Part shown: positions 1-64,000 of the stretch, piece after piece | Position numbering within the stretch: position 1 is the first letter of the stretch | Layout: every line of letters begins with the position of its first letter | Origin: Stenotrophomonas maltophilia | GTDB lineage: Bacteria; Pseudomonadota; Gammaproteobacteria; Xanthomonadales; Xanthomonadaceae | Reading direction: 5' to 3' | DNA length: 64,000 bases | NCBI RefSeq assembly: GCF_004920835.1 | Contig: NZ_QFHO01000002.1 | Span: 186,001-250,000, forward strand | The notes under the pieces: model-generated | What the model was told of the DNA's origin: nothing | Seen by the model: only the letters and a program-made list of their open reading frames with translations | The model's database searches: none | Made by a program: the position numbers and the translations under genes

Positions 1-2
1 CG

Positions 3-344
3 GATGCACAGCATGTGCTGGAGCAGGTCACCACCACGCTGCTCGCCGATTGGGAGCTGGTGACCCTGGTGTTCGCGCGGATGATGGAAGAGCAGCAGCG
101 GCAGGGTGACCTGCATCTGCTGCCAGAACGCTGGGCAACGATAGGCGATCGATTCGAAGCCTTTTTCCTGGGTGGTCAGAAGACAGGCGAGTTCAACGTC
201 GAATTCAGCGCGGTGTGGCTGGCGGACTTCTACTGGACCTGCTTCTACGGCATTACCTGGTCGCTTGCGCGTGGCCGCATGGCACCGGCATCTGCAGCTT
301 CCACGCTGCTCGCATCGTTCCGTCATGGTGCTAGGACGGCCTGA
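3..344 (+). CDS. TetR-family regulator, C-terminal part (cut by window start)
   Basis: The reading frame is open from base 3 to the TGA at 342-344, so only about 113 residues of a larger protein are visible. It is mostly alpha-helical and rich in Trp, Phe and Leu, with a final helix containing FYWTCFYGITWSLARG. This resembles the ligand-binding and dimerisation half of TetR regulators. The DNA-binding domain would lie to the left of the window, so neither the DNA motif nor the ligand can be judged. The next gene begins 374 bp downstream, so the two are probably not co-transcribed. The family call is an inference from helix pattern and size. Confidence 0.5.
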   Translation, partial: DAQHVLEQVTTTLLADWELVTLVFARMMEEQQRQGDLHLLPERWATIGDRFEAFFLGGQKTGEFNVEFSAVWLADFYWTCFYGITWSLARGRMAPASAASTLLASFRHGARTA

Positions 345-354
345 TAGGGGTGTC

Positions 355-375
355 CGCGGCGCGCAATGCGCCGCG
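355..375 (+). terminator. GC-rich hairpin after the TetR-like gene
   Basis: CGCGGCGC (355-362) and GCGCCGCG (368-375) are perfect 8-nt arms around a 5-nt loop, starting 11 bp after the stop codon at 344. No T-run follows, so it may be only a weak terminator or an mRNA 3' end stabiliser. Confidence 0.3.
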
Positions 376-717
376 ATGTGCTGCGGCGTGCAACTCGCGC
401 CGAATTCGCGTGACGTCTTGCCGGAAAGGGCGTTCGCACTGCCGGAATCGTGCACGGTGTCGCACTTCCGGGTTGCTACAACTGTGGTCGTCGAATAACG
501 CCGGAAGCGGTAAATTTAAATGAGACGTTCATCACACTTTTGTTGCGGTGCGGTATCGTAGTTGCAGAACTTCATACCTGACCAACGGGGTCCAGGGACG
601 GTTGTAGTGGCCATGGAGCCGGCAGAACGTGCGTCCGCGCGTGTGGCCAGGCCCATGAGCTCGTCCCACGCGACCCACTGAACAGCGGCTCCACGCGAGC
701 CGACCGGGGAAATCACC
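376..717 (+). other. Long upstream region of the DUF11 surface locus
   Basis: No convincing gene is present here. An AT-rich patch (511-545) stands out from the GC-rich surroundings and includes the CRP/Clp-like site at 521-536, so the promoter is probably nearby. That would leave a 5' untranslated leader of roughly 150 bases before the ATG at 718, which is preceded by GGGGAA as a ribosome-binding site. I recognise no riboswitch fold in it. Confidence 0.4.
521..536. promoter_or_regulatory. Candidate CRP/Clp-type operator
   Basis: TGAGA-CGTTCA-TCACA fits the CRP-family consensus TGTGA-N6-TCACA at 9 of 10 conserved positions. Xanthomonadaceae have a CRP homologue, Clp, that controls surface and secreted functions through such sites. 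It lies 182 bp upstream of the large surface-protein gene. Assignment to that gene is inference. Confidence 0.45.
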
Positions 718-3700
718 ATGTGGCAGTCGACGACGTCGCGCATTCGCGCGGGCGGTGGATGCGTTCATCCCAAGAAAACCCAGCAGTGCTCAAAACCCGG
801 GCGCTGGATCACCCGCGGCCTGCTGTTGCTGCTGTCGATGGCAGTGCCGTCGTTGGGGTGGGCGGCCGCGTATGCGACCGGCGGCAGCAGCCCGTATCGC
901 AACACGGTGTTGTGGTTGACCTGGGGCGGCGGTGCCAACGGAGTGAACAACGTCGTACTCAACGATGGTGCGACGTCATCGATCGACCTGCCCATCGCAT
1001 CGGGCATCAACCTGCGCGTCGACTGCCGGTTGAACACGGCCGAGACCAACGTGCTGCGCAGCTATCGTCCCGGCAACTTTGGCGGTGACAGCCTCGACGA
1101 TCTGTACAACATCGGCGGTACCGGCAGCAGCAACCAGCTGATTGCCGGCATTGCGCGTGCCGGTGGTACATCCAGCTTCAGCATCACCTGCACCTCGACC
1201 GTGGGGGGGGCGCCTTATCGCCTGCGTGGCGTGGTGATGGCCGACGCCGAGTCGATCAACAACAGTGGCGAGTTCGTTGAAGCCAGCGCGCAGGGCACCT
1301 GGAACGTGGTCGAGGTCCGCAAGAACCTGGCCAACAGCACGCCGTATCTGGTCAACAAGTCGACCAGCGGCGCCAACCAGGTGATCCGCTTCGGCCCCGG
1401 CAACGACGACAACACGGCGGCGGTCACCTTCCTCAGCTTCGACAACGCTGCGCATGCGCCTGGCAACCTGGCCGTGAACATGGGTTTCTCGATGCGTGGC
1501 AGCGGGACCACCGCCATCGCCATCGGCCTGCTGGTGCCCTACGCCGACTTCGGCGATGCGCCGCAGAGCTACGGCGATGCGATGCACGTGGTGGATGACC
1601 TGCAGTTCCGCTCCGATGGCATTCCGCAGGGCAGCAGCAACTTCAATATCAACACCGCGGCGTACACACCGGGCGGCCTGGCGCCGCCGTTGACCGACTT
1701 TCTCGGCAGCCTCGGCCCGGATACCGAACAGCAGAGCAGCTACAGCCTGGATGCGCTGGGTGACGATAACTCGCCCGTTGCTGGCAGCCGCGAAGAAGAT
1801 GCATGGCCGAGCAGCTACCGCTTGACCGTGATGCAGGCCGGCACGCAGATCAACCAACCGGTGGCTTGCGTGGGCAGTGGCAGTGTGGCTGGCTGGATCG
1901 ACTTCAACCGCAATGGCAGCTTCGATGCCAATGAGCGCAGCGCTATCGCGGCGTGCAGCGGCGGGCAGGCCAACCTCAGCTGGAGTGTCCCGAACACAGT
2001 GAGTGCCGGCACCAGCTATGTGCGCCTGCGCTATGCCACCAACGCGGCGCAGATCCAGAACCCGACCGGCGTGGCCGATGACGGCGAGGTGGAAGATCAC
2101 CGGATCACCATCACCGCGCCATCGCTGAAGGTGGTGAAGAGCAACAACGCTACCGGTGGCATCTGGAACTACGGCCAGGCCGGAACCCAGTACACGCTGA
2201 CGGTGAGCAATACCAGCGACGTGCCGACCGGCAACCCGCCGAACGTGCCTGCGGGTGTGATCACCGTGCGCGACCAGCTGCCTGCCGGCATCGTCGCGAA
2301 CTGGGCGGGCGTGCATGTGAGCGGCAACTGGAGCTGCACCGCCAGCGGCCAGGATGTCACCTGCACCAGCAACCAGGTTCTCTCCGCAGCGGGCAGCGCT
2401 GGATCAACGTCAGCGTTCACCCTGCCGGTGACGGTCACCGCCGCAGCGACTGGTGTGCTGACCAACCACGCCAGCGTGGGCGGTGGCCACGATCCGTTCA
2501 ACAACGGTACGCCGCCAACGCCGGGCAGCAGCTGCACCGACGCCGACCACTGCACGCGCAGCGATGTGACCGTGCCGGTGACGCGCGTCAGCTATGCCAA
2601 GCGTTCCAACACGGCCGGCCCGGTCGCGGTGGGTGCGACGGTGAGCTACACCGTCGACGTCACCGTGGCCGATGGCAATACCCGCGATGTGTTGACCCTG
2701 ACCGACACGCTGGGCACCGGCCTGGATTTCGGCAGTGTCAGCAATGCCGGCTCGTTCACCTGCAATGCGGCCAATCCGTTGGTGTGCACGCTGCCGGCCG
2801 GCACGGTACCAGGCACCTACAGCCTGAGCTACACCGCCACCGTCAACGCGCAGGCCAGCGGCCAGGTGGTCAACACCGTGGTCGGCACCGGCACAGATAC
2901 GCCGACCTGCAGCAGCAACTGCACCACCACCACCCCGGTGGCGGCACCGAAGATCTCGGTCTCCAAGGCCAGTAGTACGACCGGTCCGGTCGCGGTGGGC
3001 GACAGCGTCGCCTACACCGTCACCGTGGTGGTGGCTGATGCGCGTACCACGGCGGTGGCCACGCTGACCGATACGCTGGGTACCGGCCTGGACTTCGGCA
3101 GTCTGACCAATGCCGGCGGTTTCAGCTGCGTGCCGGGCAACCCACTGGTGTGCACGCTGCCGGCTGGCACCGTGCCGGGCAGCTACGCGTTCTCCTATAC
3201 CGGCATCGTCAACGCGCAGGCCAGCGGCCAGGTGCGCAATGCGGTGGTGCCGAGCGGCACCGACAACCCGTCCTGCGTGGGCAGCTGCGATACCACCACG
3301 CCGATGGCCAGTCCGCAGGTGGTGTACGCCAAGCAGGCATCCACCGGCGGCCCGGTGCGCGTCGGTGACCGCATCGACTACACGCTGAGCGTGACCGTGA
3401 CTCGTGCACGCACGACGGGTGTGCTCACCCTCACCGATACCCTCGGCAACGGCCTCGACTTCGCAGGCGTGAGCAGTGCGGGAGCCTTCACCTGCAATGC
3501 CGCCAATCCGCTGGTCTGCACACTGCCGGCGGGCATCGTGCCTGGCACCTACAGCCTTACGTACGGCGCGACCGTCAACGCACAGGCCAGCGGCAGCGTG
3601 CGCAATGCCGTGCTCGGCAGCGGCACCGACACGCCGTCGTGCAGCGTGAACTGCGACACCACCACGCCGGTGGCAACGCCGGGCGTGAGCTACGCCAAGT

Positions 3701-6700
3701 CGGTGAACAGCACCGGTCCGGTGTCGGTGGGCGATCGCCTGACCTACACACTGACCACGGTGGTGACCAACTCTCGTACCACCGCTGTGGTGACCCTGAC
3801 CGACACCCTGGGCACCGGTCTGGACTTCGGTTCCGTGACCAGCACAGGCGCCTACGGCTGCAATGCCGCCAATCCGCTGGTGTGCACGCTGCCGGCCGGT
3901 ACCGTGCCGGGCAGCTACAGCCTGTCCTACACCGCCGTAGTGAATGCGCAGGCCAGCGGCCAGGTCACCAACGCGGTGCTGGGTAGTGGTGGCGACAATC
4001 CGTCGTGCACGGCCAACTGCGATACCACCACGCCCGTGGCAGGCAGCGAGATCGATTACCGCAAGACCTCGGCCGCTGCAGGTGCGGTGAAAGTGGGCGA
4101 CAGCATCGCCTACACGCTCACCGCCGTGGTCAGCCGTTCGCGTACCACGTCCTTGTTCACCCTGACCGACACCATGGGCCCGGGTCTCGATTTCGGCGCG
4201 GTCACCGCCAGCCAGGGCTTCAGCTGCAACGCCAGCAATCCGCTGGTGTGCACGCTGCCGGCCGGTACCGCGCCGGGCACCTATGCGGTGGATTACACCG
4301 CAAAGGTGAACGCGCAGGCCAAGGGCAGCGTCAGCAATGCGGTGCTGGGCAGTGGCACCGGCACCAATACCTGTACCAGCAACTGCGGCACCACCACGCC
4401 GGTGCTGTCGGCGGTGGTGACCTACCGCAAGCAATCGAGCACGGTGGCGCCGATCGATATCGGTGATGCGGTGGACTACAGCGTCGAGGTGACGGTCGCC
4501 AATTCGCAGACGCTGGATGTGGTGACCCTGACCGATACGCTGGGCCGCGGCCTGGACCTGCAGTCGGTCACCCAGCCCGGTCCGTTCACCTGCAACAGCA
4601 GCAACCCACTGGTGTGCACGCTGCCGGCCGGGACCGCGCCGGGCACCTACACACTGGGCTATCGCGCGCGGGTCAATGCGCAGGCCACCGGCAGTGTACG
4701 CAATGCGGTGCTCGGCGGTGGCGGTGATACGCCCACCTGCAGCGGCGACTGCAGTACCGAACATGCGTTGGCCGACCCGCGTGTGGTACTGGAGAAGCAG
4801 TCCGGCCCGGCCAGCGGCACCGATGTTCGCCCAGGTGACCGCCTGAGCTACACCCTGGTTGCCACCGTTGAGCGCGCTGCCCTGCGCCAGCCGCTGCAGC
4901 TGGTCGATACACCTGATGCAGGGTTGAGCATCGAAAGCCTGCCCGCTGGATGTGCGCAGCAGGGCGCGGACATCGTCTGCACGGTGCCGAGCGGTACACC
5001 GGTTGGTCGCCACGAATACGTCTACCAGGCGATCGTCAACCAGGAAGCGCGGACCCAGGTGCTGAATCGTCTGCGCGGGCAGTACCCGGATGGCTCGCCG
5101 CCCCCGGAGTGCACGACCTGCGAGACGCATCACAAGGTGATCTCTGATTTCTCGCTGCGCATCACCAAGACCGCCAACCCGCGTCGGGTGAAAGTGGGCG
5201 ACCTGGTGCGCTACCAGCTGGTGGTGGAGAACGTGGGAGGCAGCCACTGGCGCGATGGCGTGGTGGTCGATACACCACCGCCGGGCTTCAGCTACGTGGA
5301 TGGCTCGATGCGCGTGGCCGACGATGACGGTGCATTCGCGCTGGCCAGCAGCCAGTCGCCGCTGCGCATCGGTGCGGTGGACATCGCGGTGGGTCGCAGT
5401 GCCACCATCACCTATCTGCTGCGGGTGGGCGCCGGTGTGCGCAGCGGTACCCACGTGAATCAGGCGGTAGCGACTGCCGATGACGGCAGTCCGTTGTCGA
5501 ACGTGGCCACTGCTGAAGTGGCGATGGATGCGGACCCGCTGCTGGAAGACAGCCTGGTGTTCGGCACCGTGTTCGACGATCGCGACGGCGACGGTTGGCA
5601 GGACAGTGCCGAGCTGACCGGTGTGCGTGTACAGGGCGGCTTTGCGGCCTCGGCCTATGTGGCCGGCTCGACCACGCTGGATCGGGGCGACGGCCCGCAA
5701 CCGCTGGCCGATGCCAGTGCGCCCCTGCTGCACGGCGTGCAGATCGGCGTGGTGCATGGACGTGCGTCGACCTCCGATACCGTCGAGGTGCATCAGGTGG
5801 TGCTGCGCCAGCGCCTGCACGAGTTGGCCTTCAGCGATGACTTCGTGCTGGAGAGCGAACAGGGGCATCGCTTGCGGATGGATGCGCAGGGGGGCACGAG
5901 CGTGCAGCTCAGTGGCGATGCCGGCAAGGGCCTGACCGCCGCCGCGCCGAGCGTCCGCCGTGAGATCGCACGCGTGGCCGATGGCTACGAAGTGGCCTAT
6001 GTGATCGGCAACGAGGGCATCCAGGAGCAGGGCATTCCTGGCGTGCGCCTGGCCACGGTGGAAGGCCTGCTGGTTGAGACCGATCCGTTCGGGCGCTACC
6101 ACCTGGCCGATGTCCACGGCGGTGATGCACGCCTGGGGCGCAACTTCATCATCAAGCTGGACCCGGCCACGATACCGGCCGGAGCCGAGCTGACCACCGA
6201 GAATCCGCTGCTGCGACGGGTCACCCAAGGCGTGCCGACGCGCTTCAGCTTCGGCGTGCGCCTGCCACCGTCGCCGCAGGCTGCGACCGAACGCATGGAG
6301 CTCGCCCTCGGCGAAGTTCTGTTCGCTCCGGGTAGCAGCGAACTGCGTGCCAGCTATCACCCCGTGCTGGCGAAGATGGCCGAGGTGGTGGACCGCTACC
6401 AGGGCGGGGACGTGGTGATCGCGGCCAATGGCGAAAGCCAGGCGCTGGCATTCGCCCGTGCGGCGGTGGTGCGCGATGCGCTGCATGCCGAAGTGGCAGA
6501 GAGTGCGCGCGCAGGCCTGACCGTGCAGCTGCGTACCGACGTGCAGGATCCGCACTCGCTGCTGGCCGGTGTCGATGCCGCTGGCGCGCTGCTGGGCAAC
6601 GTATTGTTCGACACCGACAAGGCGGTCGTTCGCGAGGAGTTCAAGCCGCTGCTGGCGGCCATCGCCGCGCGCCTGGAGAAGATGGGGGGTGGTCAGGTCA

Positions 6701-6891
6701 GCCTGGTCGGGCACACCGATGTGCGCGGCAGCCATGCCTATAACCAGGCGCTGGGCCTGCGTCGTGCCAATGCCGTGTTCGAGGCGCTGCGCAGCCAGCT
6801 CAGCCCAGCCGTGCAGCAGCGCCTGCGCGTGCGCAACGAGGAGAGCGCCGCCACCCGCGCGGCCGCCCGCCAACAGGAGGCACGCCGATGA
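718..6891 (+). CDS. Giant DUF11-repeat surface protein with OmpA-like C-terminus
   Basis: A predicted envelope protein of 2057 residues. The N-terminus has basic residues and the hydrophobic stretch GLLLLLSMAVPSLGWAAA, a signal peptide. A GEVED-type domain follows (about 275-463, starting DFGDAPQSYGDA and ending DDGEVEDH). After one DUF11 domain (about 470-615) come six tandem repeats of exactly 122 residues (624-1355), a diverged seventh repeat and a further DUF11 domain (about 1477-1600). An SdrD-like segment contains GTVFDDRDGDGWQD, a likely calcium-binding sequence. Two OmpA-like domains close the protein (about 1860-1955, degenerate; 1959-2045, with LVGHTDVRGS). OmpA domains bind peptidoglycan, so the C-terminus is probably periplasmic and the repeats form a stalk. 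The stop codon overlaps the next gene (ATGA), so the two are translationally coupled. Its function as adhesin or structural stalk is inferred. Confidence 0.85.
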   Translation: MWQSTTSRIRAGGGCVHPKKTQQCSKPGRWITRGLLLLLSMAVPSLGWAAAYATGGSSPYRNTVLWLTWGGGANGVNNVVLNDGATSSIDLPIASGINLRVDCRLNTAETNVLRSYRPGNFGGDSLDDLYNIGGTGSSNQLIAGIARAGGTSSFSITCTSTVGGAPYRLRGVVMADAESINNSGEFVEASAQGTWNVVEVRKNLANSTPYLVNKSTSGANQVIRFGPGNDDNTAAVTFLSFDNAAHAPGNLAVNMGFSMRGSGTTAIAIGLLVPYADFGDAPQSYGDAMHVVDDLQFRSDGIPQGSSNFNINTAAYTPGGLAPPLTDFLGSLGPDTEQQSSYSLDALGDDNSPVAGSREEDAWPSSYRLTVMQAGTQINQPVACVGSGSVAGWIDFNRNGSFDANERSAIAACSGGQANLSWSVPNTVSAGTSYVRLRYATNAAQIQNPTGVADDGEVEDHRITITAPSLKVVKSNNATGGIWNYGQAGTQYTLTVSNTSDVPTGNPPNVPAGVITVRDQLPAGIVANWAGVHVSGNWSCTASGQDVTCTSNQVLSAAGSAGSTSAFTLPVTVTAAATGVLTNHASVGGGHDPFNNGTPPTPGSSCTDADHCTRSDVTVPVTRVSYAKRSNTAGPVAVGATVSYTVDVTVADGNTRDVLTLTDTLGTGLDFGSVSNAGSFTCNAANPLVCTLPAGTVPGTYSLSYTATVNAQASGQVVNTVVGTGTDTPTCSSNCTTTTPVAAPKISVSKASSTTGPVAVGDSVAYTVTVVVADARTTAVATLTDTLGTGLDFGSLTNAGGFSCVPGNPLVCTLPAGTVPGSYAFSYTGIVNAQASGQVRNAVVPSGTDNPSCVGSCDTTTPMASPQVVYAKQASTGGPVRVGDRIDYTLSVTVTRARTTGVLTLTDTLGNGLDFAGVSSAGAFTCNAANPLVCTLPAGIVPGTYSLTYGATVNAQASGSVRNAVLGSGTDTPSCSVNCDTTTPVATPGVSYAKSVNSTGPVSVGDRLTYTLTTVVTNSRTTAVVTLTDTLGTGLDFGSVTSTGAYGCNAANPLVCTLPAGTVPGSYSLSYTAVVNAQASGQVTNAVLGSGGDNPSCTANCDTTTPVAGSEIDYRKTSAAAGAVKVGDSIAYTLTAVVSRSRTTSLFTLTDTMGPGLDFGAVTASQGFSCNASNPLVCTLPAGTAPGTYAVDYTAKVNAQAKGSVSNAVLGSGTGTNTCTSNCGTTTPVLSAVVTYRKQSSTVAPIDIGDAVDYSVEVTVANSQTLDVVTLTDTLGRGLDLQSVTQPGPFTCNSSNPLVCTLPAGTAPGTYTLGYRARVNAQATGSVRNAVLGGGGDTPTCSGDCSTEHALADPRVVLEKQSGPASGTDVRPGDRLSYTLVATVERAALRQPLQLVDTPDAGLSIESLPAGCAQQGADIVCTVPSGTPVGRHEYVYQAIVNQEARTQVLNRLRGQYPDGSPPPECTTCETHHKVISDFSLRITKTANPRRVKVGDLVRYQLVVENVGGSHWRDGVVVDTPPPGFSYVDGSMRVADDDGAFALASSQSPLRIGAVDIAVGRSATITYLLRVGAGVRSGTHVNQAVATADDGSPLSNVATAEVAMDADPLLEDSLVFGTVFDDRDGDGWQDSAELTGVRVQGGFAASAYVAGSTTLDRGDGPQPLADASAPLLHGVQIGVVHGRASTSDTVEVHQVVLRQRLHELAFSDDFVLESEQGHRLRMDAQGGTSVQLSGDAGKGLTAAAPSVRREIARVADGYEVAYVIGNEGIQEQGIPGVRLATVEGLLVETDPFGRYHLADVHGGDARLGRNFIIKLDPATIPAGAELTTENPLLRRVTQGVPTRFSFGVRLPPSPQAATERMELALGEVLFAPGSSELRASYHPVLAKMAEVVDRYQGGDVVIAANGESQALAFARAAVVRDALHAEVAESARAGLTVQLRTDVQDPHSLLAGVDAAGALLGNVLFDTDKAVVREEFKPLLAAIAARLEKMGGGQVSLVGHTDVRGSHAYNQALGLRRANAVFEALRSQLSPAVQQRLRVRNEESAATRAAARQQEARR
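2587..4782 (+). repeat. Six in-frame tandem repeats, period exactly 366 bp
   Basis: Unit starts at 2587, 2953, 3319, 3685, 4051 and 4417 are each 366 bp apart. A diverged seventh unit starts at 4783. Each unit begins with a V/I-x-Y/S-x-K sequence and contains TLTDT-G-GLDF, a CN-NPLVCTLPAG block and a C-x3-C-x-TT-P linker. Four cysteines per unit suggest two disulfides. No unit has gained or lost a codon relative to its neighbours, while sequence identity varies. Repeats like this can expand or contract by recombination. Confidence 0.95.
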
Positions 6892-9800
6892 GCGCGCATC
6901 ACTCTACCGCGCGTCGCGCGGCCCACCTGCAGCGCGCCGTTCTGTACCAGGCGATGCTGCTCGGGCTGGCCGGTGCCGTCCAGGCGGCGCCGCCCGCCGC
7001 CGAGCCAACACCGATCCGTTGCGACGGCAACCAGTGCAATGCCGAGGGTGAACTGCTGTTCAGCCTGCGCTCGCGCAGCTATGACGAGCCGGTGACCGAA
7101 GGCACCTCGACGCGTTCCAGCTCGCAGGCGCTGCAGCCGGATCGCCGGGTCAGCGTGGCGATCGATGAACCAGGCAAAGCGACGGTCCGGGGCGAGTTCA
7201 TGATCCGCCTTCCGGAAGGGGGCGCGATCTGGGCCACCGAAGACCCGGCCATGGGCCAGCCAGAACTGTCGGTGTCGGCACCGGGCATGGTCGCTTTCGA
7301 CGAAGGTCGCATCGTGCGACCGGTCGAGTTCTATGTGCGTGGCAACTACACCGCCTTCATCCAGCGGTTGGAAGTGAGCCTCTATCGCGGCAGCGACACC
7401 GACCGCGTTGCACCGCTGGCGCAGTTCGAACTGCCGGTGGCCGCCGTCGCACAGGGCAGCTGGGATGGCACGCTGCCGGCCTCGACACCGCTGCGTCGTG
7501 GCGACCACCTGGTCTATGTGCTGCGTGCCTTCGATGCCGAGGGCAATGTGGATGAGACCACCGCGCAGTCCATGCAGTTGGTGACCCCGGCGGAGTTCGA
7601 GCGTGGCAACCAGCAGTTGCGTGACGCGCTGGAGGACCGCCGCGGGACTGCGGTGGATTCCAACCAGGCAGCGTCGTTGTCGCTGCTGCAGCAGGTGTTC
7701 GACAGCAACGGCCTGCGCCAGCAGAACATCCCGGTGTACGGCTCGCGGGTCCGCCTGCGTGGCCGTGACCTGCCGCTCGGCGCCGCGCTGAAGATCAACG
7801 GCGACAGCTATCCGCTGCACCAGGACCGCAAGTTCGCTGCCGAGTACCTGATGCCGATCGGCCACCACGCCTTCGACGTGCGCGTCGAACGGCCGGATGG
7901 GCCGGCCATCGCACGCACGCTGGAGGTCGATGTCAGTGGCCGGTACCTGTTCGGTGTCGGCCTGGCCGACATCACCGTGTACCAGAACAAGGCCAGCGGG
8001 GCAGGGCAGGACCTTGCCCGCGGCGAGCGTAACGATGACGTGCTCAGCGATGGTCGTCTGGCCTTCTACCTGAAGGCCAAGACCCGTGGCCGCTACCTTC
8101 TGACTGCGCAGGCCGACACCCAGAACCGTCCGCTGGACGAGCTGTTCACCGGCTTCACCACCGCCGATCCGCGCGACCTGTTCCGCAGCCTCGACCCCGA
8201 CCTGTACTACCCGACCTACGGCGATGATTCGCTGACCCAGCGCGATGTGGACAGCATGGGGCGCTTCTACCTGCGCCTGGACTGGGACAAGAACCAGGCG
8301 TTGTGGGGCAACTACAACACCGGGCTGACCGGCACCGAGTACGCGCAGTATGTGCGCTCTCTGTACGGTGCGGCGTTGTCGTGGCGATCCCGTGGTGCCA
8401 ATGCCTGGGGCGATGCGCGCAGCGAACTGCGCCTGTTCGGGTCGCAGGCCGAAACCGCGCCCGGCCACAGCGAGTTCATCGGTACCGGCGGCAGCCTGTA
8501 CTACCTGCGCCATGCCAGCATCCTCAGTGGCTCGGACCAGGTGGTGCTGGAGATCCGCGACCGTACCACCGGCCGTGTCGAGCAACGCGTGCCGATGGTG
8601 CGCGGCGCCGACTACGAGATCGATGCCCTGCAGGGCCGCATCCTGCTGACCCGGCCGCTGGCCCAGGTCAGCCGCGAGAACCTGCGCCGGATCAGTCGCG
8701 ACGTACCGCTGGACGGCTACGAACAGCGCCTGATTGTCGACTACGAATGGGTGCCGACCGGCTTTGACAGTGATGACATCACTGCCGGCGTTCGTGGCAA
8801 GCACTGGTTCGGCGATCACGTGGCGGTGGGCGCCACCTATGTGGACGAACAGCGCGCCGGTCAGGACTACTCGCTGAAGGGTGCGGACCTGACTCTGCAG
8901 GCAGGCCGCGGTACCTACCTGAAGGTGGAGCACAGCCGCAGCGAGGCGACCAGTGCGCCGGTGTTCTTCTCCGACAACGGCGGACTCAGCTTCAGCCGGC
9001 TCAATCCAGAGGGGCCGCGCGAAGGTGAGGCGACGGCGGTCGAGGCCCGCATCAACCTGCGCGAGCTGGGTTGGACCCAGCGCGACTGGAGCGCCGGTGC
9101 CTGGTGGCGGCAGGTGGACGGAGGTTACTCGGTTGGGCGCTTCGACACCGGCCAGCGCGTGCGCGAGCAGGGCGCTGAGCTGCTCGGCTATGTGACCGAC
9201 GACTTCAGCCTGTACGCGCGCTACAGCGAGGCACGTCGTGGCGCGCAGTCGCTGATCCAGGCGCAGGCAACCGCCGAATGGCGGATCGGCGACAACGATC
9301 GACTGTCGGCCGAGCTGCGCCGGGTGCAGGAGGATCGCGGCAGTGGCGGCAACGTGGCCGGCGTGCTGGCGGCCGCACGCTACACCCATCGCATCGGCAC
9401 CTCGCTGGATGTGTATGGCGGTGGCCAGTTGACCGTGGACGACGACCACGGCCGTTATGCCGACAACGATGCGGTGGTGGCTGGCGGCACCTGGACCTTT
9501 GCCAACCTGTCCACCGTCGGCGCTGAAGTCAGCGATGGCGATCGCGGAACCGCAGCGCAGATCAACGCCGAGTACCGGCTGACCCCGCAGCACAGCTTCT
9601 ACGGTGCGTTTACCCAGTCGACCGACCGTAGCGAGTATGACCCGCTGTTCAGCCCCAATGCGCAGGATGGATGGACCCTGGGCCAGCGCTGGCGGCTGTC
9701 CGACCAGGTCAACGTGTTCAACGAAAGCCAGTTCTTGAAATCCAGGCAGGAGTCCGGGCTGGCGCACACCTTCGGCATGGATTTCTATCCAGCGGTGGGC

Positions 9801-10577
9801 TGGAATGCGGGCTTCACGCTGAGCAACGGCAAGCTCGACGCCAGCACCGGCCAGGTCGACCGCAAGGCGGTGAGCCTGTCCGGCGGGCGTACCTCGCCGG
9901 GCACCGAGTGGCAGAGCAAGCTGGAGTGGCGCCGCGATACCGGCGCGGAGCGGCGCACGCAGTGGGTTAGCACCAACCGGCTGAGCCATCGCCTCAACGA
10001 CAGCTGGCGCATTGCGGCGCGCTTCAACTACGCCGATACCGATGATGCGATCAATCCGGTCGCGGGCGCGCGCTTCATCGAAGGAAACCTCGGCTTCGCC
10101 TACCGTCCGTGGGACAACGACCGTTGGGCGTTGTTCGGTCGCTACAGCTACCTGTATGACCTGTCGACGATGGGCCAGGTCAACGGCGTGGACTACGACC
10201 AGCGCACCCAGGTGCTGTCGCTGGAAGGGGTCTACCGCATCGATCAGCGCTGGGAAGTGGCGGCGAAGGCCGCCCGCCGCGAAGGCGAGGTGCGCTACGG
10301 GCGTGGTACCGGCCCGTGGTTCGATTCAGCCACCAGCTTTGCCTCGGGACAGCTGCGCTACGACCTGTACTACCAATGGCATGGCCTGCTGGAATACCGC
10401 CTGCTGGATGTGCGTGACGGCGGCCGCCGTCAGGGGTGGTTGGCCGGTGTCGACCGCGATATCGGCCGCAACTTCCGCGTCGGCGTCGGCTACAACTTCA
10501 CCGACTTCAGCGATGACCTGACGAAGTTCGACTACACCCACCGCGGCTGGTATCTGAACCTGGTAGGGCGCTATTGA
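6888..10577 (+). CDS. Large outer-membrane beta-barrel protein paired with the DUF11 protein
   Basis: 1229 residues. The signal-peptide-like start has the hydrophobic stretch YQAMLLGLAGAVQA followed by a short Cys pair (IRCDGNQCNAEGE). The first half (to about residue 400) is a soluble beta-rich periplasmic region. From about residue 400 onward there are alternating aromatic and polar strands typical of a beta-barrel, including LFRSLDPDLYYPTYGDDS and the terminal strand YTHRGWYLNLVGRY. There is no recognisable TonB box or plug domain. The ATG sits in an ATGA overlap with the upstream gene, which implies coupled synthesis in one complex. It may anchor or export the repeat protein; this is inference from pairing. 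The C-terminal residue is Tyr rather than the usual Phe. Confidence 0.75.
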   Translation: MSAHHSTARRAAHLQRAVLYQAMLLGLAGAVQAAPPAAEPTPIRCDGNQCNAEGELLFSLRSRSYDEPVTEGTSTRSSSQALQPDRRVSVAIDEPGKATVRGEFMIRLPEGGAIWATEDPAMGQPELSVSAPGMVAFDEGRIVRPVEFYVRGNYTAFIQRLEVSLYRGSDTDRVAPLAQFELPVAAVAQGSWDGTLPASTPLRRGDHLVYVLRAFDAEGNVDETTAQSMQLVTPAEFERGNQQLRDALEDRRGTAVDSNQAASLSLLQQVFDSNGLRQQNIPVYGSRVRLRGRDLPLGAALKINGDSYPLHQDRKFAAEYLMPIGHHAFDVRVERPDGPAIARTLEVDVSGRYLFGVGLADITVYQNKASGAGQDLARGERNDDVLSDGRLAFYLKAKTRGRYLLTAQADTQNRPLDELFTGFTTADPRDLFRSLDPDLYYPTYGDDSLTQRDVDSMGRFYLRLDWDKNQALWGNYNTGLTGTEYAQYVRSLYGAALSWRSRGANAWGDARSELRLFGSQAETAPGHSEFIGTGGSLYYLRHASILSGSDQVVLEIRDRTTGRVEQRVPMVRGADYEIDALQGRILLTRPLAQVSRENLRRISRDVPLDGYEQRLIVDYEWVPTGFDSDDITAGVRGKHWFGDHVAVGATYVDEQRAGQDYSLKGADLTLQAGRGTYLKVEHSRSEATSAPVFFSDNGGLSFSRLNPEGPREGEATAVEARINLRELGWTQRDWSAGAWWRQVDGGYSVGRFDTGQRVREQGAELLGYVTDDFSLYARYSEARRGAQSLIQAQATAEWRIGDNDRLSAELRRVQEDRGSGGNVAGVLAAARYTHRIGTSLDVYGGGQLTVDDDHGRYADNDAVVAGGTWTFANLSTVGAEVSDGDRGTAAQINAEYRLTPQHSFYGAFTQSTDRSEYDPLFSPNAQDGWTLGQRWRLSDQVNVFNESQFLKSRQESGLAHTFGMDFYPAVGWNAGFTLSNGKLDASTGQVDRKAVSLSGGRTSPGTEWQSKLEWRRDTGAERRTQWVSTNRLSHRLNDSWRIAARFNYADTDDAINPVAGARFIEGNLGFAYRPWDNDRWALFGRYSYLYDLSTMGQVNGVDYDQRTQVLSLEGVYRIDQRWEVAAKAARREGEVRYGRGTGPWFDSATSFASGQLRYDLYYQWHGLLEYRLLDVRDGGRRQGWLAGVDRDIGRNFRVGVGYNFTDFSDDLTKFDYTHRGWYLNLVGRY

Positions 10578-10583
10578 GGAAGG

Positions 10584-10608
10584 CAGCCGAGGGTGGGCTC
10601 GGCTCTAC
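10584..10608 (-). repeat. SMAG-type GTAG hairpin
   Basis: AGCCGAG / CTCGGCT arms with GTAG on the minus strand (CTAC at 10605-10608). It lies between the convergent ends of the outer-membrane gene and the receiver gene, a common position for these dispersed repeats. Confidence 0.65.
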
Positions 10609-10642
10609 GGCACGGACGTGCCGGGCATTGCCCGGGCAAGCC

Positions 10643-11002
10643 TCACGCCTGCTTCAACAGCTCCACCAGCTGGCGCAGGCGATAGGGCTTGGGCAGGAAC
10701 TCGACCTGCTCGGGCAGCGGCGGCAGCTGCGAGCGGGCGTAGCCGGATGACAGGATCATCCGCGCCTGCGGCTGATCGCGCGCCACATGTTCGCTGAGTT
10801 CGATGCCGGACATGCCGTTGGGCATGCTGATGTCGCTGAACACCACGTCGAAGCGTGCTTCACCCTTCAACAGGGCGGCCGCTTCGTGTGCATCGGCGGT
10901 CGTCGCCACGTCGATGCCGAAATCGCGCAGGGCCAGGCCGATCATCTCGCGAAGATCGGTCTGGTCCTCCACCATCAATACACGGATCGGGTCATCGGTC
11001 AT
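10643..11002 (-). CDS. Single-domain response regulator
   Basis: A 119-residue CheY-like receiver with no output domain. The acidic pocket lies in VEDQTD near the N-terminus, the phospho-acceptor is Asp57 (VVFSDISMPNG), and the conserved Lys is Lys105 (FLPKPYR). The start chosen is the ATG at 11002, preceded by GGAGGA at a good distance; an upstream in-frame ATG at 11053 lies inside the kinase gene and is less likely. The gene starts inside the end of the kinase gene (11-base overlap), so the pair are cognate partners. Output is probably through protein contact or a phosphorelay. Confidence 0.85.
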   Translation of the reverse strand: MTDDPIRVLMVEDQTDLREMIGLALRDFGIDVATTADAHEAAALLKGEARFDVVFSDISMPNGMSGIELSEHVARDQPQARMILSSGYARSQLPPLPEQVEFLPKPYRLRQLVELLKQA

Positions 11003-12155
11003 GGGCAGGTTCCTCCATTGCGGGAAGCAGCAGGCTGACCGTGGTGCCGACACCGGGCGTGGTGGACACGTCGACGAAGCCGCCGCTCTGGGTAGTGAAT
11101 CCGAACACCTGGCTCAGGCCCAGGCCGCTGCCTTTGCCGATGTCCTTGGTGGTGAAGAACGGTTCGGTTGCCCGTTCGGCGATTTCAGCGGCCATGCCAT
11201 GGCCCTCGTCGCAGACACTGAGGGTGACGTAGCCACGTTGCAACGTGGTGTCCGCATCCGGGTCGAGGCGATGTTCCAGCGCGGTACCGACCAGGATGCG
11301 ACCACCGTCGAGGGTCGCCTCCACGGCATTGGCCACCAGGTTGGCCAGCGCGGTCTGCAGCTGCATCGCATCGGTGCTGACCGGTGGCAGATCCGGCGTG
11401 AAGCGGGCATCGAGCACGACCGAAGGAGGGCAGGCACGCTGCAGGTCGGGCAGCCACTGCTGCACCAGTGCATTGATGTCCACTGCTTCCCGGATCAGCG
11501 TCTGGCCGGTGCTGAAGGCCAGCAGCTGGCGGGTCAGCAGGGCGCCGCGGTCGGTGGCGGTCTGCGCAGCATCCAGTAGTTCGGCGGCGCGTACGTCGTC
11601 ACCGCTGACGCGCAGGGACAGCAGGTCCAGCGCGTTGCCGATGGTGGTCAGCAGATTGTTGAACTCATGCGACAGCCCGCGGCTGAGTCGGCCGACGGTT
11701 TCGAACTGCTGGGTATGGCGCAGTGCCCGCTGGGCATCGCGCAGCAGCCGCTGTGCCTGCCATTGCTCGGTGATATCACGGGTGATCTTGACGAAGCCGA
11801 GCAGTTCGCCGGCTTCGGAGACCGGTTCGATCACGATGCTGGCGCGGAATGAAGAGCCGTCACGGCGGACCCGCCAGCCCTCGCTTGCATGATGGCCGTG
11901 CTGCGCTGCAAGGCGAAGCAGGCGCTGCGGTTCACCCGCCTCGCGATCGGCAGGCAGATAGAAACGACCGAAATGGGTACCGATGACCTCGTCGGCTGAA
12001 TAGCCCTTGATGCGCTCGGCACCCGGGTTCCAGCTGCATACCCTGCCATCGGGATCAAGCAGATACAGCGCATGGTCGCGCACGCTGTCGATCAGCAATC
12101 GCAGTTGTCGGGAAGGGTCCGTCAGCACGGACGCCGTAGAAGCTGCTGCGTCCAC
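10992..12155 (-). CDS. PAS-domain sensor histidine kinase
   Basis: 387 residues with no signal peptide or membrane segment, so probably cytoplasmic. A PAS domain occupies about residues 15-130 (RLLIDSVRDHALYLLDPDGRVCSWNPGAERIKGYS). A histidine-kinase phospho-acceptor domain follows with His163 in LSHEFNNLLT. A catalytic domain carries the N box (ANLVANAVEA), DEGHGM and GKGSGLGLSQVFG. The HEFNN type of H box is typical of kinases that pair with stand-alone receivers, and a receiver gene follows with overlap. The start faces the large hybrid kinase gene across a 150-bp divergent region. The ligand or cofactor of the PAS domain is not evident. Confidence 0.9.
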   Translation of the reverse strand: MDAAASTASVLTDPSRQLRLLIDSVRDHALYLLDPDGRVCSWNPGAERIKGYSADEVIGTHFGRFYLPADREAGEPQRLLRLAAQHGHHASEGWRVRRDGSSFRASIVIEPVSEAGELLGFVKITRDITEQWQAQRLLRDAQRALRHTQQFETVGRLSRGLSHEFNNLLTTIGNALDLLSLRVSGDDVRAAELLDAAQTATDRGALLTRQLLAFSTGQTLIREAVDINALVQQWLPDLQRACPPSVVLDARFTPDLPPVSTDAMQLQTALANLVANAVEATLDGGRILVGTALEHRLDPDADTTLQRGYVTLSVCDEGHGMAAEIAERATEPFFTTKDIGKGSGLGLSQVFGFTTQSGGFVDVSTTPGVGTTVSLLLPAMEEPAHDR

Positions 12156-12307
12156 GTTGAAATGAGCATTACCCCTGTGAGGGACGAAAAGCTAGGCATT
12201 GAAGTGTGAAGGATGCGTGCAGGCGGGGCGCGTGCCAATGGTCCTGTGCGGCTGAATGCGACACGGAGTACCATCATCCACCTTTTTGTCTACTGGAGCC
12301 GACCCGC

Positions 12308-15300
12308 ATGCGTCCTGGTGCGACCACGCGTGACCGCTGGATCTGGATGACCTCCGCTGTGCTGCTGGCCGCAACCATCGCGCTGGAGCTGGTGGTGCCG
12401 CTGGGCTATGCGGTATGGCTGGCCTACTTCCTTGCCGTGGGCGTGACGGTGTTCCAGCGCAGCGCACGGGCACCGTTCGTTGTGGCAGTGCTTGCCTGCA
12501 TCCTGCTGATTGTCGGCTACAACATCGCACCGGCCAGCTCGAACTCGGCATTCTCGTTCGTCAATCGCAGCATCGGCGGCGGCGCATTCCTGATGATCGC
12601 GCTGATTGTTTCCCGTGCGATCCAGGCCCGGCGCCAGGCGATGCGCGCGTTGTGGCTGCAGGAGGCGGAGAACGCAGTGGCGATGAGCCTGCGCGGCGAC
12701 CTGGGGCCGGAGCAGATCGCCGATGCGGCAGTGACCCGTCTGGCGGAGCAGCTTCGCGCCGACGTGGGGGCGGTCTATCGGCTGGAGGGCGGACGGCTGC
12801 AGTTGACCGGTGGCATGGCGCTGCCCTCAGGCACACCCGCCTCGTTGTCGTTGCAGGAAGGACTGGCCGGGCAGGTCGCGCGTGATGAACGCATCCGTCA
12901 CCTGCACGGCGACGAGGCAGCCGTGCTCGAACTGCAGACCAGCCTGGGCCGGTTGCCGGTGCGCGAACGCATCCTTGCGCCGATCAACAGCGATGGCAGC
13001 GTGGTGGGTGTCATTGAGCTGGGCCGGGCGCGCCTCGGTGACCAGCAGGGCCTGGACGACGAACTGCTGGAGCGCTGCGCCGAGACCATCGGCATGGCCC
13101 TTCGTGCGTCATTGCTGAGGGCGCAGCTGGTGGTCCTGCTGGAAGAATCGCAGCGTCAGGGCGAAGAACTGCAGGCCCAGCAGGAAGAGCTGCGTGTGGC
13201 CAACGAGGAGCTGGAAGAGCAGAGCCGCAGCCTGTTGCAGTCACAGAGCCATCTGGAAGAGCAGCAGGCCGAGCTGGAGCAGAGCAATGTCCAGCTGGAA
13301 GAGCGCACCCATGAACTGGAGGCGCAGAAGCAGGCGCTGCTGGTTGCGCAGGGGCAGTTGGTCCGCAACAGCAATGAGCTGGCTGCCACCTCGCGTTACA
13401 AGTCCGAGTTCCTCGCCAACATGTCGCACGAACTGCGCACGCCACTGAACAGCTCGCTGATCCTGGCCAAGCTGCTGGCCGACAACAAGGACGGCACGCT
13501 GACCGAGGAGCAGGTGAAGTATGCCCGTGCGATCCTGTCGTCCAACAATGACCTGCTGGCGTTGATCAACGACATCCTCGATCTGTCCCGCATCGAGGCC
13601 GGCCACGTTGAGCTGGCCGATGAAGTGGTGGTGGTCGACAGTGTGCTGCAACGCCTGCGCGAGACCTTCGAGCCGATGGCGCGGCAAAAGGGGCTGGCGC
13701 TGGAGATCGAGGCCGATGCACTGGCACCGACCCAGCTGATGGCCGACAACCAGCGCCTGCAGCAGATCCTGAAGAACCTGTTGGCCAATGCCCTGAAGTT
13801 CACCGAGCACGGCAAGGTCAGCCTGCACGTGCGCGCTGGCGGCAGTGGACGCGTGCGTTTCGATGTCTGCGATACCGGCATCGGCATCGCCCGCGAGCAG
13901 CTGCCGGTCATCTTCGAGGCGTTCCGCCAGGCCGATGGCAGCACGCGTCGCCGCTACGGCGGCACCGGTCTGGGCCTGTCGATCTCGCGCGACCTGGCCG
14001 AGCGCATGGGCGGCAGCATCCAGGTCGACAGCGAGCCGGGACGCGGCAGTTGCTTCATCCTTGAGCTGCCGCTGCAGGGTGCGCCGGCGTCCGAAGCTCT
14101 CCCGGCGACGGGGACGGGGACGGCGACGGCGACGGAAACTGTCCTGTTGCCAGCGGCGGCACCGGCACCGGCAGCCGCTCGTGTTGTGGCTGCGCCTGCG
14201 GCTGTGCCCCCGGCCGCTGTGTCGATGGCAACTGCGAGCGTGGCGGATGACCGGGGCCGGCGCCAGCGCGCCGGTCGGCTGATCCTGGCGGTGGAGGATG
14301 ACACCACCTTCGCCGAGGCGCTTGTGGCATTGGCCCATGAGCTGGACTTCGACTGCGTGGTAGCCAGCACGGCCGAAGAAGCGCTGGCGCTGGCTGCCGA
14401 GTTGCGCCCGAACGGCATCCTGCTCGATATCGGCCTGCCCGACGTTTCCGGTCTGAGCGTGCTGGAGCGGCTGAAGCGCAATCCGGATACGCGCCACATC
14501 CCGGTGCATGTGGTTTCGGCGATGGACCGCAGCCAGGTGGCGCGCGAGCTGGGCGCGATCGGCTTCGCGATCAAACCGACCACACGTGAGCGTCTGGCAG
14601 CGGCCATCGAGCAGCTGGAACAGACCAGCCGGCGCGATGTACGGCGCCTGCTGATCGTCGAGGACGACAGCGAGCTGCGCCGCAACCTGGAGCTGCTGCT
14701 GGGCCGCGAGCAACTGCAGATTGTCGCCGTCGGTACACTTGCCGGCGCGCTGGAACAGCTCAGCACGGTTACCTTCGATTGCATGGTGATGGACCTGTCG
14801 TTGCCGGATGGCAGCGGTTACGACCTGCTCGAGCACATGGCCAACAACGATGACGTCGGCTTCCCGCCGGTGATCGTCTACACCGGCCGGGCACTCAGCC
14901 GCGAAGAAGAGCAGCGCCTGCGCCGTTACTCGAAGAGCATCATCATCAAGGGCGCGCGTTCGCCGGAACGCCTGCTGGACGAAGTGACCCTGTTCCTGCA
15001 CAGCGTCGAGGCCAGTCTGCCCAGCGACCAGCAGCGTCTGCTGCGGGAGGCGCGCCGCCGTGACACCGTGCTCGACGGCCGCACCGTATTGCTGGCCGAG
15101 GACGACGTGCGCAACATCTTCGCGCTGTCCAGCGTGCTCGAACCGCTTGGCGTGACCCTGGAGATCGCGCGCAACGGCCAGGAGGCGGTTGACCGCCTGG
15201 CCGAGCGTGAGGTCGACCTGGTGCTGATGGACATCATGATGCCGGAGAAGGATGGCCTGGCCGCGATGCGCGAGATCCGCGCGCAGCGCCACCTGCAGGA

Positions 15301-15445
15301 CCTGCCGATCATCGCGTTGACCGCCAAGGCCATGCCGGACGACCGCGAACGTTGCCTGCAGGCCGGTGCCAATGACTACATCGCCAAGCCGATCGATGTC
15401 GACAAGCTGGTCTCGCTGTGCCGGGTCTGGTGCTCGCGGCAATGA
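12308..15445 (+). CDS. Membrane hybrid histidine kinase with GAF and three receiver domains
   Basis: 1045 residues from the ATG at 12308 (MRPGATTRDRW); an in-frame start at 12206 is less likely because it adds a non-conserved, Cys-rich tail. The order is several N-terminal membrane helices (about 10-95), a GAF-like domain, a Gln/Glu-rich coiled coil (QAQQEELRVANEELEEQS), a phospho-acceptor domain with His374 (NMSHELRTPLN), a catalytic ATPase domain (NLLANALKFTE, DTGIGI, GGTGLGLS), an Ala/Thr/Pro-rich linker, then receivers with Asp707, Asp829 and Asp975. All three acceptor Asp residues are present, so it may run an internal phosphorelay. Its stop overlaps cheR (ATGA), placing it at the head of a four-gene operon. 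The input signal is unknown. Confidence 0.92.
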   Translation: MRPGATTRDRWIWMTSAVLLAATIALELVVPLGYAVWLAYFLAVGVTVFQRSARAPFVVAVLACILLIVGYNIAPASSNSAFSFVNRSIGGGAFLMIALIVSRAIQARRQAMRALWLQEAENAVAMSLRGDLGPEQIADAAVTRLAEQLRADVGAVYRLEGGRLQLTGGMALPSGTPASLSLQEGLAGQVARDERIRHLHGDEAAVLELQTSLGRLPVRERILAPINSDGSVVGVIELGRARLGDQQGLDDELLERCAETIGMALRASLLRAQLVVLLEESQRQGEELQAQQEELRVANEELEEQSRSLLQSQSHLEEQQAELEQSNVQLEERTHELEAQKQALLVAQGQLVRNSNELAATSRYKSEFLANMSHELRTPLNSSLILAKLLADNKDGTLTEEQVKYARAILSSNNDLLALINDILDLSRIEAGHVELADEVVVVDSVLQRLRETFEPMARQKGLALEIEADALAPTQLMADNQRLQQILKNLLANALKFTEHGKVSLHVRAGGSGRVRFDVCDTGIGIAREQLPVIFEAFRQADGSTRRRYGGTGLGLSISRDLAERMGGSIQVDSEPGRGSCFILELPLQGAPASEALPATGTGTATATETVLLPAAAPAPAAARVVAAPAAVPPAAVSMATASVADDRGRRQRAGRLILAVEDDTTFAEALVALAHELDFDCVVASTAEEALALAAELRPNGILLDIGLPDVSGLSVLERLKRNPDTRHIPVHVVSAMDRSQVARELGAIGFAIKPTTRERLAAAIEQLEQTSRRDVRRLLIVEDDSELRRNLELLLGREQLQIVAVGTLAGALEQLSTVTFDCMVMDLSLPDGSGYDLLEHMANNDDVGFPPVIVYTGRALSREEEQRLRRYSKSIIIKGARSPERLLDEVTLFLHSVEASLPSDQQRLLREARRRDTVLDGRTVLLAEDDVRNIFALSSVLEPLGVTLEIARNGQEAVDRLAEREVDLVLMDIMMPEKDGLAAMREIRAQRHLQDLPIIALTAKAMPDDRERCLQAGANDYIAKPIDVDKLVSLCRVWCSRQ
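14104..14139 (+). repeat. In-frame hexanucleotide repeat in the kinase linker
   Basis: Six consecutive 6-bp units of the type GGNGAC (the last is GGAAAC) encode an Ala/Gly-Thr run in the linker between the kinase core and the first receiver. Slippage would change linker length by two residues without breaking the frame. Confidence 0.8.
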
Positions 15446-16266
15446 ACGAGCAGGCGCTGTTCGATCTGGAACTGAAGGTGTTGCTGGAGGCTTTGTACCA
15501 GCGCTACCACTATGACTTCCGCAGCTATGCGGTGTCGTCGCTGCGCCGGCGTATCCGCCAGGCCATGCAGCGTTATGAGTGCGAGCGCCTGGCGGACCTG
15601 CAGCATCGCCTGCTGCACGAGCCGGAGCTGTTCGCCCAGGCCATGCAGTTCTTCACCGTGCAGGTCTCGGAGATGTTCCGGGACCCCGCCTATTTCCGTG
15701 AGCTGCGCGAACAGGTGGTGCCGGTGCTGCGCACCTATCCGTCGGTGAAGCTGTGGGTGGCCGGTTGCAGCACAGGGGAGGAAGTGTGGTCGCTGGCGAT
15801 CCTGCTGCATGAAGAAGGGCTGCTCGAGCGCAGCATCGTCTATGCCACCGATATCAATCCGGCCGCGCTGGCCACGGCCGAGGCGGGCGCCTATGGCATC
15901 GACCGGATGGCCCAGTTCAGCCGTAACTACCTGGCCGCCGGTGGCACCGCGTCGCTGTCCAACTATTACGCCACGGCCTACGATGGCGCCGTGTTCGACC
16001 GCCAGCTGCGTCGCAACGTGGTGTTCGCCGACCACAGCCTGGCCACCGATACCGTGTTCTCCGAAGTACATCTGGTGTCGTGCCGCAACGTATTGATCTA
16101 TTTCAACCGTGATCTCCAGGACCGGGCCGTGGGACTGTTCCGCGAGGCGCTGGTGCACCGGGGATTCCTCGGCCTGGGCAGCAAGGAGTCGCTGCAGTTC
16201 GGGCGCCACCACGATGCCTTCGAGGTCTGTTCGCGCGAGCATCGCCTGTACCGGAAGGTGGCCTGA
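15442..16266 (+). CDS. cheR: CheR-type protein-glutamate methyltransferase
   Basis: 274 residues from the ATG at 15442, which overlaps the upstream kinase stop. It has an N-terminal helical domain (LRRRIRQAMQRYECERLADL), then an SAM-binding domain with FFTVQVSEMFRDPAYF, VAGCSTGEEVWSLAILL and CRNVLIYFNRDLQ, all diagnostic of CheR. CheR methylates glutamates on chemoreceptors using S-adenosylmethionine. No chemoreceptor, CheA or CheW gene is nearby, so the target is probably not a classic receptor in this operon. It ends in the TGATG junction with cheB. Confidence 0.93.
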   Translation: MNEQALFDLELKVLLEALYQRYHYDFRSYAVSSLRRRIRQAMQRYECERLADLQHRLLHEPELFAQAMQFFTVQVSEMFRDPAYFRELREQVVPVLRTYPSVKLWVAGCSTGEEVWSLAILLHEEGLLERSIVYATDINPAALATAEAGAYGIDRMAQFSRNYLAAGGTASLSNYYATAYDGAVFDRQLRRNVVFADHSLATDTVFSEVHLVSCRNVLIYFNRDLQDRAVGLFREALVHRGFLGLGSKESLQFGRHHDAFEVCSREHRLYRKVA

Positions 16267-16841
16267 TGGCGGTGCAGGTTCGCCCAGCGGTGCTGGTGGT
16301 CGGTGCCTCCGCAGGAGGCGTCGCGGCGCTGCAGGCTGTGCTGGGTGCGCTTCCGGCCAGGCTGCCGGCGCCGGTGCTGGCCGTGTTGCACCTGCCGCGC
16401 GACCGCTCCAGCCGCATTGCCGAAGTGCTGGCGCCGTACTGCGCGCTGCAGGTGCGCGAGGCGGAGGACAAGCAGCCGCTGCAGCCCGGAACGGTGACGT
16501 TCGCCCCGCCGGACTACCACCTGCTGGTGGAGGATGCCGGCGCGGTCGCTTTGTCGGTGGACGCGCCAGTGCTGTTCTCGCGCCCGGCCATCGACCCGCT
16601 GTTTGAATCGGCCGCTGCGGTGTTTGGTCCGCAGGTGCTGGCGCTGCTGCTGACCGGCGCCAGCAGCGATGGCAGCGAAGGCGTAGCCGCTGTACGCGCC
16701 GCCGGAGGCCGCGCCTGGCTGCAATGCCCCGAGGAGGCCGAGGCATCGATGATGCCGGCTTCCGCCCTGCAGCATGCCGGCGCCGATGCCGTGCTGCCCC
16801 TTGAACTGATGTGTCGTCGCCTGAAGGAGTTGTTTGCATGA
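16266..16841 (+). CDS. cheB: Stand-alone CheB-type methylesterase domain
   Basis: 191 residues, only the catalytic domain of CheB: the usual N-terminal receiver domain is absent. Catalytic residues are visible as Ser in VGASAGG, His in LHLPRD and Asp in LTGASSDGSEG. CheB removes methyl esters or deamidates Gln on receptors. With CheR next door it gives a matched methylation and demethylation pair. Lacking its own receiver, its activity is probably controlled by another partner such as the kinase proteins encoded on either side. The start overlaps cheR by one base and the end overlaps the next gene (ATGA). Confidence 0.92.
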   Translation: MAVQVRPAVLVVGASAGGVAALQAVLGALPARLPAPVLAVLHLPRDRSSRIAEVLAPYCALQVREAEDKQPLQPGTVTFAPPDYHLLVEDAGAVALSVDAPVLFSRPAIDPLFESAAAVFGPQVLALLLTGASSDGSEGVAAVRAAGGRAWLQCPEEAEASMMPASALQHAGADAVLPLELMCRRLKELFA

Positions 16842-17971
16842 ACCTGCTGCCACCGGACCCTGCGCAGTCGCAGTCCCCGGTCAACCTGCTGATCGTCGAT
16901 GACGTGCCGCAGAACCTGGTGGCCATGCAGGCGCTGCTGCAGCGCGAGGGCGTCAATCTGTTGCTGGCCAGCTCCGGTGCGCAGGCGCTGGAGCTGCTGC
17001 TGGAGCATGAGGTCGCGCTGGCCCTGCTGGACGTGCACATGCCGGAGATCGATGGCTTCACCCTGGCTGAGCTGATGCGCGGTTCGCATCGCAGCCGCAC
17101 GGTACCGATCATTTTCCTGACCGCCTCGCCGGATGATCCGGTGCGCGCGTTCAAGGGCTACGAAACCGGCGCGGTGGATTTCCTGCACAAGCCGGTGGCG
17201 CCGCAGGTGATCCTGAGCAAGGTCAACGTCTTCATCGAGCTGTACCAGCAACGGCAGTTGCTGAAGGCGCGCAACGAAGCGCTGGAGCGTGCGCTCAAGC
17301 TCAACGAGACGATGGCTGCGGTACTGACCCACGACCTGCGTACGCCGCTGTCGGCAATCCTGCTGTGTGCCGACAAGCTGGCGCTGGACATTCCGCAAGG
17401 CAACGCGGGTGCGCAGCAGACGCTGCAGTACCTGGAGGCCAGCACCCTGCGCATGGCGCGGATGGTGGAGCAGCTGCTGGACTTCTCGCGGATCCGCAGC
17501 GGCGGCCTGCGCCTGCAGGCCAGTACCTGCGATCTGGCCGAGGTCACCCGGGCGGTGGTGGCGGAGGTGGGGAGTGCGCATGGTGCAGGCCGGATCCGAC
17601 TGGATACACACGGCGACACGCAGCTTCAGGGCGACCTGGATCGACTGGGACAGGTTGCAGCAAACCTGATCGGCAATGCGCTGACGCATGGCAACGAGGC
17701 ACAGGTCGAGGTGGATGGCCGTGACCCGCGCAACGTGTTGTTGCGGGTGCGCAATGCCGGGGAGATCGATGCGGCGCTGCTGCCGCGCCTGTTCGAACCG
17801 TTCAAGGCCAGCTTCCACCAGAGCAACGGACTTGGCCTCGGCCTGTACATCGTCGATCAGTTCGTGCGGGCGCATGGCGGTCGTATCGGTGCCCGCAACG
17901 AAGCAGGGCAGGTGGTGTTCGAGGCGTTGTTGCCGAGGCGCAGTGACGGAGCGCTGGCGGCCGCAAGCTGA
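16838..17971 (+). CDS. Receiver-histidine kinase hybrid (REC-HisKA-HATPase)
   Basis: 377 residues from the ATG at 16838 (MNLLPPD), overlapping cheB. The N-terminal receiver has DD near residue 21, acceptor Asp65 (LALLDVHMPEIDGF) and Lys118 (FLHKPV). A short helix joins it to a phospho-acceptor domain with His165 (AVLTHDLRTPLSA) and an ATPase domain (NLIGNALTHG, NGLGLGLYIVDQF). There is no membrane segment. A receiver placed before a kinase core suggests it is switched by phosphate from another kinase, plausibly the three-receiver hybrid kinase encoded first in the operon. The DNA or protein output of the system is not encoded within the four genes. Confidence 0.9.
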   Translation: MNLLPPDPAQSQSPVNLLIVDDVPQNLVAMQALLQREGVNLLLASSGAQALELLLEHEVALALLDVHMPEIDGFTLAELMRGSHRSRTVPIIFLTASPDDPVRAFKGYETGAVDFLHKPVAPQVILSKVNVFIELYQQRQLLKARNEALERALKLNETMAAVLTHDLRTPLSAILLCADKLALDIPQGNAGAQQTLQYLEASTLRMARMVEQLLDFSRIRSGGLRLQASTCDLAEVTRAVVAEVGSAHGAGRIRLDTHGDTQLQGDLDRLGQVAANLIGNALTHGNEAQVEVDGRDPRNVLLRVRNAGEIDAALLPRLFEPFKASFHQSNGLGLGLYIVDQFVRAHGGRIGARNEAGQVVFEALLPRRSDGALAAAS

Positions 17972-18054
17972 ATTCTTCAGCAAACGTTTCCCGATACTGA
18001 GACGGGCTCGTCCGCAACTGCTACCGTGGCGACTCACGTTGCCAAGGAAGCTCC

Positions 18055-18483
18055 ATGCCATTGCGTGCCATCGCCTACGTCAGCAAGGTGCTGCCGGATC
18101 TTTCCGCCGAACGCCTGCATGTATTGGTCGAGGACGCGGCACGCTTCAACAAGCTGGCCGGGGTGACCGGCGTGCTGCTGCATGACGGCGACCGTTTCCT
18201 GCAGTACATCGAGGGCCCACCGGACGGCATCGATTCGGTGTATGAGCGCATCCTGCAGGCTGGCAGCCATATCGACATCGTCGAGCTGGCACGCGGCCGG
18301 CTGGGCCAGCGCCAGTTCCCGTACTGGTCGATGCGCGCGCTGCCGGTGGATGCTGCGCTGCTGCGCCAGCTGTCTTCCAGTGACTGGTCGGGCTTCACCC
18401 GCGCACTGCAGGGCGACCGTTCCGCGCCGACGCCGGTGGATCTGCTCGACAGGGTGGTGCAGCCGGTCCTGCACGTCGGCTGA
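18055..18483 (+). CDS. BLUF-domain blue-light sensor
   Basis: 142 residues, a single BLUF domain plus a short C-terminal extension. BLUF domains bind FAD and sense blue light through a hydrogen-bond switch around Tyr and Gln. The key residues are all here: Tyr8 (RAIAYVS), Asn32 (ARFNKLAGVTG), Gln50 (DRFLQYIEG) and the FPYWSM sequence with Trp91 and Met93. No output domain is fused, so it must act by binding a partner. It starts 84 bp after the signalling operon in the same direction, with AAGGAAG as ribosome-binding site, and may be co-transcribed with it. The partner is unknown. Confidence 0.92.
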   Translation: MPLRAIAYVSKVLPDLSAERLHVLVEDAARFNKLAGVTGVLLHDGDRFLQYIEGPPDGIDSVYERILQAGSHIDIVELARGRLGQRQFPYWSMRALPVDAALLRQLSSSDWSGFTRALQGDRSAPTPVDLLDRVVQPVLHVG

Positions 18484-18497
18484 GCCCGCATCCCCGC

Positions 18498-18818
18498 TCA
18501 GTGCGGGTCGCCACCACAGTAGGCGGCATGCAACGCTTTCAGCACACCCAGCGCCGGGCCATCGACCACGCGGTAGTGGATGGCCTGCGCCTGGCGCCGG
18601 GTCGCAACGATATCCAGTTCGCGCAGCACCGCCAGGTGCTGTGACAGCGCCGATGCACTGAGCCCGGTCAGCGCCTGCAGCTCCGGCACCGGCGCTTCGC
18701 CTTCCACCAGCCGGCACAACACGCGCAACCGCGCAGGATGGGCCAGGCGCTTGAGCAGAGCGGCGGCCTGCGTGGCGTGCTCGGCCATTGCTGCGCTGTC
18801 GAGCTCGATGTGGGCCAT
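18498..18818 (-). CDS. bigR: BigR/SqrR-like ArsR-family repressor
   Basis: 106 residues, a winged-helix ArsR protein (PELQALTGLSASALSQHLAVLRELDIVATRR as the DNA-binding part, given here in outline). It lacks metal-binding ELCV-type residues but has two cysteines, Cys35 (VLCRL) and Cys101 (AAYCGG). Their placement matches the redox and sulfane-sulfur sensing pair of BigR/SqrR. The gene is divergent from a split YeeE/YedE sulfur permease, the standard neighbour of BigR, and the intergenic region carries AT-rich palindromes. Predicted role: repress its own gene and the permease until persulfides oxidise the cysteines. Confidence 0.85.
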   Translation of the reverse strand: MAHIELDSAAMAEHATQAAALLKRLAHPARLRVLCRLVEGEAPVPELQALTGLSASALSQHLAVLRELDIVATRRQAQAIHYRVVDGPALGVLKALHAAYCGGDPH

Positions 18819-18832
18819 GGTTGACCTTTTTG

Positions 18833-18864
18833 TTTAGAAGAAGCTAATTTAGAAAAATCTAAAT
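18833..18864. promoter_or_regulatory. Tandem AT-rich operator for the BigR-like repressor
   Basis: The perfect inverted repeat ATTTAG-N6-CTAAAT spans 18847-18864. Immediately upstream a second, imperfect copy TTTAG-N6-CTAAT spans 18833-18848 and shares two bases with the first. Both have 6-nt spacers. In a GC-rich genome this AT-rich block between the divergent repressor and permease genes is the obvious promoter/operator. Confidence 0.8.
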
Positions 18865-18904
18865 AAAAAGGCAAGCCGATGAACGGAATCGACAGGGGCA
18901 GGGC

Positions 18905-19342
18905 GTGAACCTGCCATGGAGTGCAGTGGCTGGCGGGGCGCTGATCGGCGCCGCCGCGGTGCTGTTGCTCGCCACCCTCGGGCGTGTGGCCGGCATCAGC
19001 GGAATCGCTGCGGGCAGCCTGCGCGCAGCAAAAGGGGAGCGCGGCTGGCGTTGGGCGTTCTTGCTCGGACTGCTCACTGCGGCGGGGTTGGTGTTGCTGT
19101 GGCAATCGGTGCCGGAGGCATCGCCGCAGGTACTGCTGCGTGATGCGTTGCCGGCCTGGCAGCTGGTCGGCGCCGGCCTGCTGGTGGGCTTTGGTACCCG
19201 GTTGGGTAGCGGCTGCACCAGTGGCCACGGCGTCTGTGGCATGGCCCGCGGCTCGAAGCGTTCGCTGCTGGCAGTGCTGGTGTTCATGGCCTGCGCAATG
19301 CTGACCACCTTCCTGATCCGGCACGGCGGAGGTCTGGCATGA
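18905..19342 (+). CDS. YeeE/YedE sulfur-transport family protein, first half
   Basis: 145 residues from a GTG at 18905, with four probable membrane helices. The signature GFGTRLGSGCTSGHGVCG contains the conserved cysteine of the YeeE/YedE (DUF395) family, which moves thiosulfate-like sulfur compounds through the inner membrane. It is one half of a split transporter; the other half starts in an ATGA overlap at 19339. Regulation by the divergent BigR-like repressor is expected. A nine-codon ATG reading frame (18879-18908) overlaps the GTG and could be a coupling leader, with low certainty. Confidence 0.88.
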   Translation: MNLPWSAVAGGALIGAAAVLLLATLGRVAGISGIAAGSLRAAKGERGWRWAFLLGLLTAAGLVLLWQSVPEASPQVLLRDALPAWQLVGAGLLVGFGTRLGSGCTSGHGVCGMARGSKRSLLAVLVFMACAMLTTFLIRHGGGLA

Positions 19343-19752
19343 GTCGCGCATTATGGGCCGCCGCTGTGGCCGGTGCGCTGTTTGGCGCTGGGCTGGCGCT
19401 TTCCGGGATGACCGACGCGCGTCGTGTGCTCGGCTTCCTCGATGTGGCCGGTGATTTTGATCCCACGTTGATGTGGGTGCTGGCCTCGGCGATGCTGGTC
19501 AGTGCGGTCGGGCAGCGCTGGGTGCTGCGACGCACGCGCCCTTGGTGTGCGGCCCGCTTCCAGCTGCCCACCGTACGTGATATCGATGCGCGTCTGCTGC
19601 TGGGCGCCGCACTGTTCGGCATAGGCTGGGGCTGGGCAGGCTATTGCCCCGGTCCGGCCATTGCCGGCCTGGCGGTGGCATCTCGCGAAGCGCTGTGGTT
19701 CGTACCCGCGATGCTGCTGGGCTTCTGGCTGCACGACCGCTTCTTACGCTGA
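19339..19752 (+). CDS. YeeE/YedE sulfur-transport family protein, second half
   Basis: 137 residues with four probable membrane helices. It has the signature GIGWGWAGYCPGPA, including the conserved Cys-Pro-Gly of the second half of YeeE/YedE transporters, and LSGMTDARRVLGFLDVAG near the start. It overlaps the preceding gene by four bases (ATGA), so both halves should be made in equal amounts. The substrate is presumably thiosulfate or a related sulfane-sulfur compound. No rhodanese or Blh-type dioxygenase gene is attached here, unlike in some other BigR operons. Confidence 0.87.
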   Translation: MSRALWAAAVAGALFGAGLALSGMTDARRVLGFLDVAGDFDPTLMWVLASAMLVSAVGQRWVLRRTRPWCAARFQLPTVRDIDARLLLGAALFGIGWGWAGYCPGPAIAGLAVASREALWFVPAMLLGFWLHDRFLR

Positions 19753-19819
19753 GGTTTCACCGCTGTGTCACGATGGATCGGGTCAGATCCACGGACCACG
19801 GGGAAAGGAGCGTACTGAT

Positions 19820-20872
19820 ATGGCACGGATGAAGTGGAAGGGTAGGGCGATGCTGGCCGTGGCGATGGCCGCCGCGATCACACCGGCACTGGCTTGTACG
19901 CGCGCGGTGTACCTGGGTGACAACGGTGATGTGATCACCGCACGTTCGATGGACTGGAAGGTCGACGTAGCGACCAATCTCTACGTCCTGCCGCGCGGCA
20001 TTGCGCGCACCGGCCAGGCGGGTCCGAAGTCGCTGGCGTGGACCGCGCGCTACGGCAGCGTGGTGGCCACCGGCTACGACGTGTCGACCACCGATGGCAT
20101 GAACGAGAAGGGCCTGGTCGCCAACCTGCTGTGGCTGGTGGAGTCGGAGTACCCGCAGCAGCGCGGCAACAAGCCGGGACTGGCCATCTCGCTGTGGGCG
20201 CAGTACGTGCTCGACAATTTCGCAACGGTGGAAGAGGCGGTGGCGGCGCTGAAGCGCGAGCCGTACTCGATCGTCACCGACAAGGTTCCCGGCGAAGACC
20301 GCCAGGCGACGCTGCACCTGTCACTGTCCGATGCCACCGGCGACAGCGCCATTGTCGAATACATCGGCGGCCGCCAGGTGATCCATCACGACCGCCGCTA
20401 CCAGGTGATGACCAACTCGCCGATCTTCGAGCAGCAGCTGGCACTCAACAGCTACTGGCAGCAGATCGGTGGCACGGTGATGCTGCCGGGTACCAACCGC
20501 TCATCCGACCGCTTCGCGCGGGCTTCGTTCTACATCAATGCCATTCCCAAGGCCGAGGATCCGGTGGAGGCCCTGGCCAGTGTGTTCAGCGTGATCCGCA
20601 ACGCGTCGGTGCCGTACGGCATCACCACGCCGGGCGAGCCGAACATCTCGTCCACACGCTGGCGCACCGTGGCCGACCACAAGCGGCGGTTGTACTTCTT
20701 CGAATCGGCGTTGACCCCGAATACCTTCTGGGTCGATCTGAACAAGGTCGATTTCGGTGGCCAGGTGCTCAAGCTCGAGCTCGGCAAGGACCAGCGCAAC
20801 ACGTTCGCCGGCGACGCACTGGGCCACTTCGTGCCCAGCGCGCCGTTCACCTTCCTCGGCGTCGAAAGTTAG
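19820..20872 (+). CDS. Secreted choloylglycine hydrolase / penicillin V acylase family Ntn-amidase
   Basis: 350 residues from the ATG at 19820, with AGGAG nine bases upstream; longer in-frame starts overlap the permease gene and are rejected. A signal peptide (AMLAVAMAAAITPALA) ends directly before Cys26 (ALA-CTRAVYLGDNG), so signal cleavage would expose the N-terminal nucleophile Cys. RSMDW (Asp45) fits the next conserved family position. Members hydrolyse linear amide bonds of bile salts, penicillin V or N-acyl homoserine lactones. The Gram-negative secreted type, with such signal peptides, often favours acyl-homoserine lactones or penicillin V. The substrate here is not determinable. Its stop overlaps the convergent gene by four bases. 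Confidence 0.88.
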   Translation: MARMKWKGRAMLAVAMAAAITPALACTRAVYLGDNGDVITARSMDWKVDVATNLYVLPRGIARTGQAGPKSLAWTARYGSVVATGYDVSTTDGMNEKGLVANLLWLVESEYPQQRGNKPGLAISLWAQYVLDNFATVEEAVAALKREPYSIVTDKVPGEDRQATLHLSLSDATGDSAIVEYIGGRQVIHHDRRYQVMTNSPIFEQQLALNSYWQQIGGTVMLPGTNRSSDRFARASFYINAIPKAEDPVEALASVFSVIRNASVPYGITTPGEPNISSTRWRTVADHKRRLYFFESALTPNTFWVDLNKVDFGGQVLKLELGKDQRNTFAGDALGHFVPSAPFTFLGVES

Positions 20873-21648
20873 TTCGACGCCTGGCTGGATGCCGGGTAGA
20901 CGGCCTGGATCGTACAGCTGCCGCGGGTGTACTGCGGCAGCGGCGCCAGCGCATCGTTGCGCAGGTCGCCATTCTCGAAATCGGCGGTGAGGATGCGATC
21001 GCCGGCATTGCCACAGATCAGCCCGTTCTGCATGCCGGAGCGGAAGCTGAGCTGCGGCGCGCGGTCGAGCTGACGGCAGTGGCCGCCGAGTTCGACGCGG
21101 TAGTAGCGGTGACCACCATTGCGACGCGGGTTGGTCTCCACCAGCATGCCCTGCGGGTCGGATGACCAGGCACGGACGTTGCGGGTGGCGAAGCAGTAGG
21201 ACGGTGAGCCGCCGAAGCTGCGGCGGATTTCCTTGCGCTCGCGGATGGTCACGGCGGGCAGGGTGGCCGTGCGCAGGCGATCGCTGTCACGGGCGACGCT
21301 GGCGTAGTCGCGATCCTGTACCGGGGTAACCGCGCTGACGGCGCAGCTGCGGCCGTCGACCACGACGCGTTCGCTGGGACGACCACAGGCCCAGCCGGCC
21401 GGTGCTTCCAGTTTCAGCGTGGTGGCACCGCGGACACCGGGGCAGTCTTCGTTGAAATCGATGCGATAGGCCTGGCCGGAGGCGGCGCGCAATGCAATCG
21501 AGCGCGGTGATGCCTGCTCCACTTCCTGCACGCCGACCGCATCCATGCAGTGCGGAGCGGGCGGGGTGCGTTCCTGTGCCGATGCCGAGCTGGCGACTGC
21601 CAGGCCGAGACTTGCGGCCAGCACCACAAACACGTGTTGATGGGTCAT
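20869..21648 (-). CDS. Secreted protein with two cysteine-rich repeats (DUF6491-like)
   Basis: 259 residues from the ATG at 21648, eight bases after GGAG; a GTG three codons upstream is possible. It has the signal peptide FVVLAASLGLAVASSASAQ. The mature part holds two similar halves, each with the pattern YR-I/V-x-F/L-x3-C, then a Cys-Gly and a final Cys (first half YRIDFNEDCPG; second half YRVELGGHCRQL and LICGNAGDRI). This resembles DUF6491, common in Xanthomonadaceae and of unknown function. The gene ends in a four-base overlap with the amidase gene on the other strand, so read-through of either would give antisense RNA. Confidence 0.7.
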   Translation of the reverse strand: MTHQHVFVVLAASLGLAVASSASAQERTPPAPHCMDAVGVQEVEQASPRSIALRAASGQAYRIDFNEDCPGVRGATTLKLEAPAGWACGRPSERVVVDGRSCAVSAVTPVQDRDYASVARDSDRLRTATLPAVTIRERKEIRRSFGGSPSYCFATRNVRAWSSDPQGMLVETNPRRNGGHRYYRVELGGHCRQLDRAPQLSFRSGMQNGLICGNAGDRILTADFENGDLRNDALAPLPQYTRGSCTIQAVYPASSQASN

Positions 21649-21730
21649 GACCTGCACTCCCTGCGTTTGATGACGGCCCGACTATTAGCAGCGGTTTGCA
21701 CGGCCGTTGTTACACGCGCACACTGTCAGG

Positions 21731-22429
21731 ATGGGCGCCATCTTCCATCTGCGGCACTACGGACAGGCCACCGGCCTGGACCGTCATGACTATGCGCAAT
21801 GGGTGCTGCCACTGCAGGGTGAACTGCAGTTCGAGATGGAAGGCCGCGGCGGTCGCCTGGACCTGCTGCAGGGCGCTTTCGTGGCTGCTGGTGAAGCACA
21901 TGACCAGATGGCCGATGGCCCCAATGGTTTCGTGATTGTCGATTGCCCCCCGGGCGTGCTCGATGACGGTACGCAGGAGCACCTGTGCCGGCAGCGCTGG
22001 CTGCACCTGCCGCTGGCGCTGCGACACCGCCTGGCGGGTGTGCAGGGCGGCCAGCCGATGCCGGCCCTGCTTCCGCAGCTGCTGCAGGTGTTCGCACCCG
22101 CTGGTAGCGGTGCGCGGATGCAGGGGCTGTGCGCGGCGGTGCAGGCCGACCCGGGACTATCGTGGCCGGTGGCACGCATGTCGGCATTCGTGGGCGTCAG
22201 CGAGAGCCGTCTGCATGCCTTGTTCCAGCGAGAATTCGGGCTCAGCCCGCAGGCCTGGCTCAGTGCGTGCCGGCTGCGCTGGGCCAAGCACCAGCTGCGT
22301 ACGAGCGCCGCGCCGATCAGCGATATCGCGCTGGCCGCAGGCTATTCCGAGCAGAGCGCACTGACCCGCGCGCTGCGGCGTGAGTGTGGGCAGACCCCGG
22401 CCGCCTGGCGCAGGGCCGCCGGATTGTAG
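21731..22429 (+). CDS. AraC-family transcriptional regulator
   Basis: 232 residues from the ATG at 21731. The N-terminal part is a cupin-like sensing domain (LPLQGELQFEMEGRGGRLDLLQGAFV, quoted only in part as a match). The C-terminus is a double helix-turn-helix (MSAFVGVSESRLHALFQREF, then ISDIALAAGYSEQSALTRAL) ending in GQTPAAWRR. It lies upstream of a DMT permease gene in the same direction and is a likely regulator of it. Its stop codon TAG lies within the GTAG of a SMAG repeat, so the repeat provides the end of the gene. Confidence 0.88.
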   Translation: MGAIFHLRHYGQATGLDRHDYAQWVLPLQGELQFEMEGRGGRLDLLQGAFVAAGEAHDQMADGPNGFVIVDCPPGVLDDGTQEHLCRQRWLHLPLALRHRLAGVQGGQPMPALLPQLLQVFAPAGSGARMQGLCAAVQADPGLSWPVARMSAFVGVSESRLHALFQREFGLSPQAWLSACRLRWAKHQLRTSAAPISDIALAAGYSEQSALTRALRRECGQTPAAWRRAAGL

Positions 22430-22500
22430 AGTCGAGCCGTGCTCGACTGCCGTTCGCGAGGGGTCGTGCAAAAGTAGTCGAGCACGGCTCGGCTCTACAA
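22425..22500. repeat. Pair of inverted SMAG-type GTAG hairpins
   Basis: TTGTAGAG at the left and CTCTACAA at the right border two facing hairpins with GTCGAGC-type stems. The pair could fold into one long stem or two short ones. It lies between the AraC gene and the permease gene and includes the AraC stop codon. Confidence 0.85.
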
Positions 22501-22586
22501 CGGCGGCAGGGCAGTAGCCTCGGTCAAGAGCTCCCCGCTGGCCTCCGCTTACACTGCGCAGCCTGTTCTCCCCCCAAGAACCCGAA

Positions 22587-23537
22587 ATGCGCAACAACCC
22601 GATGGCCCTGGGCATCGCCAATGGCGTTGCCGCAGGCGCGCTGTGGGGCGTGGTCTTCCTCGCGCCCGCCGTGCTGCAGTCGTTCAATGCCTTGCAACTC
22701 TCTGCTGGCCGCTACCTGGTCTACGGCCTGATCGCCGTGGCGCTGCTTCTGCCGCGTTGGAAGCGATTGGCCCCGCGGCTTGGTCGTGCCGAGTGGATCG
22801 GTCTGCTGTGGCTGAGCCTGGCTGGCAACCTGGTGTACTTCCTGCTGCTGGCCACGGCCGTGCAGTGGGCCGGAGGTGCGGCGGCGTCGTTGATCGTCGG
22901 CCTGATTCCGGTGGTTGTGACGCTGGTTGGTGTGCGCGAGCAGGGCGCGGTGCCGTTGAAGCAGCTGTTGCCGGCACTGGGCCTGTGCGTGCTCGGCGTG
23001 GCGCTGGTTGGCTGGGAAGCACTGATGTCCGAGCATCTGGCAACGCCCTGGCGGCAGCGCCTGATCGGCCTGCTGTGCGCGTTTGGTGCGCTGTTCTCGT
23101 GGGCGCTGTACTCGATCGGCAACAGCCGCTGGCTGGCACGCCGTTCCGATCTGTCCAGCCACGACTGGTCACTGCTGACCGGCGTCACCACCGGCGGGCT
23201 GGCCCTGCTGCTGGTGCCGATGGCGTTCATCGGCCACGCCGGCAGCCACACGTCAGCGCAATGGAGTGGTTTCTGGGCGATCAGTGCCGGCGTGGCGGTG
23301 GTGGCCTCGATCCTCGGCAATGCGTTCTGGAACCGCGCCAGCCGCCTGCTGCCGTTGACCCTGACCGGGCAGATGATCGTGTTCGAAACCCTGTTCGCGC
23401 TGCTCTACGCATTCGCCTGGCAGCAGCGCTGGCCCTCGCTGCTCGAAGCCCTGGCGATCGTGTTCCTGGTGGCGGGCGTGATGCTGTGCGCACACGCCCA
23501 CCGCACGCCACGGGCGATCGCCGAACATGCCGGCTGA
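22587..23537 (+). CDS. EamA/DMT-family permease
   Basis: 316 residues with about ten hydrophobic helices arranged as two EamA halves (GIANGVAAGALWGVVFLAPA begins the first; a second half begins near LIGLLCAFGALFSWALYS). Drug/metabolite transporters export amino acids, metabolites or toxic compounds. A conserved early LSAGRYLVYGLIAV sequence fits the family. It is preceded by an AraC regulator gene and followed by the threonine operon, so export of an amino acid such as threonine or homoserine is possible but unproven. Confidence 0.85.
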   Translation: MRNNPMALGIANGVAAGALWGVVFLAPAVLQSFNALQLSAGRYLVYGLIAVALLLPRWKRLAPRLGRAEWIGLLWLSLAGNLVYFLLLATAVQWAGGAAASLIVGLIPVVVTLVGVREQGAVPLKQLLPALGLCVLGVALVGWEALMSEHLATPWRQRLIGLLCAFGALFSWALYSIGNSRWLARRSDLSSHDWSLLTGVTTGGLALLLVPMAFIGHAGSHTSAQWSGFWAISAGVAVVASILGNAFWNRASRLLPLTLTGQMIVFETLFALLYAFAWQQRWPSLLEALAIVFLVAGVMLCAHAHRTPRAIAEHAG

Positions 23538-23639
23538 ATGCCGTCGTCAAGCGCGCTGATGCCGGTTTTGTCACAGATGCAACCAAATGGCGACACGATG
23601 ACCGATGATCGCCGCAGCGATTTTTTGCATCGCAGCACT

Positions 23640-23668
23640 TGACAGCACCCCGGCGGCCGGTGTTTTCT
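23640..23668 (+). promoter_or_regulatory. Candidate promoter of the threonine operon
   Basis: TTGACA (23640-23645), a 17-bp spacer and TTTTCT (23663-23668). Transcription would begin about 23674-23676, that is, at or beside the ATG of the leader peptide. The -35 is perfect; the -10 is weak (3 of 6). Confidence 0.55.
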
Positions 23669-23675
23669 GTGCGTC

Positions 23676-23810
23676 ATGGTCCTTGACGCCGCCCACGCCA
23701 GCCTGATCGCCCCCGCCACCGCGGGCCGTTCGACTGCGCCGGTCGCCACCACCACCATTACCACCACCACCGTCACCACTGCCCTGGTGCGGCCCGTCGT
23801 CTTCGTGTAA
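23676..23810 (+). CDS. thrL: Threonine operon leader peptide
   Basis: 44 codons. Residues 25-35 read TTTITTTTVTT: nine Thr and one Ile in eleven codons, ending 85 bp before thrA. Such a run is the hallmark of translation-coupled attenuation: low charged Thr-tRNA stalls the ribosome and lets the operon be transcribed. E. coli ThrL works the same way but contains more Ile, so control here may be mainly by threonine. No ribosome-binding site precedes the ATG, and the predicted transcription start coincides with it, which suggests a leaderless start. The peptide is too short and atypical to be found by similarity. Confidence 0.85.
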   Translation: MVLDAAHASLIAPATAGRSTAPVATTTITTTTVTTALVRPVVFV

Positions 23811-23824
23811 CTCCCGAAAACCAC

Positions 23825-23878
23825 GGCCCCGCACCATACAGGTGGCGGGGAAACTCGACACCTGCATGCGACGGGGCC
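23825..23878 (+). promoter_or_regulatory. Mutually exclusive hairpins of the thr attenuator
   Basis: The segment CCCCGCACC (23827-23835) can pair with the adjacent GGTGGCGGGG (23841-23850). Alternatively GGCCCCG (23825-23831) can pair perfectly with CGGGGCC (23872-23878). The two folds compete, as in attenuators. Neither is followed by a T-run, so termination, or occlusion of the thrA start, would be non-classical. Confidence 0.5.
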
Positions 23879-23894
23879 TCCTACCGAGGTCTGC

Positions 23895-26399
23895 ATGTCT
23901 TCCCACGCCCCCGCCCAACCCGTTGCACCGGCCGATCTGGCTGCGCCGTCCACCGTCGTGCACAAGTTCGGTGGCACCTCGGTGGCCGACGCCGAGCGCT
24001 ACCGCCATGTCGCCGGCCTGCTGCTGGCCCGCCCCGAATCGCTGCAGGTCACCGTTGTCTCGGCAATGAAGGGCGTCACCGACGCGCTGATCGAACTGGC
24101 CCAGATGGCAGCAAAGGGTGACGAAGGCTGGCGCGAGGCCTGGCATGCACTGCGCGCCCGCCACCGCGGCGCGGCGGTGGCCCTGCTCGGCGAGCAGGTG
24201 GGCGAGACCGTGGAATGGATTGACGTGCGTTTCGATCAGCTGGCCGAAGTGCTGGCGGCACTGGCGGTGATCGGCGAACTGCCGCGCGAGGTGCTCGATC
24301 GCGTGCAGGGTCTGGGCGAAGTGTTCTCCGCGCAGCTGCTCGGTACCCACCTGCGCGCGCTGGGTGAGGACTGCGCCGTGCTCGATGCACGCGACGTGCT
24401 GGTGGTCGCGCACGGCGAGTTGGGTGTGGACGTGGACTGGGAAGCCAGCGCCGACCGCCTGGCCAGGTGGCGCCTGCAGCATCCGCAGTCGCGCCTGGTC
24501 GCCACCGGTTTCGTTGCCCGCGACCGCCACGATCGCATCACCACGCTCGGTCGCAATGGCAGCGACTACTCCGGCGCGATCTTCGCGGCACTGTTCAACG
24601 CCGACCAACTGCACATCTGGACCGACGTCGACGGCGTGCTGTCGGCGGACCCGAGGCTGGTCCCGGAAGCGGTGCAGCTGGAATCACTGAGCTACGACGA
24701 AGCCTGCGAGCTTGCCTATTTCGGCGCCAAGGTGGTGCATCCGCAGACGATGTCGCCGGCGATCCGCCTTGGCCTGCCGATCTTCATCCGCAACACCTTC
24801 CACCCGGCGCATCCGGGTACGCGCATCAGTGCCGAGCGCTCGCCGCGCGGGCCGGTGAAAGGCCTGACCCTGAGTCCCGGACTGGCCCTGCTCAACCTGG
24901 AGGGTACTGGACTGATCGGCGTACCCGGCACCGCTGAACGCGTGTTCGCGGCATTGCGCCAGGCGCAGGTTTCGGTGGTGATGATCTCGCAGGGGTCGTC
25001 GGAGCATTCGATCTGCTGCGTGGTGCGTGCGGCCGAGGCCGCGCGTGGCCGCGAGGCGCTGCTGCAGGCATTTGCGCATGAACTGTCGGTAGGCCACGTG
25101 CAGCGCGTGCAGGTCGGCGACGGTGTCAGCGTGCTGGCGGCGGTCGGCGACGGCATGGCGGGCCAGCCCGGCGTCGCCGCGCGCCTGTTCGAGGCCCTCG
25201 GCCGGGCGCAGGTGAACATCCTGGCGATCGCGCAGGGCTCGTCGGAACGCAACATCTCGGTGGCGGTGGACAGTGCCGATGCCACCCGTGCGCTGCGCGC
25301 TGCACATGCCGGCTTCTGGCTGTCGCCGCAGACGTTTGCGGTAGGTGTGATCGGGCCGGGCAATGTCGGCGCCGCACTGCTGGACCAGTTGCTGGCGGCG
25401 CGCCCACAGCTGCTGGCCAAGGCCAATGTCGACCTGCGCCTGCGCGCGCTGGCCTCGCGTACGCGCATGCGGCTGGAGGCTGATGGCCTGCATGCCGATT
25501 GGCGGCAGGCGCTGCAGCAGGCGGGTGAGGCCAGTGACCTGGACCGTTTCACCGAGCACCTGCTGGCCGCGCACCTGCCCCACGCGGTGGTGATCGATTG
25601 CAGTGGCAGTGCCGAGGTGGCCGAGCGCTACGAGGGGTGGCTGGCCGCCGGCATCCACGTGGTCACTCCGAACAAACAGGCCGGTGCCGGTCCGTTGGCG
25701 CGCTATCAGCGCATCCGCGCTGCTGCCGCTGCCAGCGGCGCGCGTTTCCGCTATGAAGCCACGGTGGGTGCTGGGCTGCCGGTGATCACCACGCTGCGCG
25801 ACCTGGTCGATACCGGCGACGAGGTGCTGGCCATCGAAGGCATCTTCTCCGGCACGCTGGCCTGGCTGTTCAACCGTTACGACGGCAGCCAGCCATTCTC
25901 GGCACTGGTCGCGCAGGCGCGCTCGATGGGTTACACCGAGCCGGATCCGCGTGACGATCTGTCCGGCATCGATGTCGCGCGCAAGCTGGTGATCCTGGCC
26001 CGCGAAGCCGGTCATCCGCTCAGCCTGGAACAGGTCCAGGTGGAAAGCCTGGTGCCAGCGTTGCTGCGCGAGGGTGGCGTGGACGATTTCATGGCGCGCC
26101 TGGGCGAGAGCGATGCCAGCCTGTTGCAGCGCCTGCAGGACGCACGGCAGCGCGGTGCGGTGTTGCGCTACGTGGCGCGGCTGGGTGCCGACGGTGCCTC
26201 GGTCGGACTGCAGGAACTACCCATCGAGCATGCGTTCGCCAATCTGCGGCTGACCGACAACGTGGTCCAGTTCCGTACCCGCCGTTACTGCGACAACCCG
26301 CTGGTGGTGCAGGGACCAGGCGCCGGCCCGGAAGTCACGGCCGCAGGCGTGTTCGCCGACCTGCTGCGGGTGGCCGCCGGCGAAGGAGCGCGGCTGTGA
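23895..26399 (+). CDS. thrA: Bifunctional aspartokinase / homoserine dehydrogenase I
   Basis: 834 residues, close to the E. coli ThrA length. The N-terminal aspartokinase begins [16 protein letters not shown] and includes [11 protein letters not shown]. Two ACT-type segments follow ([17 protein letters not shown] and [18 protein letters not shown]), the allosteric part that senses threonine. The C-terminal dehydrogenase starts [20 protein letters not shown] (NAD(P) binding) and has [11 protein letters not shown] and the [12 protein letters not shown] active-site region. It catalyses the first and third steps from aspartate to threonine and methionine. It is the first structural gene behind the attenuator and overlaps thrB (GTGA). 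Confidence 0.97.
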
Positions 26400-27310
26400 T
26401 CGCACGTGCGTTCGCACCGGCCTCGGTGGCCAACGTGGCGGTGGGCTTCGATATTCTCGGCCATGCCATTGCCGGTGTCGGCGATACCGTGAGCGTGCGT
26501 CGCATCGATGAACCGGTGGTGCGGATCGAGGCAATCCGTGGCAGTGCGGTCGAGCTGCCGCTGGACGCTGCCGGCAATACCGCAGGGGCCGCACTCATGT
26601 CGTTGCGTGAAGGGCTGGGTCTGGACTTCGGCTTCGCGGTCGAGATCGACAAGGGCATTCCGTTCGGCTCCGGCATGGGCGGTTCGGCGGCGTCGAGCGT
26701 TGCAGCCCTGGTCGCCGCCAATGCACTGCTGGGCGCACCGCTGCCGCGCGAGGCGTTGTACCCGTTTGCGCTGGATGGCGAGGCGGTGGCCAGTGGCGGC
26801 CGCCACGGTGACAACGTCGGCCCGCTGCTGCTGGGCGGCTTGGCGTTGTGCACCGCTGATCGCCTGCTGCCGATTCCGGTTCCGGCCAGCTGGCACAGCC
26901 TGTTGGTGCATCCGCATGCGGTGCTGGAAACGCGCCGTGCACGCCAGGCGCTGCAGGGCAGCTATGCGCTGGGTGAATTCGTCGCACAGAGTGCCAATCT
27001 TGCGCTGGTCCTGAGTGGCTGCCATCGCAGCGATGCCTCGCTGGTGCGCGCTGGCCTGCGCGACGTGCTGGTGGAGCCGCGTCGCGCCGGACTGATTGTC
27101 GGTTTCGAAGCAGCACGCGACGCAGCGCTGTCGGCCCATGCGATGGGCGCGGGCATCTCAGGCGCAGGACCCAGCGTGTTCGCCTGGTTCGAGGATGCCG
27201 ACCAGGCCCATGCCGCAGCGGCACCGGTGCGCGCAGCATTTGCAGCGGCCGGCTTTGACAGCGATGCCTGGGTGTCGCCGCTGGACGCGCCGGGAGCGCG
27301 GCTGTGCTGA
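26396..27310 (+). CDS. thrB: Homoserine kinase
   Basis: 304 residues from a GTG that overlaps the thrA stop. It is a GHMP-family kinase: [17 protein letters not shown] near the start, the ATP-binding loop [20 protein letters not shown], and the C-terminal [15 protein letters not shown]. It phosphorylates homoserine with ATP to O-phosphohomoserine, the substrate of ThrC encoded next. The tight overlap on the upstream side implies coupled translation. Confidence 0.97.
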
Positions 27311-27339
27311 ATCCTTCCCCTCTACTGGATACCTTGCCC

Positions 27340-28626
27340 ATGCATTTCGTTTCGACCCGTGGCCAGTCACCTGCTGTCGGCCTCAGTGCGGCAATCGCCG
27401 CAGGATTGGCGCCCGATGGCGGACTGTATGTTCCCGAGGTTCTGCCTGCACCTCGTGAATTGCAGGCCGGTGCAACCCTGGCCGATACCGCCGCTGATCT
27501 GCTGGCACCGTTCTTTGCCGGCGATGCGCTGGAAGGCGCGCTGCCGTCGATCTGCCATGAGGCATTCGACTTCCCGGTCCCGCTGCGCTCTCTCGGCGAT
27601 GGTGACCACGTGCTGGAACTGTTCCATGGGCCGACCGCGGCGTTCAAGGACATCGGCGCGCGATTCCTGGCCGGTACGCTGTCGCAGTTGCAGGCCGGCA
27701 AGGACCGCGATCTGACGATTGTCGTCGCCACCTCCGGCGATACCGGCGCAGCAGTGGCCGCAGCCTTCCATCGCCAGCCCGGCGTGCGTGTGGTGGTGCT
27801 GTATCCCGACGGCCGCGTGTCGCCGCGACAGGCGCATCAGCTCGGTTGCTTCGGTGACAACATCCGGGCGCTGCGCGTGGCCGGTTCGTTCGATGACTGC
27901 CAGACCATGGTCAAGCAGGCGCTGGCCGACCGCGAGCTGCAGGCACAGGTGCCGTTGAGTTCGGCCAACAGCATCAGCCTGGGCCGCCTGCTGCCGCAGA
28001 TGAGCTACTACGCGCATGCGGCGTTGAGCCATCATGCCGCACATCGACGCCGGCTCAACCTGGTGGTGCCCACCGGCAACCTCGGCAACGCAATGGCGGC
28101 AGTGCTGGCGCGCGCGCTGGGTGTGCCGATCGGGCAGATTGTGCTGGCCACCAATGCCAATGCCGTACTGCCGGCCTACTTCAATGGCGACGACTATCAG
28201 CCGCAGGCCAGTGTTGCCACCGTTGCCAACGCGATGGACGTGGGGGCGCCCAGCAACTTCGAGCGCCTGCGCTGGCTCTACCACGGCGATGACGCGGAAC
28301 TGCGTGCAGCGTTCCGTGCGTTCGCGGTGGATGACGTGACCATCCGCGCCACGATTGCGGCTGAGCATGCCAGCCGTGGCGAGCTGTTCTGCCCACATAC
28401 GGCCACCGCAGTGAAGGTGCTGCAGGATCTGCGCAGTGGCGGTGCCAAGGGGGACTGGGCGGTGGTGGCCACCGCGCATCCGGCCAAGTTCGAAGCCGTG
28501 GTCGAGCCGCTCATCGGCGAAGCAGTAGCGGTGCCGCCGGCGCTGGAGGCATTGCTGCAGCGACCGGCGCATGCCGACCCGTTGGCCGCCGACTATGCGG
28601 CGTTGCGCGAGGTGTTGCTGCGCTGA
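27340..28626 (+). CDS. thrC: Threonine synthase
   Basis: 428 residues from the ATG at 27340 (MHFVSTRGQSPAVGL); this matches the usual family start better than an in-frame GTG at 27304 inside thrB. It is a pyridoxal-phosphate enzyme with the cofactor lysine Lys103 in HGPTAAFKDIGARF. TSGDTGAAVAAAF and VPTGNLGNAMAA contact phosphate or substrate. It converts O-phosphohomoserine to threonine, completing the operon. The ribosome-binding site is weak, and translation may depend on ribosomes leaving thrB 30 bp upstream. Confidence 0.96.
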   Translation: MHFVSTRGQSPAVGLSAAIAAGLAPDGGLYVPEVLPAPRELQAGATLADTAADLLAPFFAGDALEGALPSICHEAFDFPVPLRSLGDGDHVLELFHGPTAAFKDIGARFLAGTLSQLQAGKDRDLTIVVATSGDTGAAVAAAFHRQPGVRVVVLYPDGRVSPRQAHQLGCFGDNIRALRVAGSFDDCQTMVKQALADRELQAQVPLSSANSISLGRLLPQMSYYAHAALSHHAAHRRRLNLVVPTGNLGNAMAAVLARALGVPIGQIVLATNANAVLPAYFNGDDYQPQASVATVANAMDVGAPSNFERLRWLYHGDDAELRAAFRAFAVDDVTIRATIAAEHASRGELFCPHTATAVKVLQDLRSGGAKGDWAVVATAHPAKFEAVVEPLIGEAVAVPPALEALLQRPAHADPLAADYAALREVLLR

Positions 28627-28640
28627 TCGGAGATGGACGC

Positions 28641-28668
28641 GGTTGCCGGCCAGCGGCCGGCACTACCG
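28641..28668 (-). repeat. SMAG-type GTAG hairpin
   Basis: Stem TGCCGGCC / GGCCGGCA with GTAG on the minus strand (CTAC at 28663-28666). It lies between the convergent thrC and FNR-like genes. Confidence 0.8.
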
Positions 28669-28714
28669 GGTGGATGCAACACGCTGGCCGGCAACCCCAT
28701 GAACCGCGATGCGG

Positions 28715-29467
28715 TCAGATCAACCCTTCACCGGCCAGCGTGCGCAGCCCATCCTCGTCGAGGATCTCCACCACGTTCAGGTGGGGCAGGGCGATCATCT
28801 CCTGCTGGCGCAGCTTGGTGAAGGTGCGGCTGACTGTTTCCATGGTCAGGCCCAGATGGTCGGCGATGTCGCCGCGGCCCATCGGCAGCGACACGCGCAG
28901 GCCATCGCCACCCAGCTTGGCCTCGCGTGCGGCCAGGCGCAGCAGGAAATCGGCCAGCTTCTCGGCCGGCTGCAGCCGCGCCAGTGCCAACGCGGCGTCC
29001 TGCGCGGCGTCCAGCTCCTGGCAGGCGCGTTGCAGCAGCTTGCGTTCCAGGTGCGGGAAGCGGCTGCGCAGCGCCTTCATCTGCGGCAGCGCGACGCGGC
29101 ACACGCGGCTGTCGGCGATGGCTTCGATATCGTAGCGGTGGTGGTCGCTGCCGCTCAGGCCCAGGTAATCGCCGGGCAGCACGAAACCGTTGATCTGGCG
29201 GCGGCCATCGGCCAGGGTGCGTACCAGGCGCAGCGCGCCGCCGGTCAATGTATAGACATGGTCGCGCTCTTCGCCGGTGCGGGCCAGGGTACTGCCCATG
29301 CTGACCTGCTGGGAAACGGTGACCTGTTCCAGTGCCTGCACTTCATCGGGCGACAGCGCCGAGCACACCGCAAGGTGGCGAACCGAGCAGTGCAGGCAGT
29401 CCTGCGTGACGCAGGACGGCGAGGCGGAGTCATTGGTGGCGGGCGGAGCGCCGGAAGGCCGTGACAT
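28715..29467 (-). CDS. fnr: FNR/ANR-type oxygen-sensing regulator
   Basis: 250 residues of the CRP-FNR superfamily. N-terminal cysteines Cys19, Cys24, Cys27 and Cys35 plus internal Cys123 ([11 protein letters not shown]) correspond to the ligands of the FNR [4Fe-4S] cluster. The spacing Cys27-x7-Cys35 is two residues longer than the E. coli C-x2-C-x5-C arrangement. A cyclic-nucleotide-fold domain follows, then a helix-turn-helix containing [18 protein letters not shown] with Glu210, Ser213 and Arg214, the residues that read TTGAT half-sites. Under low oxygen it should dimerise and switch anaerobic genes. No ribosome-binding site is obvious upstream of the ATG. Confidence 0.9.
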
Positions 29468-29593
29468 GTTGCGGGGGCGTATCGCGGGCGGGGAGGGCCT
29501 TATGATACTTCAAGCGGCCGTTCGACCCTGCCCGAGGCGGGGGCGCTAGAATGTCGCCCCCTCCCACGTCCCGTTCCAGCAGGAGTTCCGCCC

Positions 29594-30991
29594 GTGATCA
29601 AGCCCCGTACCCCGCCCGGCACCCTTGAACTGCTGCCGCGCGAGCAGATCGCATTCCAGCGCATGCTGGACGTGATCCGCCGCAATTACGAGCGCTTCGG
29701 GTTCCTGCCGGTGGAGACGCCGGTGTTCGAGCTGTCCGATGTGCTGCTGACCAAGTCCGGCGGCGAGACCGAGCGCCAGGTGTATTTCGTGCAGTCCACC
29801 GGCGCGCTGGCCAATGCCGCCGAATCGGGCGACCGTTCACTGCCGGAAATGGCGCTGCGCTTCGACCTGACCGTGCCGCTGGCGCGCTACGTGGCCGAGC
29901 ACGAGCATGAACTGACCTTCCCGTTCCGCCGCTACCAGATGCAGCGCGTCTACCGCGGCGAGCGTGCGCAGCGCGGCCGTTTCCGCGAGTTCTACCAGTG
30001 CGACATCGACGTGATCGGCAAGGACAGCCTGAGCGTTCGCTATGACGCCGAAGTGCTGGCGGTCATCCACGCAGTGTTCTCGGAACTGCGCATCGGCGAC
30101 TTCAGCATCCAGTTGAACAACCGCAAGCTGCTGCGCGGCTTCTTCGAAAGCCTGGGCGTGGCCGAGGGTGAACGCCAGCTGGCAGTGCTGCGCGAAGTGG
30201 ACAAGCTGGACAAGCGTGGCCCCGACTACGTGCGCGAGACGCTGGTGGGCGAGGGCTTTGCCATTCCGGCCGAACAGGTCGAGAAGATCCTGGCCTTCGT
30301 CGCCGTGCGTTCGCAGGGTCATGCCGATGCGCTGGCACAGCTGGCAGCGCTGGAAGACGGCGCGGGTTCCTCGGAGATCCTGCGTGCCGGCGTGGCCGAG
30401 CTGCGCGAAGTACTGCAGCTGGTGCAGGCACTGGGCGTGCCGGAAAGCGCCTACTGCCTGAACTTCTCCATTGCACGTGGCCTGGATTACTACACCGGCA
30501 CGGTGTACGAGACCACGCTGACCGACCACCCGCAGATCGGGTCGATCTGTTCCGGTGGCCGTTATGAAGACCTGGCCAGCCACTACAGCAAGTCCAAGCT
30601 GCCGGGCGTGGGCATTTCCATCGGCCTGTCGCGCCTGTTCTGGCAGCTGCGCGAGGCTGGCCTGATCGAGGGCATCGAGGCCAGCAGCGTGCAGGCGCTG
30701 GTGGCGCTGATGGACGAGCAGGGCATGCCGCAGTCGCTGGACATCGCCCGCCGCCTGCGCGCCGGTGGCATCAACACTGAAGTACAGATGGAGCCGAAGA
30801 AGATCGGCAAGCAGTTCCAGTACGCGGCCAAGGCCGGTATCCGCTTCGTGGTGCTGGCGGGTGAGGATGAGCTGGCGCGCGGCGTGGTGGCGGTGAAGGA
30901 CCTGCTGCGCGAGCAGCAGTTCGAAGTGTCGCGCGACGAACTGGCCAGCACCCTTCTGGTGGAGCTGGAGCAGTCCAGGGCGATGGTGTGA
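29594..30991 (+). CDS. hisS: Histidyl-tRNA synthetase
   Basis: 465 residues from a GTG eight bases after AGGAG. It is a class II aminoacyl-tRNA synthetase: motif 2 appears as [18 protein letters not shown], and the histidine-binding segments as [14 protein letters not shown] and [11 protein letters not shown]. Motif 3 is [13 protein letters not shown]. It charges tRNA-His. The C-terminal anticodon-binding domain runs from about residue 360. It sits 0.8 kb upstream of the his operon but is separated from it by a terminator and repeats. A small lipoprotein gene begins in its stop codon (TGATG). Confidence 0.97.
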
Positions 30992-31284
30992 TGCGTGCCG
31001 CCGCAGGAGTGCTGAGCGTGCTCCTGCTGGCGGGCTGCCAGAGCGATCGGTCGCTGCACAGCACGCGGATCGGGCCGGCGCAGTACCGGCTGCAGGTCGA
31101 TCGCTGCCACGTGATCGACCGCGCGCAGCTGGAGGGCGACCTGCAGGCCCTGGCCTCACGGACGTGCCGGGCGGGAGCGGGGGCGTTGGAGAACATCCAG
31201 TCCCTGCCGAGCCGACAGGGCAGCCTGTTCGGCGAATGCCTGCGGCGCGGCGCGCTGCAGGCGGAGGTGCGTTGCCTGCCCTGA
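30991..31284 (+). CDS. Small lipoprotein
   Basis: 97 residues. The N-terminus [19 protein letters not shown] is a lipoprotein signal with lipobox LLAGC, so the mature protein is anchored by a lipidated Cys. Four further cysteines occur in a 75-residue domain. The second residue after the Cys is Ser, which suggests outer-membrane sorting by the Lol rules. It overlaps hisS by one base and is followed by a terminator, so it forms an operon with hisS. No family recognised. Confidence 0.75.
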   Translation: MRAAAGVLSVLLLAGCQSDRSLHSTRIGPAQYRLQVDRCHVIDRAQLEGDLQALASRTCRAGAGALENIQSLPSRQGSLFGECLRRGALQAEVRCLP

Positions 31285-31313
31285 GTCGGGTCAGGTTGTT
31301 GATTTGAAAGCAT

Positions 31314-31339
31314 AACGCCCGCCCTTTGGTGGGCGTTTT
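31314..31339 (+). terminator. Rho-independent terminator of hisS-lipoprotein
   Basis: Stem CGCCCGCC (31316-31323) / GGTGGGCG (31328-31335) with loop CTTT, followed by TTTT. It is a classical terminator with one G-T pair, 30 bp past the lipoprotein stop. Confidence 0.85.
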
Positions 31340-31357
31340 GCGTTTCTGGACAACAGC

Positions 31358-31381
31358 AGTCGAGCATGGCTCGACTCTACA
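31358..31381 (-). repeat. SMAG-type GTAG hairpin
   Basis: AGTCGAGC / GCTCGACT perfect arms around ATG, with GTAG on the minus strand (CTAC at 31377-31380). Single copy, just after the hisS terminator. Confidence 0.8.
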
Positions 31382-31433
31382 AAAGCCGGTTCCGATCAGT
31401 TTCCTGACGAGATCCAGCAGGCCGCAGCCAACT

Positions 31434-31694
31434 GTCGAAGGTGGGGAGGGTCCGGTGGCAAGGGTGTGAGCCGCATGGGCCCGAGGCATGCCTCGGGCGG
31501 GTTGGGCAGGACGCCCAACCCGGGTCTTGCCGTGTGCGCAGGACTGCGCACACGAGCAAGCCGCGACCAAGCCCCCATGGACGGGTTTACGGCGTCCCCT
31601 GCCACCGGACCCTCCCCGCCAACGCTCAGGAAACCAGCTTTTGCTTTTGCTCTGGCTCTTAGCGGGTGCAGGGCAGCAGCCCTGCCGTACCCCA
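31434..31694 (+). repeat. Composite palindromic repeat, copy A
   Basis: Begins GTCGAAGG. The outer stem is a perfect 18-bp inverted repeat (31443-31460 with 31600-31617). Inside are three more hairpins: a perfect palindrome at 31479-31498, GGGTTGGGC / GCCCAACCC (31499-31521) and GTGTGCGCA / TGCGCACAC (31532-31553). A conserved block, GCCCCCATGGACGGGTTTAC and onward (31571-31599), and a tail with CTTTTGCTTTTGCT and GCAGGGC / GCCCTGC complete it. Copies B and C share the same order. There is no coding sequence and no transposase. Confidence 0.8.
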
Positions 31695-31708
31695 GCCCAA
31701 TCCACGAT

Positions 31709-31757
31709 TTGACGCACTGCGCAAGAATGCGTTAATGTACTAACACGCTATTACATT
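31709..31757 (+). promoter_or_regulatory. Promoter and operator of the hisR-his operon
   Basis: TTGACG (31709-31714) and TAATGT (31733-31738) form a sigma-70-type promoter with an 18-bp spacer. The inverted repeat AATGTA-N12-TACATT (31734-31757) overlaps the -10 and the transcription start, the natural place for a repressor. The TrpR-like gene that follows is the obvious candidate ligand-responsive repressor. Confidence 0.6.
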
Positions 31758-31775
31758 GATGCAAGAGCCCTGCCC

Positions 31776-32084
31776 GTGAAAGCCCGCCCCGACATCGCCG
31801 CCAAAGACCCGCAAGCCGATCTGGACGCCCTGGCCCAGGCCTTTGCCGCGCTGCGCGAGCCGGAGCAGGTGGTCGCCTTCCTGCGTGACCTGTGCACCCC
31901 GGCCGAGCTGGAAGCCATGGCCGACCGCTGGAAGGTGGTGCCGCTGCTGCAGCAGGGCGTGCCGTATCGCGAGATCCACGAGCGCACCGGCGTCAGCGTG
32001 ACCACCACCGGACGGGTGGCACGCACGCTCGAGCATGGCCATCGAGGCTATGCCGCCGCTGTCGACCGCCTTGCTTCGCGCTGA
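31776..32084 (+). CDS. hisR: TrpR/YerC-YecD-family regulator, predicted HisR repressor
   Basis: 102 residues from a GTG. The fold is that of TrpR-like helix-turn-helix proteins: [20 protein letters not shown], then [28 protein letters not shown] as the DNA-binding part. It lies 34 bp upstream of hisG in the same direction, an arrangement in which this family is regarded as a histidine-responsive repressor. An inverted repeat over its own promoter supports autoregulation. The ligand is inferred to be histidine by context; no ligand-binding residue can be named from sequence alone. Confidence 0.85.
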
Positions 32085-32118
32085 ACCGCGCCCCGTTCCA
32101 GACTTCGAGACCTCCCCC

Positions 32119-33030
32119 ATGAGTGCAACCCAGGCAGCGCCGGCGCGAGACCGGCTGCGTATCGCCATCCAGAAGAGTGGCCGGCTGGCCGAGCCCGCCC
32201 GCAACCTGCTCAGTGCCTGTGGCCTGAGTTGGCGCGAGAGCCGCGACAAGCTGTTCTGCTACGGCGAATCGCTGCCGGTGGACCTGCTGCTGGTGCGCGA
32301 CGACGACATTCCCGGCCTGATCGCCGATGGCGTCTGCGACCTCGGCATCGTCGGCCGCAACGAACTGGACGAACAGGCCGCCGCGCGTCGCCAGATCGGC
32401 CTGGCCGATACCTATCAGGCATTGCGCGGGCTGGGCTTCGGCCAGTGCCGGCTGATGCTGGCGGTGCCAGAAGAATGGCAGTGGCAGGGCCCGGCCCAGC
32501 TGGCCGGCACCCGCATCGCCACCAGCTACCCGGCCATCCTCAAGCAGTGGCTGATGGAGCAGGGCGTGGACGCGCAGGTAGTCGAACTGTCTGGCTCGGT
32601 CGAGATCGCACCGCGTCTGGGCACCGCCGACCTGATCTGCGACCTGGTCTCCAGCGGTGCCACGCTGCGCGCCAACCAGCTTACCCCGGTGCACAACCTG
32701 CTCGACAGCGAAGCCGTGCTGGCCGGTGCGGTACGCGTTCCCGATGATGCGCGCGGCGCCCTGCGCAGCATGCTGCTGCGCCGCCTGGACGGTGTGGTGC
32801 AGCGGCAGGACCGCAAGCTGCTGATGTTCCGCGCCAGCGAGGACCGCGTCGATGCGTTGTCGCAGCTGCTGGCCGATGCCGAACCGCTGGTGCGGTTGCC
32901 GGCTGATGGCGGTGCACTGCGCCTGCAGACCATGTGCCCCGGTCCGTTGAGCTGGCAGCGCATGGAGGAACTCGAGCGCGCCGGTGCGCAGGGCCTGATG
33001 GTACTGAGCGTGGAGCGATCGCTGGCATGA
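32119..33030 (+). CDS. hisG: ATP phosphoribosyltransferase
   Basis: 303 residues from the ATG at 32119 ([23 protein letters not shown]); upstream in-frame starts overlap hisR. It is the long form of HisG: the catalytic part has [10 protein letters not shown] and [28 protein letters not shown] (outlined), followed by a C-terminal domain from about residue 220 that is the usual histidine feedback site. It joins ATP and PRPP, the first step of histidine synthesis. Its stop overlaps hisD (ATGA). Confidence 0.97.
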
Positions 33031-34322
33031 ACCGTCTGATCTGGTCCCGACTTGATGAGGCCGCGCGCAGCGCGGCACTGACCCGCCCGGTGCAGACCGT
33101 GGCGCAGCAGACCCGTGATGCGGTGGCCGCGCTGATCGCGCAGGTACGCACGCAGGGTGACGACGCGCTGCGCGCGATCACCGCGCGCTTCGATGGCGTG
33201 GATCTGCAGGATTTCGAAGTTTCCGCAGCCGAGTTCGCAGCTGCCGATGCCGCAGTGCCGGCCGAGCTGCGCCAGGCCATGGTGGAAGCGGCCGAACGCA
33301 TCACCCGCTTCCATGCGGCCGGCATGGGCCAGGGCTATACGGTGGAAACCGCGCCGGGCGTGGTCTGCGAACGCATGCTGCGCCCGATCGGCCGGGTGGG
33401 CCTGTATGTGCCGGCTGGCAGCGCGCCGCTGCCGTCCACCGCGTTGATGCTGGGCGTTCCGGCGCAGCTGGCCGGTTGCCCGCAGGTGGTGCTGTGCACG
33501 CCGCCGCGCGCCGACGGTAGCGCCGATCCGGCGGTGCTGGTGGCCGCGCGGCTGACCGGCGTGCAACGCGTGTTCAAGCTGGGTGGTGCGCAGGCGATCG
33601 CGGCGATGGCCTATGGCACCGAAAGCATCCCGGCCAGCGACAAGCTGTTCGGGCCGGGCAACAGTTTCGTCACCGAGGCCAAGCAGCAGGTGGCACAGGA
33701 CGGTGCCGCCGCCATCGACATGCCGGCCGGTCCCTCGGAAGTGCTGGTGATCGCCGATGCCGGTGCCAACCCTGCATTCGTTGCCGCCGACCTGCTGTCG
33801 CAGGCCGAGCACGGCCCGGATTCACAGGTGCTGCTGCTGACCGATGACGCGGCGATGCTGGCCGCCGTCGAGGCCGAAGTTGAACGCCAGGTGGCCTTGC
33901 TGCCGCGGCAGCACATCGCCCGCCAGGCGCTGTCGGCATCGCAGTTGATCCAGGTGGAATCGCTGGCCGATGCGTTTGCGATCAGCAACCGCTACGCCCC
34001 CGAACACCTGATCCTGGCCCTGCGCGAACCGCGCGCGTGGCTGGACCAGGTGCAGGCGGCCGGTTCGGTGTTCCTCGGCGACTACACGCCGGAAGCACTG
34101 GGTGACTACTGCAGCGGCACCAACCACGTGCTGCCCACCGCTGGTGCCGCGCGCGCCTACAGTGGCGTCAGCGTGGCCAGCTTCCAGAACCTGATCAGCG
34201 TACAGAGCGCGACCGCCGCTGGCCTGGCCGCGATCGGTGGCTGCGCGCGCATCATCGCCAGCGCCGAAGGACTGGATGCACACGAACGTGCGGTGGCACT
34301 GCGCATGGAGGTGGCCGCATGA
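33027..34322 (+). CDS. hisD: Histidinol dehydrogenase
   Basis: 431 residues from the ATG at 33027, overlapping hisG. Signatures include [47 protein letters not shown] and the zinc and catalytic region [14 protein letters not shown] and [10 protein letters not shown]. The final [11 protein letters not shown] is typical. It oxidises histidinol to histidine with two NAD and a zinc ion, the last two steps of the pathway. The stop overlaps hisC by four bases. Confidence 0.97.
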
Positions 34323-35413
34323 GCGCGGACATCGACGGCGTGCTGGCCCTGGTACGGCCGGACCTGCAGGCCTTTGCCGGCTACAGTTCGGCGCGCAGCA
34401 GCGCTGTGCAGGGCGAGGTGTGGCTGAACGCGAACGAATCAGCGTGGGCCAATCCGGCAGACGCCACCGGGGGCAGCCGCCGCTACCCGGAGCCGCAGCC
34501 GGCTGCGCTGCGTGATGCGCTGGCGTCGCTGTACGGCGTGCAGGCGCAACAGCTGCTGGTAGGCCGTGGCAGCGACGAGGCGATCGATCTGCTGGTCCGC
34601 GCCCTGTGCGTGCCCGGCCGCGATGGCGTGCTGGTGACGCCACCGGTATTCGGCATGTACGCAGTCTGTGCACGCTTGCATGGTGCGCCGTTGATCGAGG
34701 TGCCGCTGATTGACGATGGTGAGGGCCTGCGCACGGACCTGGATGCGGTGATTGCCGCTGCGAAGGGGCAGGGCGCCAAGCTCGTTTTCCTGTGCGCGCC
34801 GTCCAATCCTGCCGGCAGTGATATCCCGCTGCCCGAGATCGAACGGGTGGCTCGTGCCCTGCGTGGGCAGGCGCTGGTGGTGGTGGACGAGGCCTATGTC
34901 GAGTACGCACAGCGCGCTTCGGCGACCACGTTGCTTGCCACGCACGCCAACCTGGCGGTGCTGCGCACGTTGTCCAAGGCGCACGCACTGGCCGCCGCGC
35001 GTATCGGTACCTTGATCGCCGCGCCGGAACTGATTGCCGTGCTGCGCCGCTGCCAGGCGCCGTACCCGGTGCCGACGCCGTGCTCCGAGCTGGCCGTGCA
35101 GGCGCTGCAGCCGGCCGCGCTCGCGCGCACCGCTGAGCGGGTAGCCACGGTCATCACCGAGCGCGAGCGCCTGTACCGCGCCCTGCAGGGCCTGCCCGGC
35201 ATTGGCCGGGTATACGCTTCGGCCGGCAATTACCTGCTGGTCCGCTTCGCCGATGCACAGGCCGCGTTCGATACGCTGTTGGAAGCCGGCGTGGTGGTGC
35301 GCGACCAGCGCGCTGCACCGCAGCTGGACGATGCACTGCGCATCAGTATCGGCAGCCCCGAAGAGAATGACCGCGTGCTTGCGGCCCTGTCGGCGCGGAG
35401 GGCCGCAGCATGA
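34319..35413 (+). CDS. hisC: Histidinol-phosphate aminotransferase
   Basis: 364 residues, a fold-type I pyridoxal-phosphate aminotransferase. The cofactor lysine is Lys220 in [15 protein letters not shown]. Other landmarks are [35 protein letters not shown] and [11 protein letters not shown]. It converts imidazole-acetol phosphate and glutamate to histidinol phosphate. It is joined to hisD and hisB by four-base overlaps, so the genes are translationally coupled. Confidence 0.97.
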
Positions 35414-36483
35414 CCCCGATCCTGTTCATCGACCGCGACGGCACCCTCATCGAGGAGCCGTCCGATTTCCAGATCGACGCCTACGAGAAGCTGCGCTTCG
35501 TGCCACAGGTCATTCCAGCGCTGCTGAAGCTGCGCGATGCCGGCTACCAGTTCGTGATCGTCACCAATCAGGACGGGCTGGGCAGCGACAGCTACCCGCG
35601 CGCCAGTTTCGATGGCCCGAATGACCTGATGCTGCAGATCTTCGAAAGCCAGGGCATCACCTTCCGTGACGTGCTGATCGACTGCAGCTGGCCGCAGGAC
35701 AATGCGCCCACCCGCAAGCCGGGCATCGGCCTGATGACGGCCTACCTGCAGGACCGCAGCATCGACTGGGCGCGTTCGGGCATGGTCGGCGACCGCATCA
35801 CCGACCTGCAGTTCGCCGAGAATCTCAACATCCGCGGTTTCCAGCTGCGCACCGAGCAGTTCGGTGGCGAGTGGGACTGGCCGGGCATCGCCCACGTGCT
35901 GGCCGACGCGCCGCGCACCGCCGTGGTCCAGCGCAACACGAAAGAGACGAAGATCCGCGTCGAACTGGACCTGGACCGTGCCGGCGATGCGCGCATCGAC
36001 ACCGGGCTGCCGTTCTTCGACCACATGCTGGAACAGATCGGCAAGCACGGTGGCTTCGCGCTGGACATCCAGGCCGAGGGTGACCTGCACATCGACGAGC
36101 ACCACACCATCGAAGACACCGGTCTCGCATTGGGCCAGGCGCTGCGCGAGGCGCTGGGCGACAAGCGCGGCATCGGCCGCTACGGCTTCACCCTGCCGAT
36201 GGACGAGACCCTGGCCAGCGCCGCGCTGGACTTCAGTGGCCGCCCCTATTTCGTGTTCGAGGGCGAGTTCAAGCGCGAGCGGGTGGGCGACATGCCGACC
36301 GAGCTGGTTCCGCACTTCTTCCGTTCGCTGTGCGACGCCAGCGGCTTGAACCTCAACCTGCAGGTGCGCGGCGACAACGACCACCACAAGGTCGAGGCCT
36401 GCTTCAAGGCGCTGGCGCGCGCGCTGCGTCCGGCGCTGGCCAGGCAGGGCAGAGCCTTGCCCACCACCAAGGGGGCGCTGTGA
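35410..36483 (+). CDS. hisB: Bifunctional histidinol phosphatase / imidazoleglycerol-phosphate dehydratase
   Basis: 357 residues. The N-terminal HAD phosphatase has the catalytic FIDRDGTL with Asp8 and Asp10, then [10 protein letters not shown] and MVGDRITD. From about residue 165 the dehydratase domain shows RDGRAG-like metal-binding patterns: [29 protein letters not shown], and [13 protein letters not shown] plus [15 protein letters not shown]. The fused form is typical of gammaproteobacteria. It performs two non-consecutive steps of histidine synthesis. Four-base overlap on both sides. Confidence 0.97.
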
Positions 36484-37082
36484 GCGACGTTGCGCTGATC
36501 GATGCCGGCGGGGCCAACCTGGGTTCGGTGCGCTACGCATTGGAGCGGCTCGGTGCGACGGTGAAGCTGGTTCGCGATGCCGAAGGCCTGGCCGGCGCGC
36601 AACGGGTGATCCTGCCCGGCGTCGGCGCCGCTGGTCCCGGCATGCAGCGCCTGCATGCGCAGGGTCTGGTGGAACCATTGCAGCGGCTGGAAGTGCCGTT
36701 GATGGGCATCTGCCTGGGCATGCAGCTTCTGTTCGAGCGCTCCGAAGAGGCCGGCGTAGAAGCGCTGGGACTGATTCCCGGCGTGGTGCGCAAGCTGGTG
36801 CCGGCCTGTGGCATTCGCGTACCGCACATGGGCTGGAACCGCCTGCTGCCGCTGCGCGAATCGCTGTTGCTGCAGGGCTTGCCGGAGCGCGCCAGCGCCT
36901 ATTTCGTGCACAGCTATGCAGCACCGCTCAACGCCCACACGGTAGCCGCCTGCGATCACGGCGGCCTGTTCACCGCGGTGGTGGAGCAGGGGCGCTACTT
37001 CGGCGCACAGTTCCATCCCGAGCGCTCCGGCGATACCGGTTCGTTGATGCTGCGCAATTTCCTCGAGGGCACTGCTGCATGA
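36480..37082 (+). CDS. hisH: Imidazole glycerol-phosphate synthase glutaminase subunit
   Basis: 200 residues from a GTG at 36480 that overlaps the hisB stop; an upstream in-frame ATG at 36330 inside hisB is not credible because it precedes [19 protein letters not shown], the normal start. It is a class I glutamine amidotransferase with Cys78 ([11 protein letters not shown]), His179 and Glu181 (FHPERSG). It supplies ammonia to HisF, encoded two genes downstream. Four-base overlaps on both sides. Confidence 0.96.
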
Positions 37083-37813
37083 GTTTCATCGTCTACCCCG
37101 CGCTGGATATCCGAGATGGCCGCGTGGTGCGGCTGCGCCAGGGCGACTACATGCAGGAAACCTCCTATGGTGACGATCCGCTGCCGCGCGCACAGGCCTT
37201 TGCCGCGCAGGGCGCGCAGTGGATGCACCTGGTCGACCTGGACGCCGCACGCGCCGGTGGCTACACGCTGGCACCGCTGCTGTCGTCGATCCGCGCGCAG
37301 ACCACGCTGCAGGTGCAGACCGGTGGTGGCGTGCGTGGCCGTGACGATGTGGCGCGCATCCTCGATGCCGGCGCTGGCCGCGTGGTGGTCGGCTCACTGG
37401 CGGTGCGTCGCCCCGATGAAGTGGTTGGCTGGCTGGAGGAGTTCGGCGCCGAGCGCATCACCATCGCGCTGGATGCCCGTCAGGACGCACAGGGCCAATG
37501 GCAATTGCCGGTGCATGGCTGGACCGAGAACGCCGGAGTGACCCTGGATGCCCTGGCCCAGCGTTTTGCGCGCGCCGGCATGCGCCACCTGCTGTGTACC
37601 GACATCGCCCGCGACGGCATGCTGGCCGGCCCCAACATCAGCCTCTACCAGCACCTGTCGGCGCTGCTGCCGGGCGTGGCGGTGCAGGCCTCCGGTGGTA
37701 TCCGTGACGTGGCCGATGTGGCCGAAGCCCGCGCCGCCGGTTGCGGCGGTGCGATTCTCGGCAAGGCGCTGCTGGAGCAGCGTATGGACCTGGCGGAGGC
37801 GCTGGCATGTTGA
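37079..37813 (+). CDS. hisA: ProFAR isomerase
   Basis: 244 residues forming a TIM barrel. Start region [20 protein letters not shown] with catalytic Asp10; second half [13 protein letters not shown] and [13 protein letters not shown] hold the phosphate-binding loops. It isomerises ProFAR to PRFAR. It is homologous to the adjacent HisF, a known pair arising from gene duplication. The end overlaps hisF by seven bases. Confidence 0.97.
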
Positions 37814-38583
37814 GCCGCCGCATCATTCCCTGCCTGGACGTGCGCGATGGCCGCGTGGTCAAGGGCGTACGCTTCCGCGACCACGTCGATATGGGCGACA
37901 TCGCCGAACTGGCACAGCGCTACCGCGACCAGGGCGCCGACGAGCTGGTGTTCTATGACATCGGCGCCAGTCCCGAGGCACGTTCGGTGGATGTGGCCTG
38001 GATCGAGCGCATCGCGCGCCTGATCGACATTCCGTTCTGCGTGGCCGGTGGCATCGACAGCGTGGAAACTGCACGTCGCGTGCTGTTCGCCGGTGCCGAC
38101 AAGGTGTCGATCAACTCGCCGGCGCTGGGCCGCCCGGAGCTGATCACCGAGCTGGCAGACGAGTTCGGCGTGCAGTGCGTGGTGGTGGGGGTCGATTCGG
38201 TACGCGAGGCCGATGGCCAGTGGCGGGTGCGTCGATTCAGCGGTGACCCTGACAAGACCCAGGCGGTGCCACTGCGCACACTGGACTGGATCGTCGAAGC
38301 ACAACGGCGTGGCGCAGGCGAGATCGTGCTGAACTGCATGGACAGCGATGGTGTGCGCCGTGGCTACGATGTCGCGCAGCTGCAGCAGGCGCGGGCACTG
38401 TGCCAGGTGCCGCTGATCGCCTCCGGCGGTGCCGGTGCGATGGAGCACTTCGCCGAAGCCTTCGACCAGGCCGACGTCGACGGCGCGCTGGCGGCCAGTG
38501 TGTTCCACAGTGGCGCCATCGCCATTCCAGAATTGAAGCGCTACCTGCGCGGACAGCAGATCGAGGTGCGGGATGTCTATTGA
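37807..38583 (+). CDS. hisF: Imidazole glycerol-phosphate synthase cyclase subunit
   Basis: 258 residues from the ATG at 37807 ([20 protein letters not shown]), with catalytic Asp11 in CLDVRDG. The TIM barrel includes [32 protein letters not shown] and [17 protein letters not shown]. With HisH it turns PRFAR and ammonia into imidazole glycerol phosphate and AICAR. It overlaps hisA by seven and hisIE by eleven bases. Confidence 0.97.
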
Positions 38584-39193
38584 AGTGAAACCATCACTGG
38601 ATGCGCTGCAGGCGCTGGACTGGGACAAGGGCGACGGCCTGCTGCCGGCGGTGGTGCAGGATGCCGACACCCTGCAGGCGCTGATGCTGGGCTATGTCAG
38701 CGCCGAATCGCTGGCGGCCACGCTGGCCATCGGCCACATGACCTTCTTCAGCCGCAGCAAGCAGCGGTTGTGGACCAAGGGCGAGCAGTCCGGCAACGTG
38801 CTGGTGGTGCAGTCGATCAGTGTCGACTGTGATGCCGACACGCTGCTGGTGATGGCGCGCCCGGCCGGGCCGACCTGCCACACCGGCGCCGAGAGTTGTT
38901 TCGACGGGGCACCGAAGGACTTCCTGGGTGGGCTGGGCCAGCTGGTGGCGATGCGCGAGGCGCAGCGGCCGCCAGGCAGCTACACCACCAGCCTGTTCGA
39001 GGGCGGCATCCGCCGCATCGCACAGAAGGTGGGCGAGGAGGGCGTGGAGACGGCTCTGGCGGCGGTGGCACAGGACGACGAGGCGCTGCTGGGCGAGGCC
39101 TCGGACCTGCTGTATCACCTGCTTGTGCTGCTGCGCGCGCGCGGCTTGTCGCTGGATGATGCGCGGGCAGTACTGGAAAAACGCCATCGTTGA
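38573..39193 (+). CDS. hisI: Bifunctional phosphoribosyl-AMP cyclohydrolase / phosphoribosyl-ATP pyrophosphatase
   Basis: 206 residues, the fused HisIE. The cyclohydrolase part has [19 protein letters not shown] and DCDADTLL with zinc-site residues, then CHTGAESCF. The pyrophosphatase part (from about residue 115) has [21 protein letters not shown] and [13 protein letters not shown]. It carries out the second and third steps of histidine synthesis. It is the last gene of the operon, followed by an inverted SMAG pair that may end or protect the transcript. Confidence 0.97.
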
Positions 39194-39198
39194 GCTGC

Positions 39199-39274
39199 GG
39201 TAGTGCCGGCCGCTGGCCGGCAACCACCAGATGCCCGACGATCATGAGGTTGCCGGCCAGCGGCCGGCACTACC
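39199..39274. repeat. Pair of inverted SMAG-type GTAG hairpins
   Basis: GGTAGTGCCGGCC at 39199 and its mirror GGCCGGCACTACC ending at 39274 flank a short centre. Each half is itself a TGCCGGCC / GGCCGGCA hairpin. The pair starts 6 bp after the his operon and may act as its 3' end. Confidence 0.9.
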
Positions 39275-39349
39275 GGCAATGCGCCACCGCGTGCGCGATG
39301 TCATCAACGGAATCTACAATAGGCGGTCTTCTTTTTCCCCGGACCGCCC

Positions 39350-40939
39350 ATGAAACTGCCTGCCACCTGGCTGTGCTGCCTGTTGCTGACCTCGCCGGCC
39401 TGGGCCGCGGACACCGTGGTCAGCGGCAAGGTCTATCTGGAGCGCGATGGCCGGCCGGGTCGCGGTGCGACCGATCCGGGCCTGGCCGGGGTGCAGGTCT
39501 CCAACGGCGAAGCCATCGTCAAGACTGCCGCCGATGGCAGCTACAGCCTGCCGGTGCGCGACGGCCAGACCGTGTTCGTGATCAAGCCCGATGCCTACGC
39601 TTTCCCGAAGGCCACCGACGGCCTGCCGTCGTTCTGGCGCCACTACCGCCCGAACGGTTCACCGGCACTGAAGTACGGTGGTATCGCCGCCACCAGCGAT
39701 GTCACCCGCAACTGGGATTTCGCGCTGCAGTCGGACCGCCACGACAGCCGCCGTGGTTTCCAGATGCTGGTGTTCACCGATTCGCAGACCGCCAGCCTGA
39801 AGGACATCGGCTACTACCAGCAGTCGATCGTGGCACCGCTGGTCGGCCAGACCAGGGCGCGCATGGGCACCACCCTGGGTGACATCGTCAACGATGACCT
39901 GACTCTGTATCCGGCGATCAACAAGGTCACCACCGAACTTGGCGTGCCGTGGTTCCATGTGCCGGGCAACCACGACCTCGACTTCGATGCGGGCAGCGAC
40001 GAACATTCGCTGGACAGCTGGCGCAACATCTATGGCCCGGACACCTACGCGGTGGAAGAGGGCGGCGCCAGCTTCGTGTTCCTGGACGACGTGGTCTACG
40101 ACCCCAAGGCCAAGCCGAAGTACGTCGGCGGCCTGCGCGAAGACCAGTTCGCCTTCCTTGCCAGTTACCTGAAGGGCCTGCACAAGGACCGCCTGCTGGT
40201 GCTGGGCATGCACATCCCGTTGTTCGACGCCGCGCCGGGGCGCGAGACCTTCCGCCACGCCGACCGCCAGCGCCTGTTCGACCTGCTGAAGGATTTCCGC
40301 AACGTGCTGGTGCTCAGCGGCCACAGCCACACCCAGCAGCACGTCTACCACGGCAAGGCCGAGGGCTGGAACGGCGACAAGCCGCTGCACGAGTACAACG
40401 TCGGTGCCAACTGCGGTGCGTTCTGGTCGGGGGTGAAGGACGTCGCCGGCGTGCCGGACAGCACCATGAGCGATGGCACGCCGAAGGGTTATGCGCTGCT
40501 CGACGTGGCTGGCAATGGCAGCTACAAGCTGCAGTATCGCGTGGCCGGCCAACCGGCCAGCGAGCAGATCGGCCTGCATGCCCCCAAGGTGCTGCGCCAG
40601 GGCGCCTACCCGGCGTGGGGTGTCTACGCCAATGTCTACATGGGTGAGGATGCCAGCGTGGTCGAGTACCGCGTGGATGGCGGCGCCTGGCAGCCGATGA
40701 AGCAGGTCAGCCAGCCCGATCCGCGCCTGATGGTGGAGAACGTGGCCGACGATCTTGCAAACAACCTGCGTGGCTACGATCGCTCGCCGGAGGCCACCGC
40801 ATCGCCGCACCTGTGGCGCGGCGCGTTGCCGACCGATCTGGCGGTGGGCAGCCACAAGGTTGAAGTGCGTTCGACCCAGCCCGATGGCGCGGTTTTCACC
40901 GCCACCACCAGCTACAGCCTGCAGACTGCCCAGCCCTGA
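39350..40939 (+). CDS. Secreted calcineurin-like metallophosphoesterase
   Basis: 529 residues with a signal peptide (LCCLLLTSPAWA). An N-terminal beta-sandwich (about 20-110, transthyretin-like, DGSYSLPVRDGQTVFV) precedes the phosphoesterase core. Metal-binding motifs are FTDSQT in place of the usual D-x-H, GDIVNDDL, VPGNHDLDF, and GHSHTQQH near residue 325. A C-terminal beta-rich domain follows. The three-part layout matches MetallophosN-Metallophos-MetallophosC proteins. Substituting Gln for His in the first motif is also seen in other members, so activity cannot be judged. The substrate is unknown. Confidence 0.85.
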   Translation: MKLPATWLCCLLLTSPAWAADTVVSGKVYLERDGRPGRGATDPGLAGVQVSNGEAIVKTAADGSYSLPVRDGQTVFVIKPDAYAFPKATDGLPSFWRHYRPNGSPALKYGGIAATSDVTRNWDFALQSDRHDSRRGFQMLVFTDSQTASLKDIGYYQQSIVAPLVGQTRARMGTTLGDIVNDDLTLYPAINKVTTELGVPWFHVPGNHDLDFDAGSDEHSLDSWRNIYGPDTYAVEEGGASFVFLDDVVYDPKAKPKYVGGLREDQFAFLASYLKGLHKDRLLVLGMHIPLFDAAPGRETFRHADRQRLFDLLKDFRNVLVLSGHSHTQQHVYHGKAEGWNGDKPLHEYNVGANCGAFWSGVKDVAGVPDSTMSDGTPKGYALLDVAGNGSYKLQYRVAGQPASEQIGLHAPKVLRQGAYPAWGVYANVYMGEDASVVEYRVDGGAWQPMKQVSQPDPRLMVENVADDLANNLRGYDRSPEATASPHLWRGALPTDLAVGSHKVEVRSTQPDGAVFTATTSYSLQTAQP

Positions 40940-40975
40940 TCCAGGGCGCCGCTGCCCAACGCGAAAGGACCCCGC

Positions 40976-41260
40976 ATGGATATCCGCTTCATGGCCGGCA
41001 CCACGCCGGTGACGCTGAGCCGCCACTGGTTCACCGGTGCGATGCTGCTGCAGAGCGCTACCGAAAAGGTCTGGGTGCAGCATCCGCTGCACCCGGGCAC
41101 CCACTTCTCGTTCTCGCTGGTACAGTCGTGGTTGCGCCACATCGCCGGCCACGAAGTGCTGGTCGAGCGCACCCGGCCATTGTTGTTTGCCGGCTTCCGC
41201 CCGCAGCGCCTGCGCGTGCTGGTGGACGGCGTGCAGGTGGCCGAACAGGAAGGCATGTAG
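40976..41260 (+). CDS. Conserved-looking small protein of unknown function
   Basis: 94 residues starting MDIRFMAGTTPVTLSRHW, with AAGGA correctly placed before the ATG. It has no signal peptide or membrane helix; beta strands alternate with one amphipathic helix (FSFSLVQSWLRHIAG). It lies 36 bp after the phosphoesterase and before the glucokinase operon. I recognise no family. Good ribosome-binding site and codon use support a real gene. Confidence 0.65.
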   Translation: MDIRFMAGTTPVTLSRHWFTGAMLLQSATEKVWVQHPLHPGTHFSFSLVQSWLRHIAGHEVLVERTRPLLFAGFRPQRLRVLVDGVQVAEQEGM

Positions 41261-41293
41261 GCCAACCTGAACCATCGGCGTGCTAGGCAAAGC

Positions 41294-41319
41294 CGCCCCG
41301 ATGCCTGAGAATCGGGGCG
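41294..41319 (+). terminator. Hairpin upstream of glucokinase
   Basis: CGCCCCGAT (41294-41302) and ATCGGGGCG (41311-41319) are perfect 9-bp arms with an 8-nt loop, followed by only a weak A/T stretch. It probably ends the transcript of the preceding small gene. Confidence 0.45.
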
Positions 41320-41320
41320 A

Positions 41321-41334
41321 TTCAATCGATCCAA
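41321..41334. promoter_or_regulatory. LacI-type operator upstream of the glucokinase operon
   Basis: The reverse strand reads TTGGATCGATTGAA, which matches the operators near the mannoside locus (TTGGATCGATCTAA) at 12 of 14 positions. It lies 11 bp before the glucokinase start codon, a position that fits repression. Confidence 0.5.
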
Positions 41335-41344
41335 GCAGGCCAGC

Positions 41345-42367
41345 GTGACCATCGCAGCAGCGTCTCCGGTTTCTACCGACTCCGCCCGCGGCGGCCTTCC
41401 GCGCAGTCTCGTTGTCGCCGATGTCGGCGGCACTTTCGCCCGTCTGGCCTTGGCTGCGACCCAACCCGGCCAGGCGCCGCTACTGGGCAGCCATCGCACC
41501 TATGCCTGCGCCGAGCACCCCAGCCTGGCTGCGATCCTGGCCGATTTCACCGCTGGTCTCGGCCAGCCGGTGCAGACCGCAGTGGTGGCCATCGCCGGTC
41601 TGCTCGATGGCGATGTGCTGATCAATGCCAACCTGCCGTGGACGGTCTCGCTGTCGACCACGCGCGAACAGTCTGGCCTGCGCGAACTGCAGCTCATCAA
41701 TGATTTCGAAGCGGTGGCGCTGGCGATCCCGTACCTGCAGCCGGAAACCCTGGTGCCTCTGAACGGCGACGCCGATCCGGCGCAGGCCTTCCCGGCGCTG
41801 GTGCTGGGCGCGGGTACCGGCCTGGGCGCGGCACTGCGTTTTGCCGATGGCGAGCGCCCGGTGCTGGCCAGCGAGATCGGCCATGCCGCGCTCGGTGCCG
41901 GCAACACACTGGAGCTGCAGGTGCTGGGCAAGCTGCTGCAGCGCTGGCCGCACGTGGACAACGAACGCGTGCTGTCCGGCAGCGGCCTGATGAACCTGTA
42001 TCCGTGCCTGTGCGAACTGCGCGGCGTCACCCCTGTGTGGACCAGTACCGAGGCGCTGATCGGTGCCGCGCGCAGCGGCGAGGATGCACTGGCGGTGGAA
42101 ACGCTGCAGGTGTTCTGTGCCTGGCTGGGCAGCCTGGCGGGCGACGCGGCGATCGCCGTCGGCGCGCGCTCGGTGTACCTGGCCGGGGGCATTTCCGCGC
42201 ATGTGCAGGATTTCCTGGCCGATGGCCGCTTCCGTCAGCGCTTCCTCAACAAGGGCGTGCTGACCGAGGTGCTGCGCCAGGTACCGGTTTGGCGGGTGGA
42301 GCACGGCCAGCTGGGTGTGCTCGGTGCAGCGGTCTGGCACGCCGCGCGGCAGCCCATGCACGACTGA
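41345..42367 (+). CDS. glk: Glucokinase
   Basis: 340 residues from a GTG. It is the bacterial Glk type: VVADVGGTFARLAL (ATP-binding), LINDFEAVALAI, GAGTGLGAALRF, the glucose-binding EIGHAALG and GSGLMNLY. It phosphorylates glucose with ATP. Glycosylasparaginase and CutC genes follow closely in the same direction, so it probably heads a three-gene operon; an operator of the LacI class sits next to its start. The N-terminus is about 15 residues longer than E. coli Glk. Confidence 0.93.
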   Translation: MTIAAASPVSTDSARGGLPRSLVVADVGGTFARLALAATQPGQAPLLGSHRTYACAEHPSLAAILADFTAGLGQPVQTAVVAIAGLLDGDVLINANLPWTVSLSTTREQSGLRELQLINDFEAVALAIPYLQPETLVPLNGDADPAQAFPALVLGAGTGLGAALRFADGERPVLASEIGHAALGAGNTLELQVLGKLLQRWPHVDNERVLSGSGLMNLYPCLCELRGVTPVWTSTEALIGAARSGEDALAVETLQVFCAWLGSLAGDAAIAVGARSVYLAGGISAHVQDFLADGRFRQRFLNKGVLTEVLRQVPVWRVEHGQLGVLGAAVWHAARQPMHD

Positions 42368-42418
42368 TCAGCAGGGCCGGCATCGGGCCGGCCGTGCATT
42401 GCAGACTGGGAGGGGAAG

Positions 42419-43417
42419 ATGGTGGATCGCAGGCAGTTCCTGCAGGCCGGTGCACTGGCCGCAGGCATGGCGGCATTGCCGGGCGTGCAGGCGCGCACGC
42501 AGGGTGGGGCCCGGGTGGTCTCCACCTGGGACTTCGGCGTACCGGCCAACCAGGCCGCATGGAAGGTGCTGGCGCAGGGTGGCAGCGCGCTGGATGCGGT
42601 GGAAGCAGGCGCACGCTGGGCCGAGAGCGAGCTGTGCAACCCCACTGTTGGCCATTGCGGCAATCCGGATCGCGACGGCGTGCTGAGCCTGGACGCGAGC
42701 ATCATGGACGGCGATGGTCGCTGTGGTGCGGTGGCAGCGCTGGTCGACATCCTGCATCCGGTGTCGGTCGCCCGCAAAGTGATGGAAAACAGCCCGCATG
42801 TGTTGCTGGTGGGCGAGGGCGCGCAGCAGTTCGCGATGCAGCAGGGCTTCGAACGCAAGCGCCTGCTGACGCCGCAGGCCGAAGCCGCCTGGCGCGAGTG
42901 GTTGAAAACCGAGAAGTACCAGCCGCAGATCAACGCCGAGCGCCGCGGCATTCCCGGCAGCAGCGACAACCACGACACCATCGGCATGCTGGCACTGGAT
43001 GCCAAGGGCCACCTGGCCGGTGCGTGCACCACCAGCGGCATGGCCTGGAAACTGCACGGCCGCGTCGGCGACAGCCCGATCATCGGTGCCGGCCTGTACG
43101 TCGACAACGACGTGGGTGCGGCCACCGCCTCGGGCGTGGGTGAGGAGATGATCCGCAATGCCGCTTCGTTCCTGGTGGTCGAGCTGATGCGCCAGGGACG
43201 TTCTCCCGCGCAGGCCTGCCGCGAAGCGATCGACCGCGTGGTGCGCAAGCGCCCGGAAGCGAGCAAGACACTGCAGGTGTGCTTCCTGGCCATGAACAAG
43301 CAGGGTGAGGTGGGCGCTTACGCGCTGCATCGTGGTTTCGTCTATGCAGTGTGCGATGCGCAGCGCCAGGACGATCTGCGTGATTCGCCGTCGATCTACA
43401 CGAGCACCCAGGCGTGA
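42419..43417 (+). CDS. Exported glycosylasparaginase
   Basis: 332 residues. MVDRRQFLQAGALAAGMAALPGVQA is a twin-arginine signal in outline (RRQFL). It is an Ntn hydrolase: self-cleavage before Thr187 (NHDTIGML) yields the alpha and beta chains, with Thr187 as nucleophile. Further residues include HGRVGDSPIIGAGLYVDN and the NP-V-G loop near residue 74. The enzyme splits the GlcNAc-asparagine bond of N-linked glycans. It overlaps cutC by four bases (GTGA). It fits with the mannosidases encoded at the window end as the last step of glycoprotein sugar breakdown. Confidence 0.92.
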   Translation: MVDRRQFLQAGALAAGMAALPGVQARTQGGARVVSTWDFGVPANQAAWKVLAQGGSALDAVEAGARWAESELCNPTVGHCGNPDRDGVLSLDASIMDGDGRCGAVAALVDILHPVSVARKVMENSPHVLLVGEGAQQFAMQQGFERKRLLTPQAEAAWREWLKTEKYQPQINAERRGIPGSSDNHDTIGMLALDAKGHLAGACTTSGMAWKLHGRVGDSPIIGAGLYVDNDVGAATASGVGEEMIRNAASFLVVELMRQGRSPAQACREAIDRVVRKRPEASKTLQVCFLAMNKQGEVGAYALHRGFVYAVCDAQRQDDLRDSPSIYTSTQA

Positions 43418-44151
43418 GCACGCGGCTGACCCTGGAGATCGCCAGCAATTCGCTGGCATCGGCGCTGGCCGCGCAGGCCGGCGGCGCCGACCGCATCGAG
43501 CTGTTCGACAACCTGGCCGAGGGCGGTACCACGCCGTCGTTCGCCAGTATCGCGATCGCCCGCGAACGCCTGTCGATTCCGTTCTTCGTGCTGGTGCGGC
43601 CACGCCCGGGCGACTTCCACTACGACGGGTTGGAAACCGAGCTGATGCTGCGTGACATCGCGCAGTGCCGCGCGCTGGGCTGCGATGGCGTGGTGATCGG
43701 TGCGCTGGATGCGCAGGGCGGCATCGACGTGCCGTTGTGCCGTGAACTGGTGCAGGCTGCCGGGCCGCTGCAGGTGACCTTCCACCGCGCCTTTGATGCT
43801 GCCCGGGACCTGCCCGCCGCGCTGGAGCAGGTGATCGGGTTGGGTTGCCAGCGCGTGCTGACCTCGGGCGGTCAGGTCAGTGCCGAGGCCGGTGCCGATG
43901 TGCTGGCAGGCCTCGTTACCCAGGCAGCGGGCCGCATCACGGTGATGGCCGGCGCCGGACTGGCCCCGGGCAACATCGCAGCCGTTGCACGGCAGACCGG
44001 TTGTACCGAACTGCACGCCTCGGCCAAGGGCCTGCGGCGCTCGGCCATGCAGTTCCAGAACCCGGCTTTGCGAGGGTTGGATCCGGACTGGAGCCAGACC
44101 GCCACTGCCACTGTGGCCGCGCTGCGGCAGGCGCTGGACGGCGCGCAGTAA
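43414..44151 (+). CDS. cutC: CutC family protein
   Basis: 245 residues from a GTG overlapping the upstream stop. It has a TIM-barrel CutC fold: LTLEIASNSLASALAAQAGGADRIEL (outlined), then FFVLVRPRPGDFHY, FHRAFDAARDLPAALE, VLTSGGQ and ELHASA. The family was named for copper homeostasis in E. coli, but the copper role has been questioned. Here it is translationally coupled to a glycosylasparaginase and glucokinase rather than to the copper genes 3.5 kb away, which favours a sugar-related role. Confidence 0.9.
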   Translation: MSTRLTLEIASNSLASALAAQAGGADRIELFDNLAEGGTTPSFASIAIARERLSIPFFVLVRPRPGDFHYDGLETELMLRDIAQCRALGCDGVVIGALDAQGGIDVPLCRELVQAAGPLQVTFHRAFDAARDLPAALEQVIGLGCQRVLTSGGQVSAEAGADVLAGLVTQAAGRITVMAGAGLAPGNIAAVARQTGCTELHASAKGLRRSAMQFQNPALRGLDPDWSQTATATVAALRQALDGAQ

Positions 44152-44162
44152 CCCGCTTCTTG

Positions 44163-44234
44163 TGTAGAGCCGAGCCTACGCTCGGCTGCTCTTCGCGACG
44201 AACAACAGCAGCCGAGCGCAGGCTCGGCTCTACA
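44163..44234. repeat. Pair of inverted SMAG-type GTAG hairpins
   Basis: GTAGAGCCGAGC (from 44164) and GCTCGGCTCTAC (to 44233) face each other, each with an AGCCGAGC-type stem. It lies 12 bp after cutC and probably marks the operon end. Confidence 0.85.
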
Positions 44235-44426
44235 ACGACCCGCTGCCGTACGCGGACAAATCCGTTCCGCGCACGATTGTCGCGATCGTGTCATTGACGT
44301 GTGCGCCGTTTTCTCAGCGATGTTTCGCAACCCTTTGATTGTCTTGGATACGTGCAGCCGATAACGGCATTGCGCCGCGTCTTGCTGCGTCGCCGCATGC
44401 CCGGCGTGGTTCAGCTGTGCTTTAGT

Positions 44427-44440
44427 TTGGATCGATCCAC
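44427..44440. promoter_or_regulatory. LacI-type operator upstream of TonB receptor gene
   Basis: TTGGATCGATCCAC contains the perfect 12-bp palindrome TGGATCGATCCA (44428-44439). The ATCGAT core and flanks match the three sites of the mannoside locus. It lies 107 bp upstream of the receptor start. Confidence 0.65.
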
Positions 44441-44462
44441 AGGGGAGGGCGCCGTATCGGTC

Positions 44463-44476
44463 TTGAACCGATCCAG
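44463..44476. promoter_or_regulatory. Weak second operator half-match
   Basis: TTGAACCGATCCAG matches the operator consensus at 11 of 14 positions and lies 36 bp from the perfect site, close to three helical turns, a spacing that could help cooperative binding. Confidence 0.35.
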
Positions 44477-44546
44477 GTGCCCGGATCAGCCGTAGAGCCG
44501 CGCCACCAACCGTCCGTGCGTCCACACTTTCGAAGAGCAACCACCC

Positions 44547-47504
44547 ATGGCTCAGTCCGTTCGCAAGCGTCGTCACCTGCTGTCCCAGGCGTTGATCCTG
44601 GCCCTGTTGCCCCTGGCGGCCAGCGCGCAGGAGGCCGCCAGTTCGTCCACCAAGGATCTCGACGCGGTCACCGTCACCGGTTCGCGCATCAAGCGCGCCA
44701 GCGTTGAGGGCCCGGCACCGGTCAACGTGATCACCGCCGCACAGATCCAGAAGGAAGGCTTCGTCAGCGTGTACGACGCGCTGAAGACGCTCACTGAAGC
44801 CACCGGCACCGTTGAAGCCGCCTCGCAGTGGGGATCGCATACGCCCAATGCCAGCGGCCTGAACCTGCGCGGGATGGGCCCGAACCGCTCGCTGCTGCTG
44901 GTCAACGGTCGCCGCGTGGCCGACTACCCGTTGCCCTACGGTGGCGAAACCAACTTCTCCAACTACGGCAACATTCCCGCTGCTGCGGTGGAGCGCATTG
45001 AAGTGCTGACCGGTGGTGCCTCGGCCATCTACGGTTCGGATGCGATCGCCGGTGTGGTCAACGTCATCCTGAAGACCAACTACGACGGCGACGAAGTGCG
45101 CGTGCGCGGTGGTACCTCCACCGAAGGCGGCCGCGATACCTGGGACCTGTCCTGGGCCGGTGGCAGGACCGGCGACAACTGGAGCGTGACCTACGCACTG
45201 CAGTACACCAAGCGCGATCCGCTGTTCGGGCGTGACCGCCCGCAGATGGACGATGCCGACGATGCGCCGTATCCGTCCTGGAACATGGAACAGCGCAAGG
45301 TCGGCTTCCGTCCCACCGCAGGGCTGGCGCTGATCGATCCCACGACCGGCCAGCGCCTGGCGCCGCCCACCGGCACCTGCGAGAAATTCGACGGCGAGTA
45401 CTACACCGCCGATCGATTGGTCTACAACTACGCCGCCAACACCATCACCAACACCGGCCGCCTGTGCGGCATGAGCGCCGACTACGCCAACTGGCTGCTC
45501 ACCGGTGGTGCCGAGAACGTGTCCGGCAACCTGTATGCCACCTTCGATTTCAGCAACGACCTGCAGGCCTGGACCAACCTGGCGGTATACCGCTCCGAAG
45601 CGATATGGGGCACCAATCCGCCCAGCGTGTCGCTGATCGACGATGACAACGGCTACTACTGGGATGCCAACCGCAACCGCCCGATCCTCGGCGTGCGCCA
45701 GTTCACTCCGAACGAGGTGGGCGGCCTGGACACGCTGCGTAACACCAACCGCGAACTGTCCTGGGACTGGAGTGCGGGCCTGCGTGGTCGCCTGGCCGAT
45801 CGCTTCGACTGGAGCGCCACGGTGGGCCGTTCCTACTACCGCGTTGAAGAGCGGCAGAACGTGGTCGACAAGCAGAAGTCGTACGACTATTTCCTCGGCC
45901 CGAAGCTGGGCACCACCGCCGACGGCGAGGCGATCTACGCACTGAACGAATCGCGCTGGTGGAACCCGCTGACGCCGGAGCAGTACTGGCAGATGGGCAC
46001 GGTCGCGAAGAACCGTGCGTCCTCATGGGTCAACCAGGCTTCGGCGGATATCACCGGCGAACTGTTCCAGGGCTGGGCCGGCCCGATCTCGTTCGCGGCG
46101 GTGGCCGAAGTCGCGCAGCAGGGCTACCACCTCAGTCCGGACCCGCGCGCCGGCATCGACTTCGACCTGCAGAACGTCGATCGCGGTGGCGGCGAGCGCA
46201 CCCGCTATTCGGCCGGCGTCGAGTTCAAGATTCCGCTGCTGGAAAGCGTGACCGCCACTGCGGCCGCGCGCTATGACCGCTATGGCAGCTACAAGGCTGA
46301 CAACAGCGGTGAAGCGCTGGACATCGGCAGCCAGAAGGAGACCACCTGGAATGTCGGCCTGGAATGGCGCCCGGTGGAGTCGTTGCTGGTGCGTGGCTCC
46401 TATGCCACCAGCTTCCATGCGCCGGACATGCACTACCTGCTCGGCCAGCCGAGCAGCTCCGAGGTGCAGACCTATGACCGCCTGCGCTGCATCCAGAGTG
46501 GCGCGTACCTGGTCAACAACTGTGGCGTGGGCAATACCGATGTCTGGTACACGTTCGACGTGAACCGGCGTGGCACGCCGCTGCTGCGTTCGGAGACCGG
46601 TGATTCGTGGACGGTCGGTTTCGTCTGGGATGTGCTGCCGAATCTGTCGGTCAGTGCCGATTACTGGGCAATCAAGCTGGAAGACATGATCGTCGACGTG
46701 GGCGCCGACGAGGTGCTGGCCAGCGAGGCGGGCTGCCTGACCGGCAAGAACATGGACGGTACGCCGTGGGCCAATCCGGCCGGTGGTGAATACTGCGCCG
46801 GCATCCTGGCCCGGGTGAACCGTGACAGCAATGGTCGCCTGGTATCGATTGAACGTGGCCCGTTCAACCTGGCCAGCCGCGAAGTGCGGGGCATCGACCT
46901 GACCGCGCGCTATCGCCTGGAAACCGCGCAGTGGGGCAGCTTCCAGCTCGGCCTGAACTACACCAACCAGATCTCAACCAAGGAACAGCGTTACGCCAAC
47001 GATCCGAACCCGGAGCGTCGTGACCGTGACCTGCGCAGCAAGCTGCGCGCGAGCCTGGCCTGGCAGCGTGGCAACTGGAATGCCAACGTCTATGCCGATC
47101 GCATCGGTTCGGTGCCGGGCGTTCGCTATCACTGGGGCACCGATCGCCTGAACAATCCTGGTGGTTGCCTGCCGTTCGCCGACGGTTACGTGCCCAGCGA
47201 CAGCCCGTCGTTGAACTGCCTGGAGCCGGCGACGCGTCCGGATGGCTCGCCCAATCCGAACCCGAACGCCGGCCAGCAGACCACGCGCTACTACGGGCGG
47301 GTCGGCCCGTTCATCACCTGGAACTTCAACATGGGCTACCAGGTGACCGAACGCGCCAAGGTCAATGTCTACGTCAACAACGTGTTCAATTCGGCCAGCT
47401 GGAACCATAAGGATCCGTACAAGCTGGACTATGACTTCGCCCCGACCCGCCTGCTCGGCGCGGTTGGCCGCGAGTTCGCGCTGGAGTACGTGTTCACCTT
47501 CTGA
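44547..47504 (+). CDS. TonB-dependent outer-membrane receptor
   Basis: 985 residues. A signal peptide ([18 protein letters not shown]) precedes the TonB-box-like region [15 protein letters not shown] and a plug domain ([52 protein letters not shown]). A 22-strand barrel follows and ends FALEYVFTF with the terminal Phe expected for barrel insertion. It should import a large substrate using the proton motive force through TonB. The LacI-type operator upstream and the adjacent glucokinase and glycosylasparaginase genes suggest a carbohydrate, possibly glycan, substrate rather than iron. Confidence 0.93.
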
Positions 47505-47525
47505 GGTGGACAGCGGGGGCGTCGG

Positions 47526-47542
47526 GCCTTGATCCGCAAGGC
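47526..47542 (+). terminator. Hairpin after the TonB receptor gene
   Basis: GCCTTG (47526-47531) / CAAGGC (47537-47542) with a 5-nt loop, extended imperfectly by flanking GGGG and CCCC. No T-run follows, so its strength is uncertain. Confidence 0.3.
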
Positions 47543-47557
47543 GTCCCCGTCCGCTCG

Positions 47558-47581
47558 GTAGATCCACGCCATGCGTGGATG
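47558..47581 (+). repeat. SMAG-type GTAG hairpin
   Basis: GTAG followed by ATCCACGC / GCGTGGAT arms around CAT. Single copy between the TonB receptor and copA, just ahead of the copper promoter. Confidence 0.8.
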
Positions 47582-47612
47582 GACCCCTTCATGAACCCCG
47601 GGGTGGCTGGAT

Positions 47613-47643
47613 TTGACCTTCCCACGATGGCAAGGTTTAGCCT
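47613..47643 (+). promoter_or_regulatory. CueR-type promoter of copA
   Basis: TTGACC (47613-47618) and TAGCCT (47638-47643) are separated by 19 bp, the overlong spacer of MerR-family promoters. Between them ACCTTCC and GGCAAGGT form the inverted repeat bound by CueR. Transcription would start near 47650, so copA begins at 47678. Confidence 0.88.
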
Positions 47644-47677
47644 GTCCGCATCCAGAAGGAACCCCGGGAATCCGATC

Positions 47678-50179
47678 ATGACCACGCCCCGCGCCACTGC
47701 AGTCCCCGCCAGCTCGGCCACCATCAGCCTGCCCATCGAGGGCATGACCTGCGCCAGCTGCGTCGGCCGTGTCGAAGCGGCACTGTCCAAGGTTGAAGGC
47801 GTGGGCAGTGTCTCGGTGAACCTGGCCACCGAGCGGGCGGATATCCGCGCGTCCGGACCGGTCGATCGTGCCGCGCTGATCCAGGCGGTGGAGCGGGTGG
47901 GCTACGACGTGCCGGCCGCCACCGTCGAGCTGGCGGTGGAGGGCATGACATGTGCCTCCTGCGTCGGCCGCGTCGAGCGCGCGCTGCTGGCGGTACCGGG
48001 CGTCAACCAGGCCAGCGTCAACCTGGCCACTGAACGCGCCACGGTGCGCGGCGTGGCAGCCGCGGACGCGCTGGTGGCGGCCATCGACAAGGTCGGCTAC
48101 GTCGCACGCCTGATCGAGGCCGGCGTGCAGTCCGATGATGAGGCCGCCGAAAAGAAGGATGCCGAGCGCGCCGAACTGAAGCGCGACCTGATCGTGGCGA
48201 GCGCGCTTGCGTTGCCGGTGTTCGTGCTGGAAATGGGCTCGCACCTGATTCCCGGCATGCACGAATGGGTGATGGCCACCATCGGCATGCAGACCAGCTG
48301 GTACCTGCAGTTCGTACTGACCCTGCTGGTGCTGGCCATTCCCGGCCGCCGCTTCTACCAGAAGGGTTTCCCGGCACTGCTGCGGCTGGCACCGGACATG
48401 AACTCGCTGGTGGCGGTGGGTACCGCCGCAGCGTTCGGTTACTCGGTGGTGGCGACCTTTGCACCGCGGTTGTTGCCGCCGGGCACGGTGAACGTCTACT
48501 ACGAAGCAGCGGCGGTGATCGTCGCGCTGATCCTGCTCGGCCGCTTCCTTGAGGCGCGCGCGAAGGGCCGTACCTCCGAGGCGATCAAGCGCCTGGTCAA
48601 CCTGCAGGCCAAGGTCGCACATGTGATCCGTGACGGCCGCACGATCGAGATTCCGGTCAACGAGGTTCTGAGCGGCGATGTGGTGGAAGTGCGCCCGGGC
48701 GAGCGCGTGCCGGTCGATGGCGAGGTGATCGAGGGCCGTAGCTACATCGACGAGTCGATGATCAGTGGCGAACCGATTCCGGTCGAGAAGCAGCCGGGCA
48801 GCAGCGTGGTGGGCGGCACGGTCAACCAGAAAGGTGCACTGACCGTGCGTGCCACGGCGGTGGGCGCGCAGACCATGCTGGCGCAGATCATCCGCATGGT
48901 CGAACAGGCACAGGGCTCGAAGCTGCCGATCCAGGCGGTGGTCGACAAGGTCACCCTGTGGTTCGTGCCGGCGGTGATGCTGGCCGCACTGGCGACCTTC
49001 GCGGTCTGGTTGATCTTCGGCCCATCGCCGGCGCTGAGCTTCGCGCTGGTCAATGCGGTGGCGGTATTGATCATTGCCTGCCCGTGTGCAATGGGCCTGG
49101 CCACGCCGACGTCGATCATGGTCGGTACCGGCCGCGGCGCCGAGATGGGCGTGCTGTTCCGCAAGGGTGAAGCACTGCAGTTGCTGAAGGACGCGCAGGT
49201 AGTGGCGGTGGACAAGACCGGTACGCTGACCGAAGGCCGGCCGCGCCTGACCGACCTGGAGATCGCCGACGGCTTTGATCGCGCCACAGTGCTGGCCGCG
49301 GTCGCCACCGTGGAATCACGTTCGGAGCATCCGATCGCCCGCGCCATTGTCGATGCAGCCACCGAGCAGGGCCTCGCGCTGCCATCGATGGTCGATTTCG
49401 ATTCGGTCACCGGCATGGGCGTGCGCGCCAGCGTAGAGGGCGCACGGGTAGAGGTCGGCGCCGATCGCTTCATGCGCGATCTTGGCGTGGATATCACCGC
49501 GTTTGCGGCGCTGGCGGCCGAACTCGGCGCGCAGGGCAAGTCGCCGTTGTACGCGGCCATCGATGGACGCCTGGCAGCGATCATCGCAGTATCCGATCCG
49601 ATCAAGCCGAGCACGCCGGCCGCGATCGCGGCGCTGCATCAGCTTGGCCTGAAGGTGGCGATGATCACCGGTGACAACACCGGTACCGCGCAGGCGATCG
49701 CGCGCCAGCTGGGTATCGATGAAGTGGTGGCCGAAGTGCTGCCGGAAGGCAAGGTCGAGGCGGTGCGCCGCTTGAAGGCCACTCATGGCCATGTTGCCTT
49801 TGTTGGTGACGGCATCAACGATGCGCCGGCGCTGGCCGAGGCCGATGTCGGCCTGGCCATCGGGACCGGCACCGATATCGCGGTGGAGTCGGCCGATGTG
49901 GTGCTGATGTCGGGCAACCTGCAGGGCGTGCCGAATGCCATCGCGCTTTCGAAGGCAACGCTGGGCAACATCCGACAGAACCTGTTCTGGGCCTTTGCCT
50001 ACAACACCGCATTGATTCCGGTGGCGGCCGGCGTGCTGTACCCGGTCTGGGGTGTGCTGCTGTCGCCGGTGTTCGCCGCCGGTGCGATGGCCTTGTCCAG
50101 CGTGTTCGTGCTGGGCAATGCGCTGCGCCTGCGCCGCTTCCAGCCGCCGATGGCGGATGCCCCCGCTGCGAGCCACTGA
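47678..50179 (+). CDS. copA: Copper-exporting P1B-type ATPase
   Basis: 833 residues from the ATG at 47678; earlier in-frame ATGs lie upstream of the predicted transcription start and are excluded. Two N-terminal copper-binding domains each carry GMTCASC. Membrane helices enclose the metal-transport motif [13 protein letters not shown]. The catalytic Asp is in [10 protein letters not shown], with the TGD loop [18 protein letters not shown] and [11 protein letters not shown]. It pumps Cu(I) out of the cytoplasm using ATP. It is followed after 11 bp by cueR, so activator and pump share one transcript. Confidence 0.96.
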
Positions 50180-50190
50180 AGGAGAACCGC

Positions 50191-50646
50191 ATGAACATCG
50201 GTGAAGCCGCCAAGGCCTCCAGCGTATCGGCGAAGATGATCCGCTACTACGAACAGATCGGCCTGATTCCCGCGGCAGATCGCACCGAGTCCGGCTACCG
50301 GGCGTATTCGCAGGCGGACATCCACCGCCTGCGTTTCATTCGCCGCGCGCGCGATCTCGGCTTCCAGGTCGCCGAGATCACCGACCTTCTGGGCCTGTGG
50401 AACGACACCTCGCGGCACAGTGCCGACGTCAAGCATCTTGCCGAACAGCACATCGCCGACCTGGAACAGCGTATCGAAAGCATGCGGCAGATGGCCGACA
50501 CGCTGAAGTCGTTGATCAGCTGCTGTGCGGGCGATGAGCGCCCGGAATGCCCGATCCTGCAGCGGCTGGGCGAGGACGAAGAGACCCTGACACCGCCGGA
50601 GGCCGCGAAGACCGGTGCAGTACGGCGCCGCACGCACAAGCACTGA
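50191..50646 (+). CDS. cueR: Copper-responsive MerR-family activator
   Basis: 151 residues: MerR helix-turn-helix (MNIGEAAKASSVSAKMIRYYEQIGLI, in outline), a long dimerisation helix, and a C-terminal copper loop SCCAGDERPECPIL whose two outer cysteines correspond to the Cu(I) ligands of CueR. In the Cu(I) form it untwists 19-bp-spacer promoters, and such promoters are present before copA and copZ. The C-terminus is longer than E. coli CueR and basic. It is probably cotranscribed with copA, giving positive feedback. Confidence 0.93.
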   Translation: MNIGEAAKASSVSAKMIRYYEQIGLIPAADRTESGYRAYSQADIHRLRFIRRARDLGFQVAEITDLLGLWNDTSRHSADVKHLAEQHIADLEQRIESMRQMADTLKSLISCCAGDERPECPILQRLGEDEETLTPPEAAKTGAVRRRTHKH

Positions 50647-50665
50647 CCTGGCGTTGCATGCATGA

Positions 50666-50705
50666 AAAAACCCGCCCGGTGCAGCTGCACCGGGCGGGGT
50701 TTTCG
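50666..50705. terminator. Bidirectional Rho-independent terminator
   Basis: A perfect 28-nt palindrome (50671-50698; arms CCCGCCCGGTGC) is preceded by A-run AAAAAA and followed by TTTT, so it works for cueR on the plus strand and copZ on the minus strand. Confidence 0.92.
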
Positions 50706-50726
50706 TTGCAGCCGCAGGGTAGGGAA

Positions 50727-50921
50727 TCAGGCCGTGCGCGGCGGGAAGCCTGCATCGGTCAGTGCCGCCACGATCTGTGATTCGCTGGCCGAGGTCTGCA
50801 CCTGCACGCGACGGCTGGCCGGATCTGCCTGCACGCTGGCCTGCGGATCGACCAGCTCGATCGCCTTGGTCACGCTGCGTGCGCAGCCGCCGCAGGTCAT
50901 GCCTTCAACGTGGAATTCCAT
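50727..50921 (-). CDS. copZ: Copper chaperone CopZ-like protein
   Basis: 64 residues from the ATG at 50921 (MEFHVEGMTCGGCARSV), with AGGAG upstream. It is a single heavy-metal-associated domain with the Cu(I) ligand pair Cys10 and Cys13 in MTCGGC. It would carry cytosolic Cu(I) to CopA. An in-frame ATG at 50963 lies inside the CueR operator and is unlikely. The gene has its own 19-bp-spacer promoter, convergent with cueR. Confidence 0.92.
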   Translation of the reverse strand: MEFHVEGMTCGGCARSVTKAIELVDPQASVQADPASRRVQVQTSASESQIVAALTDAGFPPRTA

Positions 50922-50954
50922 CTGTAGCTCCTTCGGTGCTCTTGGGGTGGAGCC

Positions 50955-50985
50955 AGTGTGCACCTTCCAACATTGGCAGGGTCAA
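50955..50985 (-). promoter_or_regulatory. CueR-type promoter of copZ
   Basis: On the minus strand TTGACC (50985-50980) and CACACT (50960-50955) are 19 bp apart. The inverted repeat between them ends GGAAGGT, as in the copA promoter. Confidence 0.82.
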
Positions 50986-51120
50986 GCGCAGGGCTGAACC
51001 GAAGAAAAGCGCCAACAAAAACAGCAGCCACCTGTACCAGCGCGGCTGCCGTGGAGGACCGTCCCCGCCAGGGCGGGACGTGGGTTGCACCGGGGCGGGC
51101 CCGGGCAACCCGGTGTTGCC

Positions 51121-54100
51121 TTAGAACTTCCAGGTGGCGCCGAAGTACAGCTGGCGGCCTGCGTAGGTATTGGAGATCAGGCGTGCCTTGGTGTCGCTTC
51201 CCAGGTGCACGCGCTGTTCGGACTTGGTGGCATTGATCACCGAGGCGGTCAGGGTCCAGTCCGGGGTCAGGTTGTAGGCCACGTTCAGATCCAGCTGGTC
51301 ATACGGCTCGGTGTAAACGGTGAGGCCGTTGTTGAGCCCGCCGACCACCTGGCCGCGACGGTTGAACGAGGCGCGCGCGAGGAACTTCTCGTTCTCGTAG
51401 AAGACCGTCACGTTGGCCTGGTTCTTGGCGCTGCCGACCAGCGGCGAGGAGCCGATTTCCTGCCCGTCCAACACAATGGAAGCCAGGTTGGTGTCGTTGT
51501 AGGTGTAGTTGGCCTGCACGCCGAAGCCGAAATCGAAGGTGTACTGGCCATACAGCTCGACGCCCTGCGAGACACCATCGCGGCCATTGGCCTGGGTTTC
51601 ATAGCGCTGCACGTTCACCGCTTCACCGCCGATGACCATCGGCGTGTCGCGCACCACCGGCAGGGTGAAGTTGTCCACGTTCTTGCGGAACAGGCCGACG
51701 CCGGCGACCGCGCCCGGCTGGAAGTACCACTCCAGGCCCAGGTCGAACTGGGTGGCCTTGAACGGTTCCAGCTGCTTGTTGCTGCCCTTGCCGACCCAGC
51801 CTGCGGTCGATGCGCCACCGGCAACGCGGCGATCATTGACATACTCTTCGCTGTAATAGCTCAGTGCGCCCGGAGCTGCGATGTCGGTGTAGCCGGGGCG
51901 GGCGATCACCTTCGACGCGGCACCACGCAGCACCAGCGTGTCGGTGATGTCCCAGGCGATATTGAAGCTCGGCAGTACGTCGGTGTAGGTACGGTCCACG
52001 CCGATCAGGTCGTACGTCTTGCTCTGCGCGAGGTCGTGCGGCAGGCGCACGAAGCCGCTCTCGCAGCTGTAGGTCGGGTAGGCCGCAGCGGCCGGATCGG
52101 TGCACGCCATCGGTGCGCCGGATGCGTTGTCCAGGAAGTAGTCGTTGAACTTCTCGATCGAGTCGGAGGACTGCGCGAACTGCTTGGTGCGCACCACGCG
52201 CACGCCGACATTGCCGCGCAGGCGTTCGGTACGGAAGTTGGCCTGGAAGTAGCCCGAGTAGATCTTCTCGTTGACGTTGTAGACGAAGTCTTCCTCGGTA
52301 CGGTTGTGCGAACCGCCGTAGGTCTTGTTCAAGTAGTCGATGTAGGCCGGGTAGTTGATGCCCGGGAACACGTTGGCATTGAAGCCGCCGGCAATGTTGC
52401 TGATCGGATTGGACAGGAAGAAGCCGGGCTGCGCGTCGCCGGCAGTCGGATCGCAGCCACTCTGGTAGCGGCTGTTGTCATAGTCGGCCGGGTCGCGGCC
52501 GGGGCACACCCAGTAGGTGTTGCCGGTATTGCGATGGACCTTGCCGTCACGGTATTTGGCACCGAACTGGATCGAGTCCAGCCAGCCCGACTCGAACAGC
52601 TTGGTCACGTCAGCCTGGAAGTAGTTCTGCTTGACCTCGGTGCGCTTCCACGACGAATCGGTCGAGCCGGTGTCGACTTCGGCGATGCCGTTCATCAGCT
52701 GCTGCTGCAGGTCGGGCGAGAAGGTGGCCGACGGCGTGCCGGTCAGGTCCCATGCGCTGTACAGGTTGCCCGACAGGTAATCGTTGCCGACCTTGCGCCG
52801 CGGCTTGGCCGACATGCGGAAGTTCATCGACGGACCACCTTCGGACCAGGTACGGCCGCCGGTGAACGAGGCCTTCCACAGCGGGCTGATATCCCAGTCG
52901 ATGGTCAGGTCAGCGGTCTGCGACAGCGCCTTTTCCTTGCTGTAGCCACCGGTCAGCTGCGGCGTCGGAACCGTGCAGTCGTCCGGGCCCCAGCCGCCGG
53001 GCTTCAGGCCAGCGGCCTTGGCCTGGTCTTCGCTGCAGTAGTAGGTCTTTCCAGCCAGCTTTTCGAACTGGGCGCCGGTGACGGTGTTTCCGCTGGGATC
53101 GAAATCCAGGCCGTTGAGCAGGCGGCCGCCGGCCCAGTTTCCATCACCGTTGAAGCGGGCCATGCTCCATTCCGGGATCTTCAGCATGTTCTGGGTGTAA
53201 TCACCCTGCAGCTCGAAGCGGAAGTAGTTGGCCGTCATCGTGACGTTGTCCACCGGCTTGAACTGGAAGGTCAGCTGGCCGCCCTTGCGCTCGCGCTTTT
53301 CTTCCTTCACGGCGAAGTTGACCGAGGTCGGCATGAAGAAGTCGCTGTAGTTGCCGCCGGTCTGGTTGTTGAAACCGGACTTGCCCCACCAGTAGTGGAT
53401 GCCATCCTGCGCCTGCACGTTGCCATAGGCATCGCGCGCCTTGCCGGCGCCATACCACTGGTAGTCCTCGGTGCTGGCTTCCATGGTGCGGGTGGTGCGC
53501 TTCTGCTGCGTCACGCCGATCAGCACGCCGAAACGCTCGTCCTTGCTGTGCCACGAATACAGGGCTGAGGCCTGCGGGTCGATATCGTGGTGGGTATCGG
53601 AGGAGGTGCCCTCGAGCGTGACGAAGCCCGAGTTGGATTCCATGTCCAGCGGACGCCGCGTGTGCAGGATGACTGTGCCGCCGATGCCGCCTTCGTCGAT
53701 GCGGGCTTCCGGCGACTTGAACAGTTCTGCACTGGACAGCATGTTCGACGGCAGCAGGGTGTAGTTGAACGAACGGGTGGCTTCGTCGTTGGTTTCCGAC
53801 GTGGCCACGTAGTTGCCGTTCAACTGGGTCAGGGTCAGGTCCGGCGCAAGGCCGCGCACGCTGACGCTCTTGCCTTCGCCACCGCTGCGGGTGATGACTA
53901 CGCCGGGCACGCGCTGCAACGCGTCGGCGACGTTCTTGTCGGGGAACTTGCCGACATCTTCTGCGGTGATCACTTCGACCACGGCGTTGGCGTCGCGCTT
54001 CTGTGACAGGCTCTTCTCGATGGCGTAGCGGTAGCCGGTGACCTGGACGCTGTCCAGGTTGGTGGCCTCCTGCGAGCCGGTGGAGGTGGCCTGCTGCGCG

Positions 54101-54192
54101 GCGGCGCCAGCCGGAATGACGGCGGCGGCCAAGGCCAGCGCGATGGCCAACGCCAGTGCGTCCTGACCATGCGTACGTGTTGAATGCTTCAT
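51121..54192 (-). CDS. TonB-dependent receptor of the mannoside locus
   Basis: 1023 residues from the ATG at 54192 (MKHSTRTHGQDAL), eight bases after GGGAG; farther upstream ATGs are worse placed. Signal peptide ALALAIALALAAAVIPAGAAA. The plug has VVEVITAEDVGKFPDKNVADALQRVPGVVI and SVRGLAPDLTLTQLNG (outlined), typical of the Xanthomonas/Caulobacter carbohydrate receptor subtype, and the barrel ends LYFGATWKF. It is divergent from the GH92 gene with LacI-type operators between them, so it should bring oligomannosides across the outer membrane. Confidence 0.93.
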   Translation of the reverse strand: MKHSTRTHGQDALALAIALALAAAVIPAGAAAQQATSTGSQEATNLDSVQVTGYRYAIEKSLSQKRDANAVVEVITAEDVGKFPDKNVADALQRVPGVVITRSGGEGKSVSVRGLAPDLTLTQLNGNYVATSETNDEATRSFNYTLLPSNMLSSAELFKSPEARIDEGGIGGTVILHTRRPLDMESNSGFVTLEGTSSDTHHDIDPQASALYSWHSKDERFGVLIGVTQQKRTTRTMEASTEDYQWYGAGKARDAYGNVQAQDGIHYWWGKSGFNNQTGGNYSDFFMPTSVNFAVKEEKRERKGGQLTFQFKPVDNVTMTANYFRFELQGDYTQNMLKIPEWSMARFNGDGNWAGGRLLNGLDFDPSGNTVTGAQFEKLAGKTYYCSEDQAKAAGLKPGGWGPDDCTVPTPQLTGGYSKEKALSQTADLTIDWDISPLWKASFTGGRTWSEGGPSMNFRMSAKPRRKVGNDYLSGNLYSAWDLTGTPSATFSPDLQQQLMNGIAEVDTGSTDSSWKRTEVKQNYFQADVTKLFESGWLDSIQFGAKYRDGKVHRNTGNTYWVCPGRDPADYDNSRYQSGCDPTAGDAQPGFFLSNPISNIAGGFNANVFPGINYPAYIDYLNKTYGGSHNRTEEDFVYNVNEKIYSGYFQANFRTERLRGNVGVRVVRTKQFAQSSDSIEKFNDYFLDNASGAPMACTDPAAAAYPTYSCESGFVRLPHDLAQSKTYDLIGVDRTYTDVLPSFNIAWDITDTLVLRGAASKVIARPGYTDIAAPGALSYYSEEYVNDRRVAGGASTAGWVGKGSNKQLEPFKATQFDLGLEWYFQPGAVAGVGLFRKNVDNFTLPVVRDTPMVIGGEAVNVQRYETQANGRDGVSQGVELYGQYTFDFGFGVQANYTYNDTNLASIVLDGQEIGSSPLVGSAKNQANVTVFYENEKFLARASFNRRGQVVGGLNNGLTVYTEPYDQLDLNVAYNLTPDWTLTASVINATKSEQRVHLGSDTKARLISNTYAGRQLYFGATWKF

Positions 54193-54243
54193 TCCCATCT
54201 CTCCCTCTCTCCTGGATTGATCCGGTGACGTGGCACGGACAAC

Positions 54244-54257
54244 TTGAATCGATCTAA
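54244..54257. promoter_or_regulatory. LacI-type operator at the TonB receptor promoter (proximal)
   Basis: TTGAATCGATCTAA, a near palindrome centred on ATCGAT, 52 bp upstream of the receptor ATG. It is identical to the site upstream of the GH92 gene (55093-55106). Confidence 0.8.
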
Positions 54258-54365
54258 TTTGAAGTGACATTGTCGCTATTGCCATGCAGTGGCAGTAGCA
54301 CCGTGCGCGTGGCCTGGTACGTCCTGTTGCTGCTCCCCCAACTCCCGGCCATCGCAGTGTCGTTC

Positions 54366-54379
54366 TTGGATCGATCTAA
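54366..54379. promoter_or_regulatory. LacI-type operator at the TonB receptor promoter (distal)
   Basis: TTGGATCGATCTAA, differing from the proximal operator at one base and centred 122 bp from it. Two operators at this distance could be bridged by a LacI tetramer. Confidence 0.75.
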
Positions 54380-54506
54380 GCGATGGGCGGGCGATTTTTA
54401 GCATGGGTCGCCCGCGGGCGCATGCTGCTCCGCAATATGGTACTGGCGTGGCGAAGGGATGACGGTTTGCTGAAAACAGTGAAATCGTTTTCGTGCGCAG
54501 GGGAGG

Positions 54507-54705
54507 GTGGGTCGGCAGGGCTGCGCCTTGCACCTGCTGTGAGCCAGGGCAACAGCCAAAGCCAAAGCCAAAGCGGCTCTGGGTTGTCTGTGTGTTGGGC
54601 GGGGCGGTGTCGGATTGCGGGGACGCCGTAAACCCGTCCATGGGGGCTTGGCCGCGGCATCCATGCCGCGGACACCCCGCAATCCGACACGGCCCCGCCT
54701 TCGAC
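54507..54705 (-). repeat. Composite palindromic repeat, copy B
   Basis: On the minus strand it begins GTCGAAGG. Outer arms of 25 bp (54598-54622 with 54675-54699) differ at one base, and an inner hairpin CCGCGGCAT / ATGCCGCGG lies at 54652-54671. The conserved block (54619-54647) matches copy A in reverse orientation. The tail, with CAAAGCC repeats and GGCAGGGCTGCGCC, extends to 54507. Confidence 0.8.
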
Positions 54706-54752
54706 CGTTTCACGGTGGCGGTTGGATTGATCCTGGAACGACATGGGGTCGT

Positions 54753-54793
54753 GGGGTCAGATCCGTTTTCCTTTGGAAAACGGATCTGACCCC
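54753..54793. repeat. 41-bp perfect hairpin with GGGGTCAGATCC ends
   Basis: Two perfect 19-nt arms (54753-54771, starting GGGGTCAGATCC, and 54775-54793) around a TTT loop. It lies between repeats B and C. It is unrelated in sequence to SMAG elements and has no T-run, so a terminator role is not indicated. Confidence 0.85.
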
Positions 54794-54820
54794 GATTGAT
54801 TTCGTTATCTGTCAGAGATT

Positions 54821-54844
54821 GATCGACGCATGGCGTGGATCTAC
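54821..54844 (-). repeat. SMAG-type GTAG hairpin
   Basis: ATCCACGCCATGCGT-type arms on the minus strand with GTAG (CTAC at 54841-54844) and one mismatch. It is the same subtype as the copy at 47558-47581. Confidence 0.7.
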
Positions 54845-54862
54845 CGCAGATCGCGGAGATCT

Positions 54863-55041
54863 GTCGAAGGCGGGGTGGGTCCGGTTGCGGGGGCGTCAGC
54901 CGCATGGATGCGGCGACCGAGCCTACATGGACGTACTTACGGCGCCCCCTGCAACCGGACCCACCCCGCCATCCCACGGACAGCCGGCTTTTGCTGTTGC
55001 TTCGGCTTCGGCAGGTGCAGGGCGCAGCCCTGCCGAACACC
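54863..55041 (+). repeat. Composite palindromic repeat, copy C
   Basis: Begins GTCGAAGG at 54863. The outer stem is a perfect 20-bp match (from 54869, pairing with the end at 54970). The inner hairpin is CCGCAT / ATGCGG (54900-54913). The conserved block is diverged (54922-54948). The tail has CTTTTGCTGTTGCTTC and GCAGGGC / GCCCTGC. It faces away from copy B (head-to-head). Confidence 0.8.
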
Positions 55042-55092
55042 CTCTCTCATGCTGCGCCGCAGAATGCATTCGGCTGAACCTGCATGCTCTAC

Positions 55093-55106
55093 TTGAATCG
55101 ATCTAA
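55093..55106. promoter_or_regulatory. LacI-type operator upstream of the GH92 gene
   Basis: TTGAATCGATCTAA, identical to the proximal operator of the TonB receptor gene, 127 bp upstream of the GH92 start codon. Confidence 0.8.
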
Positions 55107-55233
55107 ATTCACGGTCTGGTGGGTCGGGCGTCATTCCAGGGGGAGCTCTCTGCAGGTCAGGGCAGGGCTCAGCGGAACGGTGTCGGACGGCCCCGGCCGT
55201 CTGCCTCCGCGTCATCGACTACAGGAACCCGAC

Positions 55234-57699
55234 ATGCGTCCAGTGCCGTCCGCTCCCGCCGTCCCATTGTCCACGCGCCCGCTGGTGCGCCTGGCCTGCC
55301 TGCTCGCACTGTCGGCGGCGCCGATGCTGCTGCAGGCGGCGCCGGCTGCGCTGGAGCGCGAGGTCAACACCTTCATCGGCAGCAAGGACGATGGCAACAC
55401 GTTCCCGGGCGCATCGGCGCCGTTCGGCCTGATCCAGGTCAGCCCGATCGGCAGCCACTATTCGGGCTGGCGCTACGACGACGAGAAGATCCGCGGTTTC
55501 GGCCACTCCTTCATCTCCGGCGCCGGCTGCTGGGAGCAGGGCGGCCAGGTGTCGGTTCTGCCGGTCACGGGCTCGATCGGTCCGGGCGGCGATTTCGATA
55601 CTGGCAATGCGAAGAAGTTTGACCATAAAGCCTACGCCGCGTCGTACACCCATGACGGCGAGATCGGCCAAGCGGGCTATTACAAGGTGCGGCTGACCAG
55701 CTACGGCGGCATTGATGCGGAGGCGACTGCACGTACGCGTGCTGCGGCCGAGCGCTACACCTTCAGCCAGCGCAGTGGCGATGGCCACGTGCTGGTCAAC
55801 GTCGGCCAGGCCAACGAGCGCCATTCGGTGATCGGCAGCGTGGTCGACGTGGTCGGCGACCGCGTGGTCGAAGGCAAGCTGGTCACCAAGAGCTTCTGTG
55901 GCGGCCACCAGTACACCACCTGGTTCCGCATCGAGTTCGACCGTCCGTTCAAGGCGCATGGCACCTGGGGCGAGGGCGGTGGCCTGCCCGGCGCGCGCCA
56001 CAGCATGGAAGGCGAGCAGAAGCCGAACGGTGCCTGGCTCAGCTTCGATCTCGGCAAGGGCCAGTCGGTGACGGCGGTCAGCGCGATCTCGCACGTGGAT
56101 GCCGAAGGCGCGCGCACCAACCTGCGCGCGGAGGGCATGCAGGGTGGGGCGCTGCTCGGCTTCGACCGCATGCGCGCGCTGTCCCAGCAGTCCTGGCGCG
56201 AGCAGCTGGGCCGCGTGCGCGTGCAGGGCGGCACCGCCGACGATCGCACCGTGTTCTACAGCGCGGTCTACCACGCGCTGCTGCAGCCGATGACCGGCAA
56301 CGATGCCGACGGCCGCTACCGCGGCTATGACGATGGCATCCATCGCGCCGATGGCTGGACGTACTACGAGTATTTCTCGCTGTGGGATACCTACCGCGCG
56401 CAGAACCAGTGGCTGGCGCTGACCCGCCCGGACGTGGCGCGGGACATCGGCCGCACCCTGCTGGCGATCGACGAGCAGGGTGGCTGGCTGCCGCGCTGGG
56501 GCTATGCCAACTTCGAGACCAACATCATGACCGGCGATCCGGTCACGCCGTTCATGGTCGATCTTTGGCGCTTCGGTGCGCTCAAGGGCCGTGAATCGCA
56601 GGCGTGGGATGCGCTGCGTCGCAATGCGTTCGGTACGCCGCCGCTGAACTCGCGCATGGCCGGTCGCTCCGGCAACCCGACCTACCTGGACAAGGGCTAC
56701 GTGGTCTACGACCGCGCGTTCCCGTCCAAGGGCATGGACGTTGATCCGCACCACGGCGGCTCGGCCACGTTGGAATATGCGCTGGCCGACTGCGCGCTTT
56801 CGCAGATGGCCGATGGGCTTGGCCATGCGCAGGACGCGGCGACGTTGCGTGAGCGCGGCCGCAACTGGCGCAAGGTGTGGGATCCGCAGGTGCGTGACGC
56901 CGAGACCGGCTTCACCGGTTTCCCGCGCCCGCGTACCGAAGATGGCCAGTGGTATACGCCGGCCGATGGCCACTACAGCCCGCGCTCGCACCACGGTTTC
57001 CATGAAGGCACGGCATGGCAGTACCAGTGGCTGGCGCAGCAGGACGTGCCGGGCCTGGTCGAAGCGATGGACGGCCGCGAACAGGCCGGCCGCCGCCTCG
57101 ATGCATTCTTCGCGATGGACGCGCTGCAGGCCGATCCGCTCAATGCCGCGCGCAAGGAGTGGGTGGTCGGGCCGTACAGCTATTACAACCAGTTCCGCTA
57201 CAACCCGAACAACGAGCCCGACCTCCACTCGCCTTGGCTGTACACGCTGATCGGCCAGCCGTGGAAGACCGCCGCCGTGGTGCGCGCTGCCCAGCAGCTG
57301 TTCACCAATGCACCGAATGGCGTGACCGGCAACGATGACCTCGGCACGATGTCGGCCTGGTACCTGTTCAGTGCCATCGGCGTGTACCCGGCGGTGCCGG
57401 GCAGTGGCCAGTTCCTGCTGCACACGCCGCGCTTCAGCAAGGTGGAGGTGGACATGGGCAATGGCCGCACCCTGCGCATCGATGCGCCGGGCGCCGATGG
57501 CCGCCGCCTGCAGTACGTGCAGGGCGTGCAGGTCGATGGCCAGGCGCATGCACCGGTGTGGCTGGACTGGAACCGCCTGCAGCAGGGCCCGCGCCTGCAG
57601 TTCGCGCTCGATGCGAAGGCGCCGGAGCAGGGCTGGGGCACGGCGGTGAAGGACCTGCCGGTATCCTGGTGCGCGGCACCGGGCAGCCAGCTGCGCTGA
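55234..57699 (+). CDS. GH92-family alpha-mannosidase
   Basis: 821 residues from the ATG at 55234, with AGGA upstream. Signal peptide LVRLACLLALSAAPMLLQAA. GH92 signatures run through the whole length: VNTFIGSKDDGNTFPGASAPFG, GGSATLEYALADCALSQMA, HHGFHEGTAWQYQWLAQQD (region of the catalytic acid) and GNDDLGTMSAWYLFSAIGVYP (region of the catalytic base). GH92 enzymes remove terminal alpha-mannose, commonly alpha-1,2, from N-glycans in a calcium-dependent way. It is divergent from the TonB receptor and begins the plus-strand mannoside operon. Confidence 0.95.
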   Translation: MRPVPSAPAVPLSTRPLVRLACLLALSAAPMLLQAAPAALEREVNTFIGSKDDGNTFPGASAPFGLIQVSPIGSHYSGWRYDDEKIRGFGHSFISGAGCWEQGGQVSVLPVTGSIGPGGDFDTGNAKKFDHKAYAASYTHDGEIGQAGYYKVRLTSYGGIDAEATARTRAAAERYTFSQRSGDGHVLVNVGQANERHSVIGSVVDVVGDRVVEGKLVTKSFCGGHQYTTWFRIEFDRPFKAHGTWGEGGGLPGARHSMEGEQKPNGAWLSFDLGKGQSVTAVSAISHVDAEGARTNLRAEGMQGGALLGFDRMRALSQQSWREQLGRVRVQGGTADDRTVFYSAVYHALLQPMTGNDADGRYRGYDDGIHRADGWTYYEYFSLWDTYRAQNQWLALTRPDVARDIGRTLLAIDEQGGWLPRWGYANFETNIMTGDPVTPFMVDLWRFGALKGRESQAWDALRRNAFGTPPLNSRMAGRSGNPTYLDKGYVVYDRAFPSKGMDVDPHHGGSATLEYALADCALSQMADGLGHAQDAATLRERGRNWRKVWDPQVRDAETGFTGFPRPRTEDGQWYTPADGHYSPRSHHGFHEGTAWQYQWLAQQDVPGLVEAMDGREQAGRRLDAFFAMDALQADPLNAARKEWVVGPYSYYNQFRYNPNNEPDLHSPWLYTLIGQPWKTAAVVRAAQQLFTNAPNGVTGNDDLGTMSAWYLFSAIGVYPAVPGSGQFLLHTPRFSKVEVDMGNGRTLRIDAPGADGRRLQYVQGVQVDGQAHAPVWLDWNRLQQGPRLQFALDAKAPEQGWGTAVKDLPVSWCAAPGSQLR

Positions 57700-57707
57700 G
57701 ACGGACT

Positions 57708-57738
57708 GTGCCGTTCGCGGTCACCCAGCGAACGGCAC
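57708..57738 (+). terminator. Hairpin between GH92 gene and LacI regulator gene
   Basis: GTGCCGTTCGC (57708-57718) and GCGAACGGCAC (57728-57738) are perfect 11-bp arms around a 9-nt loop. No T-run, so it may attenuate rather than end transcription, lowering regulator levels relative to the enzyme. Confidence 0.5.
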
Positions 57739-57795
57739 GGCACGACAGGGCCCTGATCCATTAGGCTTGAGCATCCAGCGGAGTCCGGGAAGACG

Positions 57796-58845
57796 ATGAA
57801 CGACAACGGCAGCAGTCCCAGCAAGCGCGCCGGCAAGGCGGTGACGGTGACCGACATCGCGCGTGCCATCGGCGTGTCACGGGCAACCGTGTCGCTGGTG
57901 CTGCGCGGCAGCCCGCTGGTCAACGTTGATACCCGCGCCAAGGTCGAGGCCGAACTGCGCCGCCAGCGCTATGTCTACAACCGCGCCGCTGCCAACCTGC
58001 GCCGGCGGACCTCGTCGAGCATCGCGCTGGTGATCAACGATCTGTCCAACCCGTTCTTCGCCGAATTCGCTTCGGGCGTGGACGAGGCGCTGGGCGGGCG
58101 CGGCTACGTGACCCTGCTGGGCAGCACGGGTGAATCGCCGGAGCGCCAGCAGGCGGTGCTTTCGACACTGATGGAACACACCCCGGCCGGCCTGATCCTG
58201 TCGCCGGCCGAAGGCAGTGACACCGCGCTGCTGCGCCAGGCGCTGGGTGCCAATGCCAACGTGCTGCTGTTCAACCGCGAACTGGAGGGGGCCGACTGGG
58301 ACTTCCTGACCCTGGACAACCAGCACGGCGCCTACCTGGCCACGCGCCACTTGATCGAGCGCGGCCATCGCCAGATCGCCTTCTTCGGTGGCCACGCGGC
58401 ATCCAGTTCGTGCCATCAGCGCCGCGCCGGTTTCCAGCAGGCGCTGGCCGAGGCTGGGCTGTCGTTGCCGCCGGGTTGGATGATCGAGTCGGCGCCGAAC
58501 CGCCTGGAAGCTGCGGCGCGCACCGATGAGCTGTTTGCCGACGGCCATCGGCCGAGTGCAGCGGTCTGCTACAACGACACCGTCGCGCTGGGCTTGATGC
58601 TGGGCTTGAATTCGCGTGGCATCCGTCCGGGCGGTGACTTTGCCGTTACCGGTTTCGATGATATTTCCGAAGCGTCGGTGGCGGTGCCGCCGTTGACCAC
58701 GCTCACCGCTGACCCGCGCGAGCGGGGCCGGCAGGCTGCCGCGCTGCTGCTGCAACGACTGGACGAACCGGACGCGCCGCCACGGCGCACGGTCGCGCCG
58801 GTGCAGCTGCGCATCCGCGAAAGCAGTGCCGCACGACCGAACTGA
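57796..58845 (+). CDS. LacI-family repressor of mannoside utilisation
   Basis: 349 residues. The helix-turn-helix VTVTDIARAIGVSRATVSLVLRG is standard LacI (outlined), followed by a hinge helix and a periplasmic-binding-type sugar domain (SSIALVINDLSNPFFAEFASG and VTGFDDISEASVAVPPLTT). It is encoded within the locus and is the best candidate to bind the ATCGAT-centred operators found before the divergent receptor and GH92 genes. The inducer is presumably mannose or a mannoside; this is context-based. Confidence 0.9.
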   Translation: MNDNGSSPSKRAGKAVTVTDIARAIGVSRATVSLVLRGSPLVNVDTRAKVEAELRRQRYVYNRAAANLRRRTSSSIALVINDLSNPFFAEFASGVDEALGGRGYVTLLGSTGESPERQQAVLSTLMEHTPAGLILSPAEGSDTALLRQALGANANVLLFNRELEGADWDFLTLDNQHGAYLATRHLIERGHRQIAFFGGHAASSSCHQRRAGFQQALAEAGLSLPPGWMIESAPNRLEAAARTDELFADGHRPSAAVCYNDTVALGLMLGLNSRGIRPGGDFAVTGFDDISEASVAVPPLTTLTADPRERGRQAAALLLQRLDEPDAPPRRTVAPVQLRIRESSAARPN

Positions 58846-58905
58846 TTCCTTCCATACACCCCTTCCACGCAACAACGACCTTCCGCGCATCGAGGCGCGT
58901 ACCGC

Positions 58906-60219
58906 ATGCCGATCTCCGCAACGCCCCGTCCATCGGGTTCTTCGGGCAACGCACCCGCCGTCACCAACGGCAAGGCGCTGGCCGTGGTCACCACGATCTT
59001 CTTCATGTGGGGCTTCCTGACCTGCCTCAATGACATCCTGATCCCGCACCTGAAGGCGGTGTTCGAGCTGAACTATGCCAAGGCGATGCTGGTGCAGTTC
59101 ACCTTCTTCGGCACCTATTTCCTGATGTCGCTGCCGGCAGGTCGCCTGGTGGCGGCGCTGGGCTACAAGAAGGGCATCGTGGCCGGCCTGGTGATTGCTG
59201 GTATCGGCGCGCTGGGCTTCTGGCCAGCGGCCGAGCTGCGCGTGTACGGCGCCTTCCTGGGCGCGCTGTTCGTGCTGGCCACCGGCATTACCGTGCTGCA
59301 GGTCGCTGCCAATCCCTACGTCGCACTGTTGGGCCCGGAGCAGACCAGCTCCAGCCGCCTGACCCTGGCGCAGGCGCTGAACTCGCTGGGCACGGCCATT
59401 GCGCCGATCTTCGGCGGCATGCTGATCCTGTCCAACACAGTCAAGAGCGCCGATGAACTGAGCGCGCTGCCGGCCGCCGAGCAGCTGGCCTACCGCGCCG
59501 CCGAGGCGCAGGCTGTGCAGGGCCCGTACGTGGGTCTGGCAGTGGCGCTGGTGCTGCTGGCGTTGTTCGTGTTCCTGTTCCGCCTGCCGGCGCTGAGCGA
59601 CGCCACCGAGCAGGCCGACCAGGGCCACCACCACAGCTATCTGGATGCGCTGCGCAAGCGCCACCTGTTGCTGGGTGTGCTGGGCATCTTCTTCTACGTC
59701 GGCGCCGAAGTGTCGATCGGCAGCTTCCTGGTCAACTACTTGTCGATGCCGAGCATCGGCGGCTTCAGCGAGCAGGAAGCCACCCACTACGTGTCGGCCT
59801 ACTGGACGATGGCGATGATCGGCCGCTTTGCGGGCTCGGCGCTGCTGGCGCGCTTCTCGCCGAGCCGCCTGCTGGCGATCTTCGCGCTGGTCAACGTGGC
59901 GCTGCTGGCCACGACCATGCTGACCTCCGGCAGCGTTGCGCTGTACTCGGTGGTGGCGATCGGCCTGTTCAACTCGATCATGTTCCCGACCATCTTCGCG
60001 CTGAGCATCGAGCGCCTGGGCCCGCTGACCAACAAGGGTTCCAGCCTGCTGATCATGGCCATCGTCGGCGGCGCCGTGGTGCCGTACCTGCAGGGCGTGC
60101 TGGCCGACCACATCGGCGTGCAGGCCAGCTTCATCCTGCCGCTGCTGTGCTACGGCTACATCATTTTCTACGGACTGGTCGGCGCGCGTACGCCGGCTTC
60201 CGCAACGCAGGGAGGCTGA
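58906..60219 (+). CDS. FucP/GluP-type MFS sugar:proton symporter
   Basis: 437 residues with about 12 membrane helices. It begins LAVVTTIFFMWGFLTCLNDILIPHLK (outlined), the signature of the L-fucose:H+ symporter and glucose/galactose permease branch of the MFS. Further conserved segments are VQFTFFGTYFLMSLPAGRL and VAANPYVALLGP. It would carry released monosaccharide across the inner membrane. Between mannosidase and mannose isomerase genes the substrate is most likely mannose. Confidence 0.92.
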   Translation: MPISATPRPSGSSGNAPAVTNGKALAVVTTIFFMWGFLTCLNDILIPHLKAVFELNYAKAMLVQFTFFGTYFLMSLPAGRLVAALGYKKGIVAGLVIAGIGALGFWPAAELRVYGAFLGALFVLATGITVLQVAANPYVALLGPEQTSSSRLTLAQALNSLGTAIAPIFGGMLILSNTVKSADELSALPAAEQLAYRAAEAQAVQGPYVGLAVALVLLALFVFLFRLPALSDATEQADQGHHHSYLDALRKRHLLLGVLGIFFYVGAEVSIGSFLVNYLSMPSIGGFSEQEATHYVSAYWTMAMIGRFAGSALLARFSPSRLLAIFALVNVALLATTMLTSGSVALYSVVAIGLFNSIMFPTIFALSIERLGPLTNKGSSLLIMAIVGGAVVPYLQGVLADHIGVQASFILPLLCYGYIIFYGLVGARTPASATQGG

Positions 60220-60226
60220 GTCCGGA

Positions 60227-61222
60227 ATGGGTGCCATTGTCTGCTTCGGCGAAATTTTGATCGATCTACTAGCGCAGCCGCCGGCCTCGGCCGACACGCC
60301 GCGCGCGTTCCTGCAGTACGCCGGCGGTGCGCCGGCCAACGTCGCGGTAGCGGCTGCGCGGCTGGGCGCGAAGACCCAGTTCGTCGGCATGCTGGGCCGT
60401 GACATGTTCGGCGACTTCCTCGCCGACAGCCTGGTCGAGCACGGCGTGGGCACGGATTACATCGTGCGCACCGACGCGGCCAAGACCGCGCTGGCCTTCG
60501 TCGCGCTGGATGCCAGCGGCGAGCGCAGCTTCAGCTTCTACCGCCCGCCGGCGGCCGACCTGCTGTTCCGTGACAGCGACTTCCAGGCCGCGTGCTTCGA
60601 CGGCACACAGTGCTTCCACGTGTGCTCCAACAGCCTGACCGAGCCGGCCATCGCCGAAGCGACCTTCGCCGGGATGGACCGCGCCCGCGCCGCCGGTGCG
60701 GTGGTCAGCCTGGACCTCAACCTGCGTCCGGCCCTGTGGCCGGCGAACGAGGATCCGACGCCACGCCTGTGGCAGGCGCTGGAACGTGCCGACCTGGTCA
60801 AGCTGTCGCGCGAGGAACTGGACTACCTGGCAGCACCGCTCGGCGATGACGGCGAGGCGCTGGTGCTGCGTCGCCTGCTGGCCGCGCAGGCGCGCTGGGT
60901 GATCGTCACCGATGGTGCGGCCACTCTGCACTGGTACACCCGTGACAACCACGGCATGGTCACCAGCTTCCGCGTAGCTACGGTCGACACCACGGCGGCC
61001 GGTGATGCCTTCGTCGGCGGCTTGCTGGTCGGCCTGCTGCAGCGCGGTGGGGCGGGCGCGGGTTTCGCCGCGTTCTGCCAGGACCCGGACGCGATCGCCG
61101 CCACGCTGCGCTTCGGCGCCGCCGTGGGTGCGCTGGCGGTTACCCGCAAGGGCGCGTTCGCCGCGATGCCCTCGCTCGATGAAGTGCAGCAGCTGCTGCA
61201 GGCACAGGACATTACTGCATGA
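60227..61222 (+). CDS. PfkB-family sugar kinase, probable fructokinase
   Basis: 331 residues, a ribokinase-fold enzyme: CFGEILIDLLAQP at the start, GGAPANVAVAAARLG, and the ATP-site and catalytic-base signature DTTAAGDAFVGGLL. It lies 7 bp after the permease gene and overlaps the isomerase gene (ATGA). With mannose turned into fructose by the next gene product, it should make fructose 6-phosphate. Two rare CTA codons in a row at residues 14-15 coincide with an operator-like sequence. Confidence 0.9.
   Translation: MGAIVCFGEILIDLLAQPPASADTPRAFLQYAGGAPANVAVAAARLGAKTQFVGMLGRDMFGDFLADSLVEHGVGTDYIVRTDAAKTALAFVALDASGERSFSFYRPPAADLLFRDSDFQAACFDGTQCFHVCSNSLTEPAIAEATFAGMDRARAAGAVVSLDLNLRPALWPANEDPTPRLWQALERADLVKLSREELDYLAAPLGDDGEALVLRRLLAAQARWVIVTDGAATLHWYTRDNHGMVTSFRVATVDTTAAGDAFVGGLLVGLLQRGGAGAGFAAFCQDPDAIAATLRFGAAVGALAVTRKGAFAAMPSLDEVQQLLQAQDITA
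60256..60269. promoter_or_regulatory. Operator-like sequence inside the kinase gene
   Basis: TTTGATCGATCTAC matches the locus operators (TTG-A/G-ATCGATCTAA) at 12 of 14 positions, within the first 45 bases of the kinase coding sequence. Confidence 0.35.
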
Positions 61223-62445
61223 ACATCCCGCCCGATTTCCGTTCGCCCGCGTTCCTGCGCGCGCATATCGCCGACACGATGGCGTTCTACCATCCGCGCT
61301 GCATCGATCCGAACGGTGGCTTCTTCCACTACTTCCGCGATGACGGCAGCATCTACGATGCCAGCCACCGCCACCTGGTGAGCAGTACCCGTTTCGTCTT
61401 CAACTACGCGATGGCCTACCGTGAGTTCGGCAATGCCGAGTACAGGGAGGCCGTCGAGCATGGCGTGCGCTACCTGCGCGAGGTGCACCGCAACCCGGCC
61501 ACCGGCGGCTATGCCTGGACCCTGCGCGACGGCAAGGTCGAGGACTACATGAACCACTGCTACGGCGTGGCCTTCGTGCTGCTGGCCTACAGCTGCGCAC
61601 TGAAGGCCGGTGTCGAGCAGGCCCGCGAGTGGATGGACGAGACCTGGCAGCTGCTGGAAGCGCGCTTCTGGGAGCCGCAGCACGGCCTGTACAAGGACGA
61701 GGCTGACGGCCAGTGGAACTTCACCGGCTACCGCGGCCAGAATGCCAACATGCACATGTGCGAGGCGATGCTGGCGGCGTTCGAGGCCAGTGGCGAGCAG
61801 CGCTATGTCGAGCGCGCGCTGCAGCTGGCCGACAACATGACCCGCCGCCAGGCCGCCAAGGCCGGTGGCCTGGTCTGGGAACATTACGATGTGAACTGGG
61901 AAATCGACTGGGACTACAACCTGGACGACCCCAAGCACCTGTTCCGCCCGTGGGGCTTCCAGCCCGGCCATCAGACCGAGTGGGCCAAGCTGCTGCTGAT
62001 CCTCGATCGTCACGTGCAGGCCGACTGGCTGGTGCCGACCGCGCAGCACCTGTTCGACGTCGCCGTCGCACGCAGCTGGGACGACGCCCGGGGCGGCCTG
62101 TACTACGGCTTCGCTCCCGAATCGCGCCGCCAGCCCGGCATGGATGGCGCGCCGATCGGCGGCGACAGCTTCGTCTGCGACGACGACAAGTACTTCTGGG
62201 TGCAGGCCGAGACGCTGGCGACCGCCGCGCTGATGGCCAAGCGTACCGGTGATGATCGCTACTGGCAGTGGTACGAGCGCATCTGGGCGTACTCCTGGGA
62301 GCACTTCGTCGATCACCAGTACGGCGCCTGGTTCCGCATCCTCGATGCCGACAACCGCAAGTACAGCGACGAGAAGAGTCCGGCCGGCAAGGTGGATTAC
62401 CACACCATGGGTGCGTGCTACGAAGTGTTGAACGTCGTGCGTTGA
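61219..62445 (+). CDS. AGE-family mannose isomerase
   Basis: 408 residues, alpha/alpha-barrel of the N-acylglucosamine 2-epimerase superfamily. Hallmarks: STRFVFNYAMAYREFG, NANMHMCEAMLAAFEAS, WEHYDVNWEIDWDYN, RPWGFQPGHQTEWAKLLL and KYFWVQAETLATAALM. Within this family D-mannose isomerases interconvert mannose and fructose. The kinase gene upstream and mannosidase genes on both sides support mannose isomerase rather than N-acetylglucosamine epimerase. Its ATG overlaps the kinase stop by four bases. Confidence 0.9.
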   Translation: MNIPPDFRSPAFLRAHIADTMAFYHPRCIDPNGGFFHYFRDDGSIYDASHRHLVSSTRFVFNYAMAYREFGNAEYREAVEHGVRYLREVHRNPATGGYAWTLRDGKVEDYMNHCYGVAFVLLAYSCALKAGVEQAREWMDETWQLLEARFWEPQHGLYKDEADGQWNFTGYRGQNANMHMCEAMLAAFEASGEQRYVERALQLADNMTRRQAAKAGGLVWEHYDVNWEIDWDYNLDDPKHLFRPWGFQPGHQTEWAKLLLILDRHVQADWLVPTAQHLFDVAVARSWDDARGGLYYGFAPESRRQPGMDGAPIGGDSFVCDDDKYFWVQAETLATAALMAKRTGDDRYWQWYERIWAYSWEHFVDHQYGAWFRILDADNRKYSDEKSPAGKVDYHTMGACYEVLNVVR

Positions 62446-62479
62446 GGCGCGTAGCGCCGTACGCATGATGAATCGGAAT

Positions 62480-62505
62480 CGGTAGCGCCGGGCCGCGCCC
62501 GGCGG
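62480..62505 (+). repeat. SMAG-type GTAG hairpin
   Basis: GGTAGCGCCGGGC / GCCCGGCG arms around CGC, located between the isomerase gene and the beta-mannosidase gene, just before the ribosome-binding site AGGAG (62511-62515). Confidence 0.8.
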
Positions 62506-62521
62506 AAAACAGGAGCATCAC

Positions 62522-64000
62522 GTGCATCGCATTTCCCTCGTTGTCCGTCTGCTCCTGCTGCTGATTGCAGCCATTTCCTTCCCGTTGGCTGCAGCCCCGC
62601 TGCAGGCGCAGTGGGAATTCCGCATGCTGCCCGGCGACGCCCAGGGTGCAGCCCACCCGGGCCTGCAGCAATGGCGGGCCGCGAAGGTGCCGGGCAGCGT
62701 GCACACCGACCTGCTGGCGCATGGGCTGATCCGCGATCCGTACGTCGGTGCACCCGAGGCCGAGCTGCAATGGATCGGCCTGGCCGATTGGGAATACCGC
62801 GCCCGCTTCGACGTGGACGCGGCGACGCTGGCCAAGCCCAATGCCGAGCTGCGCTTCGATGGGCTGGACACCTATGCCGAAGTCAGGCTCAACGGCAAGC
62901 CGCTGCTGCGCGCGGACAATGCGCACCGTACCTGGCGAGCGCGCGTGGAGGGACGCCTGCGCGCCAAGGACAATGAACTGCAGATCGTGTTCCGTTCACC
63001 GATCCGCACCCTGCTGCCGGGTGTGCAGGCGCTGCCGCACAAGATTGCTGGTAACTATCCTTCACCCTATGGTGATGAGCCCAAAGACGCGATGGTCGGC
63101 AACTTCGCGCGCAAGCCGGCCTATCACTTCGGCTGGGACTGGGGCCCGCGCTATGTCACCGCCGGCGTCTGGCGCGGGGTCGAACTGCAGGCCTGGGACG
63201 CGCACCGCCTGACCGATCTTGCCGTGCGTACCGATGCATTGAGCGCGGAGCAGGCGAAGCTGGCGGTGCTGCTGCAGGTGGAGCAGGGCAGCGCTGCCGG
63301 TTCTGCGGTGGTCAATGTCGATGTGCGCGATCCGCACGGACGCAGCGTGGCCCAGGTGCAACGCACGGTGCTGCTGAAGCCCGGCCAGAACACGGTTGAG
63401 CTGCCGGTTGAGCTGGCCACGCCGCGCCGCTGGTGGCCGGTGGGCCATGGTGCGCAGGACCGCTATACCGTGCAGGCTCGCCTGGACGGTGGCGCCGATG
63501 CAACACTGCCGCGCGAGCAGCGCATCGGCCTGCGCACGGTTGAACTGCGCCGCGAGGAAGACGGCAAGGGCGGGCAGGGCTTCGCTTTCGTCATCAATGG
63601 CGTGCCCATCTTCGCCAAGGGCGCCAACGTGATTCCGTTCGATGCCTTCCCCGCACGTGTCGATGCCGCACGACTGCGCCAGGTGCTGACCGCCGCGCGC
63701 GACGCCAACATGAACATGCTGCGCAACTGGGGCGGCGGCTACTACGAGGAAGATGCATTCTTCGACATCGCCGATGAGCTGGGCCTGCTGGTCTGGCAGG
63801 ACTTCATGTTCGGCGGCGGCATGCAGCCGGGCTACGATCCGGCCTTCCGTGCCAGCGTGGTGGCCGAGGCGCGCGACAACGTGCGCCGGCTGCGCCATCA
63901 CCCCAGCATCGTGCTGTGGTGTGGCAACAACGAGGAAGAAACCGCCTGGAAGGACTGGGGCCACGGCCGCGACCTGAAGGCGGCCGACCCGGCATTTGCG
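62522..64000 (+). CDS. GH2-family beta-mannosidase, N-terminal part (cut by window end)
   Basis: The frame is open from a GTG at 62522, six bases after AGGAG, to the last base: 493 residues visible. It has the signal peptide LVVRLLLLLIAAISFPLAAA. The N-terminal sugar-binding domain (WEFRMLPGDAQ to about residue 190) and immunoglobulin-like domain are followed by the TIM-barrel start with HFGWDWGPRYVTAGVWRGV earlier, and LVWQDFMFGGGMQPG. The catalytic acid/base Glu lies in VLWCGNNEEE; the nucleophile lies beyond the window. It would remove the core beta-mannose of N-glycans after the alpha-mannosidase. Confidence 0.92.
   Translation, partial: MHRISLVVRLLLLLIAAISFPLAAAPLQAQWEFRMLPGDAQGAAHPGLQQWRAAKVPGSVHTDLLAHGLIRDPYVGAPEAELQWIGLADWEYRARFDVDAATLAKPNAELRFDGLDTYAEVRLNGKPLLRADNAHRTWRARVEGRLRAKDNELQIVFRSPIRTLLPGVQALPHKIAGNYPSPYGDEPKDAMVGNFARKPAYHFGWDWGPRYVTAGVWRGVELQAWDAHRLTDLAVRTDALSAEQAKLAVLLQVEQGSAAGSAVVNVDVRDPHGRSVAQVQRTVLLKPGQNTVELPVELATPRRWWPVGHGAQDRYTVQARLDGGADATLPREQRIGLRTVELRREEDGKGGQGFAFVINGVPIFAKGANVIPFDAFPARVDAARLRQVLTAARDANMNMLRNWGGGYYEEDAFFDIADELGLLVWQDFMFGGGMQPGYDPAFRASVVAEARDNVRRLRHHPSIVLWCGNNEEETAWKDWGHGRDLKAADPAFA

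Follow-up and report, generated by a model that had tools for sequence, protein, structure and literature searches.

A diverged relative of the Yersinia YPAL/RU-2 repeat in Stenotrophomonas maltophilia, with paired ANGGAY hairpin loops that may serve as RsmA/CsrA sites

The closest described system is YPAL/RU-2 of Yersinia, whose core has a hairpin 2 of the form TAC[ATGGAT]GTA and the sequence TTTACGGCG (PMC2759123 Table 1b). One account of YPAL presents it as a mobile element that shows both dyad symmetry and adjoining target duplications of 3-26 bp, and that may influence how stable upstream transcripts are (PMC2229807). The Rfam family Ysr224 (RF02770), reported to be one of the commonest small RNAs in annotations (PMC9029176), is identified here as this same repeat. 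A second set of related systems comprises RNAs that present GGA to RsmA/CsrA, whose published targets include ANGGAN loops (PMC3791407) and RUACARGGAUGU (PMC4347634). The loop of RsmZ hairpin 2 is AAGGAU (PMC3791407), the Alteromonas Aln1a-c RNAs contain A(N)GGA (PMC5864184), and Xanthomonas RsmU originates from a 3' untranslated region (PMC7694677). In the case of RsmU, mutation of all four GGA motifs predicted in it is reported to have abolished neither RsmA binding nor its effect (PMC7694677), which calls for caution in any inference from motifs.

In the 64-kb stretch of S. maltophilia DNA analysed here (the window), a first-pass annotation had noted a palindromic repeat present three times, with a common architecture. 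That architecture is borne out: each copy starts with GTCGAAGG and contains an outer stem, a conserved block and a tail in which a run (CTTTTGCT or CTTTGGCT) accompanies a hairpin of the GCAGGGC/GCCCTGC type. The count of three holds for the window, while the genome contains 119 matches to the family model. The features of copies A, B and C are as follows.

31434..31694, + strand: copy A, long form, with GTCGAAGG head, outer stem, hairpin 1 with an inserted module, hairpin 2 and tail
31440..31464, + strand: copy A outer stem, 5' arm, partner of 31592-31620
31592..31620, + strand: copy A outer stem, 3' arm, partner of 31440-31464
31479..31560, + strand: copy A module 1, which interrupts the hairpin 1 loop behind its CATGG
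31499-31521 and 31531-31554, + strand: the AGGA-loop hairpins of module 1, read from the sequence
31574..31585, + strand: copy A hairpin 2, CCC[ATGGAC]GGG, from sequence and covariation
31638..31685, + strand: copy A tail, CTTTTGCTTTTGCT run followed by a GCAGGGCAGCAGCCCTGC hairpin (31668-31685)
54507..54705, - strand: copy B, short form, from sequence and fold
54675..54699, - strand: copy B outer stem, 5' arm, partner of 54598-54622
54598..54622, - strand: copy B outer stem, 3' arm, partner of 54675-54699
54650..54673, - strand: copy B hairpin 1; its C[ATGGAT]G loop spans 54658-54665
54633..54644, - strand: copy B hairpin 2, CCC[ATGGAC]GGG, from sequence and covariation
54515..54573, - strand: copy B tail, CTTTGGCT runs (54554-54573) and a GCAAGGCGCAGCCCTGC hairpin (54515-54531)
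54863..55041, + strand: copy C, short form, head-to-head with copy B
54869..54895, + strand: copy C outer stem, 5' arm, partner of 54943-54970
54943..54970, + strand: copy C outer stem, 3' arm, partner of 54869-54895
54899..54914, + strand: copy C hairpin 1, GCCGC[ATGGAT]GCGGC, from sequence and fold
54924..54935, + strand: copy C hairpin 2, TAC[ATGGAC]GTA, a form common in other genera
54988..55033, + strand: copy C tail, CTTTTGCT run (54988-54995) and a GCAGGGCGCAGCCCTGC hairpin (55017-55033)

The outer stems have 24 (A), 24 (B) and 27 (C) pairs, and the conserved block, CATGGACGGGTTTACGGCG in A and B and indeed diverged in C (CATGGACGTACTTACGGCG), has three matches in the window at ≤3 mismatches versus 0.02 in shuffled sequence. 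Predicted folds are far more stable than those of shuffles (z-scores of -10.3, -6.8 and -9.0 for A, B and C, with no shuffle as stable). Single-sequence folds do not form hairpin 2 in C and place it in a shifted register in B; support for hairpin 2 rests on covariation. In copy A loop 1 is lost and the base of hairpin 1, with GCCGC on both sides, is unpaired; this base is paired at the same site in the relative G001 and in most other module-bearing copies listed. Module 1 also occurs in other copies and is missing from the short ones.

To define the family, 76 pattern matches were collected in the genome, and L070, which lies within a coding frame and was judged a chance match, was excluded along with three truncated copies and eight with inserts or rearranged halves, among them copy A with its long insert. 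From the 64 remaining, 49 copies below 93% identity formed alignment A1. The family model finds 127 and 138 matches in two relatives, and kin of the repeat are present in 48 of the 273 other gammaproteobacterial genomes sampled, leaving 225 element-free. Copy C has no match among 72,556 plasmid and 50,697 phage records; plasmid or phage carriage was therefore rejected, and the best reading is that the repeat is chromosomal. The first-pass annotation had not recognised the kinship with Yersinia repeats, the presence of ANGGA in two loops, the fixed head-to-head arrangement of pairs or the spread of the repeat across gammaproteobacteria.

The same annotation had claimed that the outer stem varies in sequence while keeping its pairing, and had proposed a covariance-model search. 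The claim proved true over the 49 copies (B and C included, A not), and the search yielded abundant further copies and covariation far above chance. In the alignment, 97.7% of cells are paired and 32 of 37 pairs show double changes, and doubly changed cells number 389, compared with 105 after shuffling and 36-61 after sliding; in 45 matches outside the genus (48 rows less two antisense duplicates and one cut-off match), 97.2% are paired. Moreover, on the strand with GGA loops, G.U exceeds A.C by 31 to 8 in the 49 own copies, 41 to 6 in the 45 outside matches and 175 to 40 in a 150-row match set after removal of 14 rows overlapping a better match, compared with 6 to 5 in GTAG hairpins taken as a control. 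These counts are not independent, since related copies share changes, and the search model behind some copies rewards G.U. The ratio of about 4:1 to 7:1 suggests that the GGA-loop strand behaves like folded RNA, and thus lends support to the structured RNA that the first-pass annotation had named as one possibility.

Sequence comparison indicates that the repeat is a diverged relative of YPAL/RU-2. A search with model R1, which derives from own copies, recovers seven copies in Y. similis (six at 67-75 bits and one at 43). In the opposite direction, none of 103 own matches reaches the Ysr224 cut-off of 70 bits (best 42.7), while that model scores 112-134 bits at four Y. similis loci and one Y. 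pekkanenii locus; the repeat is therefore classed as a relative and not as a member. The window contains no tRNA and no Rfam match above cut-off. Rows for WT1-AS, c-myc IRES, isrG and microRNAs fell below their cut-offs and were judged chance hits on G+C-rich stems; some of the microRNA rows nonetheless lie near E 1e-4. The motifs of the candidate RNA TwoAYGGAY sit in two hairpin loops, and its Rfam model gave no row for any of the three copies at E ≤ 10. This RNA holds AYGGAY twice by name and is listed from human gut, gammaproteobacteria and Clostridiales (PMC2864571).

A prominent feature of the repeat is that each of the two inner hairpins is capped by a C[ANGGAY]G loop in which the second base is unconstrained. 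At the two loops this form is found in 48/49 and 49/49 own copies, and in 34/45 and 42/45 copies of other genera; since the named loci of the 150-row set were chosen by the hairpin 2 pattern, its counts for loop 2 were left out of the evidence. The ANGGAN hairpin loops of RsmA/CsrA targets are thus matched by motif and covariation, with mixed results from single-sequence folds. Module 1 contributes two more AGGA-loop hairpins, module 2 takes the place of loop 2 with no GGA loop seen in it, and a copy in G009 has AGAGAC in loop 2. The source genome has one CsrA gene. CsrA is present in 44/48 element-bearing genomes versus 63/80 element-free ones (80 drawn from the 225), or 36/37 versus 58/70 when restricted to near-complete genomes, a co-occurrence set aside as weak evidence confounded by genome quality. 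In G225, which is 98% complete, elements are present and no CsrA match was found.

Our tentatively favoured explanation is that A, B and C belong to a YPAL/RU-2-related chromosomal repeat, probably transcribed and folded as RNA, with its two ANGGAY loops predicted to bind RsmA/CsrA. Copies in 3' untranslated and read-through regions would be transcribed, and each element RNA would present a pair of protein-docking hairpins at the end of a long stem. Acting jointly, the numerous copies may titrate the one RsmA/CsrA of the genome or shield the transcripts in which they lie, so that the repeat would work as a dispersed sponge or switch for this regulator. The broader proposal, that a class-wide repeat has spread such predicted docking sites over gammaproteobacterial chromosomes, with about 240 sites per Stenotrophomonas genome forming a distributed sponge and YPAL and Ysr224 RNA as one branch, is possible though doubtful. 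Several observations count against the RNA explanation: both strands fold about equally well, Ysr224 is annotated in Rfam on the strand without GGA, copy A lies beyond a terminator, B and C share a divergent gap, and tandem copies are neutral in orientation (17 sense, 17 antisense). The loss or replacement of GGA loops in copy A, in module 2 and in the G009 copy, the single-sequence folds of hairpin 2 in B and C, and the absence of a CsrA match in G225 weigh in the same direction. In addition, ATGGAT can shrink to four loop bases, which is what copy B shows in its predicted fold, and four-base GGA loops are reported to bind RsmN weakly (PMC3791407). The AAGGAU loop, which does bind, could close to four bases likewise.

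One may argue instead, as the first-pass annotation also allowed, that the repeat is non-autonomous mobile DNA, with a putative transposase reading hairpins and loops on one strand (as ssDNA or cruciform) and the loops acting as recognition marks with no RNA role. Hairpin-loop transposition is strand-specific, so it could also yield the strand asymmetry. The kinship with YPAL, reported as mobile with target duplications, points the same way, as does the site of copy A, which among relatives is filled, lacking or a remnant: the element is missing in G008 and G017, where the whole gap differs and no clean empty site is left, and other relatives have different hairpins in its loops. Close pairs in the complete relative G005 are all head-to-head, with 5' ends facing (46/46). 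On the other hand, single copies in G005 show no lagging-strand preference, 29/46 going with the leading strand when the contig start is taken as origin (skew sampled at 20 places, noisy), so lagging-strand targeting was rejected. The lack of plasmid and phage matches also counts against the mobile explanation, which is somewhat unlikely. A 3'-end device, in which stem and T-rich tail end or protect transcripts, chiefly between convergent genes, with pairs serving both directions, is unlikely. Copies shun divergent gaps and prefer convergent ones: of 61 with both neighbours called, 24 lie in convergent, 34 in tandem and 3 in divergent gaps, against 10 convergent among 70 baseline gaps from the window and 20 stretches of G005, and in 49/74 copies the next gene on the tail side is aimed at the element. 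The same distribution over gaps speaks for the RsmA/CsrA explanation as well. These figures, like the gap type given for B and C, come from a codon-usage script and not from annotation, with 77 copies examined and paired copies counted twice. The possible influence of YPAL on upstream transcripts fits such a device, but a terminator scan found none at the outer stem of any of the three copies, with only a weak one in the tail of B and a separate one before A, half of the tandem copies are antisense, and the conserved ANGGAY loops are left unaccounted for. Finally, a neutral palindrome, with template switching at replication copying one arm onto the other to give covariation without selection, is very unlikely: it would suit outer stems that differ freely yet stay near perfect, the hybrids L061 and L063, whose left half repeats the hairpin 2 region in reverse, and flanks of B/C that are 92-96% alike versus 77-88% for the main pieces of B and C (G001, G017, G008, G010), but it predicts neither a G.U excess over A.C nor ANGGAY conservation in two separate loops across genera.

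If the RsmA/CsrA explanation and its class-wide extension hold, a repeat first known in Yersinia and Erwinia descriptions is class-wide, with hundreds of sites in the Csr/Rsm network that controls motility, biofilm and metabolism, and Ysr224 is recast from a small RNA to a repeat. Even without a role for CsrA, the covariation, strand asymmetry and uniform head-to-head pairs call for explanation.

Compared with known systems, the repeat resembles SMAG/GTAG REP elements and BIMEs in forming many intergenic palindromes, often as inverted pairs (PMC2613905; PMC2817692). SMAG elements are short with GTAG at one end, whereas the repeat exceeds 100 bases and has two inner hairpins and no terminal GTAG. 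The first-pass annotation was thus right that it does not resemble SMAG; its statement that GTAG is lacking holds for A and B on either strand, while C has one reverse-strand GTAG, internal to hairpin 2 (54923-54926). Like RsmZ, Aln1a-c and RsmU, the repeat places GGA in hairpin loops, but those RNAs come from one or few genes each and the repeat from about 120 dispersed copies. With YPAL/RU-2 (about 168 bp) it shares many intergenic copies and the same core of outer stem, ANGGAY-loop hairpin 1, hairpin 2 and TTTACGGCG; unlike YPAL/RU-2, the Stenotrophomonas repeat has a G+C-rich outer stem, a T-rich or hairpin tail and loop modules, and its fixed head-to-head pairs, as counted in G005, may be a further difference.

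Three copies of the structured repeat lie in the window (C22:186001-250000), which belongs to a draft source genome of 4,556,904 bases.

31434-31694, plus strand: copy A
54507-54705, minus strand: copy B
54752-54794: 20-pair palindrome, GGGGTCAGATCCGTTTTCC...GGAAAACGGATCTGACCCC, between B and C
54863-55041, plus strand: copy C

Each copy starts with GTCGAAGG, as both read and measured, and has an outer stem (24 pairs in A and B, 27 in C), inner hairpins, a conserved block (CATGGACGGGTTTACGGCG in A and B, CATGGACGTACTTACGGCG in C), a run of CTTTTGCT or CTTTGGCT, and a GCAGGGC/GCCCTGC-type hairpin. The window holds three occurrences of the block, where 0.02 would be expected, and fold z-scores are -10.3 for A, -9.0 for C and -6.8 for B. 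With B on the minus and C on the plus strand, the two copies face each other with their 5' ends. The first-pass annotation had described the repeat as free of GTAG; C does carry one, on the reverse strand within hairpin 2. The repeat tails (31638-31685, 54515-54573, 54988-55033 and those of other copies) are of at least two types, one with a GTTGCT/TTTTGC run and the GCAGGGC hairpin, seen in A, B and C, and another with a CCACGAGGGGCTGCGCCGTTGG stretch, as in loci L001, L025 and L059. The palindrome at 54752-54794 recurs in A's place in genomes G008 and G017, and next to many other copies.

Genome-wide, the block (up to 3 mismatches) has 76 occurrences and its reversed pattern 2. With 150 candidates scored per genome, R1, the covariance model built from 49 own-genome copies, gave 119 matches in the source genome, 127 in genome G011 and 138 in G005, a relative whose genome is complete. 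It is positive in 49 of the 274 sampled genomes of the class, the source genome being counted among the 49, and in 19 of 299 sampled genomes of the phylum (non-class share not given), all 19 in the same class. Carriers among the matches listed in a named scan include Yersinia, Pantoea, Methylotuvimicrobium, Methylomicrobium, Idiomarina, Alishewanella, Rheinheimera, Sedimenticola and Pseudohongiella, and R1 matches were confirmed in every one of these genera. Copy C had no match in plasmid and phage records.

Pairing is kept through sequence change. In the alignment of the 49 own copies, 97.7% of cells hold standard pairs, double changes occur at 32 of 37 pairs, and doubly changed cells number 389, against 105 in shuffled and 36-61 in slid versions. 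Outside the genus (45 R1-found matches, 39 loci), 97.2% are paired, all four Watson-Crick types are seen at 21 of 24 outer pairs, and hairpin 2 covaries, its first pair being C-G or U-A and the next C-G or A-U. Folding single copies in silico gives a less clear picture of hairpin 2 than this covariation: the hairpin is absent for C and register-shifted for B.

G.U pairs are tolerated in folded RNA, and viewed from the opposite strand the same change is A.C. The G.U:A.C ratio is 31:8 in the own copies, which were selected on the block only, and 41:6 in the 39 loci from outside the genus, which were detected with R1, a model whose scoring favours G.U; of these loci 20 tend towards G.U and one towards A.C. 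In a larger set, overlapping in part with the others, it is 175:40; of the 48 genomes or genus groups there, 31 go toward G.U, none toward A.C and 17 tie. GTAG hairpins of the source genome, a small control, gave 6:5. These counts are not independent events, because changes are common to related copies, and fold energies did not distinguish the GGA strand from its opposite. The wobble asymmetry supports the view that the GGA strand would function as RNA.

The hairpin 1 loop is C[ATGGAT]G in 48 of 49 own copies, and the hairpin 2 loop C[ANGGAY]G in 49 of 49, its second base being T in 31, G in 9, A in 7 and C in 2. Outside the genus, C[ANGGAY]G is found in 34 of 45 hairpins 1 and 42 of 45 hairpins 2, with a variable second base in either hairpin. 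The analysis shows that the repeat is a family with this fold and these loops. In the available text of PMC3791407, the RsmN/RsmA target is ANGGAN, the RsmZ hairpin 2 loop is AAGGAU, and GGA within a four-base loop binds weakly; the selection consensus for CsrA is RUACARGGAUGU (PMC4347634, available text), and TAC[AGGGAT]GT, frequent in other genera, fits its positions 2-12. From the loop motif, binding of the repeat by RsmA/CsrA is predicted. The source genome has one CsrA gene; genome G225 has elements and no CsrA hits, which counts against this reading. Changing all four GGA motifs of RsmU still did not abolish RsmA binding (PMC7694677, available text), a caution against relying on the GGA motif alone.

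The repeat may instead be a 3'-end device. Gaps of the 61 copies with both neighbours called are convergent in 24 cases, tandem in 34 and divergent in 3, against 10, 39 and 21 among 70 baseline gaps that are 200 bases long or longer. A lies in a tandem gap beyond a terminator at 31314-31337, and B and C in a divergent gap (genes 51121-54150, minus, and 55267-57699, plus). Copies in tandem gaps are 17 sense and 17 antisense, a neutral orientation that counts against the RNA/CsrA reading. Beside A, 3' of it, TTGACGCACTGCGCAAGAATGCG...TTACATTGATG at 31700-31790 is strongly conserved across eight aligned relatives and precedes a plus-strand ORF (31776-32084); it looks like a promoter with an operator, and a promoter scan made no call there.

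A mobile DNA element is another possible reading. The site of A holds A's module, in hairpin 1, in G001 and G009, a different module, in hairpin 2, in G011 and G006 (whose contig begins inside the element), a remnant in G005 and G010, and no element in G008 and G017. The B/C pair is retained in G001, G017, G008, G010 and G011, visible on B's side alone in G006 and G009, and collapsed in G005. In G005, 92 of 138 copies form 46 close pairs, all minus-then-plus at spacings of 101-265 bases; the order is not universal, for one pair in Methylotuvimicrobium, at locus L230, is plus-then-minus. The insertion point of both modules follows CATGG, in loop 1 for module 1 and in loop 2 for module 2. Module 1 adds two AGGA-loop hairpins; none is apparent in module 2, which counts against the RNA/CsrA reading. 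Locus L353 has both modules, and L360 is a rearranged hybrid of the two. Methylotuvimicrobium buryatense has extra hairpins of other sequence at the loop 1 entry point used in Stenotrophomonas.

L213:1450-1618: extra loop 1 hairpins
L257:208-378: extra loop 1 hairpins
L260:4989-5169 and 4611-4781: extra loop 1 hairpins

The repeat may also be a neutral palindrome with arm-copying. Loci L061 and L063 are hybrids in which the hairpin 2 region, copied in reverse, makes up the left half, a form that fits what arm-copying or recombination would give. At L041 (reverse strand), other short palindromes replace the left half, leaving hairpin 2 and the right arm alone. Several of these readings, the RNA/CsrA one included, may be true at once.

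Among known repeats, YPAL is present in 37-144 copies in 10 of 11 Yersinia genomes, with 2 in Y. ruckeri (PMC2847712, available text), and Ysr224 (Rfam RF02770) is listed among the most prevalent bacterial small RNAs (PMC9029176, available text). The Rfam model of Ysr224 matched B on the opposite strand (32.5 bits, E 1.6e-5, under the cut-off of 70) and gave 103 matches across the source genome (E up to 10), none above cut-off; the annotated strand of Ysr224 counts against the RNA/CsrA reading. Rfam assigns Ysr224 to five Yersinia loci (four of Y. similis, one of Y. pekkanenii; 112-134 bits), and makes no such call for the Pantoea locus or the [Pseudomonas] hibiscicola locus; R1 found seven Y. 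similis copies, six of them scoring 67-75 bits and the seventh 43. Among the papers listed by literature searches with limited coverage of subscription journals, we found none that links YPAL with Ysr224, or either with CsrA. The RU-2 sequence printed in PMC2759123 has the same core as the Stenotrophomonas repeat. Because the core is common to both and R1 and Rfam match in Yersinia, RU-2/YPAL and Ysr224 are, judged by sequence, a single entity read from opposite strands, of which the Stenotrophomonas repeat is, by the same kind of comparison, a diverged relative.
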